This document shows, in pieces, positions 1 to 64,000 of a DNA stretch of 64,000 nt. Within the stretch, counting starts at the first letter, position 1. Every line of letters begins with the position of its first letter. Under the pieces are notes generated by a model. It was not told the origin of the DNA, did no database searches, and saw only the letters and a program-made list of their open reading frames with translations. A program made the translations under genes and the position numbers. Source of the stretch: Salinimicrobium sediminis (lineage in GTDB: Bacteria; Bacteroidota; Bacteroidia; Flavobacteriales; Flavobacteriaceae); assembly GCF_900215295.1 (NCBI RefSeq), contig NZ_OCMF01000001.1, positions 1,178,001 to 1,242,000 on the forward strand, written 5' to 3'.

Positions 1-2
1 GC

Positions 3-1847
3 TCTTGCTCAGGTGAATCTATATCCCAGATGATTGATGAAGTATCCTTTTTAAATGTTAAAAGCATAACTGTTTTGTCCCTTGTAGGCCGAATTAACAA
101 CCATAAAAGAGAATTCTTTTCAAGAATAAAAAAAATAGACAGTGGAGGGAAGGAAATTCCTGTAAAAATATTCTTTGGGAGTAACTGGCACATCCCGACG
201 TACCATCAGTCCAAGAGCCCAGTAATTGAAGAGAATAAATGGCTGGATCAATTAATTCAATTACCAAATATTCCACAAGGAATTAAGACTCTTGTAAAAA
301 CTATCAAAAAGGAGATTACTCCTAAAGAAATTTCAGAAGGGAATAGTTCTTATTTATTAAAAACCAAAGAAGGATTTGCAATTCATGACGAACTCGCACT
401 TGTGCGTAATGAATTTGGAAAGATTTCTGAATACAGATTTTACAAAGAATATTTCCAATTTTTCGATCAGTTTATTTCCTATCATGAATCCAAGAATTCA
501 AAAGAGAGAGGACATTTTCCCTATAGAAAGATTGAGGCCGTATGTGCCGTTTTCTTACACGAACCATATTTATTTGATAAAGTCAAAGCGGTCATTCCGG
601 ATGTGGTTGATAAAATAGAAAAATTTGTGGAATTATTTGTTATTGAAAATAAAATACCACAAGACTTGTTGTGTTATCAATGGAATAAAAAAGATATGAT
701 TCATCTATTATTTATTATTTACAAAGATGAAACTTTACTTGACATATTAAATAATAACTTGAAAAAGCTATTAATTTTTTCCTCCGACAGTCAATCCACA
801 GTTAACTATTTTCTTTATAAACTGCTGAAATATTTCCCTCTCGAAAAATCAGAAACAAGAATTAAAAGACTTGATAATCAATTTAAAGAAATCTTAGAAA
901 ATGTAGAAACAGATAATGTAACTCTAAATAAACAAATAAAAAAGTTCTATAATTTTTTAAAGACTTTGCCCTCAGGTACGGATATAGAATCACTCTTACG
1001 GACGTTAAGAGAAAATTACAAAAAGGAAAAAGAACCAGACTTGCATGATGACAAAATTTCTTTTAATCATAATATCTCTTTGATTCTTGGTAAGATTAGA
1101 GAGGCAATGGACAAAATAGAATCTAAAGAAACGATCCCTTCATCTCTATCGGATGCAATAGTTAAAGGTTGGTTCCAGGTCTTTAATTTCATTTCCCCAA
1201 TATTAACTTTTTCCATTACGTATGAGGAGTACCTTGCTCCTTTCCCTTATTTCAAGTTGCTTAATACTACAGAAAGGGACTCTGATTCTTTAAGAACACT
1301 TGTGGGAGCTAATGAAACAATGATTTTTTCAATTGATCAATCGTTTAACGATATCAACAAATTAAAAAAGATTGAAAGGAATACTATACTAATTCAATCG
1401 AACTTTTCATTGAACACAGATTTTCACAGACTAATTGAGCATCGGTGGACGGATTGGTCCCGATTCTACCAAAAATTAGAAAAAGAGTTGAAGAGGTTAG
1501 AATTAAAAGTAAAGCTGGATAATCAATTAAATAAAAACCATTTAAAAATCCAAATACCAAAAATCTATTCTTATAAACTAATAATTGATGAATTAATAAA
1601 CAACCTTAAAAATCATTGTAAAAAAGAAAAAGGAGCAGAGGTATATTTATGTCTTCAGGATATAGGTTCAAACGGTATTCAGCTCCACATTATTAATCCA
1701 ATTGCAGACATTAGCCACTCCAACAGTAATGGAGAAGGCACCAAATGTCTCAACCTTCTTTCAACAGCCGGCCATTTTGGATTTGAATATCAAGCCCAGA
1801 TTAAGGAAGGAAACTATGATCAAATTTTGAAATTCCAAACATTATGA
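3..1847 (+). CDS. Probable phosphoribosyltransferase-like / GHKL-ATPase protein, 5' end cut by window edge
   Basis: The frame is open to the left edge, so the true start probably lies outside; the first internal ATG is at 30. Seen: residues read just before and after that ATG (SGESISQMI followed by a VLSLVGR strand) resemble the PRPP-loop, helix and next strand of type I phosphoribosyltransferases. The middle is a long lysine-rich helical region of unknown family. The last ~90 residues (counted from ATG 30, ~515-605) resemble a GHKL ATPase: an N-box-like IDELINNLKNH and a glycine turn GEGTKCLNLL. No phosphoacceptor-histidine motif is evident. The stop overlaps the next start (ATGA at 1844-1847), so the two genes are translationally coupled. 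The region is more AT-rich than the genes after 3.4 kb, which suggests acquisition. The domain calls are inferences from motifs; the function is unknown, with signalling or defence the best guess. Confidence 0.6.
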   Translation, partial: SCSGESISQMIDEVSFLNVKSITVLSLVGRINNHKREFFSRIKKIDSGGKEIPVKIFFGSNWHIPTYHQSKSPVIEENKWLDQLIQLPNIPQGIKTLVKTIKKEITPKEISEGNSSYLLKTKEGFAIHDELALVRNEFGKISEYRFYKEYFQFFDQFISYHESKNSKERGHFPYRKIEAVCAVFLHEPYLFDKVKAVIPDVVDKIEKFVELFVIENKIPQDLLCYQWNKKDMIHLLFIIYKDETLLDILNNNLKKLLIFSSDSQSTVNYFLYKLLKYFPLEKSETRIKRLDNQFKEILENVETDNVTLNKQIKKFYNFLKTLPSGTDIESLLRTLRENYKKEKEPDLHDDKISFNHNISLILGKIREAMDKIESKETIPSSLSDAIVKGWFQVFNFISPILTFSITYEEYLAPFPYFKLLNTTERDSDSLRTLVGANETMIFSIDQSFNDINKLKKIERNTILIQSNFSLNTDFHRLIEHRWTDWSRFYQKLEKELKRLELKVKLDNQLNKNHLKIQIPKIYSYKLIIDELINNLKNHCKKEKGAEVYLCLQDIGSNGIQLHIINPIADISHSNSNGEGTKCLNLLSTAGHFGFEYQAQIKEGNYDQILKFQTL

Positions 1848-3136
1848 TTAAAACCAGAAATATAAATTTATTTGTGTTTGACACCAAAACAAACTTCGAG
1901 AAGTCACAAGAATTTTTGGGTACATCTTTTAAATCGATAAATCAAGTTGACAGTTTAGAGTCATTTAACGCACACTTAGAAAGATTAAATGATGAGGAGC
2001 TGATTTGTTTAGTTGTACATGTATTTTATACTGAAAGAATTAATGGTATAAAAAGGTTTGCGACTTCAGGAATTCTAGAAGAATATAAGGCATTGGATGT
2101 AATGTATATTTCGGACGGAGATGAAAAGGAAATTAAGCATCAAATGGTGGACGAGGGTATCCCTGAGAAGAACGTCTTTAAGTATCATGACGTTTATTCG
2201 AATTTAAATGAAGAAAAGGTTCAGGCTACAACCAAATCAGAATTATTAAAAAGAGGAACAAAATTGATTAACACTCCCAATTTCGAATTTGGTATAATTA
2301 CAGCTTTATACAAAGATGAATATGAAGCAATTAAGCCACATTTCAATTGGCTTGATGAAGAATCAATTACGGTAGGCAATAAGAAATATAGAGTTGGTCA
2401 TTTACATGGTCAAAGAGAAAGACGAATAATTGCTGCTGTTCCCAATGCAACAGGAATGGTCGATTCGGCTATAATTGCAACTCAAATGTTAGATCTATTC
2501 AGCCCCAAGTATCTGCTAATGTCAGGTGTATGCGGAGGAGGCAAAAATACCCATTTTGGGGATATTGTCTTAGCAAAACGAATATTTACATTTCAGAAGG
2601 GAAAGGTTTCTGATATTGTTGATAGAGAAAAAAACAACATTGATTTATATGATAAAAATGGCGAAAAAATAAATTACGACAAATTGTTCGACAAAGAAGG
2701 AAATCAAATCAAAATAAGTATAGAGAAATTCCAAATAGAACATGATTCAATTTTAGAATTTCAATTAAAAGATTGGACGGATCCAGAAGTGGAACGGATT
2801 AAACAAGAAATTAATAATACAGAAATTGTAAAAATTTGGGGTAGTCCAATTAACATACATTTTGAACCAATGGCTTGTAGCACTATGGTAATTAACAAGG
2901 ATGGTTTTTTTGAGGATCATATAAGGTCAGTGGATAGACAGACTGTGGCGGTTGAAATGGAGAGTTATGGGGTAGCAAGAGCATGTCAGTTCGGAAATGA
3001 AGGGAAAACTAAATGGGTAATCTTCAAATCAGTAATGGATAAAACCACGGAGAAAAATGACAAAGCAAAACGTTTTGCCGCCAACACAAGCGCTCTGTTT
3101 TTAAAACATTTAATTTATGATGGAGTTTTAAAATAA
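1844..3136 (+). CDS. Receiver-like domain fused to nucleoside phosphorylase/MTAN-type domain
   Basis: A 430-residue protein. Residues ~1-130 look like a response-regulator receiver fold (FVFDTK strand, VVHVFYTE, VMYISDGD) but the usual acidic pocket and phosphoacceptor are not clear, so it may be a pseudo-receiver. Residues ~145-430 match the PNP_UDP_1 superfamily: the opening strand FGIITALYKDEYEA, the core GVCGGG, the purine/ribose-binding VAVEMES (~368-374) and a catalytic-type Asp in SVMD (Asp ~399). Enzymes of this fold cleave N-glycosidic bonds of nucleosides or MTA/SAH. It overlaps the preceding ATPase gene by 4 nt, so the pair is one unit. Nucleosidase domains serve as effectors in several bacterial conflict systems; that this one does is inference. 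The base composition is as AT-rich as the upstream partner. Confidence 0.75.
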   Translation: MIKTRNINLFVFDTKTNFEKSQEFLGTSFKSINQVDSLESFNAHLERLNDEELICLVVHVFYTERINGIKRFATSGILEEYKALDVMYISDGDEKEIKHQMVDEGIPEKNVFKYHDVYSNLNEEKVQATTKSELLKRGTKLINTPNFEFGIITALYKDEYEAIKPHFNWLDEESITVGNKKYRVGHLHGQRERRIIAAVPNATGMVDSAIIATQMLDLFSPKYLLMSGVCGGGKNTHFGDIVLAKRIFTFQKGKVSDIVDREKNNIDLYDKNGEKINYDKLFDKEGNQIKISIEKFQIEHDSILEFQLKDWTDPEVERIKQEINNTEIVKIWGSPINIHFEPMACSTMVINKDGFFEDHIRSVDRQTVAVEMESYGVARACQFGNEGKTKWVIFKSVMDKTTEKNDKAKRFAANTSALFLKHLIYDGVLK

Positions 3137-3344
3137 TTAGCTGCACACCTTTTTCCTCAAAACAACCTATGTCAAATCACAAATTAAAATAAAAATTAGG
3201 AACTTGTATTGCGGTTAAAAACTTGTACTCGGTGAAGTAATATACCAGAATAGTAGAACTATTAACATTCTACTTTACAATTTAATATTGGTAATCGTTA
3301 TTCAGCTTTTCTTCCATCAAAATCGATTCATCAATCCCCCTTCT

Positions 3345-3410
3345 GTAACAAATGCTACACTTGTAGGTAACAAAAGTTACTGACCACCGCCTTCTCTAAG
3401 GGTATTTTTG
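3345..3410 (+). promoter_or_regulatory. Efflux-operon promoter with two Crp/Fnr-like operators and TAnnTTTG -7 box
   Basis: A perfect palindrome GTAACAAAAGTTAC lies at 3367-3380 and a weaker copy GTAACAAATGCTAC at 3345-3358, 22 bp apart start to start (two helical turns). A Bacteroidota -7 element TATTTTTG lies at 3403-3410, exactly 22 bp after the proximal palindrome. The expected start is near 3414, putting the main operator at about -40 and the second at about -62. The geometry is shared with six other promoters in the window. The rest of the 3137-3428 gap is AT-rich with no gene seen. Confidence 0.75.
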
Positions 3411-3428
3411 TCTCACAAATTTTAAGAG

Positions 3429-4748
3429 ATGAAAAGAACAAGAACCCTTGCCCTTATTCCCATATTGTTTTTAAGCTTTCTCCTGCAGGCGCAGGAGACG
3501 GTGCCTATTGGGAAAAGGGAGATCCTGGAAAGAGTACAGGAGAATAACAGCCGGTTAAGGATCTCTCAGCAGGAGTTCCTGGCAGCCCGTGCCCAGTACC
3601 GGCAAACCAATGCAGTCTTTTTACCCAATATAAGTGTTTCCCACACCGGGATGACCACCAATAATCCCCTTATGGCCTTTGGTTCCAAACTGAACCAGGA
3701 GATCGTCACCCAGGCCGATTTTGACCCGGCGCGGCTTAACGATCCCGACCGTATCGACAATTTTGCTACCAAGGTAGAAGTGCAACAACCGCTTATCAAC
3801 CTGGACGGCATCTGGCAGCGGAGCGCTGCAAAGGACAAGATGCAGGCCACAGAGCTGCAGAGCGTACGCACCGGGGACCACATGAAACTTGAAACCGAAA
3901 AAGCCTATATGCAGTTGCAGCTCGCTCACAAAGCGGTGACCGTACTGGAGCAGGCGCTGGAAACAGCACAGGCGAACCTGAGACTGGCCGAGAACAACTT
4001 CAAGCAGGGCTATCTGCAGCGCTCTGATGTGCTGGCAGTGGAAGTCCGCGTGACCGAAGTCAATAACCAGTTACAGTACGCCAGGAGTAATGTGAACAAC
4101 GCGAGCGATTATCTCATGTTCCTCATGGGCGATTCCATTGACGTGGTGCTCATTCCAAAAGATTCTCTTAGTGTGCAGTTGAATCCCGTAACCGCTTCTG
4201 AACTTCCCGGCGACCGTGCCGACATCCAAGCCATGGAACTGGCAGCCGGGGCACGCAGGAAAATGTACAGGGCCGATCAACTGGCTTTTTTGCCAAGGCT
4301 TAATGCCTTCGGAAGTTATGAGCTCTATGATGACGAGATCTTCCAGGGAGACGCCAACGGATACATGGCCGGCGTCGCATTGACCTGGGATGTTTTTGAC
4401 GGAAGCAAGCGCTTCGGAAAAACCCAGCAGTCCAAAGCCGAATTCAAACAGGCAGAATTGGAACTGGAACAACACGTCCACCAGAGTCAGATGGAATTGA
4501 ACCGCGCCACCCGCGCCTTAAGGGATGCAGAGAACAAACTGCAGCTGACGCAGCTGGCCCTGGAACAATCCAAAGAAGCCCTGCGCATTCGTAACAACCG
4601 CTATGAGCAAGGCCTTGAAAAAACCACTGATCTCTTAGGAGCCGAGACACAATATTCAGAAAAGCAACTGGAGTATTATCAGACGGTGTATGAATATAAT
4701 TATGCGGTGGCGTATTTGGAATTTTTGACGAGTAGTATTGAGAATTGA
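3429..4748 (+). CDS. TolC-family outer-membrane efflux protein
   Basis: A 439-residue protein with a cleavable signal peptide (residues ~1-21, ending LLQAQ) and two outer-membrane efflux protein repeats of long alternating coiled-coil helices and short strands. This is the TolC layout that forms a trimeric outer-membrane barrel and periplasmic tunnel. It is the first gene of an RND efflux operon with the membrane fusion protein (5042) and pump (6245). Transcription probably starts near 3414 under the Crp/Fnr-like operators. The last codons and the stop (4746-4748) lie inside a 7-bp-period repeat tract, so the C-terminus has been shaped by repeat DNA. The substrate of the pump cannot be told from this gene. 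Confidence 0.9.
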   Translation: MKRTRTLALIPILFLSFLLQAQETVPIGKREILERVQENNSRLRISQQEFLAARAQYRQTNAVFLPNISVSHTGMTTNNPLMAFGSKLNQEIVTQADFDPARLNDPDRIDNFATKVEVQQPLINLDGIWQRSAAKDKMQATELQSVRTGDHMKLETEKAYMQLQLAHKAVTVLEQALETAQANLRLAENNFKQGYLQRSDVLAVEVRVTEVNNQLQYARSNVNNASDYLMFLMGDSIDVVLIPKDSLSVQLNPVTASELPGDRADIQAMELAAGARRKMYRADQLAFLPRLNAFGSYELYDDEIFQGDANGYMAGVALTWDVFDGSKRFGKTQQSKAEFKQAELELEQHVHQSQMELNRATRALRDAENKLQLTQLALEQSKEALRIRNNRYEQGLEKTTDLLGAETQYSEKQLEYYQTVYEYNYAVAYLEFLTSSIEN

Positions 4749-4799
4749 GTAGTGAGTATTGAGATTGGAAGCACCAAATTCCAAGCACCAAATTCCAAT
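4737..4799. repeat. Heptamer-period repeat tract overlapping the TolC-gene stop codon
   Basis: Nine consecutive 7-bp units can be read, starting ATTGAGA, ATTGAGT, AGTGAGT, ATTGAGA, TTGGAAG, then CACCAAA and TTCCAAG twice over. The sequence drifts but the 7-bp phase is kept. The stop codon TGA at 4746-4748 is part of the tract. Confidence 0.75.
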
Positions 4800-4803
4800 T
4801 ATA

Positions 4804-4877
4804 ACGAATGTCACGCTGAGCCCGACTGCGAAGCAGGAGGAAAGCCTGTCCTGAGTATAGCGAAGGATCGAAGCGCT
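4804..4877. repeat. Dispersed intergenic repeat, copy 1
   Basis: Starts ACGAATGTCACGCTGAGC and ends GATCGAAGCGCT. It shares its two ends and a CCGAC...GGAGGAA core with the shorter copy at 9712-9763, which looks like an internally deleted version. It is a non-coding REP-like element inside the efflux operon; short ORFs crossing it are not credible genes. Confidence 0.65.
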
Positions 4878-4908
4878 ACTGGAAACGAAATAATATTTGA
4901 ACACAAAT

Positions 4909-4946
4909 GCCCTTCTCCCCCTTTAGGGGGCGGGGGGAAAAAGGGA
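4909..4946. repeat. C/G-rich palindromic repeat (CCCCCTTTAGGGGG type), copy 1
   Basis: A CCCCCTTTAGGGGG palindrome flanked by CTTCT and GGGGAAAA. A nearly identical block occurs at 9616-9652, and related palindromes flank nrdA at 62565 and 62654. It is probably a REP-type element that can form a stable hairpin. Confidence 0.6.
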
Positions 4947-4967
4947 GTCGGGAATACAGAACAACAA

Positions 4968-5037
4968 TCTTGAATCTTGAACCTTGAATTTTGAATTAAA
5001 GAAACTTTGAACATTAAACTTTAAACCTTGAACCAAT
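4968..5037. repeat. Heptamer-period tract ending at the MFP start codon
   Basis: Ten 7-bp units (TCTTGAA, TCTTGAA, CCTTGAA, TTTTGAA, TTAAAGA, AACTTTG, AACATTA, AACTTTA, AACCTTG, AACCAAT) run without phase change to within 5 nt of the ATG at 5042, so the leader of the membrane fusion gene is repeat-derived. Confidence 0.75.
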
Positions 5038-5041
5038 AGAG

Positions 5042-6124
5042 ATGAAAAAAACAATATACACAATAGCATTAGCTTCCCTGGGATTATTCGCGACGAGCTG
5101 TGGCAGCGATGATAAAAAACAGGCAGTGAATGAAGGTCCCGTAGTACCGGTGCAGGTGGAAACACCATCGGGGACGGGAGACCGTTTTCTCACTGCCAGC
5201 GGACAAATCGAAGCGGTAAACAGCGCCACCCTTAGCACCCGAATGATGGGGTTCATCGATGACATCCACGTGAACGTGGGAGACAAGGTGAACAAAGGCC
5301 AGTTACTGGTATCTATCAATAACAGCGACCTGCAGGCCAAACGTGCCCAGGTAAACGCCGGTATCACCGAAGCTGAAGCCGCCTACAATAACGCTAAAAA
5401 AGATTACGAAAGATTTAAGGCCCTTTTCTTAGAGCAGTCGGCTTCCCAAAAAGAAATGGATGACCAGACCGCCCGTTTTGAAATGGCGCAGGCCAGGCTA
5501 GAAGCAGCTAAACAAATGAGAAATGAAGTGAACTCCCAGTTCGCTTACGTGAACATACGTGCTCCTTTTAGCGGAGTCATCACTAACAAATTCGCAGAGG
5601 AAGGTACTATGGCCAATCCGGGTCAGCCGCTTTTAGCCGTAGAAGCTCCGGGGAATTTTGAAGTAACTGCCAGAGTTGCGGAGTCCAATATTTCAAAAAT
5701 AGAAACCGGAACCAAAGTGGACGTCATTGTAAAGTCTGTTGAGCAGACTGTTCCCGGCACCGTGGCGGAAGTTAGTACTTCGGCCAGCAACACCGGCGGA
5801 CAATACCTGGTGAAAGTAGCTCTTGAAGATACTGAAGCAGATTTGAAATCGGGGATGTATGCTACAGTGAGATTTCCGGTAGAGAAGCAGGAAAGCACTG
5901 CTGAAGCGGTAATGATCCCCACAGAAGCCATCGTGACCCGTGGTGACCTCAAGGGTGTTTATACGGTGAGTCAGCAGAATACCGCGATGCTGAGATGGCT
6001 AAGACTGGGAAGGACCTACGGTGACCGTGTAGAGGTACTTAGCGGACTCAACCCCGATGAGGCTTATATAGTTTCGGCAGACGGAAAATTGTTCAACGGA
6101 GCAAAAGTTAGTGTAAAGGAGTAA
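5042..6124 (+). CDS. RND efflux periplasmic adaptor (membrane fusion) lipoprotein
   Basis: A 360-residue HlyD/AcrA-type adaptor. A lipobox ATSC puts the acylated Cys at residue 20. It is followed by the lipoyl/barrel-sandwich half motif (IEAVNSATLSTRMMGFI...VGDKVNKGQLL), an alpha-helical hairpin (~95-150), the second lipoyl half (FAYVNIRAPFSGVITNKF), a beta-barrel domain and a membrane-proximal domain. It should bridge the TolC-like channel and the inner-membrane pump encoded on either side. The preceding gap is filled by repeats, so it is probably translated from the long transcript started at 3414. Length and domain order are normal for the family. Confidence 0.92.
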   Translation: MKKTIYTIALASLGLFATSCGSDDKKQAVNEGPVVPVQVETPSGTGDRFLTASGQIEAVNSATLSTRMMGFIDDIHVNVGDKVNKGQLLVSINNSDLQAKRAQVNAGITEAEAAYNNAKKDYERFKALFLEQSASQKEMDDQTARFEMAQARLEAAKQMRNEVNSQFAYVNIRAPFSGVITNKFAEEGTMANPGQPLLAVEAPGNFEVTARVAESNISKIETGTKVDVIVKSVEQTVPGTVAEVSTSASNTGGQYLVKVALEDTEADLKSGMYATVRFPVEKQESTAEAVMIPTEAIVTRGDLKGVYTVSQQNTAMLRWLRLGRTYGDRVEVLSGLNPDEAYIVSADGKLFNGAKVSVKE

Positions 6125-6191
6125 AGATGCGTTAAGGATTGAGGCAGTTATCCTCCCGACCGGAGGAAGGGAGATAGCGCCGAAAGCCTGA

Positions 6192-6219
6192 CCCCGCCGA
6201 AGCTTTAGCGAAGGTGGGG
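6192..6219. repeat. REP-like hairpin with CCGAAGCTTTAGCGAAGG core, copy 1
   Basis: CCCCGCC (6192-6198) pairs with GGTGGGG (6213-6219), one G-T pair, around an AAGCTT-centred loop. The core at 6197-6214 recurs at 10519-10536 with one change. It lies in the 120-nt gap between the adaptor and pump genes. Confidence 0.55.
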
Positions 6220-6244
6220 AAACGCCCAAAGAACCATAGAAAAT

Positions 6245-9200
6245 ATGAAAGAAGGATTAGCAGGCAAGATTGCCAAAGGCTTTATTAATTCAAAATTGAC
6301 GGTGTTGCTCATGATCGTGTTCATGATCGTGGGTGTGTACGCGTCATTTTTAATTCCACGCGAGGAAGAGCCGCAGATCGATGTGCCCATGGCCGACATT
6401 TTTGTTGGCTACCCGGGTGCCAGCCCTACCGAGGTGGAACAGCGTATTATCAAACCCCTGGAAAAAATGGTTTCCAACATTCCGGGTGTGGAGTATGTCT
6501 ACTCTACCTCCATGGAAGAACAGGGGATGTTGATCGTGCAGTTCTACGTGGGCGAGGACATTGAACGTTCCTATGTGAAGCTCTACAACGAGCTCATGAA
6601 GAATATGGACCAGTTTCCGCCCAATGTGAGTCAGCCGCTGGTGAAGACGAGGGCTATTGACGATGTTCCGGTACTGGGGCTCACCCTGTGGAGCGAAAAT
6701 TATGACGATTACCAGCTGCGGCAAATGGCCAATGAACTGCGCCATGAGATCGAAAAAGTTGAAGATGTTTCTATAGTGAACACCATTGGTGGCCGTGACA
6801 GACAACTGCGCGTGGTGCTCGACAAGGACAGGATGGCTGCCAGCGGAGTGGATCTGCTTGGGGTTACTGAAAAGATCAAGGCTTCCAATCAGCAGCTTTC
6901 CTCGGGCAGTTTTGACCGTAACGATAGCGAAGTTCTGGTTAGCTCCGGAAGCTTTTTGGAATCCCCACAGGATGTGGAGAACCTCATCGTGGGAGTGAAT
7001 GACGGGCAACCGGTGTACCTGAAGCAAATTGCCACGGTACAGGATGGGCCCGAGATCTCTAAATCTTACGTGAATTTTGGATTTGGACAGGCAATAGATG
7101 CTTCGGAATATCCCGGGGAATATCCTGCGGTAACTTTATCTGTAGCCAAACGCAAGGGAGCCGATGCGATGAAGATCGCCGATGTGATCCTGGAAAAAGT
7201 AGAGCATCTGCAAACAAATCTTATTCCTGAAGATGTACATGTGGAAGTTACCCGTAACTACGGCGAGACCGCTTCTCATAAAGTGGGAGAATTATTGCTG
7301 CACCTTATTGGCGCAATCATAGCCGTAACCCTGGTAGTGATGCTGGCCATGGGATGGCGTGGCGGACTGGTGGTATTCCTTTCGGTACCTATCACCTTTG
7401 CTCTTACGCTACTTAGTTATTATATGCTCGATTACACCCTGAACAGGATCACCTTGTTCGCACTGGTATTCGTGACCGGTATTGTGGTCGATGACTCGAT
7501 CATTATTGCCGAGAACATGCACCGGCACTTTAAGATGAAACGCCTGCCGTTCAAACAGGCCGCACTCTATGCCATCAACGAGGTTGGGAACCCAACAATC
7601 CTGGCAACCTTTACGGTAATTGCATCGGTGCTGCCAATGGCTTTCGTAAGCGGATTGATGGGACCATATATGAGCCCAATGCCTATTGGAGCTTCTATTG
7701 CGATGATCCTGTCCCTTTTCGTGGCACTGACCATTACTCCGTACCTCGGATTCATCTTTTTACGTGAAAAGGAGAAAAAAGGAAAGCCGGTAAAAGAGGC
7801 TGAAAAAGGCATTGAAGATTCGATGATCTACCGCGTATACAAACGCTTTGAAGAACCACTTATCGATAACAAGAAGATCCGTTGGGGCTTCCTGGGCTTA
7901 ACTGCCCTACTCCTGCTGGGTTCTGTCGCCCTGTTCTTTACTGAAGACGTAGCCGTAAAGATGCTGCCTTTTGATAACAAGAATGAATTCCAGGTGGTTA
8001 TTGACATGCCCGAAGGAACAACTTTAGAAAGAACAGCCGTGGTGACCAAAGAAGTAGGTCAATACCTAAGCGGAAGCGAACAGGTAGTGAACTACCAGAC
8101 CTACATTGGCACCTCTGCCCCAATCACCTTCAACGGACTCGTACGTCACTACGACCTGCGCGGAGCAAGTAACACTGCCGATATCCAGGTGAACCTGTTG
8201 CCAAAAGGAGATCGTGATCTGCAGAGTCACGACATTGCAAAACTGCTGCGCCCGGATATCCAGGCGATAGGAGATAAATACGGAGCCAACATCAAGCTGG
8301 TGGAAGTTCCGCCGGGACCTCCGGTATTGTCTACCATAGTCGCTGAAGTCTACGGACCCGATTATGAGACACAGATCGCACTTGCCGACAGTATCCAGAC
8401 CATACTTCACAATACCGAAGATGTGGTGGATATTGACTGGATGGTCGAAGCGGATCAAAAAGAGTACGAATTCGAAATAGATAAGGAAAAAGCCATGCTC
8501 AATGGCATTGCTCCCCAGCAGATCGTTTATACCCTGAACTCCGCGATGGGGGAAAGAGCCATTACGCAGCTTTATGATGAAGAAGCTACCCAAAGGGTGG
8601 GAATCGTGCTTACCCTGGATGAAGAGGAAAAATCTTCGGTTGAGGATATCATGAATATCCAGATCGCTTCCCAAAGTGGTCAAATGATCCCAATAGCCGA
8701 TCTGGTAGAGCCTAAAGAAGTCTTAAGGGACAAGAGCATCTATCGTAAGAACCAGAAGCGAGTGGTGTACGTGCTGGCCGATATGGCCGGGGAACTCGAG
8801 AGTCCTGTTTATGCTATCCTTGGAATGGAAGAAAAACTGAAGGAGATCGACATGCCTGCCGGTTATGAGATAAGTGACCTGTATATGGGTCAGCCGCAAT
8901 ATGAAGATGACTACACCGTGAAATGGGATGGAGAGTGGCAGATCACCCTGGAGGTATTCCGGGATCTTGGGATCGCATTTTTGGGAGTGATTGTGATCAT
9001 TTATATCCTCATCGTGGGTTGGTTCCAAAACTTTAAAGCTCCAATAGTGATGATGGTAGCCATTCCGCTATCGCTGATAGGAATTGTTCTGGGTCACTGG
9101 ATCATGGGTGCCTTCTTTACCGCTACCTCCTTTATTGGGATGATCGCGCTGGCCGGGATCATGGTGCGGAACTCGGTGCTGCTCATCGACTTTGTAAATC

Positions 9201-9493
9201 TGAGACTGGAAGACGGAATTCCGTTGAAACAGGCGGTGATCGAAGCCGGGGCTGTAAGGACCACGCCAATCCTCTTAACTGCCGGAACGGTAGTGATCGG
9301 AGCCTTCGTGATCCTCTTCGACCCAATTTTCCAGGGATTGGCGATATCCCTTATGGGAGGTACTATTGTCTCGACTTTCCTAACCCTGTTGGTAGTGCCG
9401 TTGGTGTACTATATGATAGAGAGAAAGAAGTATGAGGACAGGGAGGAGAAACCGGTTGTAACCGAAAAACGAGAAACTGAGGAGGTTATTTAG
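6245..9493 (+). CDS. RND-family efflux pump, inner-membrane subunit (AcrB/MexB superfamily)
   Basis: A 1082-residue protein with the duplicated RND architecture: an N-terminal transmembrane helix (~16-36), a large periplasmic porter loop, six helices, then a second half with the same plan. The IPREEEPQIDVP segment after the first helix and the proton-relay pair Asp416-Asp417 in GIVVDDS of the fourth helix are typical. The pump exports substrate by proton antiport through the adaptor and TolC-like partners encoded upstream. HAE-1-like drug pumps and more divergent anion/lipid exporters both fit. Control by the sulfur-stress operator at 3367 suggests a reactive or toxic small molecule, which is inference. 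Confidence 0.93.
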   Translation: MKEGLAGKIAKGFINSKLTVLLMIVFMIVGVYASFLIPREEEPQIDVPMADIFVGYPGASPTEVEQRIIKPLEKMVSNIPGVEYVYSTSMEEQGMLIVQFYVGEDIERSYVKLYNELMKNMDQFPPNVSQPLVKTRAIDDVPVLGLTLWSENYDDYQLRQMANELRHEIEKVEDVSIVNTIGGRDRQLRVVLDKDRMAASGVDLLGVTEKIKASNQQLSSGSFDRNDSEVLVSSGSFLESPQDVENLIVGVNDGQPVYLKQIATVQDGPEISKSYVNFGFGQAIDASEYPGEYPAVTLSVAKRKGADAMKIADVILEKVEHLQTNLIPEDVHVEVTRNYGETASHKVGELLLHLIGAIIAVTLVVMLAMGWRGGLVVFLSVPITFALTLLSYYMLDYTLNRITLFALVFVTGIVVDDSIIIAENMHRHFKMKRLPFKQAALYAINEVGNPTILATFTVIASVLPMAFVSGLMGPYMSPMPIGASIAMILSLFVALTITPYLGFIFLREKEKKGKPVKEAEKGIEDSMIYRVYKRFEEPLIDNKKIRWGFLGLTALLLLGSVALFFTEDVAVKMLPFDNKNEFQVVIDMPEGTTLERTAVVTKEVGQYLSGSEQVVNYQTYIGTSAPITFNGLVRHYDLRGASNTADIQVNLLPKGDRDLQSHDIAKLLRPDIQAIGDKYGANIKLVEVPPGPPVLSTIVAEVYGPDYETQIALADSIQTILHNTEDVVDIDWMVEADQKEYEFEIDKEKAMLNGIAPQQIVYTLNSAMGERAITQLYDEEATQRVGIVLTLDEEEKSSVEDIMNIQIASQSGQMIPIADLVEPKEVLRDKSIYRKNQKRVVYVLADMAGELESPVYAILGMEEKLKEIDMPAGYEISDLYMGQPQYEDDYTVKWDGEWQITLEVFRDLGIAFLGVIVIIYILIVGWFQNFKAPIVMMVAIPLSLIGIVLGHWIMGAFFTATSFIGMIALAGIMVRNSVLLIDFVNLRLEDGIPLKQAVIEAGAVRTTPILLTAGTVVIGAFVILFDPIFQGLAISLMGGTIVSTFLTLLVVPLVYYMIERKKYEDREEKPVVTEKRETEEVI

Positions 9494-9499
9494 TTGTGA

Positions 9500-9541
9500 G
9501 TTGTCGGTTGCAGGTTGCGGGTTGCGGGTTGCGGGTTGCGG
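9500..9541. repeat. GTTGCGG heptamer tract
   Basis: Six 7-bp units: GTTGTCG, GTTGCAG and four exact GTTGCGG (9514-9541). It starts 6 nt after the stop of the pump gene. Confidence 0.85.
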
Positions 9542-9615
9542 GTTCCACTTTCCGCTTTGCCCCTGCCCTAAAGGGAGGCGGAAAGTGTGATGACTAAAAA
9601 ATTTGAAACACAAAA

Positions 9616-9652
9616 TCCCCTTCTCCCCCTTTAGGGGGCCGGGGGGTAAAAG
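9616..9652. repeat. C/G-rich palindromic repeat, copy 2
   Basis: CCCCTTCTCCCCCTTTAGGG followed by GGCCGGGGGG. It matches the block at 4909-4946 apart from one inserted C and a GTAAA/GAAAA change. Confidence 0.6.
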
Positions 9653-9655
9653 GAA

Positions 9656-9704
9656 GTTGCCTGTTGCGGGTTGCGGGTTGCGGGTTGCCAGTTCTTAGTT
9701 CTGA
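9656..9704. repeat. Second GTTGCGG heptamer tract
   Basis: Seven units: GTTGCCT, three exact GTTGCGG (9663-9683), GTTGCCA, GTTCTTA, GTTCTGA. It is separated from the first tract by the palindrome at 9616, so the two are independent arrays of the same heptamer. Confidence 0.8.
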
Positions 9705-9711
9705 TTATAAA

Positions 9712-9763
9712 ACGAATGTCATGCTGAGCCCGACCGCGACAGCGGGAGGAAGGTCGAAGCGCT
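9712..9763. repeat. Dispersed intergenic repeat, copy 2
   Basis: Begins ACGAATGTCATGCTGAGCCC and ends GGTCGAAGCGCT, the same termini as the element at 4804-4877 but about 20 nt shorter. Confidence 0.65.
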
Positions 9764-9800
9764 TATGATCACAATGTTGAAATTTTAAACGAGTTGAGAT

Positions 9801-9870
9801 CCGACAACCGACAACCGACAACCGAGAACCGATAACCTTGAACTTTAAACCTTGAACATTAAACCCAAAA
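9801..9870. repeat. Heptamer tract CCGACAA grading into CCTTGAA, ending at a start codon
   Basis: Ten units in one unbroken 7-bp phase: CCGACAA three times, CCGAGAA, CCGATAA, CCTTGAA, CTTTAAA, CCTTGAA, CATTAAA, CCCAAAA. The next codon but one is the ATG at 9873. TTGTCGG, the complement of CCGACAA, opens the tract at 9500, so related heptamers occur in both orientations. Confidence 0.8.
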
Positions 9871-9872
9871 AG

Positions 9873-10178
9873 ATGAAATTACTAATAGTCACCAGCGTAG
9901 TCGCCTTTCAAAAAGACGTACTAAAGCTGTTCAAAAAAGCAAATATTGAAGCCTTTAGTTCTTCGGAAATAGACGGCTACAAGAATGGAAATTCCCTGGT
10001 CGCCACCCAAAGCTGGTTTCCCGGGGAAAAAGGCGGCAATGAGTCCGTCATGTTGTTCTCCTTTACCGAAGAGGAAAAGATCGACGATCTTTTCAAGTAC
10101 CTGAAGGAGTACAATGAGCACCTGGAAACAAATAATCCTGTACGTGCAGTGGTCCTACCCATAGAACGATCACTTTAA
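9873..10178 (+). CDS. Small PII-like protein associated with the RND operon
   Basis: The ATG at 9873 gives 101 residues; an in-frame TTG at 9852 lies inside the heptamer tract and is unlikely. The pattern of an opening strand MKLLIVTSV, a helix, a loop rich in Gly/Asn, strand VMLFSF, helix and closing strand RAVVLPIE is that of the PII/DUF3240-like alpha-beta ferredoxin fold. No characteristic nucleotide-binding motif could be confirmed. Small PII-like proteins are known neighbours of RND metal pumps, where a sensory or regulatory role is suspected. Here the link rests only on position directly after the pump. Family call moderate, function open. Confidence 0.6.
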   Translation: MKLLIVTSVVAFQKDVLKLFKKANIEAFSSSEIDGYKNGNSLVATQSWFPGEKGGNESVMLFSFTEEEKIDDLFKYLKEYNEHLETNNPVRAVVLPIERSL

Positions 10179-10227
10179 CAATTATCAATGATCAATGATC
10201 AATAAACAATAAACCATAAACAACAAA
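10179..10227. repeat. CAATGAT/CAATAAA heptamer tract immediately after a stop codon
   Basis: Seven units: CAATTAT, CAATGAT twice, CAATAAA twice, CCATAAA, CAACAAA. It begins at the first base after the TAA of the PII-like gene. Confidence 0.8.
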
Positions 10228-10239
10228 AAACTAGAAATT

Positions 10240-10458
10240 ATGCTAAACAGAGTAATACGCGGTATCGCCGGAACATTTATCCTTATCAGCCTGCTTCTGG
10301 CAGTTTATGTAAATATCAACTGGTTGTGGTTTACAGCTTTTGTTGGGTTCAACTTATTACAAAGCTCGCTTACCCGTTGGTGTTTGATGGAAGATATCCT
10401 GAAGAAATTCGGGATAAAGGAGGAAAAAGCACAATTGCAGAAGTCCGGTTCAGAGTAA
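10240..10458 (+). CDS. DUF2892 (YgaP-type) small membrane protein
   Basis: 72 residues with the RxxRxxAG start and two hydrophobic helices (~8-22 and ~27-45) that define DUF2892, the membrane domain found fused to rhodanese in E. coli YgaP. Another DUF2892 protein is encoded at 13765 beside two rhodaneses, so the family occurs twice in the same functional setting. It lies downstream of the efflux genes in the same direction and is likely cotranscribed. The molecular role is unknown. Confidence 0.75.
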   Translation: MLNRVIRGIAGTFILISLLLAVYVNINWLWFTAFVGFNLLQSSLTRWCLMEDILKKFGIKEEKAQLQKSGSE

Positions 10459-10722
10459 TGAATTAAGATTATGAGTTGTGTAATTCATTGGAGATGCGGG
10501 TTGTGAGTTACTTGCCCACCGAAGCTTTAACGAAGGAGGGCGGGTTGCACTTTCCGCCTCCCTTAAGATTCGATAGGTATCGGGGTAATGCGGATAGTGC
10601 AACGATCGAAATCTCCCTTTCCTTAGGATTTATTCAGAATTCGGCTGAAAATTCCGGAACATGACGAATCGCATGTTTCGGGAATCGGCGGTTTCATAAA
10701 TTAACCTGTTAAACCATTTCCT
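10459..10722. other. Repeat-rich intergenic region without a credible gene
   Basis: Holds a second copy of the CCGAAGCTTTARCGAAGG core (10519-10536) within inverted C/G runs, and an inverted repeat CCGGAACATG (10654-10663) / CATGTTTCGG (10672-10681) with one G-T pair that may be an operator or attenuator for the cytochrome gene. A 62-codon ORF at 10476 is made of repeat sequence and is not credited. Confidence 0.55.
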
Positions 10723-11742
10723 ATGAAAAATCTTCTTTTCCCCTTTTTTGCTCTTTTCCTCCTCGCCGGATGCCAGGAAAGGAAAGTCGAATATTCAACT
10801 CCGGAAACAGCTGAACTCCGAATTCCGGCCAGGCAGCAGGAACATCCCGGTAAAAAACTGATGGAAACCTACTGTTATACCTGTCACAGTCCTACTGCAC
10901 CAATGATGGATGGCAGAATAGGTCCGCCAATGGCGGCTGTAAAGGCGCATTATTTAATGAGTGATCCGTCCCGGGAGGAATTTGTGCAACAAATCGTCGC
11001 CTTTGTGGAGGAACCATCCGCAGACAAATCCAAAATGCGGGGAGCAATTAACCGCTTTGGACTCATGCCTTACCAGGAATTTCCCGATGGTACCGTAGAA
11101 AAGATCGCCGAATACATTTTCGAATATCAGATCGAAGAACCCGAATGGTTCGCTGAACATTGGAAACAAGGCCCCGGCGAAGGAATATACCGTCAGCAGG
11201 GTAGAGGTATGGGCCAAGGAATGGGACAGGGACAGGGTCCGGGCAAAGGCATGGGCATGCAGGGACAAAATGCTGCTGACAGAGGCTTGAAGATCGCACT
11301 GCAAACCAAACAATTTTTAGGTCAGAATTTGATGGGAGCCATTCAGAAAGAAGGGACCCTTCACGCTTTGGAGTTTTGTAATGTGGAAGCTATGCCGCTT
11401 ACCGCTTCCATGGCCGAAAAATATAAGGTCTCTATACAGCGGGTTTCAGATAAGAACCGGAATCCGCAGAATCAAGCCACTCCCGAAGAAGATGCGTTGA
11501 TCGATCTTTTTACCCACCAGATTAGTGCAGGTAAAGATCCGCAGCCGCTCTTAATTCCTGAAAATGGTACTACCCGCTTCTATTATCCCATAGTCACCAA
11601 CAGCATGTGCCTTCAATGCCACGGAAAACCAGGGGACATTGAGCCGCAGGTAAAAGAAAAGATCCTGAAATTGTATCCGCAGGACAAGGCCATAGGATAT
11701 ACAGAAAACGAGGTGCGCGGGATATGGAAGATCGAGTTCTAA
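10723..11742 (+). CDS. Two-haem lipoprotein: cytochrome c domain plus DUF3365 haem domain
   Basis: A 339-residue lipoprotein (lipobox LAGC, Cys17). Residues ~40-135 form a class I cytochrome c domain with CYTCH at 51-55. A linker of ~25 residues made almost only of Gly, Met and Gln (~160-187) follows, then a DUF3365 (Tll0287-like) domain with CLQCH at 296-300. Both CxxCH motifs should bind covalent haem, so the protein is a periplasm-facing electron carrier or redox sensor tethered to a membrane. It lies at the 3' end of the efflux gene string but after a repeat-rich gap and possibly with its own promoter. The Met-rich linker could bind metal; this is speculation. Confidence 0.85.
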   Translation: MKNLLFPFFALFLLAGCQERKVEYSTPETAELRIPARQQEHPGKKLMETYCYTCHSPTAPMMDGRIGPPMAAVKAHYLMSDPSREEFVQQIVAFVEEPSADKSKMRGAINRFGLMPYQEFPDGTVEKIAEYIFEYQIEEPEWFAEHWKQGPGEGIYRQQGRGMGQGMGQGQGPGKGMGMQGQNAADRGLKIALQTKQFLGQNLMGAIQKEGTLHALEFCNVEAMPLTASMAEKYKVSIQRVSDKNRNPQNQATPEEDALIDLFTHQISAGKDPQPLLIPENGTTRFYYPIVTNSMCLQCHGKPGDIEPQVKEKILKLYPQDKAIGYTENEVRGIWKIEF

Positions 11743-11801
11743 CCCAAATGGATCAGGAGAAAACAGATTAATCCTGAGGCTGAGGAATTTATTTAAATGC
11801 T

Positions 11802-11884
11802 GCTGAAAATATATTGGACATCCCCTTGGTCCTTTATATTCAAGGCTGCCTGAGAATATATTCTTTTCAGCCTCTTTTTCTTTT
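11802..11884 (+). terminator. Possible terminator after the cytochrome gene
   Basis: GCTGAAAA (11802-11809) is complementary to TTTTCAGC (11864-11871), followed by CTCTTTTTCTTTT. The loop is long and contains smaller hairpins, so this is a moderate call. Confidence 0.4.
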
Positions 11885-11913
11885 AGAAAATCATCGATGG
11901 GGCCACTTGTTCT

Positions 11914-11957
11914 GTAATAAATGTTACTGCTCCTTCCGGGTTTAAGGATTAACTTTA
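11914..11957 (+). promoter_or_regulatory. Racemase promoter with Crp/Fnr-like operator
   Basis: Operator GTAATAAATGTTAC at 11914-11927 (one change from the palindrome) and a -7-like element TAACTTTA at 11950-11957, exactly 22 bp downstream. The expected start is near 11961, 13 nt before the ATG. Confidence 0.65.
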
Positions 11958-11973
11958 GTAGAAATTGAAGCCC

Positions 11974-12660
11974 ATGAAAAAGATCGGACTTATAGGTGGT
12001 ACCTCCTGGCATTCCACAATTGTTTACTACAGGTTGATCAACGAGCTGGTAGGGGAGAGGATCGGGTCGCAGGCGAATCCGGAGCTGCTCATCTACAGTC
12101 TCAACATTGAACTTATGCGGGAGCAGAATAAAGAAAAGATCAACAATAAATACCTCGGAATTGCCCGCACATTAGAGACTGCAGGGGCCGAAGCTTTGGT
12201 GATCTGTGCCAATACGCCGCACATGGTGTATGATTTCGTGCAACCGCAAATCGATATTCCAATCCTTCATATCGCTGATGCTATTGGAAAAGAAGCCCAT
12301 AGTTCCGGACTTAAAACTCTGGGCCTGCTGGGGAACAGGCCTACCATGACAGGTGATTTCATTTCGGAATACCTCAAAAATAACTACGGCATTAGAACCA
12401 TAATTCCTGATGCTCAATTCATAGATCAAAACCATCATTACGTGTCTGCCGAACTTACGCAGGGAATATTCTCTGATAAGGCTAAAGAATTTTTCATGGA
12501 ACAAATGGAGCTGCTGAAGCAAAAGGGAGCAGAAGGGATCATTCTTGGCTGTACCGAACTGCCGATGCTCATAGAGACTTCAGATTTTGACCTGCCAATG
12601 ATGGCAACCACCCAACTACATGCACAAATGGCTGCAGATTTTATTCTTTCTGATAATTAA
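11974..12660 (+). CDS. Aspartate/glutamate racemase family protein
   Basis: The ATG at 11974 is preferred over the in-frame TTG at 11965 because the predicted transcript starts near 11961. 228 residues: N-terminal GLIGGTSW, first catalytic Cys78 in VICANTPH and second Cys193 in LGCTELPM, the pair that removes and returns the alpha-proton in PLP-independent amino-acid racemases. RacD/YgeA-type enzymes act on aspartate, glutamate or related amino acids; the substrate cannot be assigned here. The gene is monocistronic, with its own Crp/Fnr-like operator, so it appears to belong to the sulfur-stress regulon. Two reactive cysteines in the active site make it a plausible sulfide/persulfide target, which is inference. 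Confidence 0.85.
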   Translation: MKKIGLIGGTSWHSTIVYYRLINELVGERIGSQANPELLIYSLNIELMREQNKEKINNKYLGIARTLETAGAEALVICANTPHMVYDFVQPQIDIPILHIADAIGKEAHSSGLKTLGLLGNRPTMTGDFISEYLKNNYGIRTIIPDAQFIDQNHHYVSAELTQGIFSDKAKEFFMEQMELLKQKGAEGIILGCTELPMLIETSDFDLPMMATTQLHAQMAADFILSDN

Positions 12661-12757
12661 ACTTTTTTGTGCTCCAAATTCACATAAGATTAATACCGGG
12701 ATTTTCGCCTAAAGCTTTAAAAGAGTTAAATTTAAGGGAATTAAAAAAAATTGAATT

Positions 12758-13147
12758 ATGAGTTATTATTTTTCAAAGGTCCTCGACACCTCATTTGAAG
12801 AGGCCATAGATAAAGTTACAAAGGAATTAAAGGAAGAAGGTTTTGGGATTCTTACTGAAATTGACGTAAAAGAAACTTTTAAAAAGAAACTTGATGTGGA
12901 TTTCAGGAAGTACAGGATCCTGGGAGCCTGCAATCCGCAGCTGGCGCACAAGGCTATCTCTGCGGAAAGTAAGATAGGGACCATGCTGCCCTGTAACGTC
13001 ATTGTTCAGGAAACCCAAAACGGGAAAACTGAAGTTTCTGCAGTAGATCCTGTTGCCTCCATGAGTGCGGTTGAAAATAAAGATCTGGGAGGGATTGCCG
13101 GCGAAGTTCGGGAGAAGCTTAAGACCGTAATAGAACGCCTCAATTAG
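12758..13147 (+). CDS. DUF302 domain protein
   Basis: 129 residues; the whole protein matches DUF302: N-terminal helix after the start strand, FGILTEIDVKETFKKKL, the YRILGACNPQLAHKAI core and MLPCNVIV. The Cys of GACNP is conserved in the family. The protein is soluble, without a signal peptide. DUF302 proteins are often found near rhodaneses and other sulfur genes in bacteria, but the biochemistry is not established. It is convergent with the OsmC gene across a shared terminator. No GTAAC operator is seen upstream; control is unclear. Confidence 0.8.
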   Translation: MSYYFSKVLDTSFEEAIDKVTKELKEEGFGILTEIDVKETFKKKLDVDFRKYRILGACNPQLAHKAISAESKIGTMLPCNVIVQETQNGKTEVSAVDPVASMSAVENKDLGGIAGEVREKLKTVIERLN

Positions 13148-13221
13148 ATCCCTTTTTAGAGAAGTCAAAAAAGGAAAAAAACTACACCTGATCTTTTCCT
13201 TATTAAAAATATTCAGCAAAA

Positions 13222-13254
13222 AAATCCCGGATGCCGCTAAGGAATCCGGGATTT
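13222..13254. terminator. Bidirectional terminator between DUF302 and OsmC genes
   Basis: Perfect 11-bp stem AAATCCCGGAT (13222-13232) / ATCCGGGATTT (13244-13254) with an 11-nt loop, placed between convergent genes. Confidence 0.8.
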
Positions 13255-13277
13255 GGTCTGGTATATATAGAAGGTGG

Positions 13278-13727
13278 TTATGCAGTTTGATTTTCTGCTA
13301 TCAGCACTTTTGTTTCCAAATGAACTTCAGAAGTTATGGAGTTCGAAATTAAACAAGCTTTCTCTGCTTTGATCATGACCTTTTCTGCCTTTTCCCTGTC
13401 ATCCTCGTTTGGAATGGTGAGTACGGGCCTGAGAAAGACCTCTGTCATGGCAAATTTTCCTTCTTTCTTGTCTAAAATACCTTCTGCAGGGCAGGTAAGG
13501 CTAATAAATTCCAGGTTGGAATTTTCGGCAATAGCTAAAAAAGTGGTCATAAAACAGCTGTTTACGGCAGCGGTGAAAAGATGTTCCGGAGACCAGATCC
13601 CGGGCATTCCTTTGGGAAATTCGGGCGGAGTTGCTACTTCAACTTTTTGATCAAGAACCGGGGAAGAAATTTCCCCTTTTCGGTCCATTTTCCATTCAAG
13701 GTCTACGTGATATTTATGTGCTTCCAT
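13278..13727 (-). CDS. OsmC/Ohr-family peroxiredoxin-like protein
   Basis: 149 residues of the OsmC fold with the two family cysteines: Cys58 in AVNSCFMTTF and Cys125 in KACLISNS. OsmC/Ohr enzymes reduce organic hydroperoxides through this thiol pair, and some also act on persulfides. The C-terminal position and spacing of the second Cys suit the OsmC-like subgroup. It is downstream of the DUF2892-rhodanese genes on the same strand (37-nt gap to 13765) and so is probably the last gene of the operon starting at the 14652 promoter. That context points to sulfane-sulfur or thiol stress. Confidence 0.85.
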   Translation of the reverse strand: MEAHKYHVDLEWKMDRKGEISSPVLDQKVEVATPPEFPKGMPGIWSPEHLFTAAVNSCFMTTFLAIAENSNLEFISLTCPAEGILDKKEGKFAMTEVFLRPVLTIPNEDDREKAEKVMIKAEKACLISNSITSEVHLETKVLIAENQTA

Positions 13728-13764
13728 TGTGTAAGTTTAATTTTAAAGATAAAGCAGGTTTTTT

Positions 13765-13983
13765 CTAATCTTTATGATCTGCATCAGGTTTTACTTCGCA
13801 GTTGCCTGTGGCACAATTTCCTGCCGCACAGCCAAGGCCGAACAACCCCATTGCTGCCGGCCAGGCGCCTAACAGCACTCCTATCCATTGACCTTCAAAT
13901 CCGCTTTGGATGATCACCCACATTCCTATAAAGAGGTAGGCAACACGTGTCCAGGTCCAGTTGTTAAAGATCCTGTTGCTCAT
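13765..13983 (-). CDS. DUF2892 (YgaP-type) small membrane protein
   Basis: 72 residues with two hydrophobic helices (~15-32 and ~38-52) and a Cys-containing tail (GCAAGNCATGNCEVK). Its start overlaps the stop of the rhodanese gene upstream by 4 nt (13980-13983). In E. coli YgaP the same membrane domain is fused to a rhodanese, so the overlapping pair is the split version of a membrane-associated sulfurtransferase. The tail cysteines could accept sulfane sulfur or metal; this is inferred. Confidence 0.8.
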   Translation of the reverse strand: MSNRIFNNWTWTRVAYLFIGMWVIIQSGFEGQWIGVLLGAWPAAMGLFGLGCAAGNCATGNCEVKPDADHKD

Positions 13984-14300
13984 CTTCCAATTTTACTGTT
14001 AAGCCCGGTCCAGCTTCCGCCGTTGTAAACATTGGTGTAACCCCGGGATTTTAATAAACTTTTTGCTGAAGCACTTCGCATCCCCGAAGCACAACAGGTA
14101 ATAATAGGCTTATTTTTATCTTTAGGGATCCCTGGACTGGTATTCAGGTTGGACAATGGGATATTTTTAGAACCCTTAATATGTCCGCCTGCATATTCCG
14201 CTTTGGTTCTCACATCAACGATCACTCCGCCTTCTTTTAGCATCTGATTATAATCCGGGGCAGGGGCAAACCCCATCAATTCTTTTAGTTTATCGAACAT
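13980..14300 (-). CDS. Single-domain rhodanese sulfurtransferase
   Basis: 106 residues. The active-site loop is CCASGMRS, with the catalytic Cys at 70 (C-A-S-G-M-R-S) and an extra Cys69 before it. CH2A motif DVRTKAEYAGGHIKGS. It transfers sulfane sulfur through a Cys persulfide and is cytoplasmic. It starts 1 nt after the stop of the next rhodanese and overlaps the DUF2892 gene, so it is the middle gene of a tightly packed operon. Confidence 0.9.
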   Translation of the reverse strand: MFDKLKELMGFAPAPDYNQMLKEGGVIVDVRTKAEYAGGHIKGSKNIPLSNLNTSPGIPKDKNKPIITCCASGMRSASAKSLLKSRGYTNVYNGGSWTGLNSKIGR

Positions 14301-14301
14301 A

Positions 14302-14586
14302 CTATGCTTCTTGTGAGGTTAGATAATTTACTTCCAGCCATGATCCGCCGTTAAGACAGTTTACTCCCTGCCGGCTTAGATAATCTGCAGCCTGTCCGCT
14401 TCTCATTCCCGAGGCGCAACATAAGATCAATGGGGCTTCCATTTCCCTTAGATCATTGATCCTGTCCGGAATTTCATTTAATGGAATATTTACAGCTCCG
14501 GACACACTTCCTCCCATAAATTCTCCACGGGTTCGTACATCTACTACGGTTCCTTTGTTGTTTTTTATAATTTCTTCTCTACTCAT
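14302..14586 (-). CDS. Single-domain rhodanese sulfurtransferase
   Basis: 94 residues; active loop CCASGMRS with catalytic Cys57 and a neighbouring Cys56. It is a paralogue of the downstream rhodanese with the same doubled cysteine, perhaps from tandem duplication. It is the first gene of the rhodanese-rhodanese-DUF2892-OsmC operon; transcription is expected from about 14648 under a Crp/Fnr-like operator. Confidence 0.9.
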   Translation of the reverse strand: MSREEIIKNNKGTVVDVRTRGEFMGGSVSGAVNIPLNEIPDRINDLREMEAPLILCCASGMRSGQAADYLSRQGVNCLNGGSWLEVNYLTSQEA

Positions 14587-14651
14587 TTATATGATATTTA
14601 AGTAAGACTTTATTCAATTAAGAAGTATTCCTTCTTTAAAAAATATGAGCA

Positions 14652-14695
14652 CAAATTTACACCCGGGGAAGAGGTTTCACAGTTACTTTTGTTAC
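14652..14695 (-). promoter_or_regulatory. Rhodanese-operon promoter with Crp/Fnr-like operator
   Basis: On the minus strand, operator GTAACAAAAGTAAC (14695-14682, one base off the palindrome), then 22 bp, then -7 box TAAATTTG (14659-14652). Predicted start about 14648. Confidence 0.7.
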
Positions 14696-14746
14696 ATAAG
14701 CTTCCGGTTTTAAGATGGCTTTAAAAGGTTATTTTCAGGAGCAAAA

Positions 14747-14778
14747 AAAAGAGGCTGTCCTGTGGAGCAACCTCTTTC
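14747..14778 (-). terminator. Terminator of the persulfide dioxygenase gene
   Basis: On the minus strand AAAGAGG (14777-14771) pairs with CCTCTTT (14754-14748) and is followed by a T run; it lies 24 nt after the MBL-rhodanese stop. Confidence 0.7.
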
Positions 14779-14801
14779 CAAAAATCCTTTTATCCTGATC
14801 T

Positions 14802-16139
14802 TTATTTAAAATCCTCAATAGCTTCACTTAGGTCATAAACCTTTTGATCCTTGAATTTATTCTCTAAAATGCTGCTTCCGGCAGAGGATCTGTATCCCCC
14901 GGCACAATGTACCACGATGGGTTTATCGTTAGGCACTTCTCCTGCACGGTTCCTCAATTCATTCAGCGGAATTCCAAGCGCACTGTCAAAGATCTTACCT
15001 TCGGCAAGCTCGCTTTCATTCCGTATATCGACAATGGTATATTTATCCTTATTGTTTTTGAAATCCTGAAGATCAAATTCATCAGACCTTTTAGAGACTT
15101 CTTCACTCAAAGTGATCATCCCTTTCATCTGCTTTTCGTAACCTATTTTGGCTGTTCTTTCCAAAAGCTCATCGATGTCTTCTACAGAACTTACCACGAG
15201 GTAAAATGGTTCATTAGGCTCAATGATTGCCCCGAGCCAGGTCTCATATTTATCCCCCTCTGTTCGGGACATGATGTTGATACTATTTGGAAGATGGCCG
15301 GCTTTATAGGCATCTCCGTCTCTTGCGTCTACAACAGTCACCCCTTCTTCTACTTTGGAAACTCCAATGTGTAAAGGAACCCTGTATTTTTCCTGCTGTA
15401 CATTTCCTGCTCCTTTGCGGTTCATGTCCACATTAAAGCCGAAATAGGAAGGAATAAAAGGTTGGTCCTTCAGGATCTCTTCTACGAATTCCTCTTCGGT
15501 CTGGTCTTTAAAAGCCCAGTTGCTCATACGTTCATCACGCAGTGTACTCGAAGGAGCAGCACTCATATTTTTACCACACAATGAACCTGCGCCATGTGCG
15601 GGGTAAACCAAAGCATCATCGGGAAGGTCATTGAATTTATTTTGCATGGTGTGGTACATGGCTTTGGCAAGTTCCACTCGTTTTGCGGTCATGTTTCCTG
15701 CTTTTTCGCGCAGATCGGGCCGGCCCACATTGCCTATAAATAAAGTATCACCTGTAAATAAGGCAGTTTCGTCACCCTCTTCGGCAACAAAAGTGAGACT
15801 GTCCGGAGAGTGACCGGGAGTATGAAGAGGGCGGATATTGATCTTTCCGATCTTCACCGATTGTCCTTCATCAAAAGGTTCATGAGGATAACTTACCCCT
15901 ACTTTTTCGCTCACATAGATAGTGGCACCGGTTTGTTCGTGGATTTGTAAATGTCCGCTAACAAAATCGGCATGAGGATGAGTTTCAAACACCGCTACGA
16001 TCTTTGCATTATGCTCCTCGGCAAACTTGTAATATGGTATAGGATTACGGCTTGGGTCAACCAAAGCCATTTTACCCTCACTTACCAGCGCATAGGAATA
16101 ATGTGCTAAAGGGTCGTCTTTAAATTGTTTTATAGTCAT
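14802..16139 (-). CDS. CstB-like persulfide dioxygenase-sulfurtransferase (MBL fold plus two rhodanese domains)
   Basis: 445 residues. N-terminal metallo-beta-lactamase domain (~1-245) with the metal motif H54-x-H56-x-D58-...-H63 (HPHADFVSGH), the form seen in non-haem iron persulfide dioxygenases (ETHE1/CstB class). A first rhodanese-like domain (~258-345) has lost its Cys (FYLVVSSVED), and a second (~355-445) keeps the active Cys412 in HCAGGYRS. This three-domain order, with a dead middle rhodanese, is that of CstB, which oxidises low-molecular-weight persulfides to thiosulfate with O2. The protein is cytoplasmic and monocistronic, with its own operator. It is the strongest evidence that the surrounding island handles sulfide and persulfide. 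Confidence 0.9.
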   Translation of the reverse strand: MTIKQFKDDPLAHYSYALVSEGKMALVDPSRNPIPYYKFAEEHNAKIVAVFETHPHADFVSGHLQIHEQTGATIYVSEKVGVSYPHEPFDEGQSVKIGKINIRPLHTPGHSPDSLTFVAEEGDETALFTGDTLFIGNVGRPDLREKAGNMTAKRVELAKAMYHTMQNKFNDLPDDALVYPAHGAGSLCGKNMSAAPSSTLRDERMSNWAFKDQTEEEFVEEILKDQPFIPSYFGFNVDMNRKGAGNVQQEKYRVPLHIGVSKVEEGVTVVDARDGDAYKAGHLPNSINIMSRTEGDKYETWLGAIIEPNEPFYLVVSSVEDIDELLERTAKIGYEKQMKGMITLSEEVSKRSDEFDLQDFKNNKDKYTIVDIRNESELAEGKIFDSALGIPLNELRNRAGEVPNDKPIVVHCAGGYRSSAGSSILENKFKDQKVYDLSEAIEDFK

Positions 16140-16206
16140 AGCTCCTTTTATTATTTTGTTTAATTTTTACTGAAAACGCTTTACAATCGCTCTTTTCATG
16201 TTGAGG

Positions 16207-16250
16207 CAAAAATAACCTCCAATAAGGCGGAAGGCAGTAACAATTGTTAC
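16207..16250 (-). promoter_or_regulatory. Persulfide dioxygenase promoter with Crp/Fnr-like operator
   Basis: Perfect palindrome GTAACAATTGTTAC (16237-16250); 22 bp further along the minus strand is the -7 box TATTTTTG (16214-16207). Predicted start about 16203, giving a ~65-nt leader. Confidence 0.75.
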
Positions 16251-16424
16251 AATTAGCAGTGGTTCAATAAAATGGATATTTTAGCTTCCATAAAAGTAAT
16301 ACTTATTCACAAATCGACCTGAAGGATAGTAAAAAGAGCCGGCGCTAACCATTTAAAATTGATCTGCAGAAGAGGATCCTTGGAAAGGTCAAATCCCCCT
16401 TTGGATTAAGGAAAAAATTCTTGT

Positions 16425-16467
16425 GTAACATTAGTCACAAAGAGCGGGCTAAGAATTCCTATTTTTG
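16425..16467 (+). promoter_or_regulatory. Promoter of the 118-aa/DoxX/DsrE/SoxB-like operon with Crp/Fnr-like operator
   Basis: Operator GTAACATTAGTCAC (16425-16438, one change from the palindrome), 21-bp gap, -7 box TATTTTTG (16460-16467). Predicted start about 16471, only ~5 nt before the ATG at 16476. Confidence 0.65.
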
Positions 16468-16475
16468 GAATCCAT

Positions 16476-16832
16476 ATGGGCCTCAACTCTTACATAGCGA
16501 TTCTCTTTTCGGTGATCTTCTTCGGAAAATTCCTCGTAATGGACTCCAAAATACTGGTGGCTGTTTTTGATGCAGATGAGATCTCTTATGTAAACCCTTT
16601 CTGCAAAAAACAAAATGTGAAAATGCAGAACAACAGCGCTGCGAAATCTTTAGCTGAAGATAACCAATCTCTGGACCTTACTATTGATTCCTTTTGCAAT
16701 GCCCCTTTTAAGTTTGACGTTTTTACCTGGGAATCCAGGATAATTACTGAAGAAACCCGGGCATACGCAGATCAAACTCCCTCTTTGCCGGAATCTGCTA
16801 AAGACAGGTTCTACCCACCTCCAAGAGCTTAG
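16476..16832 (+). CDS. Hypothetical small membrane-anchored protein, first gene of a sulfur operon
   Basis: 118 residues with no recognised family. Residues ~5-20 are a hydrophobic segment (signal anchor or signal peptide). The rest is polar, with two cysteines (in NPFCKKQN and DSFCNAPF) and a proline-rich tail. The predicted start site lies about 5 nt upstream, so the message is nearly leaderless or the start differs; an internal Met in VMDSKILV near 16540 is an alternative but would remove the hydrophobic segment. It is the first gene behind the operator and is followed at 73 nt by DoxX, so it is predicted to be a periplasm-facing part of the same pathway. The function is unknown. Confidence 0.6.
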   Translation: MGLNSYIAILFSVIFFGKFLVMDSKILVAVFDADEISYVNPFCKKQNVKMQNNSAAKSLAEDNQSLDLTIDSFCNAPFKFDVFTWESRIITEETRAYADQTPSLPESAKDRFYPPPRA

Positions 16833-16905
16833 GCTTTACTTCCAAACCTAAACTTTTTTTAATCTTTTCAGGACCTGAAAGTTCTGAACCAAAACCTATT
16901 TTATA

Positions 16906-17355
16906 ATGACGACGCAGATCTCAGTCAGCCGTCGCTCCATTCGGGTATTGAGAGTAATGCTTAGCGGGATATTTCTTATCGCAAGTGCCAATCACCTTAT
17001 GAATGTAGAGCAAACGGCAAAACGCATAGACGCAGCCAGTATGAAAGGATTCGCTTACCTCTTTGGAGACCCCGAGATACTGGTGATCCTTTCGGGTATT
17101 GTCATGCTCGTGGCAGGACTCGCCTTTTTTGCAGGCTTCCGAACCCGGTGGGCGGCAGCGATCCTCCTGTCAGTTCTCATCCCAATTACCCTTACCATTC
17201 AGGTAGGACAGGCGCATACCATGGGACCCTTATTTAAAAATATAGCCATCATGGGCGGACTCCTGTTCTTTATCCTGAATGACTTTACCAAAGAAACAAT
17301 AACCGAAACAAACCCGGCTCAACCGGAATTGAGCATAAAAAACAAAGCACTATGA
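16906..17355 (+). CDS. DoxX-family membrane protein
   Basis: 149 residues with four predicted membrane helices (about 15-32, 58-76, 83-100, 112-128) and the family's helix-1 phenotype (RVMLSGIFLIASANHLMN). DoxX proteins are related to the small subunit of archaeal thiosulfate:quinone oxidoreductase and to thiol-stress complexes. It overlaps the DsrE gene by 4 nt (17352-17355) and lies in one operon with the SoxB-like enzyme. A role passing electrons from sulfur compounds to the quinone pool fits the context but is inferred. Confidence 0.8.
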   Translation: MTTQISVSRRSIRVLRVMLSGIFLIASANHLMNVEQTAKRIDAASMKGFAYLFGDPEILVILSGIVMLVAGLAFFAGFRTRWAAAILLSVLIPITLTIQVGQAHTMGPLFKNIAIMGGLLFFILNDFTKETITETNPAQPELSIKNKAL

Positions 17356-17768
17356 AAATGTATTTTATAAGCAGTATCGTAATTCTCCTTGCAGTATTTA
17401 CCAATCCTGTAAATGCTCAGGAACAGCAAGAGCAACAGAACTATGTTGTACTAACAAAGAAAGTTCCACAGCTCAAGCCTATTTTAATAGCAGCAGAATC
17501 GCTGGCCCGCGAAGACGGGCATCACTTCGGAAAATTCGAGGTCATCATTTGTGGTCAAACCGTAAAGGAACTTACCAATAAAGAAATGATGCAGGAACAT
17601 ATCAACAAAGCTAAAGAACAAAATGTAGAGCTTGTCGCCTGCGGATTCTCCCTGAAGAAATTCGGAGTGGATCGAAGGGATATTTCCCCTGAACTCAAGG
17701 TGGTCGATAACGGGATCCTGTATAACCTTCAACTACAAAAGAAGGGATATATAAGTCTTTCTCTTTAA
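17352..17768 (+). CDS. Exported DsrE-family protein
   Basis: 138 residues. A signal peptide (~1-22, cut after NAQ) marks it as periplasmic, unlike classical cytoplasmic DsrE/TusD. The DsrE fold is seen in KFEVIICGQTVKEL (Cys67) and NVELVACGFSLKKFG (Cys97); the second matches the position of the sulfur-carrying cysteine of DsrE-type proteins. It is probably a sulfur carrier that works with DoxX and the SoxB-like hydrolase on either side (4-nt overlap before, 10-nt gap after). Exported DsrE proteins are common in Bacteroidota and poorly studied. Confidence 0.8.
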   Translation: MKMYFISSIVILLAVFTNPVNAQEQQEQQNYVVLTKKVPQLKPILIAAESLAREDGHHFGKFEVIICGQTVKELTNKEMMQEHINKAKEQNVELVACGFSLKKFGVDRRDISPELKVVDNGILYNLQLQKKGYISLSL

Positions 17769-17778
17769 ATCTCCGGAA

Positions 17779-19425
17779 ATGAAAATATTAAAAGGAATTT
17801 TTTTGGCAGGAATTGCCATCTGGAGTTTTACATCCTGTAACAGGCTAACAGGAGCGAATGCAGATTCAGCAATAATGGCAAAGGATACCCTTAGCATTAC
17901 CGTGCTCCAAACCGCAGATATTCACGGGCAACTTGACCCACACCCGGAATTGTTCTGGGAAAACGGGGAGATCGTCTTTAAAGAAAGAGGTGGCCTGGCG
18001 AATATTAAGACCCTTTTTGAAGAAGAACGGGTAAAAAATCCCGGCCGCACCATCATTGTAGACGGGGGAGACCTCATCCAGGGAAGCGGATATGCCGCTC
18101 TTTCTGAAGGGCGTATTTTTCCTGAACTCATCAGTAACATGGGTTATGACGTAATCATTCCCGGAAACTGGGAAGTGGTCTACGGGAAAGACAGAATGAT
18201 GGAGATTATGACGGGGTACAATACCCCTGTAATTGCACAGAACATGTTCCATCAGGATAATGGAAAGCCACTCTTTCCACCTTACTGGATCAAAGAGATC
18301 GAAGGTGTGAAAATTGGTTTTATCGGCATCAATGACCCTGATGTTCCCGTACGTCAAAATCCTGTCTTTAGTAAAGGGATGAGCTTCAGTGGAATCGAAG
18401 ATGAGGTGAAGGGGCTTATAACTAAAGTCAAAAAGGAGGAAGAAGTAGATGTGCTTTTTCTTGTTACTCACATTGGAGTGTTTAAGCAGGTGGATCTGGC
18501 CAGCCGGGAGCTGGCGAAAGACGTGGATTATATCCTCGGAAATGATACCCACGAAAGACTGCGGAAACCTGTTCAGGGAAAATATGCAAAGGTGACAGAA
18601 CCCGGAGCTTTTGGTTCTTTTGTGGGAAAACTCACCTTGCATTTTGTGGATGGAAAGCTGGTGGGAGATGACTACGAACTCCTGGATGTGGATCCCCAAG
18701 TTTATCCCGCAGATCCCGAACTGCAGCAGATGGTGGAGAAAGCCAAGAAACCTTACGAGGACCATCTCGAAACTGTGGTGGGACACACAGCGACACCCAT
18801 TTACAGATACCTGACGGTGGAAAATCCAATGGACAATATGATCACCGACGCCGCAAGATGGAAAACCGGGGCCGATATCTCCATTTCCAACGGCTTCAGG
18901 TTCGGAAATCCCATAGTTCCCGAAAATGGGAAACCTGCGCCTATTACCCGGGCCAACCTGTGGAACCTGCTTCCGGTAAATGAGAAAGTAAAGACCGGAA
19001 AAGTAACCGGGCAACAAGTGAAAGACTGGCTGGAGCGGGAGATGCATAATGCCTTTGCACAGGTGCCTACAGAAAGATTTGGAGGTTGGCTGGTAAGATT
19101 CTCCGGCATGGAGGTAGACTTCAATAGTCAGGGGGGAAAAGGAGAACGTGTTCAGTCTATAACCATTAAGGGAGAACCTATGCAAATGGATGAAACTTAT
19201 ACCATTTCTGCCTGTGTACGTCCCGGCGACCCAATTGACAACTTGTGCCGTATTCCCGATGTGAAGGAGGTGGAAATAAAAGATTATACCATCCACGAGG
19301 TGGTGGAAGAATATTTAAGAAAGAATTCCCCGGTTTCTCCAAAGCTGGAAGGCCGTGCCTATTGTGAATATTTAGGACCTTACTCTTTTTCCACAGTACC
19401 TGAGACAGATTACAAATTTCAGTAA
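17779..19425 (+). CDS. SoxB-like/5'-nucleotidase family metallophosphatase, lipoprotein
   Basis: 548 residues; lipobox TSC (Cys20). A calcineurin-like metallophosphatase domain (~38-290) carries metal ligands in TADIHG (Asp47, His49), DGGD (Asp98) and HIG/GNDTHE later on, followed by a 5'-nucleotidase C-terminal domain (~330-520). The canonical GNHE of nucleotidases is GNWE here (129-132), a replacement reminiscent of the SoxB thiosulfohydrolase branch. The operon partners DoxX and DsrE also point to sulfur substrates. True SoxB works with SoxYZ/AX, none of which is in the window, so the substrate may be a different sulfur conjugate. An alternative is an ordinary nucleotide hydrolase with a lost catalytic His. 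Confidence 0.75.
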   Translation: MKILKGIFLAGIAIWSFTSCNRLTGANADSAIMAKDTLSITVLQTADIHGQLDPHPELFWENGEIVFKERGGLANIKTLFEEERVKNPGRTIIVDGGDLIQGSGYAALSEGRIFPELISNMGYDVIIPGNWEVVYGKDRMMEIMTGYNTPVIAQNMFHQDNGKPLFPPYWIKEIEGVKIGFIGINDPDVPVRQNPVFSKGMSFSGIEDEVKGLITKVKKEEEVDVLFLVTHIGVFKQVDLASRELAKDVDYILGNDTHERLRKPVQGKYAKVTEPGAFGSFVGKLTLHFVDGKLVGDDYELLDVDPQVYPADPELQQMVEKAKKPYEDHLETVVGHTATPIYRYLTVENPMDNMITDAARWKTGADISISNGFRFGNPIVPENGKPAPITRANLWNLLPVNEKVKTGKVTGQQVKDWLEREMHNAFAQVPTERFGGWLVRFSGMEVDFNSQGGKGERVQSITIKGEPMQMDETYTISACVRPGDPIDNLCRIPDVKEVEIKDYTIHEVVEEYLRKNSPVSPKLEGRAYCEYLGPYSFSTVPETDYKFQ

Positions 19426-19440
19426 TGAAATTAATTAATA

Positions 19441-19482
19441 TAAGAGCCTGCCTTTTTCAAACAGAGATTTGGCAGGTTCTTA
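19441..19482 (+). terminator. Hairpin terminator after the SoxB-like gene
   Basis: TAAGAGCCTGCC (19441-19452) pairs with GGCAGGTTCTTA (19471-19482), one G-T pair, 18-nt loop. The T run is weak. Confidence 0.55.
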
Positions 19483-19522
19483 TCATAGAAGATTATAACT
19501 TAACATTGCAAAATTTGAGATT

Positions 19523-21130
19523 ATGAGACGAGGAAAATTATTGAAGATGGTAAGTATGGGGGTAATATTTGCAATAGTAACAAGTTGTGGGCAGAGAAAT
19601 ATAGCCACCTCTGGAAATAGAGGGAAGCAACAAACCATTACCTTACTGCATACCAATGACATTCATGGCAATTACATGCCATTTTTGACCACTACAGGAA
19701 GTGCCACTTCCCAAACAGGTGATGCAGGTAGAGATACATTAATCACTTTTAAACAGCAGGCCGAAATAGGTGGTTTTGCAGTATTGGCAACCGCGGTGAA
19801 GGAAATTAGGAAATCAAAGGGAGATGAAAATGTTCTCCTGCTGGATTCGGGGGACGCTTTTGGTGATGATCTTTTAGGGAATCTAACCAGGGGAGAAGCT
19901 GTAATAAGGATGATGAAAAAATTAGGTTATAATTATCTTTCTCTTGGTAATCATGATTTTGACTACGGCAGGGAACGTACAGAAGAATTGATGAAAATCG
20001 CCGGTTTCCCTTTTGGCGCTGCCAATATCAGAGACAAAAGAACAGGAAAAAGTATTTTTGGCAATCCTTATTTAATAAAGGAAATAGGAGGTACAAAAAT
20101 AGCTATTCTGTCCCTGGGATATCATAATACAGATCTTACCGGAAATTCAGAAAATATGAAGGATCTGGAATTTCTCCGGGGGAATGAAGTTTTAAAGGAA
20201 GTTTTACTAGAGGTTAAGGAACAGGCCGATATCATTATTTTGCTATCGCACCAGGGAACTGCTGTTGACAGATTGACTGCAGAAGAATTTTCTGAAATTG
20301 ATCTCATTTTGGGAGGGCATAGCCATGATCTCATATCAAAACCCGAAAAAATTAATAATACCTATATGGTACAGGCACTGTCTGATGCTGCAGCGCTTGG
20401 TGAAATTGACCTGGAGATCACAGATGGCAAATTAACAGGAATAAAGGCAAATCATCAATTACTTTGGTTAAGTGATTTTGAAAAGGACGGTGAAATGGAG
20501 AATCTTATTAAAGAACTTCGGGCTCCGCACCTTGTTCATCTTGAGGAAGTTATAGCAACGGCAACAGAGGTGATTGACAGGCAATACAAAACAGAAAGTT
20601 CTTTTGATAAATTCGTTGGAAATTTGCTTCGCAAAGAATATGAGGCAGAAATTGCTTTTTTGCCGGGAGTAGGTTATGGCATCTCTCTCCAGGGAGATAT
20701 CACACGAGAAGACCTGTACCGGCTTATTCCACATCCTCCTAAGATTGTTACCCTCAGCCTTACCGGAAAACAAGTTAAGGCTACTTTGGAGCAAACCGCA
20801 ACCAACCAAAAACCCGGGGATAAATATGAGGTAGTGGGCGGTCTGCTGCAAAGTAGTGGAGTCAGCTACACACTGGATTATTCTAAATCTGTGGGAAATC
20901 GCATAACCGCTGTGCAGGTCAACGGAAAAGATCTTGATCTTGAAAAAGAATATAAGATCGTTACTCACAGCGGAATGCTAAAGGGGCTTCATCGCTATAA
21001 TGAAATTGGAAAAGGGAAGAACATCGACAGAAAAGATATTCAACTGAATGAATTTGTCACTGAAAAATTCCGTGAGTTAAAAGATATAAGTAACCCCGAA
21101 AATATGAAGGAAATCAAATTTATTAAATAA
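19523..21130 (+). CDS. 5'-nucleotidase/2',3'-cyclic phosphodiesterase family lipoprotein
   Basis: 535 residues; lipobox VTSC (Cys22). It has all classical motifs: LLHTNDIHGN (Asp46, His48), DSGDAFGDD, LGNHDFDYG (141-149, catalytic His144-Asp145), LLSHQG, GGHSHD, and the C-terminal substrate-specificity domain (~340-520). It should hydrolyse nucleotides at the cell surface or in the periplasm. It is a distant paralogue of the preceding SoxB-like gene, but with the intact GNHD. It is separated from it by a hairpin and lacks a GTAAC operator, so it is probably independently transcribed. Confidence 0.88.
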   Translation: MRRGKLLKMVSMGVIFAIVTSCGQRNIATSGNRGKQQTITLLHTNDIHGNYMPFLTTTGSATSQTGDAGRDTLITFKQQAEIGGFAVLATAVKEIRKSKGDENVLLLDSGDAFGDDLLGNLTRGEAVIRMMKKLGYNYLSLGNHDFDYGRERTEELMKIAGFPFGAANIRDKRTGKSIFGNPYLIKEIGGTKIAILSLGYHNTDLTGNSENMKDLEFLRGNEVLKEVLLEVKEQADIIILLSHQGTAVDRLTAEEFSEIDLILGGHSHDLISKPEKINNTYMVQALSDAAALGEIDLEITDGKLTGIKANHQLLWLSDFEKDGEMENLIKELRAPHLVHLEEVIATATEVIDRQYKTESSFDKFVGNLLRKEYEAEIAFLPGVGYGISLQGDITREDLYRLIPHPPKIVTLSLTGKQVKATLEQTATNQKPGDKYEVVGGLLQSSGVSYTLDYSKSVGNRITAVQVNGKDLDLEKEYKIVTHSGMLKGLHRYNEIGKGKNIDRKDIQLNEFVTEKFRELKDISNPENMKEIKFIK

Positions 21131-21155
21131 ATTCAGCTTTTGATTTTTAAAAGAA

Positions 21156-21288
21156 AAGAGGCTGTCTGGAAAGTTTTTAATACGTCATCCTGAATTTATT
21201 TCAGGATCTTAACCAATTGAAATTCAATTACATTAGAAGCTGAAACAAGTTCAGCTTGACGAAACAAGGTCTTTCCAGACAGCCTCTT
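21156..21288. repeat. Nested palindromic element, also a bidirectional terminator
   Basis: Perfect 18-bp inverted arms, 21156-21173 (AAGAGGCTGTCTGGAAAG) and 21271-21288, enclose a 97-nt interior. The interior itself holds CGTCA (21183-21187) / TGACG (21257-21261) and a TCCTGAA...TTCAGGA hairpin. It lies between convergent genes. The interior resembles a widespread REP-like sequence of this phylum; the arms resemble the local terminator type (compare 14747). Confidence 0.65.
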
Positions 21289-21373
21289 CTTTGTTATAAT
21301 GATCAGCAATTCCTTACTGTTTTAAAGTTCCACCTCCACAAACATCTAATTTAAGAGGATCTACTTATATTTA

Positions 21374-21979
21374 TTAATACTGCTCCTTTAAAAACTTCTT
21401 GAATTTATTAGTATTGTAATCTCCCATTCCCAGGTGGGTCATCACCAGTTTACCATCAGCATTTATTACAAAGGTGCTGGGGATGCTTTGTGTTTGGTAC
21501 ATCACCGGCATGCCTCCATTTAATTGATAGATCTCAAAGTCATAGCCTTTCTTTTCATTAAAGTCAATGGCTTTTTGAAAATCCTGATCTACAGATAGCA
21601 TGATAAAAGCCACTTTCTCCTTATCTACGTCATTATAGAGCTTATTGATTCCGGGCATTTCGGCTACACATGGAGGACACCAGGTAGCCCAAACATTCAT
21701 AAAGATCACTTTGCCTTTAAGATCCTTCATTGCCACTTTTTCCCCTTTGGAATTGATGAGGTTCATATTAAAATCTGCAGTTGGACTTGCATCATTCATG
21801 GCAAGATCCTCCTTTTCTTCAAGGTCGGGGTTCATTAATCCGGTGGCGAGGATCCCACGTTGCAGGAATCCCAGGACTTCGGTATGTAAACCTGTTACAT
21901 ATAATCCGCCAAAAATGGCAAAAATGATCCCGTATTCTATGAGGTGTTTTTTCAGACTTTTCTTCTTCTTTTCTTTCAT
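21374..21979 (-). CDS. TlpA-like membrane-anchored thioredoxin
   Basis: The ATG at 21979 (201 residues) is chosen over 22024 because the predicted promoter -7 box lies at 22017-22010, inside the longer version. One N-terminal membrane helix (~17-34), a linker, then a TlpA/ResA thioredoxin fold with redox site WCPPC (Cys101, Cys104) and the cis-Pro segment in TQSIPSTFVI. The catalytic domain faces the periplasm and would reduce or exchange disulfides, for example for cytochrome maturation or thiol repair. It is monocistronic, with its own Crp/Fnr-like operator, so it is part of the sulfur-stress regulon. Confidence 0.88.
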   Translation of the reverse strand: MKEKKKKSLKKHLIEYGIIFAIFGGLYVTGLHTEVLGFLQRGILATGLMNPDLEEKEDLAMNDASPTADFNMNLINSKGEKVAMKDLKGKVIFMNVWATWCPPCVAEMPGINKLYNDVDKEKVAFIMLSVDQDFQKAIDFNEKKGYDFEIYQLNGGMPVMYQTQSIPSTFVINADGKLVMTHLGMGDYNTNKFKKFLKEQY

Positions 21980-22009
21980 GCTTGCAGTTCTTCTTTGATT
22001 TAGGTATTC

Positions 22010-22053
22010 CAAAGATAGAGCCACTATTCCCTGTGGGATGTAACAAAGGTTAC
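22010..22053 (-). promoter_or_regulatory. TlpA-like gene promoter with Crp/Fnr-like operator
   Basis: On the minus strand, operator GTAACCTTTGTTAC (22053-22040), 22 bp, -7 box TATCTTTG (22017-22010). Predicted start about 22006, a 26-nt leader to the ATG at 21979. Confidence 0.75.
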
Positions 22054-22069
22054 AATAGGCAGCAAGAAA

Positions 22070-22093
22070 AAAGGCATCCTAATGGATGCCTTT
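22070..22093 (-). terminator. Terminator of the TauE-methyltransferase operon
   Basis: Perfect 10-bp stem AAAGGCATCC (22070-22079) / GGATGCCTTT (22084-22093), TAAT loop, T run on the minus strand. Confidence 0.85.
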
Positions 22094-22114
22094 CAAAAAA
22101 TTGAAATTTATTGT

Positions 22115-22729
22115 CTATTTCTTTTTTTCAGCAACAAAGCGTATTACCCAGCCTTTGCCTTTGTGGAATGCCCCCTCCTCAAGTTCAATCTCTCCTTCAA
22201 AGAATTCCAAAAAATGAAGATCATGAAAGGAATTTTTGATCTCCTCTTCAGAAAACAGCATTTCTGGCTCTTTTGGGCCTCCAACTGCCGGATTGCTTTC
22301 CTGGTATTGAGGATGTTTAGAGGCAAAACCTTCAAAGATCACTTTTCCACCTTCTTTTAAATATTTATGTGCCGAGTTGAAGAATTCCTGTCTTTGCTGA
22401 GGAGGAAAGTGGGCATAAACAAAGCCTATGGCATCAAACTGAGCTTCTTTAAAGCTAAGGTTTTGCAGCCCGGAAACCGTATAGTCGATTTCCACCCCTT
22501 CAGCTTCAGCCAGTCTTAAAGCTTTCTTCCTGCCTTCCTCACTTTGATCAAAAGCTGATACCTGCCAGCCTTTTTTGGCTGCATGAACTGCATTTCTACC
22601 TTCCCCTTCCGCAGGGAAAAGGATTCTGCCGGGGGTGAGGTTTTTGAGTTTAGCTTTTAGATACTCATTAGGATCCTTTCCGTAGATATATTCCTCCCGT
22701 TGATATCTTTCATTCCAGAATTCCTGCAT
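22115..22729 (-). CDS. Class I SAM-dependent methyltransferase (TehB/thiopurine-type)
   Basis: The ATG at 22729 gives 204 residues; a TTG at 22747 would add six. Small Rossmann methyltransferase: FWNERYQREEYIYGKDPNEYL at the start, the SAM-binding motif as RILFPAEGEGRNA, acidic strand end in VSAFDQSE, and FDAIGFVYAHFP as motif IV. This subgroup includes TehB and thiopurine methyltransferase, which methylate tellurite, selenium or thiol compounds. It follows the TauE gene by 27 nt on the same strand, so it is under the same operator. Methylation of a toxic sulfur or chalcogen species is a reasonable inference. Confidence 0.82.
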   Translation of the reverse strand: MQEFWNERYQREEYIYGKDPNEYLKAKLKNLTPGRILFPAEGEGRNAVHAAKKGWQVSAFDQSEEGRKKALRLAEAEGVEIDYTVSGLQNLSFKEAQFDAIGFVYAHFPPQQRQEFFNSAHKYLKEGGKVIFEGFASKHPQYQESNPAVGGPKEPEMLFSEEEIKNSFHDLHFLEFFEGEIELEEGAFHKGKGWVIRFVAEKKK

Positions 22730-22756
22730 AGTTTTTTTAGGTGTCAAAAATGGAAT

Positions 22757-23554
22757 TTAAAGCAGCTCTTTTCCAATGATGTAAATTCCCATCACCAGCA
22801 CAAACCAACCAAAACCTTTTTTCAGTTTTCTACCGTCTATGAATTTGTTGAGGTAACCTCCCAGGAAGATCCCAATAATAGAAAGTCCGGTGAAGATCAG
22901 AAGAAAGACCCAGTCAATGTCGAGATTCTGCACATCTCCAATAAATCCTATAAGAGATTTGACGGCAATGATGAGCAGGGAAGTGGCTACTGCTTTTTTC
23001 ATAGGAAGTTTGGCCAGTAAAACCAGTGCAGGGATAATTAAAAATCCTCCCCCGGCCCCCACAATTCCTGTTAACACGCCCACTACAACCCCTTCTATGA
23101 TTATGAGGGGATAATTATATTTCACTTTTGTCTCCCGCAGGTCTGCATTGGAGGTTTCCCTGATCATGGAAACCGATGCCACGATCATGATCACTGCAAA
23201 GAATAGCATGATCCCGATGTCTTTAGTGACTTCAAAATCCCAGAGGGTGAAAATATGTTCGGGAATTGCGGGGACTAAATACTTTCGGGTGGCATAAACT
23301 GCTATAAATGCCGGAATGGAAAATACGGTGGCAGTGCGAAAATCCACCAGCTTCTTTTTTAGATTATTAAGCGCTCCCACGAGAGAGGAGGCGCCAACCA
23401 CGAATAAGGAATATGCGGTTGCCGTTACGGGATTGATCGACAGCAAATAGACCAGCACAGGGACAGTAAGAATGGAACCACCTCCTCCAATGAGGCCCAA
23501 AACAACCCCGATCAATAAAGCACCTAAATATCCTAAGAGGTCAATAATCTCCAA
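22757..23554 (-). CDS. TauE/SafE-family sulfite/anion exporter
   Basis: 265 residues with eight predicted membrane helices arranged as two repeats, each with the glycine-rich signature (GVVLGLIGGGGSILTVP near 17-33; GVLTGIVGAGGGFLIIP in the second half). TauE/SafE proteins export sulfite, sulfoacetate or related anions. It is the first gene of an operon with the methyltransferase, behind a perfect Crp/Fnr-like operator and directly downstream of the regulator gene. Export of sulfite or thiosulfate made by the persulfide dioxygenase would complete the pathway. Confidence 0.9.
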   Translation of the reverse strand: MEIIDLLGYLGALLIGVVLGLIGGGGSILTVPVLVYLLSINPVTATAYSLFVVGASSLVGALNNLKKKLVDFRTATVFSIPAFIAVYATRKYLVPAIPEHIFTLWDFEVTKDIGIMLFFAVIMIVASVSMIRETSNADLRETKVKYNYPLIIIEGVVVGVLTGIVGAGGGFLIIPALVLLAKLPMKKAVATSLLIIAVKSLIGFIGDVQNLDIDWVFLLIFTGLSIIGIFLGGYLNKFIDGRKLKKGFGWFVLVMGIYIIGKELL

Positions 23555-23577
23555 AATTTCTTCAATTTAATGGGAAG

Positions 23578-23621
23578 CAAAAGTAACCTCCGGTCCTTCC
23601 ATTTGCAGTAACAAAAGTTAC
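23578..23621 (-). promoter_or_regulatory. TauE-operon promoter with perfect Crp/Fnr-like operator
   Basis: Palindrome GTAACTTTTGTTAC on the minus strand (23621-23608), 22 bp, -7 box TACTTTTG (23585-23578). Predicted start about 23574. The site sits 12 nt beyond the stop of the regulator gene. Confidence 0.78.
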
Positions 23622-23633
23622 AGTTTTTTTGCG

Positions 23634-24266
23634 CTACAGCTCATGCACTACAATGCTATTACGTTGCAGCAGGATCTTACCTTCCATTTCAAGCTTTTTG
23701 AGCAACCTGGAAACGACTACACGTGAAGTGTTGAGATCATAAGCTACCTGTTGATGAGTGACCTGTAATTCTTCAGATTGATTGATCTTGGCTTTGTCCT
23801 GCAGGTAGCGCAGCAGGCGTTTGTCCATGTTCATAAAAGCCAGGGTATCTATGGTCTCCAGCATTTCGGTTAACCGCGAATGATAACTTTCAAAAACAAA
23901 ATTTCTCCAGCTCTTATATTTAGCCGTCCATTCTTCGATCTTACTCACAGGGATCATTATAAAGCGGGTATCTCTTTCGGCTACAGCCCTCACTTCACTT
24001 TTGGTTTGGCCTAAACAGCAGGAGAGCGTTAGGGCGCAGGTATCCCCTCTTTCAAGAAAATAAAGCAACAATTCATTTCCTTCCTTGTCCTCGCGTAAGA
24101 TCTTGATGGCGCCTTCGAGGAGTAAAGGCATGGAACTTATATAATCGTTGATGTCCATAATGATCTCACCTTCCCTGGCGAATTTCAGGACCCCGGTATG
24201 TTCTATTTCTTTTAAAAGTTCTTCTTCAAAAATGAATCCGTAGGCTTCTTTAAGTTCCTGTAACAT
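23634..24266 (-). CDS. Crp/Fnr-family transcriptional regulator with cysteine cluster
   Basis: 210 residues: an N-terminal cyclic-nucleotide-binding-type beta-roll (~20-125), a long dimerisation helix (~125-150) and a C-terminal winged helix with the HTH HQQVAYDLNTSRVVVSRLLKKLE. The beta-roll carries Cys77, Cys83 and Cys84 (DTCALTLSCC), not the four-cysteine Fnr iron-sulfur pattern. A thiol or metal sensor is therefore possible. The arginine-glutamate cAMP pocket of Crp is not evident. It lies directly upstream of the TauE operon and in the middle of seven Fnr-like operators, so it is the best candidate for their regulator. What it senses (persulfide, sulfide, NO or O2) is not known. Confidence 0.88.
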   Translation of the reverse strand: MLQELKEAYGFIFEEELLKEIEHTGVLKFAREGEIIMDINDYISSMPLLLEGAIKILREDKEGNELLLYFLERGDTCALTLSCCLGQTKSEVRAVAERDTRFIMIPVSKIEEWTAKYKSWRNFVFESYHSRLTEMLETIDTLAFMNMDKRLLRYLQDKAKINQSEELQVTHQQVAYDLNTSRVVVSRLLKKLEMEGKILLQRNSIVVHEL

Positions 24267-24354
24267 GTTTTAGCTAATGATAAATATTAGGAAGAGCCAA
24301 GTTATTGATTTTCTATGTGAGGCAGGGAATTATAGAATAAATAAAATTGAGGTA

Positions 24355-24372
24355 TAAGGTTAAACAACCTTA
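24355..24372. promoter_or_regulatory. 18-bp palindrome between divergent Crp/Fnr and SYLF genes
   Basis: TAAGGTTAAACAACCTTA: 7-bp arms, 4-nt centre. It does not match the GTAACNNNNGTTAC operator, so it may bind a different regulator or the same one in an autoregulatory form. Confidence 0.45.
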
Positions 24373-24474
24373 AAAATGGGGCTTAAATGCCTAAAAATTA
24401 GTGAAATAACCTACGCTTAACAAATAAGGGTGAGAGATTTGCTACTTTCATCAGAAACCAAAAAATTAAGAATT

Positions 24475-25059
24475 ATGAAAATGAAAAAATTTTATTTATC
24501 GACTTGTTTCGCGCTCCTAATGTTGTTTAGCGGAAAACTTTTGGCCCAGGAGGAAGGAGCGAAAAAAGATAAGGCGAAAGACGTAGTTGAAATGGATGAG
24601 CGTCAGGAATTAAAGAATGATGCCAAAAAGGCACTGGAGGCTTTTAAGGCAAAGGATAACGGTATTCAGGCACATTTAGATAGCGCTGCAGGATATGCCA
24701 TTTTCCCTAATGTCGGTAAAGGCGCATGGATACTCGGTGGTGCTGCCGGGAATGGAATAGTCTATGAAAAAGGAAAAGTTGTAGGTTATACAGAACTTCG
24801 CCAGATTGACGTAGGATTCCAGATTGGCGGACAAGCCTTTAGTGAAATTATTATTTTTAAGACTGAGCAGGCACTAAACGAATTTAAAGAAGGAAATTTT
24901 GAATTGGAAGGAAGTGCATCTGCCGTAATATGGGATAAAGGTAAAGGAGAAGCCATTCAATTCCAGGATGGAGTTGGAGTAGCCTTAATGCCTAAAGCCG
25001 GTGCTATGGCCGGAATCTCTGTAGGGGGTCAAAAATTCAACTATGGAGAGGTACAATAA
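24475..25059 (+). CDS. SYLF (YSC84/Ysc84-like) domain exported protein
   Basis: The ATG at 24475 (194 residues) is preferred; the upstream GTG would put 15 polar residues before the signal peptide. Signal peptide ~1-23 (ending LLAQ), a charged helical stretch, then a SYLF domain (~60-194) with AAGYAIFPNVGKGAWILGGA, VVGYTELRQIDVGFQIGGQ and ISVGGQKFNYG. SYLF domains bind phospholipids or actin in eukaryotes; bacterial exported versions are of unknown function and may be membrane-associated or amyloid-like. The gene is divergent from the Crp/Fnr regulator and followed by a terminator, so it is monocistronic. Confidence 0.85.
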   Translation: MKMKKFYLSTCFALLMLFSGKLLAQEEGAKKDKAKDVVEMDERQELKNDAKKALEAFKAKDNGIQAHLDSAAGYAIFPNVGKGAWILGGAAGNGIVYEKGKVVGYTELRQIDVGFQIGGQAFSEIIIFKTEQALNEFKEGNFELEGSASAVIWDKGKGEAIQFQDGVGVALMPKAGAMAGISVGGQKFNYGEVQ

Positions 25060-25080
25060 GAGATCTGACAATATCTAAGA

Positions 25081-25108
25081 AAAAAAACCGGCGTTGTTGC
25101 CGGTTTTT
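25081..25108 (+). terminator. Rho-independent terminator of the SYLF gene
   Basis: Perfect 11-bp stem AAAAAACCGGC / GCCGGTTTTTT with a 6-nt loop GTTGTT, 22 nt after the stop. Confidence 0.9.
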
Positions 25109-25272
25109 TATTTGCTGCAAGAGCCGGGAGCCAGAACTTTAAGCATTTAGTTCGCACTGATCAGTTTCCAGTTTAGTTTAACTATAATTAAAATCTGCGC
25201 GATCAGCGGGAAATGTAACAAAGTCAAGAAGTATTCAGTGGTAAGGATCTGTGGCGAAATGGAGAAATTCTG

Positions 25273-25328
25273 CTAACTGCCTACTCCTTACCGCCCACTT
25301 CTGACCACTGCCAACTGACCACTGAACA
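25273..25328. repeat. Heptamer-period tract next to the SDR stop codon
   Basis: Eight 7-bp units: CTAACTG, CCTACTC, CTTACCG, CCCACTT, CTGACCA, CTGCCAA, CTGACCA, CTGAACA. It ends 6 nt from the SDR stop. The rest of the 25109-25334 gap is featureless. Confidence 0.65.
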
Positions 25329-25334
25329 GTCCAA

Positions 25335-26111
25335 TTAAGCTCCCTGTCCCATACTTTGCATGAGTCCGCCGTCCATGGGATAAGTTGAACCTGTGACATA
25401 ATCTGAGTCTGAAGAGGCTAAGAACACCGCCAGTTTCCCGATCTCTTCGGGTTTTCCTGCGCGCTTCATGGGAATATGCTGTACCTGGTCCTTTCTCACC
25501 TCCTTATCTTCTACAGCTTCCTCGTTCATTGGGGTAAGGATCATTCCCGGCGCTATGTTGTTCACATTGATCCCTTCTTCTGCCAGTTCAAGGGCAAGCA
25601 CCCTCGTAAAATTGCGAACAGCGCCTTTGGTTGCACAATATTCAGCTGTGCCGGGAGCGGGAATTTCTTCATGAACAGAACTTACGTTGATGATCTTTGC
25701 CTTTCCGCCTTGTTTCCTTACCTGGTTGATAAACCTGCGGGTACAGAAGAAATAACCGTAAACATTGGTTTTCATGGCTGTATCCCAAACTTCAGTAGAC
25801 ATATCGGCCACTTTGATGCCCTGCCCGTTTACTGCGGCGTTGTTCATGAGAATATCCACTCTTTCGAATTTTTCTATGGCTTTATCGAACATTCGTTCAA
25901 CCTCTTTTTCTTCAGTCACATCTACCTGCAACACAAGACCGTTACTTCCTGCCGCTTCCACTTTTTTGAGAGTTTCCTGCGCCCCCTCTTCATCGGAATA
26001 GTATGTGATCACCACTTTTGCACCTTCTTTTGCAAATTCAATAGCTGTTGCCTGACCAATACCCGAATCTGATCCTGTGATCAAGGCCACCTTGTTGTCC
26101 AACTTTCCCAT
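25335..26111 (-). CDS. Short-chain dehydrogenase/reductase (glucose 1-dehydrogenase-like)
   Basis: 258 residues, classical SDR: TGSDSGIG cofactor loop (12-19), NNAA (90-93), catalytic Ser145, Tyr158 and Lys162 (YCATK) and the C-terminal GSTYPMDGG. The variable residue after beta-2 (ITYYSDEE) suits either NADP or NAD. Related annotated proteins are called glucose or general alcohol dehydrogenases; the substrate cannot be inferred. Monocistronic. Confidence 0.9.
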   Translation of the reverse strand: MGKLDNKVALITGSDSGIGQATAIEFAKEGAKVVITYYSDEEGAQETLKKVEAAGSNGLVLQVDVTEEKEVERMFDKAIEKFERVDILMNNAAVNGQGIKVADMSTEVWDTAMKTNVYGYFFCTRRFINQVRKQGGKAKIINVSSVHEEIPAPGTAEYCATKGAVRNFTRVLALELAEEGINVNNIAPGMILTPMNEEAVEDKEVRKDQVQHIPMKRAGKPEEIGKLAVFLASSDSDYVTGSTYPMDGGLMQSMGQGA

Positions 26112-26215
26112 TTCTATATTAATTTTTTATTTATCTGATAGATATATAATCTACAACGGAAAATTCAATGCCGGCGTTAAGGAAAAGGTAATTTCGGGAT
26201 ACTGGAAACTTCAGG

Positions 26216-29200
26216 TTAATATTTAAAATTAAGGGTGACCGCCAATCTATTGCCGTCCCCGCCATGATAAATTCCAAGGGTTCCGGTGACTGCAAGTCCC
26301 GCACTTATCCATATGGCCCCTCCGTAATTATTATGCCATTGCTCCGAATTTTCTCCCGGCACCCAAACCCTTCCGTAGTCAAAACCGGCAGTGACGCCAT
26401 AAACGAAAGGAAGGAGTCTATTTTCCCAGATTCCCAAAGCAGTACGCAGATCTGTACTGTGATAAAAAGCCTGTTTTCCGTTAAATCTGTGATTCCTGTA
26501 GCCTCTCAGGCTTCTGTTGCCACCTATAGTTGCCGCATGATAGAATTCATAGTCGTCACCAAAGAGGGCTTTACCTCCAAGTTTGGTGGCAATCACGACA
26601 AAGCCGTTGGACATGAGCGGGTAATTCATGGAAATTACAGGCTCCAGATACCCAAATTCGTTACCGGCATCATCTAAGGCAGATTTATACCCGGTGGTAA
26701 TCGAAATATCCGATCCCAGGTTTGGAAAGGCTTTGGTGTTCTTACTGTTAAAATGATAATTGGCTTCCCCTCCTGCGTAAACCTGCGTGTCAAAAATGTC
26801 ATTTTGGGCAGGAAAGCTCTCTGCGAGATAGGTTTCAGGTTCATACTTGACCTTTAAGGATTCCACCAGGGGTCCAATTTTAAAGCTGCTTCCGCCCTCA
26901 TTGCGCCAGATCAGGGAGGGTCTAAAATGCCATTTTTGGATTTTTACCCGGTTATATTCCTTGGTTACATCATCAGGAAAATAAGTGGCTTCAGTCCCAC
27001 TACCAAAGTAATTTAGGGTATAGTTGGGGCTCGTAAATCTCGCATCAATGCCCAGGTTCCAATTATAGAACAAGTGGGCAAATTCTCCGGTATACCGAAT
27101 CGAATAGCCATTAGTGTCGGTATAGTAATTGGCTAAAAGCTTGTGCTGCGCCTGGAAAGGATTATTTACCAGAGAGTAGCGGGTCCAGACATTTTCCACA
27201 CCCAGGGTGAATCCCGCGTCGGTTTCAAAATTAACATAAGGCAGAACCTTAAAGATGCTGTGTTTGAATTTTTTATAATGGAAGTTATTGATCTCGTAAG
27301 AATCGACGAGCAGCCGCCGGGAACCCTGGTTTAATATCTTGCTTTCTGAACTCTTAAAATCATACAATTTTGCGTTTCTCTTGTTCCGGAAATCGTAAGT
27401 GTCCTTCCCCGCACCGCCGAGAACTCTTATCCGAAGTGGCTTATCCCCCTCGCCGGAAATCTTAAAACTATCATCCCCATCCATTCCATAGATCCAGATC
27501 TCTTCGGTCTCTTCTGAATTATAGCTGCGGCTGAAGATCTCTTCTCCGCCGGAAGTTTGGGTAATCCTGGTAGTAGCATTCTCCTGCCTTTCGATCTCAA
27601 AGGCATCATCTTCATTGGTTCCGGTGATCACCACGAAATCCTGAAGTCTGTTGTAATATTTGCGCGCAATTTCCATGAGGTTGCCGCGACGTCCTTTCAG
27701 CTTTTCTTTGATCTCCTCAATAGAAGCATCCTGTGCATCTTCTGGAAGGTCATTAAAGGCGATCTCGATCTGTTCATCGGTAATGGAATTCCGGATCACC
27801 GCCACCTGTTCCTGCCAGGCTTCCCATTTAGATTTATAAAGTAATTGCAGATCCAGCGGATATCCGGACCAGTTGAACCATTTGATATTGTCTATATCTT
27901 CATCGTAGGTCTGCATCTTCCGAAGCATTGGCACCGATAGCTTAATAAGCGGAATCAAAGCCCCATCGTATTTCGAAAACGCCTGATCGCGATCCCGCGG
28001 AATAGGGACATACCTCTTTTCTCCATTCTCTTCAAACTCTGCCCATCGCCATTGATCCTGGTGGCGATCCCAATCTCCTACGAGCATATCCAGTAATCTG
28101 GCTTTGATATATGCAGCTTCATCTACTGTTGCATTTTTTTCTTCTCTTAATTCTTCAAGGAGATCGAAGGTGCTTAAAATGTCTGCGGGATCACCAAACT
28201 GCGAATAATCTTTATTCTCTTCGCCGGCATGTGCCTGCAATTCAAAAAGGGAATCTCCATATTCATCATTATACATTTCCAGAGCCGGTTGCGGTGGTAC
28301 GTAATAAATGTCCGGCTTGATGTGGGGGATATCCAGTGTTTTTGCGAAATGGTCAAGCGAATATTTGGCGTAAGGATGAGAAGTTGTAAAGTAATCGAGC
28401 ACCAGGCGCTCCGGCAGGGTATTTTTCAGGATATCATCCAGGTAATTGTCGGGAGAAAGGTCCGTTTGCAGGTACTGGAGGGGATCTTTTCGCAGGGCGC
28501 GTAAGGTGTATTCATGGCCTTCATTGTCCTTGAACCTTATCGATCTTGATTGCTGCCCTCCACCTTCTTTCACCGGACTTAAACTATCAAGAAGCAGAAC
28601 CGGCACTTCGATCTCTTTACTGTACAGCTCCCGGTAATGCTCGCCCCACAAGAACCTGTGAAAGCCTGATTTTTTAGTCTCTTCGGGAGTATAAATAGAA
28701 GCCGCATGAGTTTCCCCTATCTCTTTCCACGGCTCTCCTTTAATTTTATCTTCCTTATCTTTTTCCCGCGGAATTTCCTTCTGAAAAAGCTGTTTAAGGT
28801 CGGTATTATAAAATTCCACCCGGGAATTGCCATTTTTGAAGACAGTAAGTTTGGCAAAACCGGCTGCTTCTGAAGCGAAATGGTCTTCTTCACCGGCGCG
28901 GGCCGATTCTGTTGCGGCGGCTGTGGCGCTAATGATCTGCGGATTTCGATCGTTATGCAGGTACTGAAGATTCTTGTGATGTCCCGAAACAAAGATCACA
29001 TCATCAAATTGGCTGGCAAGGGTTTCCAGCCTTTTCCTGAAGCTTCTATATGCAGGACTTTCAAAGTTCTGCTTTGAAAATGGAAACACCCTGGACAAAA
29101 AGCCCGGAGTATTGGCAGTTAATACAGGGTGATGCATCGCAATGAGTTTAACCTTTCCATCATTATCCTTTATGGCATCCTTAATTTCTATAAAGAATCT

Positions 29201-29794
29201 CTCCCGGTCTCTTATATCGCATTCCATATTAAAATCTGCACTACGATCCCAGTCTTCAAGAAACCACTGAGAATCTACCGTGATGAGCACTACCTCCTCG
29301 CTGATTTCTATTTCTTCAACAGGGCAGCCATCATCAGGCACGAATTCTCTTTTGCTGTTCTGCTGAAGAAAACTCTCCAGGTCGTCCAGGCTCTGGGGTG
29401 CTGCAGAAGACCATTCATTTTCTCCGGGGGTAAAAATGATCTTTCCATTGAAGTTTTCGAAAGGTTTTAAAAGGTGGTTCCTGAGAAACTTTTCTGCTGC
29501 CATCCGCTCCTGCTCCTGTGCAGGATACCCGCTTTCAGCAGTTATATTACCGAGCAGCAAAAGGCTTGCAGTTTTGTCATTTTTAGATGCTTTGCTTACC
29601 GCATTCAGTATTTCAGGAGTTGACATTTCGGTTCCCAGGCCTGTATTCGAAAGGATGTAGAAGATATGGGAAACTTCAAGAGAGTCCGGGGTAGATTCCT
29701 GGGAACACACTTTTGTAGAAGTGCTAAAAATAAGAATTATAAGAAGTGTTTTAAGGCTTTTTGAGAGCCCGGGGAACATAGGTTTGTGTAGCAT
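26216..29794 (-). CDS. Metallophosphatase / kinase-like / outer-membrane beta-barrel fusion protein
   Basis: 1192 residues; signal peptide ~1-31 (another Met at residue 6 is possible). Residues ~45-330: calcineurin-like phosphoesterase (LLLLGNITAESG, PGENEW, AMHHPVL, VSGHHKN). Residues ~390-760: a region with a Gly-rich strand QSRSIRF, basic LRALRKDP, then GDWDRH (573-578) and IPRDRDQAF (DRD at 601-603), a pattern like the catalytic and metal-binding loops of HipA/FAM20-type kinases. Residues ~840-1192: repeated amphipathic strands ending in an aromatic (LNFKY), typical of an outer-membrane barrel. Only the phosphatase and barrel parts are routinely annotated; the kinase-like reading is inference. 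It is divergent from the PUL regulator. Confidence 0.78.
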   Translation of the reverse strand: MLHKPMFPGLSKSLKTLLIILIFSTSTKVCSQESTPDSLEVSHIFYILSNTGLGTEMSTPEILNAVSKASKNDKTASLLLLGNITAESGYPAQEQERMAAEKFLRNHLLKPFENFNGKIIFTPGENEWSSAAPQSLDDLESFLQQNSKREFVPDDGCPVEEIEISEEVVLITVDSQWFLEDWDRSADFNMECDIRDRERFFIEIKDAIKDNDGKVKLIAMHHPVLTANTPGFLSRVFPFSKQNFESPAYRSFRKRLETLASQFDDVIFVSGHHKNLQYLHNDRNPQIISATAAATESARAGEEDHFASEAAGFAKLTVFKNGNSRVEFYNTDLKQLFQKEIPREKDKEDKIKGEPWKEIGETHAASIYTPEETKKSGFHRFLWGEHYRELYSKEIEVPVLLLDSLSPVKEGGGQQSRSIRFKDNEGHEYTLRALRKDPLQYLQTDLSPDNYLDDILKNTLPERLVLDYFTTSHPYAKYSLDHFAKTLDIPHIKPDIYYVPPQPALEMYNDEYGDSLFELQAHAGEENKDYSQFGDPADILSTFDLLEELREEKNATVDEAAYIKARLLDMLVGDWDRHQDQWRWAEFEENGEKRYVPIPRDRDQAFSKYDGALIPLIKLSVPMLRKMQTYDEDIDNIKWFNWSGYPLDLQLLYKSKWEAWQEQVAVIRNSITDEQIEIAFNDLPEDAQDASIEEIKEKLKGRRGNLMEIARKYYNRLQDFVVITGTNEDDAFEIERQENATTRITQTSGGEEIFSRSYNSEETEEIWIYGMDGDDSFKISGEGDKPLRIRVLGGAGKDTYDFRNKRNAKLYDFKSSESKILNQGSRRLLVDSYEINNFHYKKFKHSIFKVLPYVNFETDAGFTLGVENVWTRYSLVNNPFQAQHKLLANYYTDTNGYSIRYTGEFAHLFYNWNLGIDARFTSPNYTLNYFGSGTEATYFPDDVTKEYNRVKIQKWHFRPSLIWRNEGGSSFKIGPLVESLKVKYEPETYLAESFPAQNDIFDTQVYAGGEANYHFNSKNTKAFPNLGSDISITTGYKSALDDAGNEFGYLEPVISMNYPLMSNGFVVIATKLGGKALFGDDYEFYHAATIGGNRSLRGYRNHRFNGKQAFYHSTDLRTALGIWENRLLPFVYGVTAGFDYGRVWVPGENSEQWHNNYGGAIWISAGLAVTGTLGIYHGGDGNRLAVTLNFKY

Positions 29795-29994
29795 AAAAGA
29801 AACCTGGTTGATGAATTATTTTAAATTTATGATCTTTCTGCACCACCCAAACATTTGAAGGTCTGAAAAAATCTTTTTCCTGCCTTGGTTTTTAACGGCT
29901 TATAACACTTTTGAAAAGCATTCCTAAAAATTTTCATAAACCTAAAATGAGGTTATATTTGTGAGGGAACCTAAAAAATTAACAGGTCCGGACT
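29795..29994. promoter_or_regulatory. Divergent intergenic region with PUL-regulator promoter
   Basis: A TAnnTTTG-type -7 box TATATTTG lies at 29954-29961, predicting a start near 29965 for the regulator gene, 30 nt before its TTG. No clear operator palindrome was found. Confidence 0.5.
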
Positions 29995-32757
29995 TTGAGA
30001 TTCTATTTACTTCTTCTTTTTCTGTTATCCTGGCTGGCAAATGGCCAGGAACTACCTCCTGTGCTCAATTTTAGCCCCAATGATTATAATGCCGGAAACC
30101 AGAATTGGATGGTGTCGCAGGGGCCGGATAAGAGAATATATGTTGCTAATAATTCCGGTTTGCTTCAGTTCGACGGGGAACACTGGAATTTATATAAGGT
30201 GCCGGGGGAAACGGCCGTAAGATCGGTCCTGGCCACAGAGGATCGTATTTACACAGGAGCTTATATGGACTTTGGATATTGGGAGCCGAAGGAGAATGGC
30301 AGACTAACCTATACTTCACTCAAGGACTCCGTAGGCCCGGGATTATTTGACGGGGAGCAATTCTGGGATATAAAGGAAATAGGGGATCACGTGATTTTTC
30401 AGAGTCACCAGCGATTATACAGTTTTAATAAGATTTCCGGACAGGTCACTGTAGTGGTTACTGAAAGGAATATTTCCAATCTTTTTAAAGTTCGGGACAG
30501 GATATATTATCAGGAAGCAGAAAAAGGCCTTTTTGTTATAGAAGAGGGGGTGGGGAGATCTTTTGTCTCTAATGAAAAGATCAGGAATAAAAGCATTATC
30601 GGTTTGTTTCCCTATTCCTCAGATAAAATACTGGCAGTGACCAGGGATGACGGAATTTTTATCATAACCGGGAATCAATGGGAATTTTTACCCGTGGAAA
30701 ATTACCCCGGTTCGGTAAGTTTCTTTTCTGCAAATTACCTGAAAGATGGATCTCTTGCTTTAGGAAGTATCGGGAGCGGCCTTTACATCCTGAGTTTGGA
30801 GGGAGAGCTAAAATACCATCTATCACAACCCACCTTACTCAACAATACTTTGTTGGCAGTGACCGAAGATGAAGAGGGAAATGTTTGGGGAGGTTTGGAC
30901 AATGGGATAGCCGTTATCAATAAGGAAAGCCCGTTCAGGTTATTCGTAGACACTTTTGGAAAAATTGGTACTGTCTATTGCGCTTTGGTTGTAGACGGCT
31001 TTATGTACTTGGGAACGAATCAGGGTCTTTACTATAAGGAAAAGGATGCTGACGGGGAATATGTGCTGGTGCCGGGAACCACAGGGCAGGTTTGGAGCCT
31101 TAATTATATCAACGGGGAGCTTTATGCTGGACATGATCGTGGCACTTTTATAGTTGAGGGTAAAAAGGTAAGGTTGATTTGGGATGGCCTTGGAACCTGG
31201 ACAATGGCAGGGATGGGGGGTGGTATTTTACAGGGACATTATAACGGACTTAGCTATTTTTCCCCGGGGTCAGAGGAACCGGCCAGTTACATTGAAAATT
31301 TTGATCTTTCGGTGCAACACATGGTTGTGGAGAATGATTCTATCGCCTGGATAAGTCATTATCACCGGGGGGTGTTTAAAATCGAGTTGAGCAGAGACTA
31401 TTCAAAAATTGAAAATATAAAAAACTTTAAAGTGGATCCCGAGGCGGGTATGGATCCTCATGTTTTCATTTTTGAAAATGATATCTATTATTCAACGGAG
31501 AAGCTGGTCTTTAAATATGACAGGAAAAAGGACGAGTTTACCGCCGATAATGAACTCAACAGGTTAAGCAGGGGGAATAACAGAATCAGCGGGGCTTCCA
31601 GGGTTTTGACAAATGGGAGTTGGTGGACCTTTGGAGAAGAAAATCTTTTTTATGTGACCAGAGATCCTTTTGAGCAGAAGTTAATTGAAAGAAAGATACC
31701 GCTTCCATTGGAAAGCAGAAATATCGGGAAAGGATTTGAAAATATCTCTCTTGTAGGGAAGGATCAGTTTCTTGCAGGTTCGAATGGAGGCTACATAGAA
31801 TTTTCCCTGCCGCTAAGAAATGACGTGCTCTCCGGTCAGCTTTTATTAAGTTCCATTAAAACCTCAATCAAAGGAGAACATGCTGCCTACCGGTCTTTAA
31901 TTGCGAAAGGTTTGGACCTGGACAATGAAAGCAATAGTATTTCTTTTCATTATGCTATTCCAAATTATCAAATTCTTGCCAGGCCTGAATACAGTTACCG
32001 GTTATTAAACTACACCAAGGATTGGTCATTGTGGGATCAGAGCGGAACGACGAGGTTCGAAAATTTGCCCCCCGGGAATTATGTTTTCCAGGTTAAAGGA
32101 AGAATAAACGACCGGGACCTGGAGGTTCGGGAATATGCTTTTACTATCCCTAAGCCCTGGCATCTGTCCAATCTGGCTTTGATCAGCTATGGTCTCCTGT
32201 TCCTTCTGGGACTTTTTGGAATTCACCATTTCTATAAAAGACGGCACAGGAAAATAATTCTTGAAAGGGAGAAGAACCTTAAGATGAAGAACCTGGAGGC
32301 AGAACAACAAATCATTAAGCTTCAAAAAGAAAATCTTGAAAGGAATATGACCGAGAAAAACGGGCAGCTGGCAGCTTCCACAATGTCTCTCATCAAAAAA
32401 AATGAATTCCTGTCCTATCTAAAAGAGGAATTAAAGGGAGATGAAAATTCCAGGGTTAAGAAGGTCATTAAAACTATAGATAAAGAATTGAGTGAAGAGG
32501 ATAACTGGAAGATGTTCCAGGAAGCTTTTAAAAACAGTGACAAGGAATTTTTTGATAAGCTAAAAGCTAAACATCCTGAACTTACTTCAAATGATTTGCG
32601 GCTTTGTGCTTATTTAAGATTAAACCTTTCCTCTAAAGAAATTGCTCCTCTAATTAATATCTCAGTTAAGAGTGTGGAGATAAAGCGATATCGTTTGAGA
32701 AAAAAAATGGATTTGCCCAGAAATGTGAATTTAACAGACTATATAATGCAATTATAG
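29995..32757 (+). CDS. Membrane-bound propeller/Y_Y_Y sensor with LuxR-type DNA-binding domain (PUL regulator)
   Basis: 920 residues. The start must be the TTG at 29995: an in-frame TAA lies at 29980 and a signal peptide (to ANGQ, ~17) begins at once. Residues ~20-640: two-component-regulator propeller repeats; ~650-715: Y_Y_Y domain (PEYSYRLLNYTKDW, GNYVFQVKG); one membrane helix (~725-745); a cytoplasmic coiled coil; and a LuxR-like HTH at ~850-920 (LTSNDLRLCAYL...SSKEIAPLINISVKSVEIKRYRLRKK). There is no histidine kinase, receiver or AraC domain, so the sensor itself would bind DNA from the membrane. It lies directly upstream of susC in the same direction and probably senses a beta-glucan oligosaccharide. 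Confidence 0.85.
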   Translation: MRFYLLLLFLLSWLANGQELPPVLNFSPNDYNAGNQNWMVSQGPDKRIYVANNSGLLQFDGEHWNLYKVPGETAVRSVLATEDRIYTGAYMDFGYWEPKENGRLTYTSLKDSVGPGLFDGEQFWDIKEIGDHVIFQSHQRLYSFNKISGQVTVVVTERNISNLFKVRDRIYYQEAEKGLFVIEEGVGRSFVSNEKIRNKSIIGLFPYSSDKILAVTRDDGIFIITGNQWEFLPVENYPGSVSFFSANYLKDGSLALGSIGSGLYILSLEGELKYHLSQPTLLNNTLLAVTEDEEGNVWGGLDNGIAVINKESPFRLFVDTFGKIGTVYCALVVDGFMYLGTNQGLYYKEKDADGEYVLVPGTTGQVWSLNYINGELYAGHDRGTFIVEGKKVRLIWDGLGTWTMAGMGGGILQGHYNGLSYFSPGSEEPASYIENFDLSVQHMVVENDSIAWISHYHRGVFKIELSRDYSKIENIKNFKVDPEAGMDPHVFIFENDIYYSTEKLVFKYDRKKDEFTADNELNRLSRGNNRISGASRVLTNGSWWTFGEENLFYVTRDPFEQKLIERKIPLPLESRNIGKGFENISLVGKDQFLAGSNGGYIEFSLPLRNDVLSGQLLLSSIKTSIKGEHAAYRSLIAKGLDLDNESNSISFHYAIPNYQILARPEYSYRLLNYTKDWSLWDQSGTTRFENLPPGNYVFQVKGRINDRDLEVREYAFTIPKPWHLSNLALISYGLLFLLGLFGIHHFYKRRHRKIILEREKNLKMKNLEAEQQIIKLQKENLERNMTEKNGQLAASTMSLIKKNEFLSYLKEELKGDENSRVKKVIKTIDKELSEEDNWKMFQEAFKNSDKEFFDKLKAKHPELTSNDLRLCAYLRLNLSSKEIAPLINISVKSVEIKRYRLRKKMDLPRNVNLTDYIMQL

Positions 32758-33138
32758 CCTTTACAAAGCTCATTTTTTCCTCTACACTACCTATACAAAT
32801 TTCCTAAATAATACTTTTTACTCTCTTTTTTAATTCCCCATTTTATAGCCTATAGGCTTATAAGACCAATGTTTTTGGGGTATATTCTTATCTATACATT
32901 AGACTTTTCAATTGTAGATTTTTTGTAAAGGCGATATTTCTTCCGGAGGTTGATTAAGTTAATATATTGGTAACACAATTTTAACAACTAATCCTAAGGC
33001 GAAATTGTATAAATCCTAATCTGAGTTGATCCGGAAGATCTTTCCGGTAATTCGAAATCGATTTCGGTTTTGGTTTATTCATTTCCGTCAAATTATTAAT
33101 CTTAAAATTAAATGCACCAACACCTAAATTAACAATCA
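32758..33138. promoter_or_regulatory. susC upstream region with three palindromes
   Basis: A 381-nt AT-rich non-coding region. It holds AGCCTATAGGCT (32847-32858), an inverted repeat CCGGAA...TTCCGG (33031-33047) and a perfect 14-bp palindrome CGAAATCGATTTCG (33053-33066), the last 72 nt before the ATG. These are candidate sites for the LuxR-type PUL regulator or a long-leader structure. No unambiguous TAnnTTTG box was found. Confidence 0.5.
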
Positions 33139-36100
33139 ATGAAAATTAAAAATTATTTAGTCGTGTTATTTCTGTTTGTTTTGAGTTCTGCCTTGGCTCA
33201 AACGAGAGAAGTGACCGGTACCGTAGTAGATGATACAGGAATGCCTTTACCGGGAGCCAATGTCATTATAAAAGGTACTACAGTAGGAACCCAGACAGAT
33301 TTTGACGGGAAATTTGCTATTGAAGCAGCCCCGGAGGATATTCTTGTATTTTCCTATGTAGGATATGAAACCATTGAAACCCTCGTGGGGGATCTGCAGG
33401 ATATTGCCATAACCCTCGCTCCAAATGCTGCTTCCCTTGATGAGGTAGTTGTTGTGGGATACGGTACCCAAAAGAAAAGTGTAACCACCGGGGCTATTTC
33501 TTCTGTTAAGGCCGAGGAACTTGAAGCTGTTCCCAATGGAAGAATTGAACAAACTCTTCAGGGAAGGGTTTCCGGGGTAACAATTGCACAAAACTCAGGT
33601 CAACCAGGTTCTTCAGCAACCGTTCGTGTTAGGGGTCTTACCACATTCGATACCTATGGAGGAAACACTCCATTATGGGTTGTAGACGGTGTGATCGTGG
33701 ATTCAGGCGGGATTGGATATTTGAACCAGCAAGATATTGAGTCTATAGAAGTCCTTAAAGATGCTGCTTCCCTTGCTATTTATGGGGCCAGGGCAGCCTC
33801 CGGAGTTATTCTTGTAACTACAAAGAAAGGTAAGCAAGGTTTAATGAATGTTAACTATACCGGATATTATGGTTTTTCCGGACCTGAAAAGACAGTAGAC
33901 CTTTTAAATGCACCACAGTATGCTGCATTGATGAATGAGAAATCTGTTGCAGCGGGAGGACAAATTGTTTATCCCGATCTTACTGCTTATGGGACAGGAA
34001 CAGACTGGCAGAAGGCTATTTTTAATGACAGGGCTACAAGAGAATCACACGAGTTTAGCCTTAGTGGTGGGAATGATGTTTCTACCTTCTATGCTTCCTT
34101 CGGACTTTTAGATCAGGAAGGTATCGTTACTTCAGAGATCTCCAAGTATCAGAAGAAAAGTTTACGATTGAACTCTACTCATGAAATATCTGATATGTTC
34201 AAGGTTGGACAAACTTTTGGATACACTCACCAAAGAAATACAGGATTGGGAAACACTAACAGTGAATACGGTGGGCCCTTGAGTTCAGCTCTAAACCTGG
34301 ATCCTCTTACCCCTATTGTAGTAACAGACCCTGCGGTAGCTAATTCTTCTCCCTATATTAATAACCCTGTATTTAGAGATGCAAACGGGAATCCTTACGG
34401 AATTTCCGATCCAAGGGTAGGGCAGGAAATGACTAACCCAGTTGCTTATGTTCAAACCAGGTTGGGTAACTATAACTGGTCTGATGATTTTGTAGGTAAT
34501 GCCTATTTAGAATTTAAGCCCATTGACCAACTTACCTTTAGATCAAGTGTAGGTGGGAAAATAGCATATTGGGGAGGTGACTTCTTTACTCCTGTGTATT
34601 ATTTAAGTGCTACAGTAGGAACTTCACAAAATAGCTTAAGCCGAAACCTTAACAAGGGATTTGGATGGAATATTGAAAATACAGTTTCTTACGATGACAG
34701 CTTTGGTAAACACAACCTTACTGTGTTGCTGGGACAAGGGGCTTATGTTGACGGTATTACCAGTGGTACATATACTTCTTATCAGGGCCTTCCGGTGAGC
34801 AGTTACAAAGACGCTTCTTTTAATTACGACATTCCGGATGATCGAATTGTAGGTAGTGCCTATAACGGAACCGAGCATCGCGTAGTTTCCCTCTTCTCGC
34901 GTTTGAACTACAACTATGATGAAAGATACCTTTTTACAGGAATTGTTCGTAGAGACGGATCTTCCAATTTTGGACCAAATAACAAATTTGGGGTTTTCCC
35001 ATCCTTCTCTGCAGGTTGGAATGTGTCCAATGAAGATTTCTGGGGAGGTGAAGGATTCATCAATACTTTAAAAATAAGAGCAGGTTATGGAGTTACCGGT
35101 AATGATGCCATCAGGCAAAATGGATATCTGGCTCTAATTGACGGCGGTCGTAATTACACCTTTGGACAGGATGGTAGTGCCATAGAAATCGGCTACAGCC
35201 CAAATGCACCCGCAAACCCCGATTTAAGATGGGAAGAGACTTCTCAGCTCAACATTGGAGCTGATGCAAGATTTTTTGATTATCTTACTATGACGCTGGA
35301 ATACTATAAGAAAGTGACAACCGGCATTCTTCAGGAATTTGAAATTCCGGGGTATGTGGGTTCTACAGGTCTTCCCGTTGGTAACGTGGCCGATATGGAG
35401 AACCGTGGAGTAGAACTTGAATTGGGCTTCAATAAGAATTTTGGAGAACTTTATTTCTCTGCTAATGGTAACTTTACCTACCTTGAAAACGAGGTTACTT
35501 ACCTTGGTCAGGATAAGATCTTTATTACTACCGGTACTTCGGGATTCCAGTCTATGGGTCCCATTACCAGAACTCAGATTGGACAACCATACAACTCTTT
35601 CTACGGATTTAGTACAGCAGGTATTTTCCAAACTCCCGAAGAAGTTAATGCCTATACAGGACCTAATGGAAATGTGATTCAGCCAAATGCTGTTCCGGGT
35701 GACTTCAAATGGGTAGATACTAACAATGATGGAACTATTACAGATGATGATAAACAGTTCCTTGGAAGTCCGCTTCCAAAATATACCTTTGGTCTTACCC
35801 TTAACATGAATTATAAGAATTTCGATTTGATGGTATTTACTCAGGGTGCAGCAGGCAATAAGATCTTCCAGGGCTTACGTCGTCTGGATATCCAAAATGC
35901 CAACTACTCTACAAAGGCACTTAGCAGATGGAGAGGTGAAGGAACATCAAATGATTATCCCCGTCTAACGAACAACGATACTAACGAAAACTTTAGTAGA
36001 ATGTCCGATTTTTATCTTGAGGATGGAGATTATCTCCGCTTAAAGCTGGCTCAGGTGGGATATACCATTCCTGACACCTTTACAAAAGCATACGGGGTTC

Positions 36101-36255
36101 AAAAAATGAGATTCTATGTAACAGGAGAAAACCTGTTAACATTGACAGACTATACAGGTTACGATCCTGAAATTGGAGGAAATACATTTGGTATAGATCG
36201 TGGATATTATCCACAGGCCAGATCTTTCCTATTTGGAGCTAACATACAATTTTAA
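33139..36255 (+). CDS. SusC-like TonB-dependent glycan importer
   Basis: 1038 residues: signal peptide (~1-20), carboxypeptidase-D-like domain (TREVTGTVVDDTGMPLPGANV, ~21-95), TonB-box-like LDEVVVVGYGTQ, plug domain (~110-230) and a 22-strand barrel ending in an aromatic (ANIQF). SusC proteins import oligosaccharides through the outer membrane with energy from TonB, capped by the SusD partner encoded 5 nt downstream. The enzymes in the operon suggest beta-1,3/1,6-gluco-oligosaccharides as cargo. Regulation is probably by the upstream sensor. Confidence 0.95.
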   Translation: MKIKNYLVVLFLFVLSSALAQTREVTGTVVDDTGMPLPGANVIIKGTTVGTQTDFDGKFAIEAAPEDILVFSYVGYETIETLVGDLQDIAITLAPNAASLDEVVVVGYGTQKKSVTTGAISSVKAEELEAVPNGRIEQTLQGRVSGVTIAQNSGQPGSSATVRVRGLTTFDTYGGNTPLWVVDGVIVDSGGIGYLNQQDIESIEVLKDAASLAIYGARAASGVILVTTKKGKQGLMNVNYTGYYGFSGPEKTVDLLNAPQYAALMNEKSVAAGGQIVYPDLTAYGTGTDWQKAIFNDRATRESHEFSLSGGNDVSTFYASFGLLDQEGIVTSEISKYQKKSLRLNSTHEISDMFKVGQTFGYTHQRNTGLGNTNSEYGGPLSSALNLDPLTPIVVTDPAVANSSPYINNPVFRDANGNPYGISDPRVGQEMTNPVAYVQTRLGNYNWSDDFVGNAYLEFKPIDQLTFRSSVGGKIAYWGGDFFTPVYYLSATVGTSQNSLSRNLNKGFGWNIENTVSYDDSFGKHNLTVLLGQGAYVDGITSGTYTSYQGLPVSSYKDASFNYDIPDDRIVGSAYNGTEHRVVSLFSRLNYNYDERYLFTGIVRRDGSSNFGPNNKFGVFPSFSAGWNVSNEDFWGGEGFINTLKIRAGYGVTGNDAIRQNGYLALIDGGRNYTFGQDGSAIEIGYSPNAPANPDLRWEETSQLNIGADARFFDYLTMTLEYYKKVTTGILQEFEIPGYVGSTGLPVGNVADMENRGVELELGFNKNFGELYFSANGNFTYLENEVTYLGQDKIFITTGTSGFQSMGPITRTQIGQPYNSFYGFSTAGIFQTPEEVNAYTGPNGNVIQPNAVPGDFKWVDTNNDGTITDDDKQFLGSPLPKYTFGLTLNMNYKNFDLMVFTQGAAGNKIFQGLRRLDIQNANYSTKALSRWRGEGTSNDYPRLTNNDTNENFSRMSDFYLEDGDYLRLKLAQVGYTIPDTFTKAYGVQKMRFYVTGENLLTLTDYTGYDPEIGGNTFGIDRGYYPQARSFLFGANIQF

Positions 36256-36260
36256 AAAAA

Positions 36261-37772
36261 ATGAAAATGAAAACACACACATTCAAGTTAGTATTAGCTG
36301 CTTTTGCAGTGATATTTACGTTGAATTCCTGTAGTGAAGATTTCCTTGAGGTGCCGGTAAAAGGTACTAACCTGGAATCCAACTATTACAGGAATGAAAC
36401 GGAAGCTTTTGCCGGTCTTGTAGCAGTTTATGATGTTATGAGAAAATATTCCGGAGGATTTGAGAACATGGTTACCTTTTTTAATGCGGGTTCAGATGAT
36501 TTCAGAGCCGGAGGAGGTAACGCTTCTGACGGGATCGGGATCCAGAATTTTGATGACTTCAAAATTACGCCCACTACAATGCCTCAAAGCTATTGGAGTG
36601 ATTACTATCAGGGAATATCCCGTGCTAACTTTTTACTTACCAAGTTGCCTGATGTTGACATGGATGAGAGTAAAATCGCGCGAATGACTGCCGAAACCAA
36701 AGCTCTTCGTGCACTTTATTACTTTAACCTGGTAAGAATGTTCAAAAACATTCCTTTGATTACTACTCCTCTTACCAGCAGTGAATTCAACACGGTGCCA
36801 CAGGCAGATCCTGCGGCGGTTTTTGCGCAAATAGAACAGGATCTTCTTGAGGCTATTCCAGACCTTCCACCTACAATACCTGCAGAAGAGGCAGGACGTA
36901 TTACTAAAGGAGGAGCCCAGGCAATATTGGGTAAAGTATTCCTTTGGGAAGGAAAAAACCAGGAAGCGGCAGCTCAATTGAGAGAGGTAAACGGAACTCC
37001 TGGTGAAACCAACCAATATGGGAACAGATTACTTGACAGCTTTGATGCTCTATGGGAGACAGATAATAAATTTAATGCCGAATCCATAGTAGAGGTTGCT
37101 CATACAAATGCTTCTTTCTCCTACTGGGAGATATGGGGTCAGGGTCAGGATGAAGGTAATACCATTAATACTATGGTAGGACCAAGATCTTATTCTCAAT
37201 TGACCGAGGCTGCGCCAGATCTACCTTCTGGATGGAGTTTTAATCCTGTGGAACCGGAATTGTATGAACTTTTAAAAGGTGATCCGAGATTTGACGCAAC
37301 AATTCTTGATTTGGAAGCTTTAGTAGCAGCCGGCGCTGCATCCTATTCTCCAGGATACGAAGACACTGGATATTTCCTAAACAAATTTATTCCTACCCGT
37401 GCAGATGTGACTACAGGTGCGGGAGAACCGATCTTGAACTATCGTCAGAATTTTTATGTAATTCGTCTTGCAGACACTTACTTAATGGAAGCTGAAGCTC
37501 TTGGCGGAACAGGTGCAAGAGCCCAGGCTCTTTTAGACGCAGTAAGAGCCAGAGTTGATTTACCTAGTGTTCCTGTTTCATTACAGGCTATCTACAGAGA
37601 ACGCAGACTGGAACTTGCCGGAGAAGGTCATAGATTTTTCGATCTTGTGAGAACAGGAAGAGCTGCTGAATTCTTATCTGATGAAGGTTTTGTTGCCGGA
37701 AAGCATGAAATTCTTCCTATTCCTTACAGGGAACTAGAAAACACCGTAATTGAGCAAAATCCGCAGTATTAA
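36261..37772 (+). CDS. SusD/RagB-like glycan-binding lipoprotein
   Basis: 503 residues; lipobox LNSC (Cys24). SusD_N (~30-230) and the RagB/SusD helical fold (~270-500) are both present (TKALRALYYFNLVRMFKNIPLIT; RRLELAGEGHRFFDLVRTG). It forms the lid of the SusC barrel and binds polysaccharide at the cell surface. It is cotranscribed with susC (5-nt gap) and the next lipoprotein (5-nt gap). Confidence 0.95.
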   Translation: MKMKTHTFKLVLAAFAVIFTLNSCSEDFLEVPVKGTNLESNYYRNETEAFAGLVAVYDVMRKYSGGFENMVTFFNAGSDDFRAGGGNASDGIGIQNFDDFKITPTTMPQSYWSDYYQGISRANFLLTKLPDVDMDESKIARMTAETKALRALYYFNLVRMFKNIPLITTPLTSSEFNTVPQADPAAVFAQIEQDLLEAIPDLPPTIPAEEAGRITKGGAQAILGKVFLWEGKNQEAAAQLREVNGTPGETNQYGNRLLDSFDALWETDNKFNAESIVEVAHTNASFSYWEIWGQGQDEGNTINTMVGPRSYSQLTEAAPDLPSGWSFNPVEPELYELLKGDPRFDATILDLEALVAAGAASYSPGYEDTGYFLNKFIPTRADVTTGAGEPILNYRQNFYVIRLADTYLMEAEALGGTGARAQALLDAVRARVDLPSVPVSLQAIYRERRLELAGEGHRFFDLVRTGRAAEFLSDEGFVAGKHEILPIPYRELENTVIEQNPQY

Positions 37773-37777
37773 TAAAT

Positions 37778-39826
37778 ATGAAAAACATGAAAAAATTTAG
37801 ATTTATACTGGGTCTGTTTAGCCTCCTTGCAATTCTAGGTTGTAGTATGGAAGATGGAATAGACGACGACACTTCCTTTTTGGAAACCGTTAATTCCGGA
37901 AATATAGGTGCCACTTTTGCCATAACGAATGATAATACCGGTCTTGTGACCATTACTCCTACCGGTGAAGGGGTTACCAGATTCATAGTAGATTTTGGAG
38001 ACGGTTCCCCGGTTTCAGCAGAGATTAAACCAGGAGAATGGGTGAAGCACTTCTATGCAGAAGGAAATTATGATGTTGTGGTTACAGGGAAAAACCTGGC
38101 AGGAGAAACGGCTCAGGGAACTCAACCCCTTACTGTTTCATTCAGAACTCCAGAGAATCTAGAAATCAACATAGATAAAGATCCTCAGGATAATTATACC
38201 GTAATTGTAAGTGCTACTGCAGATTATGCAGCCACTTTTGATGTATATTTCGGGGAGTCTGCAGATGAGGAGCCAACACCTCTTATGCCAGGCGAATCTG
38301 TTAGCCATACCTATCAGACAGTGGGAACTTATGATGTAAGAGTTGTTGCTCTTAGTGGTGGGGAAGCTTCTCTTGAAGATACCAAACAGGTTACCATTAC
38401 AGATCCTTTGTTTTTACCGGTTGACTTTGAATCCGCTAAATTGGATTATACCTGGAGTGGATTTGGTGGAGCCAGTGCTCAGGTAATAGATAACCCCGAT
38501 ATTAGTGGGATCAACACCAGTGCTAAAGTTGTTGAACTTAAAGAGAATGCTGGTGCAGAAGTATGGGCCGGAGCTTCCTTACAATTAGATGAACCTCTTG
38601 ATTTCTCTCAGGGTACTGCAATAAAAATGAACGTTTGGTCACCTGAAGCAGGTGTGCCTGTAATGGTCAAAATTGAAGACACTAGTTCAGAGCCCGACGG
38701 GAATGGGAACCCATCAGTTTTTGTAGAGGTAATTGAAAATACAACTACATCTGGTGAGTGGGAAGAAATGACCTTTGACCTTAGTAGTGCTGCAAGTTTT
38801 GATGCTTCCATTAACTACGACAGGGTGATCGTGTTTTACGACTTCGGAAATCCTGGAGAAGGAGCAACATTCTACTTTGATGACATTAGTTTAATGAAAC
38901 TGGTGCTTTTACAACTTCCCATAACTTTTGATAACGCAGATCTGGATTATTCTCCAGGAGTATGGGACGGAACATCTTTTGAGGTGGTTGCCAATCCAGC
39001 TCAATCTGGGGCCAATACGTCAGCTTCAATGGTTGGTGCGATAACAAATTCCGGTAGTGATTGGGAAGGCATTAAATTTAATCTGGATGAGCCAGTGGAT
39101 TTCAGTGGTGATAACAAAACAGTCACAATGAAATTATGGTCGGATACTCCTGTCTCCGTTCTCCTTAAATTGGAAGATGCTGTTAATGGTGAGGCTAATA
39201 CTGAAGTAGCAGCAGACCATGGTGGATCAGGCTGGGAAGAACTTAGCTTTAACTTTAGCACAGATGCACAGTATTCTGGAATGGTCATTTTTGTAGATGG
39301 CGGTAAATCTACAGCTGGAACTTTCTATCTTGATGATATTCGTATGGGAGTAGCAGAGTATATTTCTCTCTTCAGCAACGTTGCTGATGATGTAACTGTA
39401 GATACCTGGAGAACAGACTGGTCAGTTGCCGATTATGAGGAGGTTACTTTTGATGGCCGTGCATCAAAATACTATACAAATCTTTCTTTTGTAGGGATCG
39501 AAACCGTTGCCAATCAATTGGATATCACCGAAATGACTCATTTACATGTGGAATTTTATACTGAAAATGCTACTGCATTTAAAGTGAAACTGGTTGATTT
39601 TGGAGCAAATGCTAAATGGGAAGCTGCTGATGCAGGAGATTTTGACAATACCGAACACGAAATAGTATTTGAAAATCCTGCGCAAAAGGAATGGGTAAGC
39701 CTGGATATTCCATTGTCTGATTTTACCAACCTTACAGGTAGAGAACATATTGCACAACTAATCTTTTCTGCCGCACCAGCGGGAGAAGCAGATGTATATG
39801 TTACCAACATATATTTTCACAACTAA
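37778..39826 (+). CDS. Surface glycan-binding lipoprotein with PKD and CBM-like domains
   Basis: 682 residues; lipobox ILGC (Cys22). Two PKD-type Ig modules (~40-205; FIVDFGDGSP... and YDVRVVALSGG) are followed by three beta-sandwich modules (~210-370, ~375-530, ~535-682). The first two are clear repeats of each other (YTWSGFGGASAQV / YSPGVWDGTSFEV; FYFDDIS / FYLDDIR), like CBM4/CBM9-type carbohydrate-binding modules. No catalytic motif was seen. Position straight after susD is the usual place of surface glycan-binding proteins, which hold the polymer for cleavage. Confidence 0.82.
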   Translation: MKNMKKFRFILGLFSLLAILGCSMEDGIDDDTSFLETVNSGNIGATFAITNDNTGLVTITPTGEGVTRFIVDFGDGSPVSAEIKPGEWVKHFYAEGNYDVVVTGKNLAGETAQGTQPLTVSFRTPENLEINIDKDPQDNYTVIVSATADYAATFDVYFGESADEEPTPLMPGESVSHTYQTVGTYDVRVVALSGGEASLEDTKQVTITDPLFLPVDFESAKLDYTWSGFGGASAQVIDNPDISGINTSAKVVELKENAGAEVWAGASLQLDEPLDFSQGTAIKMNVWSPEAGVPVMVKIEDTSSEPDGNGNPSVFVEVIENTTTSGEWEEMTFDLSSAASFDASINYDRVIVFYDFGNPGEGATFYFDDISLMKLVLLQLPITFDNADLDYSPGVWDGTSFEVVANPAQSGANTSASMVGAITNSGSDWEGIKFNLDEPVDFSGDNKTVTMKLWSDTPVSVLLKLEDAVNGEANTEVAADHGGSGWEELSFNFSTDAQYSGMVIFVDGGKSTAGTFYLDDIRMGVAEYISLFSNVADDVTVDTWRTDWSVADYEEVTFDGRASKYYTNLSFVGIETVANQLDITEMTHLHVEFYTENATAFKVKLVDFGANAKWEAADAGDFDNTEHEIVFENPAQKEWVSLDIPLSDFTNLTGREHIAQLIFSAAPAGEADVYVTNIYFHN

Positions 39827-39839
39827 ATAAAATAGATAA

Positions 39840-40775
39840 ATGAAAAATATATTGAATTTAAAAAGTCTATTCTATGCCGGCCTGCTTCTTATAGCCGGTT
39901 GTTCAGAGACAGATTACGAAATGGGGGAGCTCACTGCTCCAACTAATGTAATGATTGAAACATCCCTTGTGGGACAGGATGAAGCGCATCCTTATGGAGA
40001 CGGTTCTGGCGATGTCGAAATATCTGTTACAGCAGATAATGCTATAGCTTATAAAATTGACTTTGGTACAAGTGCAAATCCCGATTTTAAATCTTTCACC
40101 AATAAAATCTCCAAAAAGTTTACAGCCCTGGGTGTTAATACCTATACGCTTACAGTTGTTGCTTATGGAGCCGGAGGTACTGCTACCACAGTAACTCAGG
40201 ATGTGACTGTAGAAAGCATATTCTCTCCACAACCGGAGATCATTACCTCTCTTGTTGGCGATGGATCAAAAACCTGGGTAGTTGACAAATCAGTTCCCGG
40301 GCATTTTGGAGTAGGTCCATTTTCAGACGGTTCAGTTTGGCCGGAATGGTGGTCTGCCGGAGTAGATGAAAAAGTGGAAAGCGCAAATTGCTTTTATACT
40401 GCTACCTTTACTTTTAGTGAAACAGCAAATGGATACTCATTGACTGTTGATGCTCCGGATGGTGCATTCACAAAGACCGGAAGTTTAAGTAATAACTTGC
40501 CAGGTATTCCTGCGGAGGGGGCAGAAGGTTGTTACGATGGGTACACTGGAGGAAGTTCAGCCTTTTCTTTTGTGCCTTCAAGTACAGGTGTACCTGAATC
40601 AACGCCTTCAACCAAAACTGCCATAGAGCTTATAGGCTCAGAAACCTTTATTGGCTACGGGGCTGTTCAAAAGGAATATGAAATCCTTGAAATCTCTGAA
40701 GATCACTTATATCTGAGGGTTCAGGGTACAGAAACAGGAAATGCCTGGTATGTTAGATTGATTCCGGCGGAATAA
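39840..40775 (+). CDS. Second surface lipoprotein with PKD-like module (putative glycan-binding)
   Basis: 311 residues; lipobox IAGC (Cys21). A PKD-like module (~35-130; EISVTADNAIAYKIDFG, GVNTYTLTVVAYGAGG) is closely similar to the N-terminal module of the GH16 encoded next. It is followed by a ~170-residue domain (TWVVDKSVPGHFGVGP...YLRVQGTETGNAWYVRL) of a type common in small PUL lipoproteins. It probably assists glycan capture. The gene is in operon, with 13- and 87-nt gaps to its neighbours. Confidence 0.72.
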   Translation: MKNILNLKSLFYAGLLLIAGCSETDYEMGELTAPTNVMIETSLVGQDEAHPYGDGSGDVEISVTADNAIAYKIDFGTSANPDFKSFTNKISKKFTALGVNTYTLTVVAYGAGGTATTVTQDVTVESIFSPQPEIITSLVGDGSKTWVVDKSVPGHFGVGPFSDGSVWPEWWSAGVDEKVESANCFYTATFTFSETANGYSLTVDAPDGAFTKTGSLSNNLPGIPAEGAEGCYDGYTGGSSAFSFVPSSTGVPESTPSTKTAIELIGSETFIGYGAVQKEYEILEISEDHLYLRVQGTETGNAWYVRLIPAE

Positions 40776-40862
40776 TCTTTGGAAAAAACCTTAAAACTTT
40801 CGGTGGTGAAGAATCCGCCGGAAGTTCTAAGGTTACTTTCCACTCATTTTAAAATAAAAAAA

Positions 40863-41951
40863 ATGTTATCTAAAAAGCTAAATTATCAGCTCAAGCTCTT
40901 CTTGTGCCTGTTTTTTCCAATAATCACATTGAGTTGCAGTGGTTCTGATCCCGATGAGGAGGTAGATACAAAGCTATCTGATCTTACGGTTGAAGTATCT
41001 ATTGTGGGGGCATCGGCTTCAAATCCTGAAGGGGATGGTAGCGGGAAGATCAATGTTTCTTTTTCAGCAAAAAACGCAAATTCCTATCGTGTGAATTTTG
41101 GAAATGGAGATGTCCTGGAAACCACTTCTAATAATCTTTCCTATACCTATGTTGAAAGTGGGATCAATACCTATAAAATCTTTGTTTCTGCATACAAAGG
41201 CAGTGAATACATATCTAAAGAGCAAAGCGTAACAATCTATGTTACTCCCTCGATGATCTTTGCAGAGGAGTTCAATTACAGCGGGGCACCCGATTCTTCC
41301 AAATGGACCTATGACATAGGCAGGGGAGATAATGGCTGGGGCAATGGCGAGGCTCAATATTACACTTCCCGGTCAGAGAACGTTAGAGTAGAAAATGGGA
41401 TTCTAAAGATTACTGCGAAAAAAGAAAATTATGAGGGAGCTGCATACACCTCATCCCGTTTAAAAACCCAGGGAAAATTTTCCTTTACCTATGGCAAAGT
41501 GGAAGTTCGGGCAAAATTGCCCAATGGCGGTGGTACCTGGCCGGCGATCTGGATGTTGGGTTCCAATATTACTTCTGTAGGTTGGCCTGCTTCTGGAGAA
41601 ATTGACATCATGGAACATGTTGGTAATAATCCGGGAAAGATCATTAGTGCAATTCATACCCCCTCAAGTTATGGAGGCACTCAAAACAAAGCCGTAACTA
41701 CGGTAGAAGACGCCACTTCAGAATTCCATGTCTATGGCCTGGAATGGACGTCCGAAAAACTCATTTTTTCCGTTGATGGGAAAGTACATTATACCTACAA
41801 TCCTACCAACAAAAATGCAAGCACCTGGCCTTTTACTTCAGACCAGTTCCTTATCCTCAATATAGCGGTTGGAGGAACCCTTGGTGGAACAATAGACCCT
41901 GCGTTTAGTTCCGGCACCATGGAAGTAGATTATGTTAGAGTGTACAAATAA
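40863..41951 (+). CDS. GH16 beta-1,3-glucanase (laminarinase-type) lipoprotein with PKD-like module
   Basis: The ATG at 40863 gives 362 residues with a proper signal and lipobox LSC (Cys25); the in-frame TTG at 40779 is rejected. A PKD-like module (~35-120) precedes a GH16 domain (~130-362). Catalytic sequence GEIDIMEH: nucleophile Glu246, Asp248, acid/base Glu251; this EIDIME form with the extra residue is the laminarinase/bacterial beta-1,3-glucanase type. Substrate-cleft signature TWPAIWMLG. It is cell-surface anchored and should make the first endo-cuts in the polymer. Confidence 0.92.
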   Translation: MLSKKLNYQLKLFLCLFFPIITLSCSGSDPDEEVDTKLSDLTVEVSIVGASASNPEGDGSGKINVSFSAKNANSYRVNFGNGDVLETTSNNLSYTYVESGINTYKIFVSAYKGSEYISKEQSVTIYVTPSMIFAEEFNYSGAPDSSKWTYDIGRGDNGWGNGEAQYYTSRSENVRVENGILKITAKKENYEGAAYTSSRLKTQGKFSFTYGKVEVRAKLPNGGGTWPAIWMLGSNITSVGWPASGEIDIMEHVGNNPGKIISAIHTPSSYGGTQNKAVTTVEDATSEFHVYGLEWTSEKLIFSVDGKVHYTYNPTNKNASTWPFTSDQFLILNIAVGGTLGGTIDPAFSSGTMEVDYVRVYK

Positions 41952-41983
41952 CCTCCTCCATTAGCGAGGAATAATAAATTATT

Positions 41984-43420
41984 ATGAAAGGGCTTTTCTC
42001 TATTTCACTACTACTTTTCCTTATTGGAGGCTGTAGTAGCGAGAATGATCCTCAACCTACCACCCCGCCTCAACCTCCAAAAGTGGAGAATGAAGTGGTT
42101 TTTTACCTTACAAAAGGAGATCAATCTCAATTGTTTCAAAAGCAACCGGGGATTCTTGCATTTGGGGTGAATTACAATTCTTATCCTACAATAAAAGTGA
42201 GTGTCACCGAGACCTATCAAACGGTGGAAGGTTTTGGCTTCACCCTTACTGGTGGAAGTGCCGAGGTAATTAATTCACTTAACTCAGGTAAAAAGGCAGA
42301 ACTTCTTCAAAATCTTTTTTCTAAAGAGGGGAATGGGATTGGTGTAAGTTATTTAAGAATAAGTGTGGGTGCCTCAGATCTTAATTCCTCTACTTTTTCC
42401 TATAACGATCTTCCCCAAGGCCAAACCGATGAAGATCTTTCTGAATTCAGTCTTGAACCAGATATGGAAGATCTTATCCCTCTCCTGCAGGAAATTCTGG
42501 AAATAAATCCTGAAATAGGTATTATGGCAACGCCCTGGTCTCCTCCCGTGTGGATGAAGGATAATCAAAGTACAATTGGAGGAAATCTTCTAAAGGCTTA
42601 TTACAATGTCTATGCTGATTACCTCGTCAGGTATATACGGGAAATGGAGAGTTTGGGCATAAACATTCATGCCTTGACCGTACAAAACGAACCTTTACAT
42701 GCGGGAAATAATCCCAGCATGCATATGACTGCAGCTGAGCAGACCAGCTTTATAAAAAATTCTTTAGGACCGGCATTTTTACGTGCCGGGTTAGAAACAG
42801 ACATTATAATATATGACCACAACGCTGACAATCCATCATATCCAATATCAATCTTAAATGATCCTGAAGCAAGAAAATTCATAGCGGGTTCAGCTTTCCA
42901 TTTGTATGCCGGGGACATTTCAGCTCTGTCTACCGTTCATGATGCTTACCCTAACAAGGATATATACTTCACCGAACAATATACCTCCTCCCAGGGAGAC
43001 TTTGGAGGAGATCTGAAATGGCATTTAAAGAATGTTATAGTTGGATCTCTCAGGAATTGGAGCAAAACTGCTTTGGAATGGAATCTTGCTAATAATTCAG
43101 GTTTTGGTCCTCATACTCCGGGAGGTTGTACTACCTGTAAGGGAGCTATAACTGTAACCAGTAGTGGATCGTACACTAAAAATGTGAGCTATTATATTAT
43201 TTCTCACGCTTCAAAATTTGTTCCTCGTGGTTCTGTGAGAATCACCAGTAATATTACCGGTAGCCTGCATAATGTTGCTTTTAGAACCCCAGCAGGAGGC
43301 AAGGTTTTGATAGTACTCAACGATGGAGAAAAGTCTGAGTCCTTCAATATAGAATATAATGGAAAGTTGATAACAACCTCTTTACATCCAGGTGCAGTTG
43401 GAACATTTGTATGGGAGTGA
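41984..43420 (+). CDS. GH30 family glucanase, lipoprotein (first paralogue)
   Basis: 478 residues; lipobox GGC (Cys17). (beta/alpha)8 domain with VEGFGFTLTGGSA, WSPPVWMKDN, acid/base Glu236 in TVQNEPLH, nucleophile Glu331 in YFTEQ, and a C-terminal beta-sandwich (~410-478). The layout fits GH30 subfamilies with beta-1,6-glucanase or glucosylceramidase-like activity. With GH16 and GH3 neighbours, removal of beta-1,6-glucose branches or cleavage of beta-1,6-glucan is the best inference. It is paralogous to the gene at 45196; a CxxC (CTTC) before AITV is shared between the two. Confidence 0.9.
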   Translation: MKGLFSISLLLFLIGGCSSENDPQPTTPPQPPKVENEVVFYLTKGDQSQLFQKQPGILAFGVNYNSYPTIKVSVTETYQTVEGFGFTLTGGSAEVINSLNSGKKAELLQNLFSKEGNGIGVSYLRISVGASDLNSSTFSYNDLPQGQTDEDLSEFSLEPDMEDLIPLLQEILEINPEIGIMATPWSPPVWMKDNQSTIGGNLLKAYYNVYADYLVRYIREMESLGINIHALTVQNEPLHAGNNPSMHMTAAEQTSFIKNSLGPAFLRAGLETDIIIYDHNADNPSYPISILNDPEARKFIAGSAFHLYAGDISALSTVHDAYPNKDIYFTEQYTSSQGDFGGDLKWHLKNVIVGSLRNWSKTALEWNLANNSGFGPHTPGGCTTCKGAITVTSSGSYTKNVSYYIISHASKFVPRGSVRITSNITGSLHNVAFRTPAGGKVLIVLNDGEKSESFNIEYNGKLITTSLHPGAVGTFVWE

Positions 43421-43439
43421 GCAACGAAAACAGGTAATC

Positions 43440-45191
43440 ATGAAAAATTTAATTCTTTTTGTCTTTTTGGTTTTCTCATTAGCAGGGAAGGCACAGGAAT
43501 CTACTTCCGGATTTCTCCATACCAGAGGTCAAATTATTGTAGATGAAAAAGGTGAAAATGTACTTCTAAAAGGTATAGGTCTGGGTGGCCATATGCTTCA
43601 GGAAGGATATATGCTAAAAGTGCCATTTTCGGGACAGCAGTATGTGATACGGGAGCATATAGAAGAGTTGATAGGAAAGGAAAGAACGGACGAATTCTAT
43701 GAAGCCTGGCTAAAGAATCATACCCGAAAGATTGACATTGATTCCATGAAGAGCTGGGGGTTCAATTCAGTCCGTCTCCCAATGCATTACAATCTTTACA
43801 CCCTTCCGGTAGAAGACGAGCCGGTAAAAGGTGAGAATACCTGGCTGGAAAAGGGGTTTCAAATGACCGACTCCCTTTTAAGTTGGGCAGAGGCAAATGA
43901 AATGTATCTTATCCTAGATATGCATGCGGCTCCGGGAGGACAGGGACATGATGTAAATATCTCAGATAGGGATCCCTCTAAACCATCTCTGTGGGAAAGC
44001 GAAGCAAACCAGCAAAAACTAATTGCACTCTGGAGAAAACTGGCCGAAAGGTACAAGGATGAGCCCTGGATTGGTGCATACGACATTATAAATGAACCTA
44101 ACTGGACCTTCGAAGAAGGAAAAAATAAAAATGGAATTGAAGATACTCTTAATGCTCCTCTAAAAAAGCTTTTGGTAGATATTACTAATGCTATTCGTGA
44201 AGTAGATAGCAGGCATATAATCATCATTGAAGGAAATGGATGGGGAAATAATTATAATGGAATACTTCCTCCCTGGGATGACAATATGGTAATAAGCTTC
44301 CATAAATACTGGAATTATAATGATACTGCTTCTATCCAACAGTTCCTCGATTTCAGAGAAAAGTACAACACTCCCGTATGGCTCGGGGAAACAGGAGAGA
44401 ATTCCAATGTCTGGTTTACAGATGCTATTAGGCTTATGGAAGAAAACAACATTGGCTGGTGTTGGTGGCCCCTCAAAAAATTAGGTTTCAACAATCCTTT
44501 AGAAGTTCCGGTAAACCCGGGATACGGGCAAATCCTTAACTACTGGAGAGGAGAAGCGGAGAAACCTTCAGAAGCTGAAGCCTACAAAGGTTTCATGGAA
44601 CTGGCAGAAAATGTAAAGCTTGAAAATAACTATTATCACAGAGGAGTAGTGGATGCGATGATGCGCCAGCCTCATACAAAAGAAGCCATTCCGTTTAAAG
44701 AAGTAGTCATCGACAATAGTGCAATTATTAAAGCTGCCAATTATGACATGGGAGAAAAGGGTATTGCTTATCAGGACAATGTCGCCGCCAACTATTATAT
44801 ATCGACGGGAGGTGAGAGGCAAAGTTGGAATAACGGTAGAACCTATCGAAATGACGGGGTGGATATTTACCCTATGGAGCCCAGGGAAAATTATGATGAT
44901 GTTTTTGTTGGAGATATGGAAGAAGGGGAGTGGATGCAATACACTTTTGAGGTATCCAAAAATGGCAATTTTGACCTTTCCTTCAAAACTGCTGCCGATG
45001 CTCCCGGTAGTGCCGCTGTTGAAGTCAACGGAAAGAGATATCCGGATTTTGTAGTTCCTGCTAGTGCAGGAAAATGGACTCAAACAACTGTAAAAGAAAT
45101 TCTCTTTAAAAAAGGACAAAACCAGATTAAATTTTTTGTGATCGATGGGGGCTTTAACCTCGAACAAATCCAAATTAATCGCCAAAACTAA
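43440..45191 (+). CDS. GH5 glucanase with C-terminal CBM6
   Basis: The ATG at 43440 (583 residues) starts the signal peptide (to GKAQ, ~19); an in-frame ATG at 43392 overlaps the GH30 gene and is rejected. GH5 catalytic domain (~30-420): SVRLPMHYNLY, ILDMHAAPGGQGHD, acid/base Glu219 in IINEPNW, nucleophile Glu317 in WLGETGEN. Residues ~445-583 form a beta-sandwich of CBM6 type (GEWMQYTFEVSKNGNFDLSFK...INGGFNLEQIQI-like ending). It is similar to GH5 exo- or endo-beta-1,3-glucanases and probably periplasmic. Its C-terminal CBM6 would hold glucan chains. Confidence 0.88.
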   Translation: MKNLILFVFLVFSLAGKAQESTSGFLHTRGQIIVDEKGENVLLKGIGLGGHMLQEGYMLKVPFSGQQYVIREHIEELIGKERTDEFYEAWLKNHTRKIDIDSMKSWGFNSVRLPMHYNLYTLPVEDEPVKGENTWLEKGFQMTDSLLSWAEANEMYLILDMHAAPGGQGHDVNISDRDPSKPSLWESEANQQKLIALWRKLAERYKDEPWIGAYDIINEPNWTFEEGKNKNGIEDTLNAPLKKLLVDITNAIREVDSRHIIIIEGNGWGNNYNGILPPWDDNMVISFHKYWNYNDTASIQQFLDFREKYNTPVWLGETGENSNVWFTDAIRLMEENNIGWCWWPLKKLGFNNPLEVPVNPGYGQILNYWRGEAEKPSEAEAYKGFMELAENVKLENNYYHRGVVDAMMRQPHTKEAIPFKEVVIDNSAIIKAANYDMGEKGIAYQDNVAANYYISTGGERQSWNNGRTYRNDGVDIYPMEPRENYDDVFVGDMEEGEWMQYTFEVSKNGNFDLSFKTAADAPGSAAVEVNGKRYPDFVVPASAGKWTQTTVKEILFKKGQNQIKFFVIDGGFNLEQIQINRQN

Positions 45192-45195
45192 ATAT

Positions 45196-46596
45196 ATGAG
45201 ATCCCTACGAATATTTTCTCTTTTCTTGCTGCTAATAGTAACGTCATGTGCAGATGAGCCTAAAGAAACAGCCAAGGCAAACTTGTGGTTGACAACCATG
45301 GATCAAAAGTCACTGCTTGATCAGCGTACTCTGGAGGTAATTGATGCAGAAGATACTTTAGGAACGACTATAAACATTGATACTTCTCAGACCTTTCAGG
45401 AAATAGACGGGTTCGGGTATACGCTTACGGGTGGAAGTGCTTTGCACATTAATAAAATGAGCGATTCGGCCAGAACGGAACTACTTCAGGAGCTTTTTGG
45501 AACCGGAAAGGATGAAATAGGAGTGAGTTACCTCCGGCTGAGTGTTGGTGCTTCAGATCTTAATGAAGCCCCGTTCTCTTATAATGACCTTCAGGAAGGA
45601 GAAACTGATGTTAACCTTAAAAATTTCAGCCTTGCTAATGACACGGTGCACTTAGTGCCCGTTTTAAAGGAGATCCTGAAGATTGCTCCGGATATAAAGA
45701 TCATGGGCTCTCCCTGGTCCCCACCGGCCTGGATGAAAGACAACAAGGATACCCGGGGTGGAAGTTTGCTTGAAGAGTATTATCCGGTGTACGCCAATTA
45801 TCTTGTTAAATATGTGCAGGCGATGGCCGAGCATGGCATTACTATAGATGCTATTACCGTGCAGAATGAGCCTCTTCATCCCGGCAACAATCCGAGTCTG
45901 CTAATGCTTGCTGAAGATCAGGCTGAATTCATCAAAAACCACTTAGGTCCTGCATTCGAAAAGAACAATATCGACACAAAGATCATTATCTACGATCACA
46001 ATGCCGACAGGCCAGATTATCCCATCAGCATTTTAAATGATCCTGAAGCAGCTAAATATATCGATGGATCTGCTTTCCATCTATATGGCGGAGAAATAGA
46101 AGCCCTGTCTGAAGTACATGAGGCTCATCCCGACAAAAACCTGTACTTCACGGAACAGTGGGTAGGAGCACCGGGAGATTTTGCAAAGGAAATGTCCTGG
46201 CATACCGAAAATCTACTAATAGGAGCCACTCGCAACTGGAGCCGGACGGTTCTGGAATGGAATCTGGCTGCCGATGAAAATCAACAGCCCCATACGGATA
46301 GAGGAGGATGTGACCGCTGTCTGGGCGCTATTACCATTACAGGTGATGAAGTGACAAGGGAACCGGCATATTACATAATTGCACAAGCTTCAAAATTCGT
46401 TCGTCCCGGTTCTGTAAGAGTGGAATCTAACCTGCCTGAAGATCTTCCTAATGTGGCCTTTTTGACACCAGAAGGAACGGTGGCTCTGATCGTGCAGAAC
46501 AAATCGGAGACTGAAAAAACTGTAATTGTAAAATTGAATAATAAACAAACTTCTTTTCAGCTTCCGGCAGGAGCAGTGGGAACTTTAGTATTATAA
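45196..46596 (+). CDS. GH30 family glucanase, lipoprotein (second paralogue)
   Basis: The ATG at 45196 gives 466 residues with lipobox VTSC (Cys18); an ATG at 45145 inside the GH5 gene is not used. Same plan as the GH30 at 41984: IDGFGYTLTGGSA, acid/base Glu225 in TVQNEPLH, nucleophile Glu320 in YFTEQ, C-terminal sandwich, CDRC motif. Extended stretches align almost residue for residue with the first paralogue, so the two arose by duplication with the GH5 gene left between them. The gap to the GH5 stop is 4 nt and to the GH3 start 4 nt, so the genes are tightly cotranscribed. Confidence 0.9.
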   Translation: MRSLRIFSLFLLLIVTSCADEPKETAKANLWLTTMDQKSLLDQRTLEVIDAEDTLGTTINIDTSQTFQEIDGFGYTLTGGSALHINKMSDSARTELLQELFGTGKDEIGVSYLRLSVGASDLNEAPFSYNDLQEGETDVNLKNFSLANDTVHLVPVLKEILKIAPDIKIMGSPWSPPAWMKDNKDTRGGSLLEEYYPVYANYLVKYVQAMAEHGITIDAITVQNEPLHPGNNPSLLMLAEDQAEFIKNHLGPAFEKNNIDTKIIIYDHNADRPDYPISILNDPEAAKYIDGSAFHLYGGEIEALSEVHEAHPDKNLYFTEQWVGAPGDFAKEMSWHTENLLIGATRNWSRTVLEWNLAADENQQPHTDRGGCDRCLGAITITGDEVTREPAYYIIAQASKFVRPGSVRVESNLPEDLPNVAFLTPEGTVALIVQNKSETEKTVIVKLNNKQTSFQLPAGAVGTLVL

Positions 46597-46600
46597 TCCA

Positions 46601-48928
46601 ATGAGAATATCACAAATAATTTTAGGACTTGGAATTTTAATAACTACCGGCTGTGGCGTCAAAGCTCAGGATTCAAAAATTGCGCCGTCCAAAGCAGAAA
46701 TTGAGAACAAGGTAGATGAACTTTTGTCGAAAATGACAATTGAGGAAAAAGTGGGTCAAATGACCCAGGTAACCCTGGATGTTATTGGAAAAGGAGATGA
46801 TCGCTTTAGCAGCTACGAACCTTTTTCTTTAGATCAAGACCTGGTTAGAAAAGCGGTTTCTGAATACCACGTTGGTTCATTTCTTAATACGGCAAATAAC
46901 CGTGCTCTTTCAAAAGAGGAGTGGTATGAGGTTATAAAAGAACTTCAGGATATCAACAAAGCCGAAACTAAACTTGGCATTCCTATCATCTATGGAGTCG
47001 ATATGATCCACGGTGCCACCTATACCGCCGGAGCTACAATGTTTCCACAACAAATTGGGCAGGCAGCCAGCCGGAACCCTGAGCTGGTGCAGCGAGGGGC
47101 TGAGATCACTGCATACGAAACCCGTGCCAGCGGAATTCCCTGGAATTTCTCTCCTGTTTTAGACCTTGGAATGGATCCGCGTTTTTCAAGAATGTGGGAG
47201 TCTTTTGGTGAAGATCCATATTTAACTTCTGTTTTGGGAGTAGCAATGATCGATGGTTATGAAGGCAAGGATAACAACATTGGACATCCGGAGCATGTTG
47301 CATCAACCTTAAAGCACTTTTTAGGTTATCACGCGGTAACTTCGGGTAAGGACAGAACTCCGTCTTACATTCCTCAGGACGCTCTAAGAGAATACCATTT
47401 ACCTCCTTTCAAAGCTGCAGTAGAGGCTGGGGCGCACACCATTATGGTGAATTCAGGAATTATCAATGGAGTTCCGGTTCACGCTAATTACGATCTGCTT
47501 ACCTCTCTTCTAAAAGAAGAGTTAGGATTTGAAGGTTTGGTAGTGACCGATTGGGCCGATATTGAAAATCTGCACCGTCGCGACCGCGTAGCCGAAAACG
47601 ACAGGGAAGCTATAAAAATGGCTATTAATGCAGGGATCGACATGTCTATGGTTCCTTACCAGTATGAGGTCTTCGTTGACAACCTGGTGGATCTGGTAAA
47701 GTCAGGTGAGGTTAAGGAGTCGCGGATTGATGATGCGGTGAGAAGGATCCTAAAAGTTAAGCTCGCTCTTAACCTTTTTGACACTCCTGTAACGCATTAC
47801 AAGAACTATCCAAAGTTCGGAAGTGAGGAATTTGAGCAAGCCTCTTACGATATGGCGGCTGAGTCAATAACCCTTCTTAAAAATGAGGATAACATACTTC
47901 CGCTTGACAAAAATGCGAAAGTGCTCGTAACAGGTCCGAATGCAAATTCAATGCGTACCCTCAACGGAGCCTGGACCTATTCATGGCAGGGAGAAAAGAC
48001 TCCCGAATTCGCAGAATCCTATAATACTATTCTGGAAGCTGTTCAGAAGGAAATAGGAGCCGAAAATGTCATTTTTGAACCTGGTGTTTCTTACGTCGAA
48101 GGAGGCAAATATTATGAGGAGGAAAAAGTGGATTTTGAGAAAGCCATTTCCGCAGCTAAGAACGTGGATTACGTGATCCTTGCTGTAGGTGAAAATACTT
48201 ATACTGAAAAGCCGGGGGATCTTAATGATCTCTACCTGTCTGACCATCAAACGGAATTAGGCAGAGAACTTGCAAAGACTGGTACCCCCGTGATTCTTAT
48301 CCTAAATGAAGGGCGCCCCCGGATTATCAGTAAGTTCGAAAGAGAAATGAAAGGGATCGTACAGGCTTACCTCCCCGGAAATTTTGGAGGAGATGCACTG
48401 GCAGATGTTCTATTTGGAGATGTAAATCCTTCCGGAAAGCTGCCATATAACTATCCGCGATATCCAAATGCAACGATACCTTACATTCACAAACCTTCTG
48501 AAGAACAAGCCAAGGCCGAAGGAGTTTATAACTACGAAGCCGATTACAATCCGCAGTTCTTCTTTGGAGACGGATTAAGCTATACCACTTTTGAATATTC
48601 AGATCTAAAGCTGGATAAGAATACGATCAGCACCACCGGAATTGTCTCAGTAGAAGTGAAAGTGACCAATACCGGGGAAAGAGCAGGAAAAGAAGTTGTA
48701 GAATTATATACTTCAGACCTGTATGCCAGCCAAATTACACCCGATGTTAAAAGGCTTAGGAGGTTCGAAAAGATTTCTCTTGAACCAGGTGAGACTAAAA
48801 CTGTCACCTTTACTTTGAATGCGAAAGATCTTGCCTACTTCACTCCTAAAGGGGAGTCAATGGTTGAACCGGGAGATTTCGAATTAATGGTAGATGAACT
48901 AAAAACAAACCTTGAGGTGACCAACTAA
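46601..48928 (+). CDS. GH3 beta-glucosidase, lipoprotein
   Basis: 775 residues; lipobox TTGC (Cys18). GH3 N-terminal barrel (~35-370) with nucleophile Asp317 in VVTDWADI, GH3 C-terminal alpha/beta sandwich (~400-620) and fibronectin-III-like tail (~660-760; GKEVVELYTSD). It removes glucose from the non-reducing ends of beta-glucan oligosaccharides. The motif AAAATGNCATTTT occurs within it at 48063. It is one of two adjacent GH3 genes. Confidence 0.93.
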   Translation: MRISQIILGLGILITTGCGVKAQDSKIAPSKAEIENKVDELLSKMTIEEKVGQMTQVTLDVIGKGDDRFSSYEPFSLDQDLVRKAVSEYHVGSFLNTANNRALSKEEWYEVIKELQDINKAETKLGIPIIYGVDMIHGATYTAGATMFPQQIGQAASRNPELVQRGAEITAYETRASGIPWNFSPVLDLGMDPRFSRMWESFGEDPYLTSVLGVAMIDGYEGKDNNIGHPEHVASTLKHFLGYHAVTSGKDRTPSYIPQDALREYHLPPFKAAVEAGAHTIMVNSGIINGVPVHANYDLLTSLLKEELGFEGLVVTDWADIENLHRRDRVAENDREAIKMAINAGIDMSMVPYQYEVFVDNLVDLVKSGEVKESRIDDAVRRILKVKLALNLFDTPVTHYKNYPKFGSEEFEQASYDMAAESITLLKNEDNILPLDKNAKVLVTGPNANSMRTLNGAWTYSWQGEKTPEFAESYNTILEAVQKEIGAENVIFEPGVSYVEGGKYYEEEKVDFEKAISAAKNVDYVILAVGENTYTEKPGDLNDLYLSDHQTELGRELAKTGTPVILILNEGRPRIISKFEREMKGIVQAYLPGNFGGDALADVLFGDVNPSGKLPYNYPRYPNATIPYIHKPSEEQAKAEGVYNYEADYNPQFFFGDGLSYTTFEYSDLKLDKNTISTTGIVSVEVKVTNTGERAGKEVVELYTSDLYASQITPDVKRLRRFEKISLEPGETKTVTFTLNAKDLAYFTPKGESMVEPGDFELMVDELKTNLEVTN

Positions 48929-48963
48929 TTGGCCAACCTCTAATACCAAATTAAACCAATAAA

Positions 48964-51237
48964 ATGAAAAAGCGAATATTACTCCTGGCTTGCCTTTTTC
49001 CGGTCTTTACGGCGACGGCACAAAAGTCAGATATAAAGAGCTCTGTTAAGGATGTTGAGGCCAAAGTAGATTCTGTGCTCAATATTATGACCCTTGAAGA
49101 AAAAGTGGGTCAAATGGTTCAGTATAGTGGCACCTGGGATCTTACAGGTCCCGCTACCGGAGACCAGAATCAGTTTCGGGAAGAGCAGCTTAAAAAGGGA
49201 CTTGTGGGTTCCATGCTCAACGTTCTCTCTGTTGAGGCAACCCGTGAAGCTCAGAAGATGGTGATGGAGAATTCCCGCATTAAAATTCCTCTCATGTTTG
49301 GTTATGATGTCATTCATGGCTTTAAGACAATTTTCCCCGTGCCACTTGGAGAAACTGCAAGTTGGGATTTGGAAGCGATGGAGGAAACGGCCCGCATCTC
49401 TGCGTTGGAAGCAGCCGCAGACGGTGTGAACTGGACCTTTGCTCCTATGATCGACATTTCCAGGGATGCACGCTGGGGCCGTATTATGGAAGGAGCCGGG
49501 GAAGATCCCTATCTTACCTCCCGTGTTGCCGAAGCCAAAGTAAGAGGATACCAGGGAGAGGATCTGTCTGATCCTGCCAGTATTGCGGCAACCGCCAAAC
49601 ATTTTGCGGGATATGGTTTTGCTGAAGCAGGCCGGGATTATAATACAGTGCATGTGGGAGAAAATGAACTGCACAACACAATTCTACCGCCCTTCAAAGC
49701 CGCAGCCGATGCAGGGGTGGCTACTTTTATGAACTCATTCAATGACATCGACGGAACTCCTTCTACCGGAAACCGGATACTCCAGAGAGAGATCTTAAAA
49801 GGAAATTGGGACTGGGATGGTTTTATCGTTTCAGACTGGGCTTCAATTGCCGAAATGAGAGACCATGGTTATGCCGAAGATCTTACTCATGCTGCCGAAA
49901 TTGCCTTAAAAGCCGGAAGTGATATGGATATGGAAGGCGGTACCTATGAAACCGGTTTGGTAAAACTGGTAGAGGAAGGAAAGCTTGACGAACAATTAAT
50001 TAATGATGCGGTACGAAGGATTTTAAGAGTGAAATTTAAACTTGGCCTTTTTGAAGATCCATACCGCTACTCGAATCCTGAAGCTATCAATAAAATAGAT
50101 AAGGCAGCCCACCGGGAGGTTGCCCGTGATGTAGCTAAGAAGTCAATAGTGCTTCTAAAGAATGAGAAGAACCTGCTTCCGCTTTCTTCTTCAGTAAAGA
50201 ACATTGCGGTTATTGGTCCGCTGGCAGATGATAAGAACACACCTATAGGTAACTGGCGTGCCCAGGGGGAAGCTAATTCCGCAGTTTCTATCCTGGAAGG
50301 AGTAAGGAATGCAGCAGGTAAAAATGTAAAAATTACCTACGAAAAAGGTGCCGATCTTGGCATGGGAGAAAGAAGCTTCCTAAAACCCCTCGAAATAAAT
50401 AAAACCGATAAGTCGGGCTTTAAAGCCGCTGTTGAGGTTGCGAAAAAGGCCGATCTCGTTATTCTTGCCCTTGGAGAAGATGCTTTCCAGAGCGGGGAAG
50501 GAAGAAGCCAGGTGAATATTGGTCTGGCAGGGGTACAAAAAGAACTGATGCAGGAAATCTTTAAGGTGAACAAAAATGTTGTCCTTGTGCTTCAAAACGG
50601 AAGACCACTGGAAATAAGCTGGGCTGCTGAAAACATTCCTGCAATTGTAGTGGCATGGCAGTTGGGTACCGAGAGTGGAAACGCCATTGCCGATGTACTC
50701 TTTGGAAAATATAATCCTTCAGGGAAACTTCCGGTGTCATTCCCGAGAGCTGTTGGTCAGGAGCCGTTGTATTATAATCAAAAGATGACCGGTCGTCCTA
50801 CCAATCCTACAGATGTGACGTATTCGGCATATACCGATGAGGAGAAAACGGCATTGTATCCGTTTGGGTATGGTCTAAGTTACACCATCTTTAAATACGG
50901 GGACCTAAGCTTGTCTTCAAAGGAGATGACACAACAGGGATCTATTAAAGTTACTGTGCCTGTAACAAATGCAGGAAGCATTGCAGGTAAAGAAGTGGTG
51001 CAGTTATACCTGCGCGATCTTGTGGCAAGTACTACCAGGCCGGTGAAGGAATTAAAAGGATTTGAACTCGTACAGCTGCAGCCGGGAGAGACCAAACAGG
51101 TAACTTTTGAGATCACCAATGATTTGTTGGAGTTTTACAATGCCGAAAGGAAATGGACCTCAGAACCGGGAAAATTCCAGGTGATGGTCGGAGGAAATTC
51201 AGCAGATCTTAAAGTTGAAAGCTTTGAACTAAAATAA
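48964..51237 (+). CDS. GH3 beta-glucosidase, periplasmic
   Basis: 757 residues; cleavable signal peptide (~1-20, ATAQ) without lipobox, unlike its neighbour, so soluble periplasmic. Barrel domain with nucleophile Asp291 in IVSDWAS, alpha/beta sandwich (~380-610) and fibronectin-III tail (GKEVVQLYLRD). It is closer to the BglX type than the preceding GH3, so the two probably differ in linkage preference rather than being a recent duplicate. Confidence 0.94.
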   Translation: MKKRILLLACLFPVFTATAQKSDIKSSVKDVEAKVDSVLNIMTLEEKVGQMVQYSGTWDLTGPATGDQNQFREEQLKKGLVGSMLNVLSVEATREAQKMVMENSRIKIPLMFGYDVIHGFKTIFPVPLGETASWDLEAMEETARISALEAAADGVNWTFAPMIDISRDARWGRIMEGAGEDPYLTSRVAEAKVRGYQGEDLSDPASIAATAKHFAGYGFAEAGRDYNTVHVGENELHNTILPPFKAAADAGVATFMNSFNDIDGTPSTGNRILQREILKGNWDWDGFIVSDWASIAEMRDHGYAEDLTHAAEIALKAGSDMDMEGGTYETGLVKLVEEGKLDEQLINDAVRRILRVKFKLGLFEDPYRYSNPEAINKIDKAAHREVARDVAKKSIVLLKNEKNLLPLSSSVKNIAVIGPLADDKNTPIGNWRAQGEANSAVSILEGVRNAAGKNVKITYEKGADLGMGERSFLKPLEINKTDKSGFKAAVEVAKKADLVILALGEDAFQSGEGRSQVNIGLAGVQKELMQEIFKVNKNVVLVLQNGRPLEISWAAENIPAIVVAWQLGTESGNAIADVLFGKYNPSGKLPVSFPRAVGQEPLYYNQKMTGRPTNPTDVTYSAYTDEEKTALYPFGYGLSYTIFKYGDLSLSSKEMTQQGSIKVTVPVTNAGSIAGKEVVQLYLRDLVASTTRPVKELKGFELVQLQPGETKQVTFEITNDLLEFYNAERKWTSEPGKFQVMVGGNSADLKVESFELK

Positions 51238-51302
51238 AAATCAGCTTCCAAAAAGCCATTTTTGGAACCTTTTAAAAACTTAACTTCAAATAAAAAACAG
51301 GC

Positions 51303-52169
51303 ATGAAAAAACAGTTTAAAAATATATTGCTGGGCCTTATGGTCTTTACGGGTGGCAGTTTGCTGGCACAGGAGGCCCATGTAAAGACAGAAAAAGATAC
51401 CCTCTTCTTTGAAGATTTTTCCGGGGACAACCTGAACCGTGAAAAGTGGAATGTAATGGGCACAGATTTCTGGGTGAACAATGAACAACAGATCTATGTT
51501 GATACCTCTGCAACTGTTTTTACTGTAAAAGGTGCCGATGCCGGAGGCGTTGAAAATGCCCTCGTATTAAAAGCGCATTATAGCCCGAATTACATTAATT
51601 ACCGCGGGAATGATTTTGATTTTATCTCCGGAAGGATCAACACCAGGGATAAAGTGATGTTCACCTACGGAACTGCAGCCGCTAGAATGAAATTGCCAAA
51701 AGGTACAGGCTACTGGCCGGCCTTCTGGGCTTTAGGCGGTGGAGACTGGCCCGAAACCGGGGAGATCGATATCATGGAATACGTAGGAGAAACAGATTGG
51801 ATCGGGGTTGCCCTACACGGCCCCGGTTATTCTGGAGAAACTCCGCTGGTGAATAAATATTTCTTTCCCGAAGGAGAGGATGTTACTGACTGGCATATGT
51901 ACTCTGTAGATTGGACCCCTGAAGGATTTGACTTTAGAGTCGATGGCAGGCTGATCTATCGGGTTACAAAACCTATGGTAGAACACTACGGCAAGTGGGC
52001 TTTTGACAACCCGAAGTTCCTTATCCTTAACCTGGCGTTGGGAGGTGCATATCCATACAAAACTAACGGCATCGAAGAACCATATAACGGACTTCCTGAA
52101 AGTACAGTACAACTCATCAAAGATGGAAAAGCCGAAGTGCTTGTAGATTGGGTGTTGATTACTCAATAA
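51303..52169 (+). CDS. GH16 beta-glucanase, exported
   Basis: 288 residues; signal peptide (~1-22, LLAQ). GH16 with GEIDIMEY: nucleophile Glu154, Asp156, acid/base Glu159, and YWPAFWALGG. It has no PKD or lipobox, so it is a second, differently located GH16 of the locus. It is the last gene before the strong terminator at 52190. Confidence 0.92.
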   Translation: MKKQFKNILLGLMVFTGGSLLAQEAHVKTEKDTLFFEDFSGDNLNREKWNVMGTDFWVNNEQQIYVDTSATVFTVKGADAGGVENALVLKAHYSPNYINYRGNDFDFISGRINTRDKVMFTYGTAAARMKLPKGTGYWPAFWALGGGDWPETGEIDIMEYVGETDWIGVALHGPGYSGETPLVNKYFFPEGEDVTDWHMYSVDWTPEGFDFRVDGRLIYRVTKPMVEHYGKWAFDNPKFLILNLALGGAYPYKTNGIEEPYNGLPESTVQLIKDGKAEVLVDWVLITQ

Positions 52170-52189
52170 TAATTCGCAATTAGCCGGAG

Positions 52190-52222
52190 ATCCTCTTCAA
52201 AAATGTCATTTTTGAAGAGGAT
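52190..52222 (+). terminator. Strong terminator of the glucan utilisation operon
   Basis: A perfect 16-bp stem ATCCTCTTCAAAAATG (52190-52205) / CATTTTTGAAGAGGAT (52207-52222), followed by TTTTATTTTT. Its apex contains one copy of the AAAATGNCATTTT motif. Confidence 0.9.
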
Positions 52223-52334
52223 TTTTATTTTTATAATAGTTTCTTTTTGCCCCCGCCACCTTTTCAGGTTTTTAAACCCTGAGAGGGTTCTTCCCGGTCA
52301 AGTCCTGGCTCTTGATTCTGCAAAGCGCAGCGAT

Positions 52335-52784
52335 CTAATTCAAATTTCTTCTTTCAATAAAGAACCTCTTCAGCAGTTCAGATGCTTCCTCCTCTAAAAT
52401 GCCATTTTTCACCTTTGTCCTGGGGTGAAGCTTAGTCCCCATTTTTCTATATCCTCTTTCGGGATCCGATGCTGCGAAGACCAGATTGGAGATCTGACTC
52501 CAGTATAAAGCACCGGCGCACATCTGGCAGGGCTCAAGTGTCACATACATCGTGCAGTCGATGAGGTATTTTCCGCCTAAAAAGTTAGCTGCAGAGGTAA
52601 TAGCCTGCATTTCGGCATGTGCGGTGACATCATTGAGGAGCTCGGTGAGGTTATGTCCGCGGGCGATCACTTGTTGCCTGGCCACAATGACCACGCCTAC
52701 CGGGATCTCTCCTTTTTCATAAGCTAATTGCGCTTCCTCCAGCGCCTTCTTCATAAAATAGCTGTCGTCAAAAACTAATTGCAT
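52335..52784 (-). CDS. tadA: tRNA-specific adenosine deaminase
   Basis: The ATG at 52784 gives 149 residues. Zinc deaminase motifs HAEMQAI (zinc His and proton-shuttle Glu) and PCQMCAGAL (two zinc Cys). TadA converts the wobble adenosine of tRNA-Arg to inosine. The ATG lies 4 nt after a -7 box TATTTTTG, so the message is probably leaderless. It is divergent from dxs. Confidence 0.93.
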   Translation of the reverse strand: MQLVFDDSYFMKKALEEAQLAYEKGEIPVGVVIVARQQVIARGHNLTELLNDVTAHAEMQAITSAANFLGGKYLIDCTMYVTLEPCQMCAGALYWSQISNLVFAASDPERGYRKMGTKLHPRTKVKNGILEEEASELLKRFFIERRNLN

Positions 52785-52787
52785 ATT

Positions 52788-52816
52788 CAAAAATACAATT
52801 TCAAAATGTACCTTTG
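52788..52816. promoter_or_regulatory. Back-to-back promoters of tadA and dxs
   Basis: Minus-strand -7 box TATTTTTG at 52795-52788 for tadA and plus-strand TACCTTTG at 52809-52816 for dxs. Using the spacing seen in the other promoters here (start ~4 nt after the box), tadA starts at its own ATG and dxs about 3 nt before its ATG. Confidence 0.6.
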
Positions 52817-52822
52817 CCTTTC

Positions 52823-54619
52823 ATGGCAAAAAGTCTTCTTGATACTATAAATTCCCCTGCAGATCTGCGAAAAATTGCTCCCGAAAAGCTTCCGCAGCTG
52901 GCAGCCGATTTGCGTAAATTCATCATTGAAATAGTGGCGACCAAAGAAGGCCACCTAGGTGCCAGCCTTGGAGTTGTAGAGCTCACCTTAGCCTTGCATT
53001 ATATCTTTAATACGCCTGAAGATCTGCTTGTGTGGGATGTAGGCCACCAGGCTTACGGACACAAGATCCTTACCGGACGAAGAGATCTTTTTCACACCAA
53101 CCGACAGTTAGGCGGCTTAAGCGGATTTCCAAAAAGGAGCGAAAGCGAGTATGATACTTTTGGCGTTGGACATTCCTCAACAGCAATTTCTGCTGCCCTG
53201 GGAATGGCGTTGGCTTCAAACCTTAAAGGAGAAACCGCGAAGCAGCATATAGCAGTAGTCGGGGATGCCTCCATCTCCAGTGGAATGGCCTTCGAAGGGC
53301 TCAACCACGCCGGGGTTACAGATGCTAACATATTGATCATTCTCAATGACAATGCAATAGGAATTGATCCCAGTGTAGGTGCGCTTAAAAATTACCTTAC
53401 TAAAGCCAGAGTTGGCTATAAACCGAAACAGGATAATATTATTGAAGCCCTCAATTTTAAATACTTTGGACCCGTTGATGGTCATGACCTGGAAAGCCTT
53501 ACAAGTATCCTGGAAGAGTTAAAAGGGATCAAGGGGCCCAAGTTCCTTCACGTCATAACAACAAAGGGGAAAGGACTTAAAAAGGCGGAAGAAGATCAGG
53601 TGAAGTATCATGCCCCGGGGAAATTTGTTCCCGATACAGGAGAATTACTTCCGTATGACACCAAAGGTCTTCCATTAAAGTTTCAGGATGTGTTTGGGCT
53701 CACCTTAGTGGAGCTGGCAGAAAAAAATGAGAAGATCATTGGGATCACGCCGGCAATGCCCACGGGCAGCTCCCTAAAGTACATGATGGATGCCTTTCCC
53801 GAAAGGGCCTTCGATGTAGGGATAGCCGAACAACATGCAGTTACTTTGGCCGCAGGAATGGCCACCCGGGGATTTACGGTTTTTTGCGCCATTTATTCCA
53901 CCTTTCTTCAAAGAGCTTATGACCAGGTGATCCACGATGTGGCGCTTCAGAATTTACCTGTGGTATTTTGTCTTGACCGTGCCGGACTCGTTGGAGAAGA
54001 TGGAGCTACTCATCATGGGGCCTTTGATATTGCTTATCTGCGTTGCATTCCCAACATGACCATCTTTGCTCCCCTGGACGAGGTGGAGCTTAGGAATATG
54101 CTATATTCCGCCCAGGATGGTACTCTAAAAGGCCCTTTAGCAATAAGATATCCTCGCGGGCGTGGCTTTAGAAAAGAGTGGCAACTGCCTTTTGATAAGT
54201 TGTTAATAGGTAAAGGAAGAAAACTGCAGCTGGGTACACTTATTGCGGTTTTAAGCTTCGGTTCTGTTGGAGCTAATGTTAGTGCAGCACTAAAAGATCT
54301 TCCGCAGGGGGAAATTGCCCACTATGATATGAGGTTTGTAAAACCTTTAGATGAGGAGTTGCTTCATGAGGTCATGAAAACATACAAGGCGGTAGTTACT
54401 ATTGAAGACGGAGTGGTAAAAGGCGGGTTTGGTTCTGCAATTATGGAATTTGCCCAGGAGCATCATATCCAGATCCCAATTAGGATGCTGGGATTGCCAG
54501 ACGAATTTATTGACCACGGAAAAGTGGAAGAATTACAAGAAATAGCAAAAATTGACGTTGAGAGTATTAGCAGTTGCCTGTCCAACCTTCTGAAAAAATA
54601 TAAATTACCTGATGCATAA
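52823..54619 (+). CDS. dxs: 1-deoxy-D-xylulose-5-phosphate synthase
   Basis: The ATG at 52823 gives 598 residues, slightly short for DXS but usual in this phylum. Thiamine-diphosphate enzyme: GHLGASLGVVELTLALHY, DVGHQAYGHKILTGR, cofactor motif GDASISSGMAFEGLNHAG, transketolase pyrimidine domain (GIAEQHAVTLAAGMA) and C-terminal domain. It condenses pyruvate and glyceraldehyde 3-phosphate in the first step of the MEP isoprenoid pathway. Its stop overlaps the next gene by 8 nt. Confidence 0.95.
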   Translation: MAKSLLDTINSPADLRKIAPEKLPQLAADLRKFIIEIVATKEGHLGASLGVVELTLALHYIFNTPEDLLVWDVGHQAYGHKILTGRRDLFHTNRQLGGLSGFPKRSESEYDTFGVGHSSTAISAALGMALASNLKGETAKQHIAVVGDASISSGMAFEGLNHAGVTDANILIILNDNAIGIDPSVGALKNYLTKARVGYKPKQDNIIEALNFKYFGPVDGHDLESLTSILEELKGIKGPKFLHVITTKGKGLKKAEEDQVKYHAPGKFVPDTGELLPYDTKGLPLKFQDVFGLTLVELAEKNEKIIGITPAMPTGSSLKYMMDAFPERAFDVGIAEQHAVTLAAGMATRGFTVFCAIYSTFLQRAYDQVIHDVALQNLPVVFCLDRAGLVGEDGATHHGAFDIAYLRCIPNMTIFAPLDEVELRNMLYSAQDGTLKGPLAIRYPRGRGFRKEWQLPFDKLLIGKGRKLQLGTLIAVLSFGSVGANVSAALKDLPQGEIAHYDMRFVKPLDEELLHEVMKTYKAVVTIEDGVVKGGFGSAIMEFAQEHHIQIPIRMLGLPDEFIDHGKVEELQEIAKIDVESISSCLSNLLKKYKLPDA

Positions 54620-55580
54620 GTTTACCCTAAGCCTCCTCTTTTTTCTTTTTAGCCTTACAGGTTTCGCAAAAGTGACTGATACCACGGCTGTAGACACTAT
54701 TAAAGTTGTTAATGAGAAGATCAACTATTGGGAAAATGTGAATAAGGTAGGCTTAAGCCTTAATGAAGTTGCTTTTATCAACTGGAATTCAGGGGGAAAC
54801 AATTCTTTTTCTGCGCTTTTAAATGGGAATTTCGGAAGAAAATATAAAAAGGAACTGCTTAACTGGAATTCAACACTGGTAATAAAATATGGCTTTAATG
54901 CCCAGGAAGGGCGGGAATTAAGAAAGACCGAAGATCAGCTGGAAATAAATTCGAACTTCGGCTATCGCCGGGATTCAGTCTCTAACTGGTACTATTCGGC
55001 AAAATTCAACTTTAACACACAACTTACCTACGGTTACCGCTATCCAAATACAGATTCCCCTATTTCAAAATTTATGGCCCCGGGTTACGCATTTTTGGGT
55101 GTGGGAACAGAATACTCATCACCCGAAGAAGACCTTACGGTGTATATTTCTCCGGTGACAGAGAAGTCTACTTTTGTACTTGATCAAAGGCTGGCCAATG
55201 AGGGCATGTTTGGAGTCACACCGGCTATAAAGGATGAAGAAGGGAATATTATAGAAGAAGGCGAGCGGGTGAGGACCCAATTTGGATTCCTGGTGAGCAG
55301 TGCATTTACCAAACAGATCTTTGATAATATAGGTTTGAATAACAACCTGCGGCTGTATTCGGATTATCTCAATAAATTCGGAAACATTGATATTGACTGG
55401 GAACTCAATCTCGATCTTAAAGTCAATGAATTCGTGCGTGCGAACGTAGGCTCACATCTTAAGTATGATGACGATGTGAAGTTCAAACAAGATCTGGATG
55501 GCGACGGAACTCTAGAAACCGGTGGGCCAAAAATTCAATTTAAGCAATTGCTTGGAGTAGGGCTCGTTTATTCCTTCTGA
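54612..55580 (+). CDS. DUF3078 exported protein
   Basis: 322 residues; signal peptide (~1-19). Typical DUF3078: VNKVGLSLNEVAFINWNSGGNNSFSALLNG, WNSTLVIKYGFN, repeated amphipathic strands and closing LLGVGLVYSF, consistent with an outer-membrane barrel. The function is unknown. It is coupled to dxs by an 8-nt overlap, an arrangement that may simply reflect compact spacing. Confidence 0.85.
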   Translation: MHKFTLSLLFFLFSLTGFAKVTDTTAVDTIKVVNEKINYWENVNKVGLSLNEVAFINWNSGGNNSFSALLNGNFGRKYKKELLNWNSTLVIKYGFNAQEGRELRKTEDQLEINSNFGYRRDSVSNWYYSAKFNFNTQLTYGYRYPNTDSPISKFMAPGYAFLGVGTEYSSPEEDLTVYISPVTEKSTFVLDQRLANEGMFGVTPAIKDEEGNIIEEGERVRTQFGFLVSSAFTKQIFDNIGLNNNLRLYSDYLNKFGNIDIDWELNLDLKVNEFVRANVGSHLKYDDDVKFKQDLDGDGTLETGGPKIQFKQLLGVGLVYSF

Positions 55581-55598
55581 AAAAGTTGATTTTCCAAC

Positions 55599-58430
55599 CT
55601 ATTTTTTGATAAGGGTCTGGACCCTGCTGGAATTTCCGCTTTGTATTCTGAAAAAATAAAGTCCTGAGGCTTCTGTAAAGAGATGGATCTCTTCAGGAAT
55701 ATTGTCTTCAAGATCTAATCGCACAGACTTCACAAGTTTCCCCTGTACATTGTAGATGTAAACTTCTGTCCCGGCTGAAGTTTCGCCCGAAATAATTTTA
55801 TAAGTCCCGTCTGAAATAGTAGGATAAACAGTGATCATATTATCATCTATCACCATTTCTCCCCTCTCTTCAGCCTCTTCCTCAGCCGTCTTGAATTTTC
55901 CCGAAAACATTCCGCGGCCATATGAAGCAGCGTATACTACATTATTACCTTTTTTAAGATCCAGATCGGTGACTTTTACATCGCTCATTCCATTATAGGA
56001 TTGTTTCCAGACAGGAGAATTGGAGCTAAAATTTTCCGTAGCCCAAATCCCAAGTTCTGTCCCTATGATCACTTCCTCCTTATTCAATGGATTGGCAAGG
56101 ATACTAAGCACCGGAAGATCCGGCAGATTTCCCTCCTTACTCACCCAGGTAGGATTGGCTGCTGTGGCATTAGCAGTGTACCACACATTTCTTACTCCGT
56201 AGTTATAGAAGGTCACAAGTAGTTCATCCTCGTTTCTTCCAAATTCTATATCTGAAATGCTGCCTACGAACTGCGAACCTGTAAGCTCTGTCCAGATGGC
56301 ATTGGAGGGTTCGCCGTTGGCATTTTGAACCCGTAAGAGCTTTCCATTGATGAGACCAAGATATACCGTGCTACTTTCTGTGGTATATGGTGAAATACTT
56401 AAGGCGCTTATAGAAACATCCAGTAAAGAATTCGTCAAGGTTCGCCTTCTGGCCACGGGATCATCACTTGTTATTCCGTCATCTCCAATGGAAGTAAGAT
56501 TGGTTAAATTTTCATAGCGGTACAGGGTGCCATCGCGATCTCCGGGTCCATTTGAATAGAGGATATCCAGGTTAGAGTCCAATGCCTGCGGATTAATAAA
56601 AAAGCCATCTCTGTCTTCATTGTTCGCAATTAGGCCGTAATCCCCTTTATCATAATTGTACAACACGATAAGGTCATTATAAACCAGATTGGCGATAAAA
56701 TATTCAGCGTCATCCTGGTCAAAAAATGAATGCGCTCCGTCTCCTCCAAGGATTCCTATCGAAACAGGATCGCCGTTTTGGATCAATTGCGTACCGTTGT
56801 CCTGGGTGCCGCCTAAAAAATAATCTCCGCTGGAGAAAGAGGTAGGAGCAACCGCAATAGAATAGAATTGGGTGGTGATATAGTTGCTTTCAGGAGTAAT
56901 AAAAACATCAGAAGTGCTGGCTGCAGCAAGGTCCCTGGCATAAGAAACTCCACCGTCATGACCAAAGATCGCCTGATTGGTATTTCCGGGCCTGAAACGC
57001 ATCACGTGATGATCTGCATGAACTTCAGAAACCGGAAGTTGATCCAGGTTGGCATTATTAGCCCATTTGGAGATCTGTTCCCAACTCTGTCCGCTGTCTG
57101 TAGAACGAAAAAGATCAATTCCGCCGGCATAAACGATATTATCGTTTGTTGGGTCTGCCTCGATCATAAGATTGTAAAAGGCCTGACCCCGGGCGAAATC
57201 ATCTGCTGGAATATCAAGATCTGCATCATTGGGCTCATTTAATGGCACAATTGAGGCAAAGGCATCTGTGGTGATCCACATCTCGGCCTCTTCAGAAACA
57301 CCTTCAGAAAGGATATAGAATTTTTGCGGATTCGAAGGTGATGCTTCGATCTCTGTTCTGTAGACATTAGGAATGGTGGTAATCAAATTCCAGGAGGTGT
57401 TTTCTCCTTTTTCTCTTTTGAAGATCATTCCTCCTCTAGAATTTTCAACGCCGGGAGAATAGGTGGTTGCAACCCAAATATTTCCGGCTGCGTCTACTTC
57501 AAAGTCATTAAAAGATTCGTCTTCAAGGATCTTATTCCAGTTGTTTCCGCCATCTTTGCTGCCGTAAAGACCTCTGTCGAAAAAACCAAGATAGTTGGTA
57601 GGGTTACGTGCATTTGCATAAAGATGAGTGGAAACCCCGATAAAGATTTCGGTGCTGCTACCATTATCCCAGGCTTCAATATCGTTTATATAGTAGACTC
57701 CCCCAATTATCCTCGCATTCTGACCTGATCCCGGAGTCTTGAATTTCTCCACATCCAGCACTTTTGTCCAGGTATCGCCACCGTCGATCGTTTTATAGAC
57801 TCCTGTCCCAATTACATCACCGCCGGTATACTGTTCTCCGGTTCCCGCATACCAGGTATTGGAATCCCTGGGATCAACTGTGATACAGGAAATATTTAGA
57901 TTTGCCGGCAAACCTTCTGCCTTTTTCCAGGGAGAAGACTCACTGGTAATATTTTCATTGATCCATAAACCACCACTTATCGCACCTGCAAATACTCTTC
58001 TCCCGGTGTCGTCATTGGGATCAAAAAGCAGGACCCTGGTGCGGCCTCCCACGTTGCTGGGGCCACGGGAAACCCATGGATGTGCTTCGCTGTCGCCGGG
58101 AGATTTTATGCTTCCTTTTTTACCTTTTCTTTGCTCAAGTAATTGTTCATGAAGCTCCCGCACTTTGTGAGGTTCAGGATAACCCAGAGCAGGATTCATG
58201 GTCAAATATTCCATCTGCTCATAATATTTATTGGGAGGTAATCCCTTTTGAATTTTTTCAAGTCTGGAAAGCCCCTGGTCTTTTTCGGGCGATTTTGTTT
58301 TAAGAAATTCGGAGTGTTTCTTCCGGATCTCTGAAATATTGGGGGTGGAAATTTCTTCTGAAAGCCTGTAAATGCCAAAAACTGTGGCGAATACCAGCAC
58401 CGGAAGAATAAAATATAATCTTTTGCTCAT
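55599..58430 (-). CDS. T9SS-secreted beta-propeller protein
   Basis: 943 residues; N-terminal signal/anchor (~5-25). Residues ~120-830 hold sortilin/BNR-type propeller repeats (GGLWINEN, SCITVDPRDSNTWYAGTGE, TIDGGDTWTKV, STDSGQSWEQI). Residues ~865-943 are a type A type IX secretion sorting domain (VYPTISDGTYKI, VYIYNVQGKLVKSV, GLYFFRIQSG, LIKK end), cleaved on export and attached to the surface. The role is probably adhesion or a surface hydrolase-like function; no catalytic residues were identified. Convergent with the DUF3078 gene with an 18-nt gap. Confidence 0.88.
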   Translation of the reverse strand: MSKRLYFILPVLVFATVFGIYRLSEEISTPNISEIRKKHSEFLKTKSPEKDQGLSRLEKIQKGLPPNKYYEQMEYLTMNPALGYPEPHKVRELHEQLLEQRKGKKGSIKSPGDSEAHPWVSRGPSNVGGRTRVLLFDPNDDTGRRVFAGAISGGLWINENITSESSPWKKAEGLPANLNISCITVDPRDSNTWYAGTGEQYTGGDVIGTGVYKTIDGGDTWTKVLDVEKFKTPGSGQNARIIGGVYYINDIEAWDNGSSTEIFIGVSTHLYANARNPTNYLGFFDRGLYGSKDGGNNWNKILEDESFNDFEVDAAGNIWVATTYSPGVENSRGGMIFKREKGENTSWNLITTIPNVYRTEIEASPSNPQKFYILSEGVSEEAEMWITTDAFASIVPLNEPNDADLDIPADDFARGQAFYNLMIEADPTNDNIVYAGGIDLFRSTDSGQSWEQISKWANNANLDQLPVSEVHADHHVMRFRPGNTNQAIFGHDGGVSYARDLAAASTSDVFITPESNYITTQFYSIAVAPTSFSSGDYFLGGTQDNGTQLIQNGDPVSIGILGGDGAHSFFDQDDAEYFIANLVYNDLIVLYNYDKGDYGLIANNEDRDGFFINPQALDSNLDILYSNGPGDRDGTLYRYENLTNLTSIGDDGITSDDPVARRRTLTNSLLDVSISALSISPYTTESSTVYLGLINGKLLRVQNANGEPSNAIWTELTGSQFVGSISDIEFGRNEDELLVTFYNYGVRNVWYTANATAANPTWVSKEGNLPDLPVLSILANPLNKEEVIIGTELGIWATENFSSNSPVWKQSYNGMSDVKVTDLDLKKGNNVVYAASYGRGMFSGKFKTAEEEAEERGEMVIDDNMITVYPTISDGTYKIISGETSAGTEVYIYNVQGKLVKSVRLDLEDNIPEEIHLFTEASGLYFFRIQSGNSSRVQTLIKK

Positions 58431-58481
58431 ATAGGGATGTAAACTATTTCCGAAGAAATCAGTCCGGTAAAATACGAAAAA

Positions 58482-59825
58482 TTAAATTTTCAGCCCCTTG
58501 AATTTTTTGAAAGACGAAACAATATTACTGTCTGTTAATGAGGAGATATAGCTGCAAATTTTTATTAGCTTCTCGTAAACCGGCAGATCTTCGAAATCTC
58601 CTGCATGAGGAATGAGCTTCAGCACGAGTTTGTTGTAGTTCGTGTACTCGCCGTCCCGGGGTAAAAGGGCTTCGGTATAAGTATCCAGCAGGTGAGAAAG
58701 CATTTGATAACCGGCAATTTCCTTACTAATTACCTCTTCACTTTGGTAGATCTTATCAATACTTATCTTTATGATGTCTGTGATCTGCGCTTCATATTTA
58801 CTCCTGTCAAATAATGCCTCGTGAAATTCCCCTTTTAGGATAGCTTCTTCATTATCCATAAAGATCTCTACGGCTTCAGTAAGCAGCGTATTGATAGCCA
58901 AAGCACGTAAATAGCTCAACCTGTCGGCGCGGGTTTGCAGATTGTGGTATTTTTTTGTGATGATGGAATCTTTCACCAGGTTGATCAAATATTCCAGCGC
59001 ATATTCCTCCTGGATAAGCCCCAGGTTGATGCCATCTTCAAAATCAATGATCGTGTAACAAATATCATCTGCCGCTTCTACTAAAAAGGCCAGTGGATGT
59101 CGGCAGTAACTGAGATTTTTTCCCTTGCTTGTTGAAATAAGTCCCAGCTCGTTGGCTACCTCCTCAAAAAAGGCTTTTTCAGACTGGAATATTCCGAACT
59201 TCTTATCGGCTATACGTGAGCTTGGTTTATGCGGAAGGGATTCCTTCGGATATTTTATAAATGCTCCCAAAGTGGCATAGGAAAGCCTGATGCCGCCCGG
59301 AATACCCGGTCTGTCTTCGGTAAGGATCTTAAAACCATTGGCATTTCCTTCAAACTTCGTTAGATCCTGAAATTCTTCAGGCGTGAGCATCTCCTTGAAT
59401 CTCTTTCCGTTACCATTGCTGAAATATTCTCCAATCGCCTTTTCCCCTGAATGTCCAAACGGCGGATTCCCGATGTCGTGCGCTAATGCTGCAGCGGCAA
59501 CAATGGCACCAAAATCGTTCATTTGATAACCATGGGTTTTTTCAAGCTGCGGATGCTTCTCCAGGATCTTTTGGCCTGCAAGCCGACCAAGGGAACGCCC
59601 AACCACGGAAACTTCCAAACTGTGCGTAAGCCTCGTGTGTACGAAATCGGTCTTTGAAAGGGGAATTACCTGGGTTTTATCCTGCAGACTTCTAAAAGCT
59701 GATGAAAAAATGATCCTGTCATAGTCAACTTCAAAACCTAAACGGGTAGCATTCTGTTCTTTTCTTAATCTTTTATTCGTGTCTCCTGCTTTTCTCAAAG
59801 AAAGCAGCTGCTCCCAGTTCATCAT
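58482..59825 (-). CDS. dgt: Deoxyguanosinetriphosphate triphosphohydrolase (dGTPase)
   Basis: 447 residues; starts MMNW, so 59825 or 59822. HD-domain enzyme: RLRKEQNATRLGFEVDYDRIIFSSAFRSLQDKTQV, HTRLTHSLEV (metal His), AHDIGNPPFGHSGE (HD pair) and D in EAADDICY. It hydrolyses dGTP, and often other dNTPs after activation, to nucleoside and tripolyphosphate. The neighbourhood of nrdA and nrdB, with a strong hairpin between, groups dNTP synthesis and breakdown. Confidence 0.93.
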   Translation of the reverse strand: MMNWEQLLSLRKAGDTNKRLRKEQNATRLGFEVDYDRIIFSSAFRSLQDKTQVIPLSKTDFVHTRLTHSLEVSVVGRSLGRLAGQKILEKHPQLEKTHGYQMNDFGAIVAAAALAHDIGNPPFGHSGEKAIGEYFSNGNGKRFKEMLTPEEFQDLTKFEGNANGFKILTEDRPGIPGGIRLSYATLGAFIKYPKESLPHKPSSRIADKKFGIFQSEKAFFEEVANELGLISTSKGKNLSYCRHPLAFLVEAADDICYTIIDFEDGINLGLIQEEYALEYLINLVKDSIITKKYHNLQTRADRLSYLRALAINTLLTEAVEIFMDNEEAILKGEFHEALFDRSKYEAQITDIIKISIDKIYQSEEVISKEIAGYQMLSHLLDTYTEALLPRDGEYTNYNKLVLKLIPHAGDFEDLPVYEKLIKICSYISSLTDSNIVSSFKKFKGLKI

Positions 59826-59858
59826 TTGGTAATTGTTTTACTAAAGCTTCAAAAATAG

Positions 59859-59894
59859 AGAAAAGGAAGCTGTTTCGCCACAGCTTCCTTTTCT
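59859..59894. terminator. Strong hairpin upstream of dgt, downstream of nrdA
   Basis: Perfect 15-bp stem AGAAAAGGAAGCTGT / ACAGCTTCCTTTTCT with 6-nt loop TTCGCC; on the minus strand it would end the nrdBA transcript. Confidence 0.7.
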
Positions 59895-59929
59895 ATTTAA
59901 AATTCAAAATTTAAAATTCAGGATTAAAA
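59895..59929. repeat. ATTTAAA/ATTCAAA heptamer tract
   Basis: Five units: ATTTAAA, ATTCAAA, ATTTAAA, ATTCAGG, ATTAAAA, directly abutting the hairpin at 59859-59894. Confidence 0.6.
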
Positions 59930-59948
59930 AAGATCTAAATCAGTTCAA

Positions 59949-60040
59949 TTGTCATTTCGACAGAGCGTCTGCTTTTGCTAAAAAGGAGATGTGACGAGAA
60001 ATCTTTGAGATTTACCGAAGTTCCTTTTTATGCGTAATTC
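59949..60040. repeat. REP-like intergenic element
   Basis: Begins GTCATTTCGACAGAGCG and contains GACGAGAAATCTTTGAGATT, a pattern of dispersed repeats common in Bacteroidota intergenic DNA. Only one copy lies in the window, so the call rests on general knowledge. Confidence 0.4.
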
Positions 60041-60084
60041 GAAAATCGATTATCTTTTTCGAGTAAATGATTTAAAACCTTGGC

Positions 60085-60126
60085 AAATCTGTCTCAAATC
60101 TCACGTCTCACATCTAATATCTAACT
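60085..60126. repeat. TCTCACR heptamer tract overlapping the nrdA stop codon
   Basis: Units AAATCTG, TCTCAAA, TCTCACG, TCTCACA, TCTAATA, TCTAACT. The nrdA stop codon (60123-60121 on the minus strand) lies in the last unit. Confidence 0.65.
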
Positions 60127-62538
60127 CCCGCACATCAAACAATCATCTCCTTCAGCTTCTTTAGAGCTGGCGATAAGGGCACGCAATTCTTCGGGAGTTA
60201 AGGAAGTTCCTTCCGGTACGGGAACTGCTGAAGGTTTTGTAGCTTCCGCAGGAATTTCTTCCTTCTTTTCCTCTTTTGCCAAAGTGAATTTGATGGCATC
60301 AACCGCACTCTTTGTCCGCAGGTAGTACATTCCGGTCTTGAGTCCACTTTTCCAGGCGTAGAAATGCATGGAAGTAAGTTTGCTGTAATTCGCATTTTCC
60401 ATGAACAAGTTAAGCGACTGTGACTGATCGATAAAATAACCGCGGTGGCGAGACATGTCAATGATGTCCTTCATACTAAGTTCCCAAACCGTTTTGTATA
60501 GTTCTTTGAGATCATCGGGGATGACATCGATATTTTGCACCGAACCATTGGAGCGTAAAATGGCATTTTTGACATCCTCTGTCCATAGATTTCTTTCAAC
60601 AAGGTCTTCGAGCAGGTGCTTGTTCACTACAATAAATTCTCCCGAAAGTACCCGGCGGGTGTAAATATTCGAGGTATATGGTTCAAAGGCTTCATTGTTC
60701 CCCAGGATCTGAGATGTGGAAGCAGTAGGCATAGGTGCCACTAAAAGGGAGTTGCGAACGCCATTTTTGAGCACCTGCTTGCGCAGTTTAGCCCAATCCC
60801 ATCTTCCACTGAGTTCCTCATCGTTGATCCCCCAAAGGTTGAATTGGAATTGCCCTTTGCTCATCGGGGAACCTTCATAAGTTGAATAAGCTCCCTCTTC
60901 TTTTGCCATTTCCATAGAAGCGGTAACAGCAGCAAAATATAAGGTCTCAAAGATCTCCTGATTCAGTTTTTTGGCTGCATCACTTGTGAAAGGTAGTCTC
61001 AATTTTATAAAAGTATCTGCCAATCCCTGCACACCAAGGCCAACCGGGCGATGCCTGAAATTAGAATTTTCAGCCTCCTTAACCGGATAATAATTCCTGT
61101 CGATCACCTTGTTAAGATTCCTGGTCACTCTTTTGGTGATCCTGAACAATTCCTTATGGTCGAATTCATCCCCTTTTACAAACATTGGCAGCGCAATGGA
61201 GGCCAGGTTACAAACGGCTACTTCATCTTCGCTGGTATATTCCAGGATCTCGGTACACAGGTTCGAGGAACGGATGGTTCCAAGGTTCTGCTGGTTTGAT
61301 TTCCGGTTGGCCGAATCCTTGTACAGCATGTACGGAGTTCCGGTTTCTATTTGTGACTCCAGGATCTTTTCCCAAAGGTCACGGGCTTTTATGCTTTTTC
61401 GGCCCTTACCTTCAGCTTCATATTTTTCATAGAGCGCTTCAAATTCGTCGCCGTGAATGTCGTAAAGTCCGGGGCACTCGTGGGGACACATAAGCGTCCA
61501 GTTCTCATTGGCTTCTACACGTTTCATGAAAAGATCGGGCACCCACATTGCATAGAACAGATCGCGGGCACGCATTTCTTCTTTTCCGTGGTTCTTTTTC
61601 AGGTCAAGGAAGTCGAAAATATCTGCATGCCATGGCTCCACGTAGATTGCAAAAGAACCTTTTCGTTTTCCGCCACCCTGATCTACGTATCTTGCCGTGT
61701 CATTGAACACCCGCAGCATGGGAACAATTCCGTTTGACGTTCCGTTCGTTCCTGAAATATAGGAACCTGTGGCTCTTACATTGTGAATAGACAGACCAAT
61801 TCCGCCGGCCGACTGTGAGATCTTTGCGGTTTGCTTCAGCGTGTCATAAATGCCGTCGATGCTGTCATCCTTCATTGTCAATAGAAAACATGAAGACATT
61901 TGTGGCTTCGGAGTCCCTGCATTGAAAAGGGTAGGAGTGGCATGTGTGAAATACTTCTTAGACATGAGCTCATAGGTCTCGATAGCAGCCTCCATGTCAT
62001 CCGGATGTATCCCTACAGAAACCCGCATAAGCATGTGTTGAGGTCTTTCAGCGATCTTTCCGTTGATCTTTAGCAGGTATGATCGTTCTAGTGTTTTAAA
62101 TCCGAAGTAGTCGTATTGGAAATCCCGGTTATAGATGATCGTGGAATCCAGCAGATCCTTATTCTTTTGGATCACCTCGTAAACATCATCGGCAATTAGC
62201 GCCGACTTCTGATTGGTTCTTGGATTTACATATTCGTAGAGGTCTGTGATCACTTCTGAAAAGCTTTTCTTAGTGTTCTTATGCAAATTGGAAACCGAAA
62301 TTCTTGCCGCCAGCTTCGCATAGTCCGGGTGTGAGGTGGTCATCGTAGCTGCGATCTCTGCCGCCAGATTATCCAGTTCGCTGGTAGTTACTCCATCATA
62401 GAGTCCTTCGATCACCCGCATCGCCACTTTTACCGGGTCTACGAGTTCATTAAGTCCATAACACAACTTCCTTATTCGGGCTGTGATCTTGTCAAACATT
62501 ATGGGTTCTCTGCGGCCGTCTCTTTTTTCTACGAACAT
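60121..62538 (-). CDS. nrdA: Class Ia ribonucleotide reductase, large (alpha) subunit
   Basis: 805 residues: N-terminal ATP-cone ([20 protein letters not shown]), active-site cysteines in QMSSCFLL and [33 protein letters not shown], and the C-terminal redox pair Cys800/Cys803 (CLMC). It reduces ribonucleoside diphosphates using the radical of NrdB. nrdB lies upstream on the same strand with a 138-nt gap filled by palindromic repeats. The final codons overlap a heptamer tract. Confidence 0.96.
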
Positions 62539-62676
62539 AACTTGAGCTTTAAAGCCCCTCCCGCCCTCCCCAAAGGGGAGGAGCTGTGGGCGATTATTTG
62601 AAAAGGAGGCTTTGCCAGGAGCAAAGCATTAAAAGGCTATTTTTTTATTCCCGTTCCCCCTCTGGGGGAAAGGGGG
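62539..62676. repeat. nrdB-nrdA gap with two C/G-rich palindromes
   Basis: CCTCCCC-AAA-GGGGAGG at 62565-62581 and TTCCCCC-TCT-GGGGGAA at 62654-62670, related in style to the repeats at 4909 and 9616. The second stops 7 nt from the nrdB stop codon. They may tune the ratio of nrdB and nrdA mRNA. Confidence 0.6.
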
Positions 62677-63654
62677 CTAGAAGTCGGCGTCGAAGCTGAT
62701 CTTATCGGCGTCTTTGTCTTTGTTCATCACTCCTGCTTTTTGGTATTCCCCAACTCTCTTTTCAAAGAAGTTGGTCTTCCCCTGCAGGTTGATCATATCC
62801 ATAAAGTCGAATGGATTTGCAGTGCCGTATTCTTTCTCACACTCAAGTTCTACTAATAATCTGTCGGCTACAAACTCGAGGTACTGCGTCATAAGCTTGG
62901 AATTCATTCCAATGAGGCTCACGGGAAGGGATTCTGTAATGAACTCTCTTTCAATATTAAGAGCGTCAACAATGATCTCTCTTATTCGCTCTTTTGGCAC
63001 CTTGTTCACCAGGTGGTTATTGTGCAGGTGAACTGCAAAGTCGCAGTGCACGCCTTCGTCTCTGGAAATAAGTTCGTTGGAGAAGGTAAGTCCGGGCATG
63101 AGCCCGCGCTTCTTCAGCCAGAAGATGGAACAGAATGCCCCCGAAAAGAAGATCCCTTCAACAGCTGCAAAAGCAATAAGCCTTTCAGCAAAAGAATCAG
63201 ATTCGATCCACTTAAGGGCCCACTGCGCTTTCTTCTGAATTGCAGGGAATATTTCAATGGCTTTGAACAAATTGTTTTTTTCCTTTTCATCCTTAACGTA
63301 GGTATCGATGAGCAGGGAGTAGGTTTCAGAATGGATGTTCTCCATCATGATCTGGAATCCATAGAAGAATTTAGCTTCAGAATACTGAACTTCATTAACA
63401 AAGTTCTCTGCTAAATTTTCATTTACAATCCCGTCAGATGCGGCAAAAAAGGCGAGAATGTGCTTGATGAAATATCTTTCATCTCCCGTTAATTTGTGGT
63501 TCCAGTCGGTAAGGTCCTGGTGCAGGTCAATTTCTTCTGCAGTCCAGAAACTTGCTTCCATTTTCTTGTACCAATCCCAGATGTCGTGATGTTTAATGGG
63601 GAAGATCACGAATCTGTCCTTGTTTTCCTGTAAAATGGGTTCTAACTGGGCCAT
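62677..63654 (-). CDS. nrdB: Class Ia ribonucleotide reductase, small (beta) subunit
   Basis: 325 residues. Ferritin-like diiron protein close to the eukaryote-type R2: FWTAEEIDL (ligand Asp), [16 protein letters not shown] with ligand Glu and His and the radical Tyr three residues after the next Glu, and [14 protein letters not shown]. All radical and metal residues visible here are intact, so it should carry a tyrosyl radical. It is upstream of nrdA in one unit. A -7-like AATATTTG lies at 63700-63693. Confidence 0.95.
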
Positions 63655-64000
63655 GATATATAAATTTGGTTGGTTAGCAATAATGGTTCTAACAAATATT
63701 GGGAATTATGTAAGAGTTTCTCCTACAGCAGCCGAAAGCTTTTCAACAAAGTTTTCAACACGACGCATGAAAATTGTTATTGAGGTTTTGTTAAAGATAA
63801 TAGCTACTATGCTGTAAACAAAAACATTAACCTCTGTTAACGAATTTAAGAACAGAAGGAGTCGCTGCACATTATCAAAAGCAAGAGCTTCTGAAAATAG
63901 CATTTTCAGAAGCTCTTTTATCATTCCATTTTCCTCCCGAAAAAGTGTTTCCTCCGGGCTGATAAATCCCAAAGAAGCATATGTTACCGACTCTTTTGGT
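63655..64000. promoter_or_regulatory. nrdB upstream region with tandem DnaA-box-like repeats and terminator
   Basis: Two direct repeats TTTTCAACA at 63740-63748 and 63752-63760, 12 bp apart and about 90-105 nt upstream of nrdB, resemble DnaA boxes. A hairpin with 16-bp arms AAGAGCTTCTGAAAAT (63883-63898) and ATTTTCAGAAGCTCTT (63902-63917), followed by TTTTA, is probably a terminator. The 88-codon ORF across the region is not convincing. Confidence 0.45.

Follow-up and report, generated by a model that had tools for sequence, protein, structure and literature searches.

A coupled palindrome and -7 box as the predicted Crp/Fnr-type switch of sulfide-detoxification genes in Salinimicrobium sediminis and its relatives

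Introduction

A cluster of sulfur genes in Salinimicrobium sediminis (Flavobacteriaceae) raises the question of whether its promoters share one regulator and, if so, which. We analysed 64,000 nt of contig NZ_OCMF01000001.1 (GCF_900215295.1), the whole of which is here called the window. A sequence-only reading had proposed a coherent regulon for sulfur oxidation and export under class II Crp/Fnr control, and comparative genomics strongly supports it. With a probability of roughly 80%, we read the protein encoded at 23634-24266 as the class II activator of a sulfide-detoxification regulon, its binding, activating role, and effector being those predicted from sequence.

CstR and SqrR are regulators through which sulfide or persulfide acts on detoxification genes. 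FisR and BigR of Acinetobacter baumannii resemble the present case in their sulfide/persulfide-responsive control of persulfide dioxygenase and YeeE/YedE, but they are a sigma-54 activator and an ArsR-type repressor, respectively (PMC7315123), whereas we propose a Crp/Fnr class II activator. A targeted literature search, with most subscription papers outside its scope, returned no such sulfide regulon under a Crp/Fnr protein, and the portions of the papers on PgRsp (PMC6955866), RedB (PMC9603854), and a meta-regulon (PMC8510549) that were available hold no match.

Results

Seven promoters in the window carry a GTAACnnnnGTTAC site with TAnnTTTG 22 bp further on (21 bp in one case). The cluster is laid out as follows, operators and boxes being predicted:

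3345..3358, + strand: second palindrome (GTAACAAATGCTAC, 1 mismatch) of the pump promoter, placed 22 bp upstream of the main site
3367..3380, + strand: operator of the RND pump operon, GTAACAAAAGTTAC, perfect, gap 22
3403..3410, + strand: -7 box TATTTTTG of the pump promoter
3429..9493, + strand: pump, i.e., outer membrane channel (3429-4748), adaptor (5042-6124), and RND permease (6245-9493)
11914..11927, + strand: weak operator GTAATAAATGTTAC upstream of the racemase gene, 1 mismatch plus a box mismatch
11950..11957, + strand: box TAACTTTA, 1 mismatch
11965..12660, + strand: Asp/Glu-family amino acid racemase, above the TIGR00035 cut-off
12758..13147, + strand: DUF302 protein, the gene after the racemase gene
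13278..14586, - strand: rhodaneses (14302-14586 and 13980-14300), small protein (13765-13983), and OsmC (13278-13727)
14652..14659, - strand: -7 box TAAATTTG of the rhodanese operon
14682..14695, - strand: operator of the rhodanese operon, 1 mismatch, gap 22
14802..16139, - strand: persulfide dioxygenase, metallo-beta-lactamase plus two rhodanese stretches
16207..16214, - strand: -7 box TATTTTTG of the dioxygenase gene
16237..16250, - strand: operator of the dioxygenase gene, GTAACAATTGTTAC, perfect, gap 22
16425..16438, + strand: operator GTAACATTAGTCAC of the gene row for the 118-aa protein, DoxX, DsrE, and nucleotidase-like proteins, 1 mismatch, gap 21
16460..16467, + strand: -7 box TATTTTTG of the DoxX-DsrE row
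16476..21130, + strand: 118-aa protein, DoxX, DsrE-like protein, and two SoxB/5'-nucleotidase-superfamily proteins
21374..22024, - strand: TlpA/ResA-type thioredoxin, listed start GTG
22010..22017, - strand: -7 box TATCTTTG of the TlpA gene
22040..22053, - strand: operator of the TlpA gene, GTAACCTTTGTTAC, perfect, gap 22
22115..23554, - strand: TauE/SafE exporter (22757-23554) and SAM methyltransferase (22115-22747)
23578..23585, - strand: -7 box TACTTTTG of the TauE gene
23608..23621, - strand: operator of the TauE gene, GTAACTTTTGTTAC, perfect, gap 22, directly behind the regulator gene
23634..24266, - strand: Crp/Fnr-family regulator, proposed activator, with Cys77, Cys83, and Cys84

The racemase more likely starts at the ATG at 11974 than at the listed TTG. 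For TlpA, the listed GTG (22024) lies upstream of the box, and an in-frame ATG at 21979 suits the promoter. The best solved relatives of the persulfide dioxygenase, which we take to be CstB-like, are 3tp9 and 3r2u, matching nearly its whole length. The earlier label "SoxB-like" did not hold: the proteins of 17779-19425 and 19523-21130 score 266.2 and 279.9 bits against a TIGR04486 cut-off of 550. The small protein had no match in NCBIfam, and Rfam and tRNA scans of the window gave no match.

All seven sites of the sequence-only reading were recovered on both strands where it had placed them, together with its six gaps of 22 bp, its one of 21 bp, and palindromes with at most one mismatch. Sites 3367, 16237, 22040, and 23608 join a perfect palindrome to a perfect TAnnTTTG at gap 22, and sites 14682 and 16425 each have one palindrome mismatch, at gaps of 22 and 21. 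The weakest is 11914 (one palindrome mismatch, gap 22): the exact TAnnTTTG that the reading's heading implied for every site stands for six but fails here because the box is TAACTTTA, with one mismatch. Sites 3367, 11914, and 16425 face rightward and the other four leftward. A further palindrome beyond those seven, at 3345-3358, also has one mismatch and lies 22 bp upstream of 3367.

Sixty dinucleotide-Markov windows gave the expected numbers of coupled sites. Allowing one mismatch in all, the real window holds six coupled sites (mean 0.017 in the Markov windows), and allowing two it holds seven (mean 0.033). The palindrome on its own is less striking, occurring 29 times at up to two mismatches against 15.5 expected. 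Across the whole genome, coupled sites with at most one mismatch at gap 22 number five, all inside the cluster. The sequence-only reading had named a motif equally common within genes and away from -7 boxes as what would tell against it; this check was run and did not refute the regulon. At three mismatches the coupled scan (30 hits; control, 29 per strand) does no better than its control, and its 23 three-mismatch hits were handled as noise; a two-mismatch site at C8:631444 was rejected as lying inside a coding frame.

Seven perfect palindromes occur genome-wide: four cluster sites, two within coding frames, and one at C8:865921, which has no box 22 bp away. This last is upstream of a rhodanese gene cluster that includes a second, related regulator gene, C8:869242, 3.3 kb further on. 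Its product is 47% identical to the regulator of 23634-24266 and has a near-identical helix (S-R-V-V-V-x-R), so this paralogue could share the sites. A single query, run without a positive control, found no sulfide:quinone oxidoreductase (SQR) in this genome.

Extending the scan to related genomes, as had been suggested, gave 214 copies of the exact coupled motif in 149 family genomes, against two for a reversed control. The motif is present in 96 of the 116 genomes that encode a close orthologue of the regulator and in 3 of the 33 that do not (G010, G088, and G147), i.e., 1/10 with only a distant relative and 2/23 with none (Fisher p 6e-15, phylogeny uncorrected; we set the close/distant split between best E 1e-50 and 1e-61). 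Widening the spacer from 2 lengths to 31 raised the motif-positive genomes only from 99 to 106, and of 62 box matches at gaps 5-44 in 40 stretches, 54 have a spacer of 22. Twenty genomes have a close orthologue but lack an exact site; the fetched stretch holds a site with at most two mismatches or a 23-bp spacer in 12 of these and none in 8. The motif is also conserved in five further families besides f11, a family of the same class. Exact sites occur in two genomes of other families (G305 and G245), where the sole regulator match has Glu, not Val.

Site and regulator gene also lie side by side. Two overlapping sets of genomes were picked by regulator similarity alone (L077-L105, n=29; L229-L308, n=80). 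Among the 29 closest orthologues, 25 have a site with at most one mismatch no more than 250 bp behind their gene and on the same strand, the chance being 0.0034 per locus; 10 plus-strand cases were counted by script and the other 15 read from the listing. Among the 80 loci of named genomes, a site adjoins the gene in 58, always at gap 22; the adjacent site is absent from 22, and 6 loci have no site at all.

Judged by their best match in a labelled set, the genes that come first after 155 sites in 73 stretches are dioxygenase (36), TauE (35), SQR (10), YeeE (10), rhodanese (8), pump channel (7), peroxiredoxin (6), SulP (4), and cytochrome bd (2). Because the stretches were selected (60 by regulator or motif, including 20 for lacking the exact motif, and 13 on account of motif or hcp, with several stemming from a single genome), this tally describes content, not frequency.

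The pump had been thought an unexpected member, but the coupled motif precedes the orthologous RND pump in 12 other genomes, so we regard it as a conserved one. An exact second palindrome at -22 was found in one of 10 other pump promoters checked (L048). For the racemase, also a claimed target, the weak site 11914 exists, but among eight close homologues with flanks (L167-L174, 61-71% identical; a ninth, C6:278851 of this genome, was left out) no racemase gene is directly preceded by a site, and six have none within 1.5 kb upstream. In L172 and L173 a site lies 0.56-1.2 kb upstream with small ORFs between (a rhodanese-like one in G129). The link of the racemase to the regulon is weak, as is the case for it as a core member.

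The Crp/Fnr gene adjoining the cluster is the best candidate for the regulator. Its product belongs to the Crp/Fnr superfamily (PF00027 and PF13545 above cut-off), and its fold matches 3dv8, CRP, and NtcA. The recognition helix, S181-R182-V183-V184-V185-S186-R187, is NtcA-like, Arg182-Val183 aligning with Arg-Val of NtcA and Arg-Glu of Vfr. Conserved sensor-domain cysteines, as expected of a persulfide-sensing regulator, are present: the protein's only cysteines are conserved in 68/68 (Cys77), 63/68 (Cys83), and 62/68 (Cys84) regulators, and among 80 named orthologues 76 have the CC pair and all 80 the Val-Val helix. The cysteine loop is the least certain part of the regulator model (pLDDT 64-65).

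Fnr recognises TTGAT half-sites and carries its 4Fe-4S centre on a cluster of N-terminal cysteines. The earlier assignment of site and protein to the Fnr/Crp type stands as to Crp/Fnr class II geometry, but the Fnr label itself is wrong for both the site and the protein, which has an Arg-Val helix; its cysteines form no Fe-S motif, and the half-site is GTAAC. CRP (54 bits against a cut-off of 266, with Val where CRP has Glu181) and NtcA (42.6 against 244.95) were rejected as identities too.

Discussion

Most likely, one DNA switch shared by these promoters activates sulfide detoxification once sulfide or toxic products of it accumulate. A dimer of the regulator would bind GTAACnnnnGTTAC, whose centre lies 36.5 bp upstream of the last TAnnTTTG base; this would be -41.5 for a transcript beginning at the A-rich position 5 bp past the box. 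The bound protein would recruit RNA polymerase to the Bacteroidota-type -7 box, switching on persulfide dioxygenase, rhodaneses, TlpA, DsrE/DoxX, TauE (which may export sulfite or a related product), and the RND pump. In relatives the regulon would add SQR, YeeE/DUF6691, SulP, peroxiredoxin, and cytochrome bd. Persulfide or polysulfide made from sulfide is the most likely trigger, probably sensed via cysteines 77/83/84. Coupled motif, fixed spacing, conservation, co-occurrence, gene content, and the conserved helix and cysteines together support this proposal at the level of sequence.

Other readings have to be weighed against it. The sites might be chance palindromes of an A+T-rich genome, given that the palindrome alone is only about 2-fold over chance in the window at two mismatches, that two of the seven perfect genomic copies sit inside genes, and that the three-mismatch coupled scan falls below its control. 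However, the window holds seven coupled sites against 0.03 expected, and the motif is conserved across the family and beyond; conservation, regulator adjacency, and the Markov windows have already refuted chance, site 11914 perhaps excepted, leaving it next to no probability. A repressor, or an apo-repressor that turns activator, is a long shot: sequence cannot tell the sign of regulation, but the operator stands 36.5 bp before the box end, the box is free, and the spacing is fixed almost to the base, which is the class II activator position, whereas a repressor would tolerate varied operator positions.

It is unlikely that the sites are real but bound by another protein, the neighbouring gene being merely linked. 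The paralogue C8:869242 (or both proteins) could fill that role, with its shared helix and a perfect palindrome upstream of its rhodanese cluster; against this, orthologue and motif travel together, side by side in 25/29 and 58/80 cases, and most genomes in the regulator search have one match each. Quite improbable is an HcpR2-type nitrosative-stress regulator with the sulfur genes as a side branch of the NO response. The predicted HcpR2 palindrome is identical to the one here, and in f11 both genomes examined carry the coupled motif ahead of hcp (gaps 22 and 23); in one genome a neighbouring Crp/Fnr gene encodes Arg-Pro in its helix. But hcp (PF03063) occurs in one of 149 family genomes, as a fragment, and the HcpR2 Pro position (181) is Val in 67/68 regulators and 80/80 named orthologues. 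The cysteine set is missing from the f11 regulator, whose alignment reaches 21% identity (E 0.57), and neither f11 genome has a member of the 23634-24266 family at E 1e-6. We therefore rejected HcpR2 membership, the identical operator notwithstanding, and retain the class II activator of sulfide detoxification.

The palindrome itself is not new, being already in print as the HcpR2 operator predicted by Rodionov et al. 2005 (PMC1274295). HcpR2 shares with our regulator this operator (GTAACnnnnGTTAC), the Crp/Fnr fold, and the lack of an Fnr-type cysteine motif, but its predicted target is hcp and its residue 181 is Pro (Ser/Gln in three species), whereas here the targets are sulfide genes and the residue is Val (PMC1274295). 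NtcA binds GTAN8TAC at about -41.5, in some cases 22 nt from the -10 box (PMC3898017). It is alike in its Arg-Val recognition residues, GTA-N8-TAC core, and class II site about 22 nt before the -10/-7 box, but differs in its nitrogen regulon, 2-oxoglutarate effector, and TAN3T box (here TAnnTTTG). CprK/RdhK6 are Crp/Fnr proteins with TTAAT-N4-ATTAA at -41.5 and Val at the matching position, but with T rather than G as the outer base, a chlorophenol effector, dehalogenase targets, and redox Cys11/Cys200 (PMC2610375, PMC7062800). The closest solved sequence and fold, 3dv8 (a Eubacterium rectale Crp/Fnr protein), has the DxC...SC stretch in common but Arg-Glu in the helix, and its entry names no function. 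Published residue-base correlations, R180 with G3 and E181 with A6 (PMC1274295) and CprK Val192 with a pyrimidine, fit the G and A of GTAAC.

These results yield a testable rule that predicts sulfide-detoxification promoters across a large bacterial family, with the likely regulator named, as well as the residues expected to set its DNA specificity and signal. Within one class, a single operator and spacer would serve different stresses under two Crp/Fnr regulators that are only distantly related. Placing the orthologous RND efflux pump in the sulfide regulon in 12 other genomes raises the question of its exported substrate. A Bacteroidota-wide sulfide/persulfide switch, with a Cys-x5-Cys-Cys sensor loop in its Crp/Fnr protein, an operator and promoter geometry in common with the functionally unrelated HcpR2 and NtcA systems, and a dedicated tripartite RND pump exporting a toxic sulfur compound, is a tentative extension that we rate at slightly below even odds. 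If true, we would know of no earlier sulfide-induced RND export route linked to the SQR-persulfide dioxygenase-TauE pathway.

The coupled motif in the window and the rest of the genome

The coupled motif consists of a 14-bp N4-spaced palindrome (half-site GTAAC) and, about 22 bp further on, TAnnTTTG, which we take to be the Bacteroidota -7 box. All seven sites claimed by the sequence-only reading were recovered by a script run on both strands; six have a box gap of 22 bp, and the remaining one has 21 bp.

3345-3358, tandem palindrome 22 bp upstream of the pump site
3367, 11914, 14682, 16237, 16425, 22040 and 23608, coupled sites
3429-9493, pump operon
10723-11742, Tll0287-like protein encoded just ahead of the racemase gene and weakly matching a c-type cytochrome
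11965-12660, racemase gene
17779-19425, first of two 5'-nucleotidase/SoxB-superfamily proteins; only its C-terminal Pfam domain matched, and its metallophosphatase part may have diverged
23634-24266 (-), Crp/Fnr-family protein, the likely regulator
24430-25059, Ysc84/SYLF-domain gene that runs divergently to the regulator gene and lacks a coupled site

Palindrome and box are both perfect at four of the seven sites; 14682 and 16425 each have one palindrome mismatch, and 11914 has one mismatch in the palindrome and one in the box. When two mismatches are allowed, the window has seven coupled sites, compared with a mean of 0.03 in sixty dinucleotide-Markov copies of it, and the palindrome without the box was only about two-fold above chance in the window at two mismatches. 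In a locus from another genome (L048, 1479-1514, numbered along the site's own strand), a pair of perfect palindromes 22 bp apart, resembling 3345/3367, also precedes the pump operon. Two other loci (L203, 3670-3743; L122, 9420-9493) have a single palindrome with divergent boxes at 21-22 bp on either side, possibly a bidirectional promoter served by one operator.

We scanned the organism's own genome (3.48 Mb, 8 contigs), as the sequence-only reading had proposed, and its low-mismatch result upheld the cluster: the fixed 22-bp form gave five matches at up to one mismatch, all inside the window cluster, and two matches at two mismatches, namely 11914 and contig 8 position 631444 (C8:631444), which is inside a coding frame. 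At three mismatches, the 30 matches in total were no better than the control (29 per strand), and the scan at that level is noise. Of seven perfect palindromes in the genome, four are in the cluster, two are within coding frames and one, lacking a box at 22 bp, precedes a rhodanese gene cluster. Since the tight coupled matches and most perfect palindromes sit in the window cluster, the regulon is mostly local.

That rhodanese gene cluster (C8:859000-878999, stretch L106; L003) contains a second regulator, 47% identical to the first, which keeps Cys77 and Cys84 and has a nearly identical helix. The region upstream of the cluster in L106 has a perfect GTAACAATTGTTAC that lacks a box at 22 bp; inspection by eye also showed a ATGACnnnnGTCAT palindrome about 23 bp ahead of TAACTTTG.

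Conservation and promoter geometry

Related genomes were scanned as well: the exact coupled motif has 214 copies in 99 of 149 family genomes, against two copies for a control pattern read backwards. Opening the spacer from two to 31 lengths gained only seven more genomes, and a histogram of spacers from 5 to 44 bp in 40 fetched stretches gave 54 at 22 bp, four at 21, two at 23 and two others. Across the phylum, the motif was present in 26 of 296 genomes; these 26 come from seven families and are all among the 73 genomes of the same class (0/223 outside it).

In the average of 77 exact sites, 75% have a T ahead of the operator, and the positions 5 and 7 bp past the box are A-rich; no strong element was found between operator and box. 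If transcription starts at the first of these A-rich positions, the operator centre lies at -41.5, and this geometry makes class II activation very likely. NtcA (a cyanobacterial nitrogen regulator) is described as binding GTAN8TAC, with the centre near -41.5 and, in some cases, a distance of 22 nt to the -10 box (PMC3898017).

Probable regulator

The Crp/Fnr-family protein of 23634-24266 is likely the regulator of this motif (probability about 0.88). Close orthologues occur in 116 of the 149 family genomes, and the motif was present in 96 of these 116, in one of the ten genomes where a distant relative is the only match, and in two of 23 without any (Fisher p 6e-15, uncorrected for phylogeny). 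Twenty genomes have a close orthologue and lack an exact site; allowing two mismatches or a spacer of 23 bp reveals a site within the fetched stretch in 12 of them and none in the other eight. Linkage points the same way: not counting the window gene itself, 25 of the 29 closest orthologues share the window's arrangement, in which a coupled site with at most one mismatch lies within 250 bp behind the regulator gene on the same strand (chance 0.0034 per locus). In 80 loci from named genomes, a site was adjacent in 58, all with gap 22 and 42 of them exact, and was somewhere in the locus in 74. The closest regulator among named genomes, 99% identical, is from Salinimicrobium nanhaiense (Flavobacteriaceae, Bacteroidota).

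The recognition helix, S-R-V-V-[VI]-S-R, is nearly invariant, with R182 and R187 in 68/68 regulators and V183 in 67/68, the sole exception being a 36% paralogue with Arg-Glu. In HMMER alignments, Arg182-Val183 line up with Arg-Val in NtcA and with Arg-Glu in Vfr. Published correlations of R180 with G3 and E181 with A6 (PMC1274295) and of CprK Val192 with a pyrimidine (PMC2610375) fit GTAAC. The best matches from eight motif-positive genomes of five other families (f2-f6) have Val in 6/8 and Cys-x5-Cys-Cys in 7/8. Two genomes that hold exact GTAAC sites, G305 (L218) and G245 (L222), have regulators with a TC...CC loop yet an Arg-Glu helix. This Glu breaks the simple residue code: either that code does not hold, or the sites in these genomes are served by a different regulator.

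The regulator's family was present at E 1e-6 in 11 of 13 motif-positive genomes tested, and the two genomes of f11, another family of the class, have no member at that threshold and are the exceptions. Both carry the coupled motif directly before hcp (L200 and L201, gaps 22 and 23), and in one of them (G372, L201) a Crp/Fnr gene beside the motif encodes a protein with the helix SRPSLAR (Arg-Pro), only 21% identical to the window regulator (E 0.57). Rodionov et al. 2005 predicted GTAACnnnnGTTAC as the site of HcpR2, an hcp regulator with Pro at position 181 (PMC1274295). The palindrome and its geometry are therefore common to two distant regulators with different targets. In the window's own family, hcp was found in 1/149 genomes, as a fragment. 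Beside hcp in L200 are a hemerythrin-domain gene (Pfam) and, by eye, a flavodoxin-looking gene.

Regulon content

First genes within 250 bp of 155 sites in 73 stretches were labelled by best BLAST match.

First genes behind coupled sites
Persulfide dioxygenase-like: 36
TauE: 35
SQR (sulfide:quinone oxidoreductase): 10
YeeE: 10
Rhodanese: 8
Pump outer membrane channel: 7
Peroxiredoxin: 6
SulP: 4
Tll0287/cytochrome protein: 3
Thioredoxin, cytochrome bd, hcp, Crp gene: 2 each
DsrE: 1
Other protein: 16
None: 11

The SQR of one stretch (L120) is similar to mitochondrial SQR structures (E 3e-103). A locus from the window's genus (L108) has the order regulator, motif, TauE, cytochrome bd subunit I, and a genome of another family (G411) has seven exact sites and a nearly complete set (SQR, YeeE, dioxygenases, TauE, cytochrome bd, DsrE, SoxB-like, peroxiredoxin). 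Relatives of the Tll0287-like protein of 10723-11742 recur in regulon clusters of other genera.

The sequence-only reading considered the pump and racemase unexpected members. In a set of 30 loci, each from a different genome and picked by search regardless of genes, five have a homologous outer membrane channel (49-65%) directly behind the site (L048, L050, L051, L059, L071); the channel is also there in seven further stretches (L114, L119 with gap 23, L125, L134, L135, L144 and, from another family, L209), five of which include the permease, 65-81% identical. The pump is therefore a conserved target; the racemase is so only weakly.

Probable signal

Given what the regulon controls, persulfide or polysulfide would be the most parsimonious signal, and sulfide or persulfide is probably what the regulator senses. 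All 68 regulators have Cys77, while 63 have Cys83 and 62 have Cys84; among 80 named orthologues, 76 carry the CC pair. The mean pLDDT of the AlphaFold model is 87, and confidence is lowest in the cysteine loop, residues 71-90 (64-65). Heme or another ligand is a possible effector. FisR and BigR control known sulfide regulons with similar enzymes (PMC7315123), and among the papers listed by a literature search aimed at the regulon or motif, none showed a Bacteroidota sulfide regulon controlled by a Crp/Fnr activator. Both the motif and the regulon are real, and they are widespread across the family.
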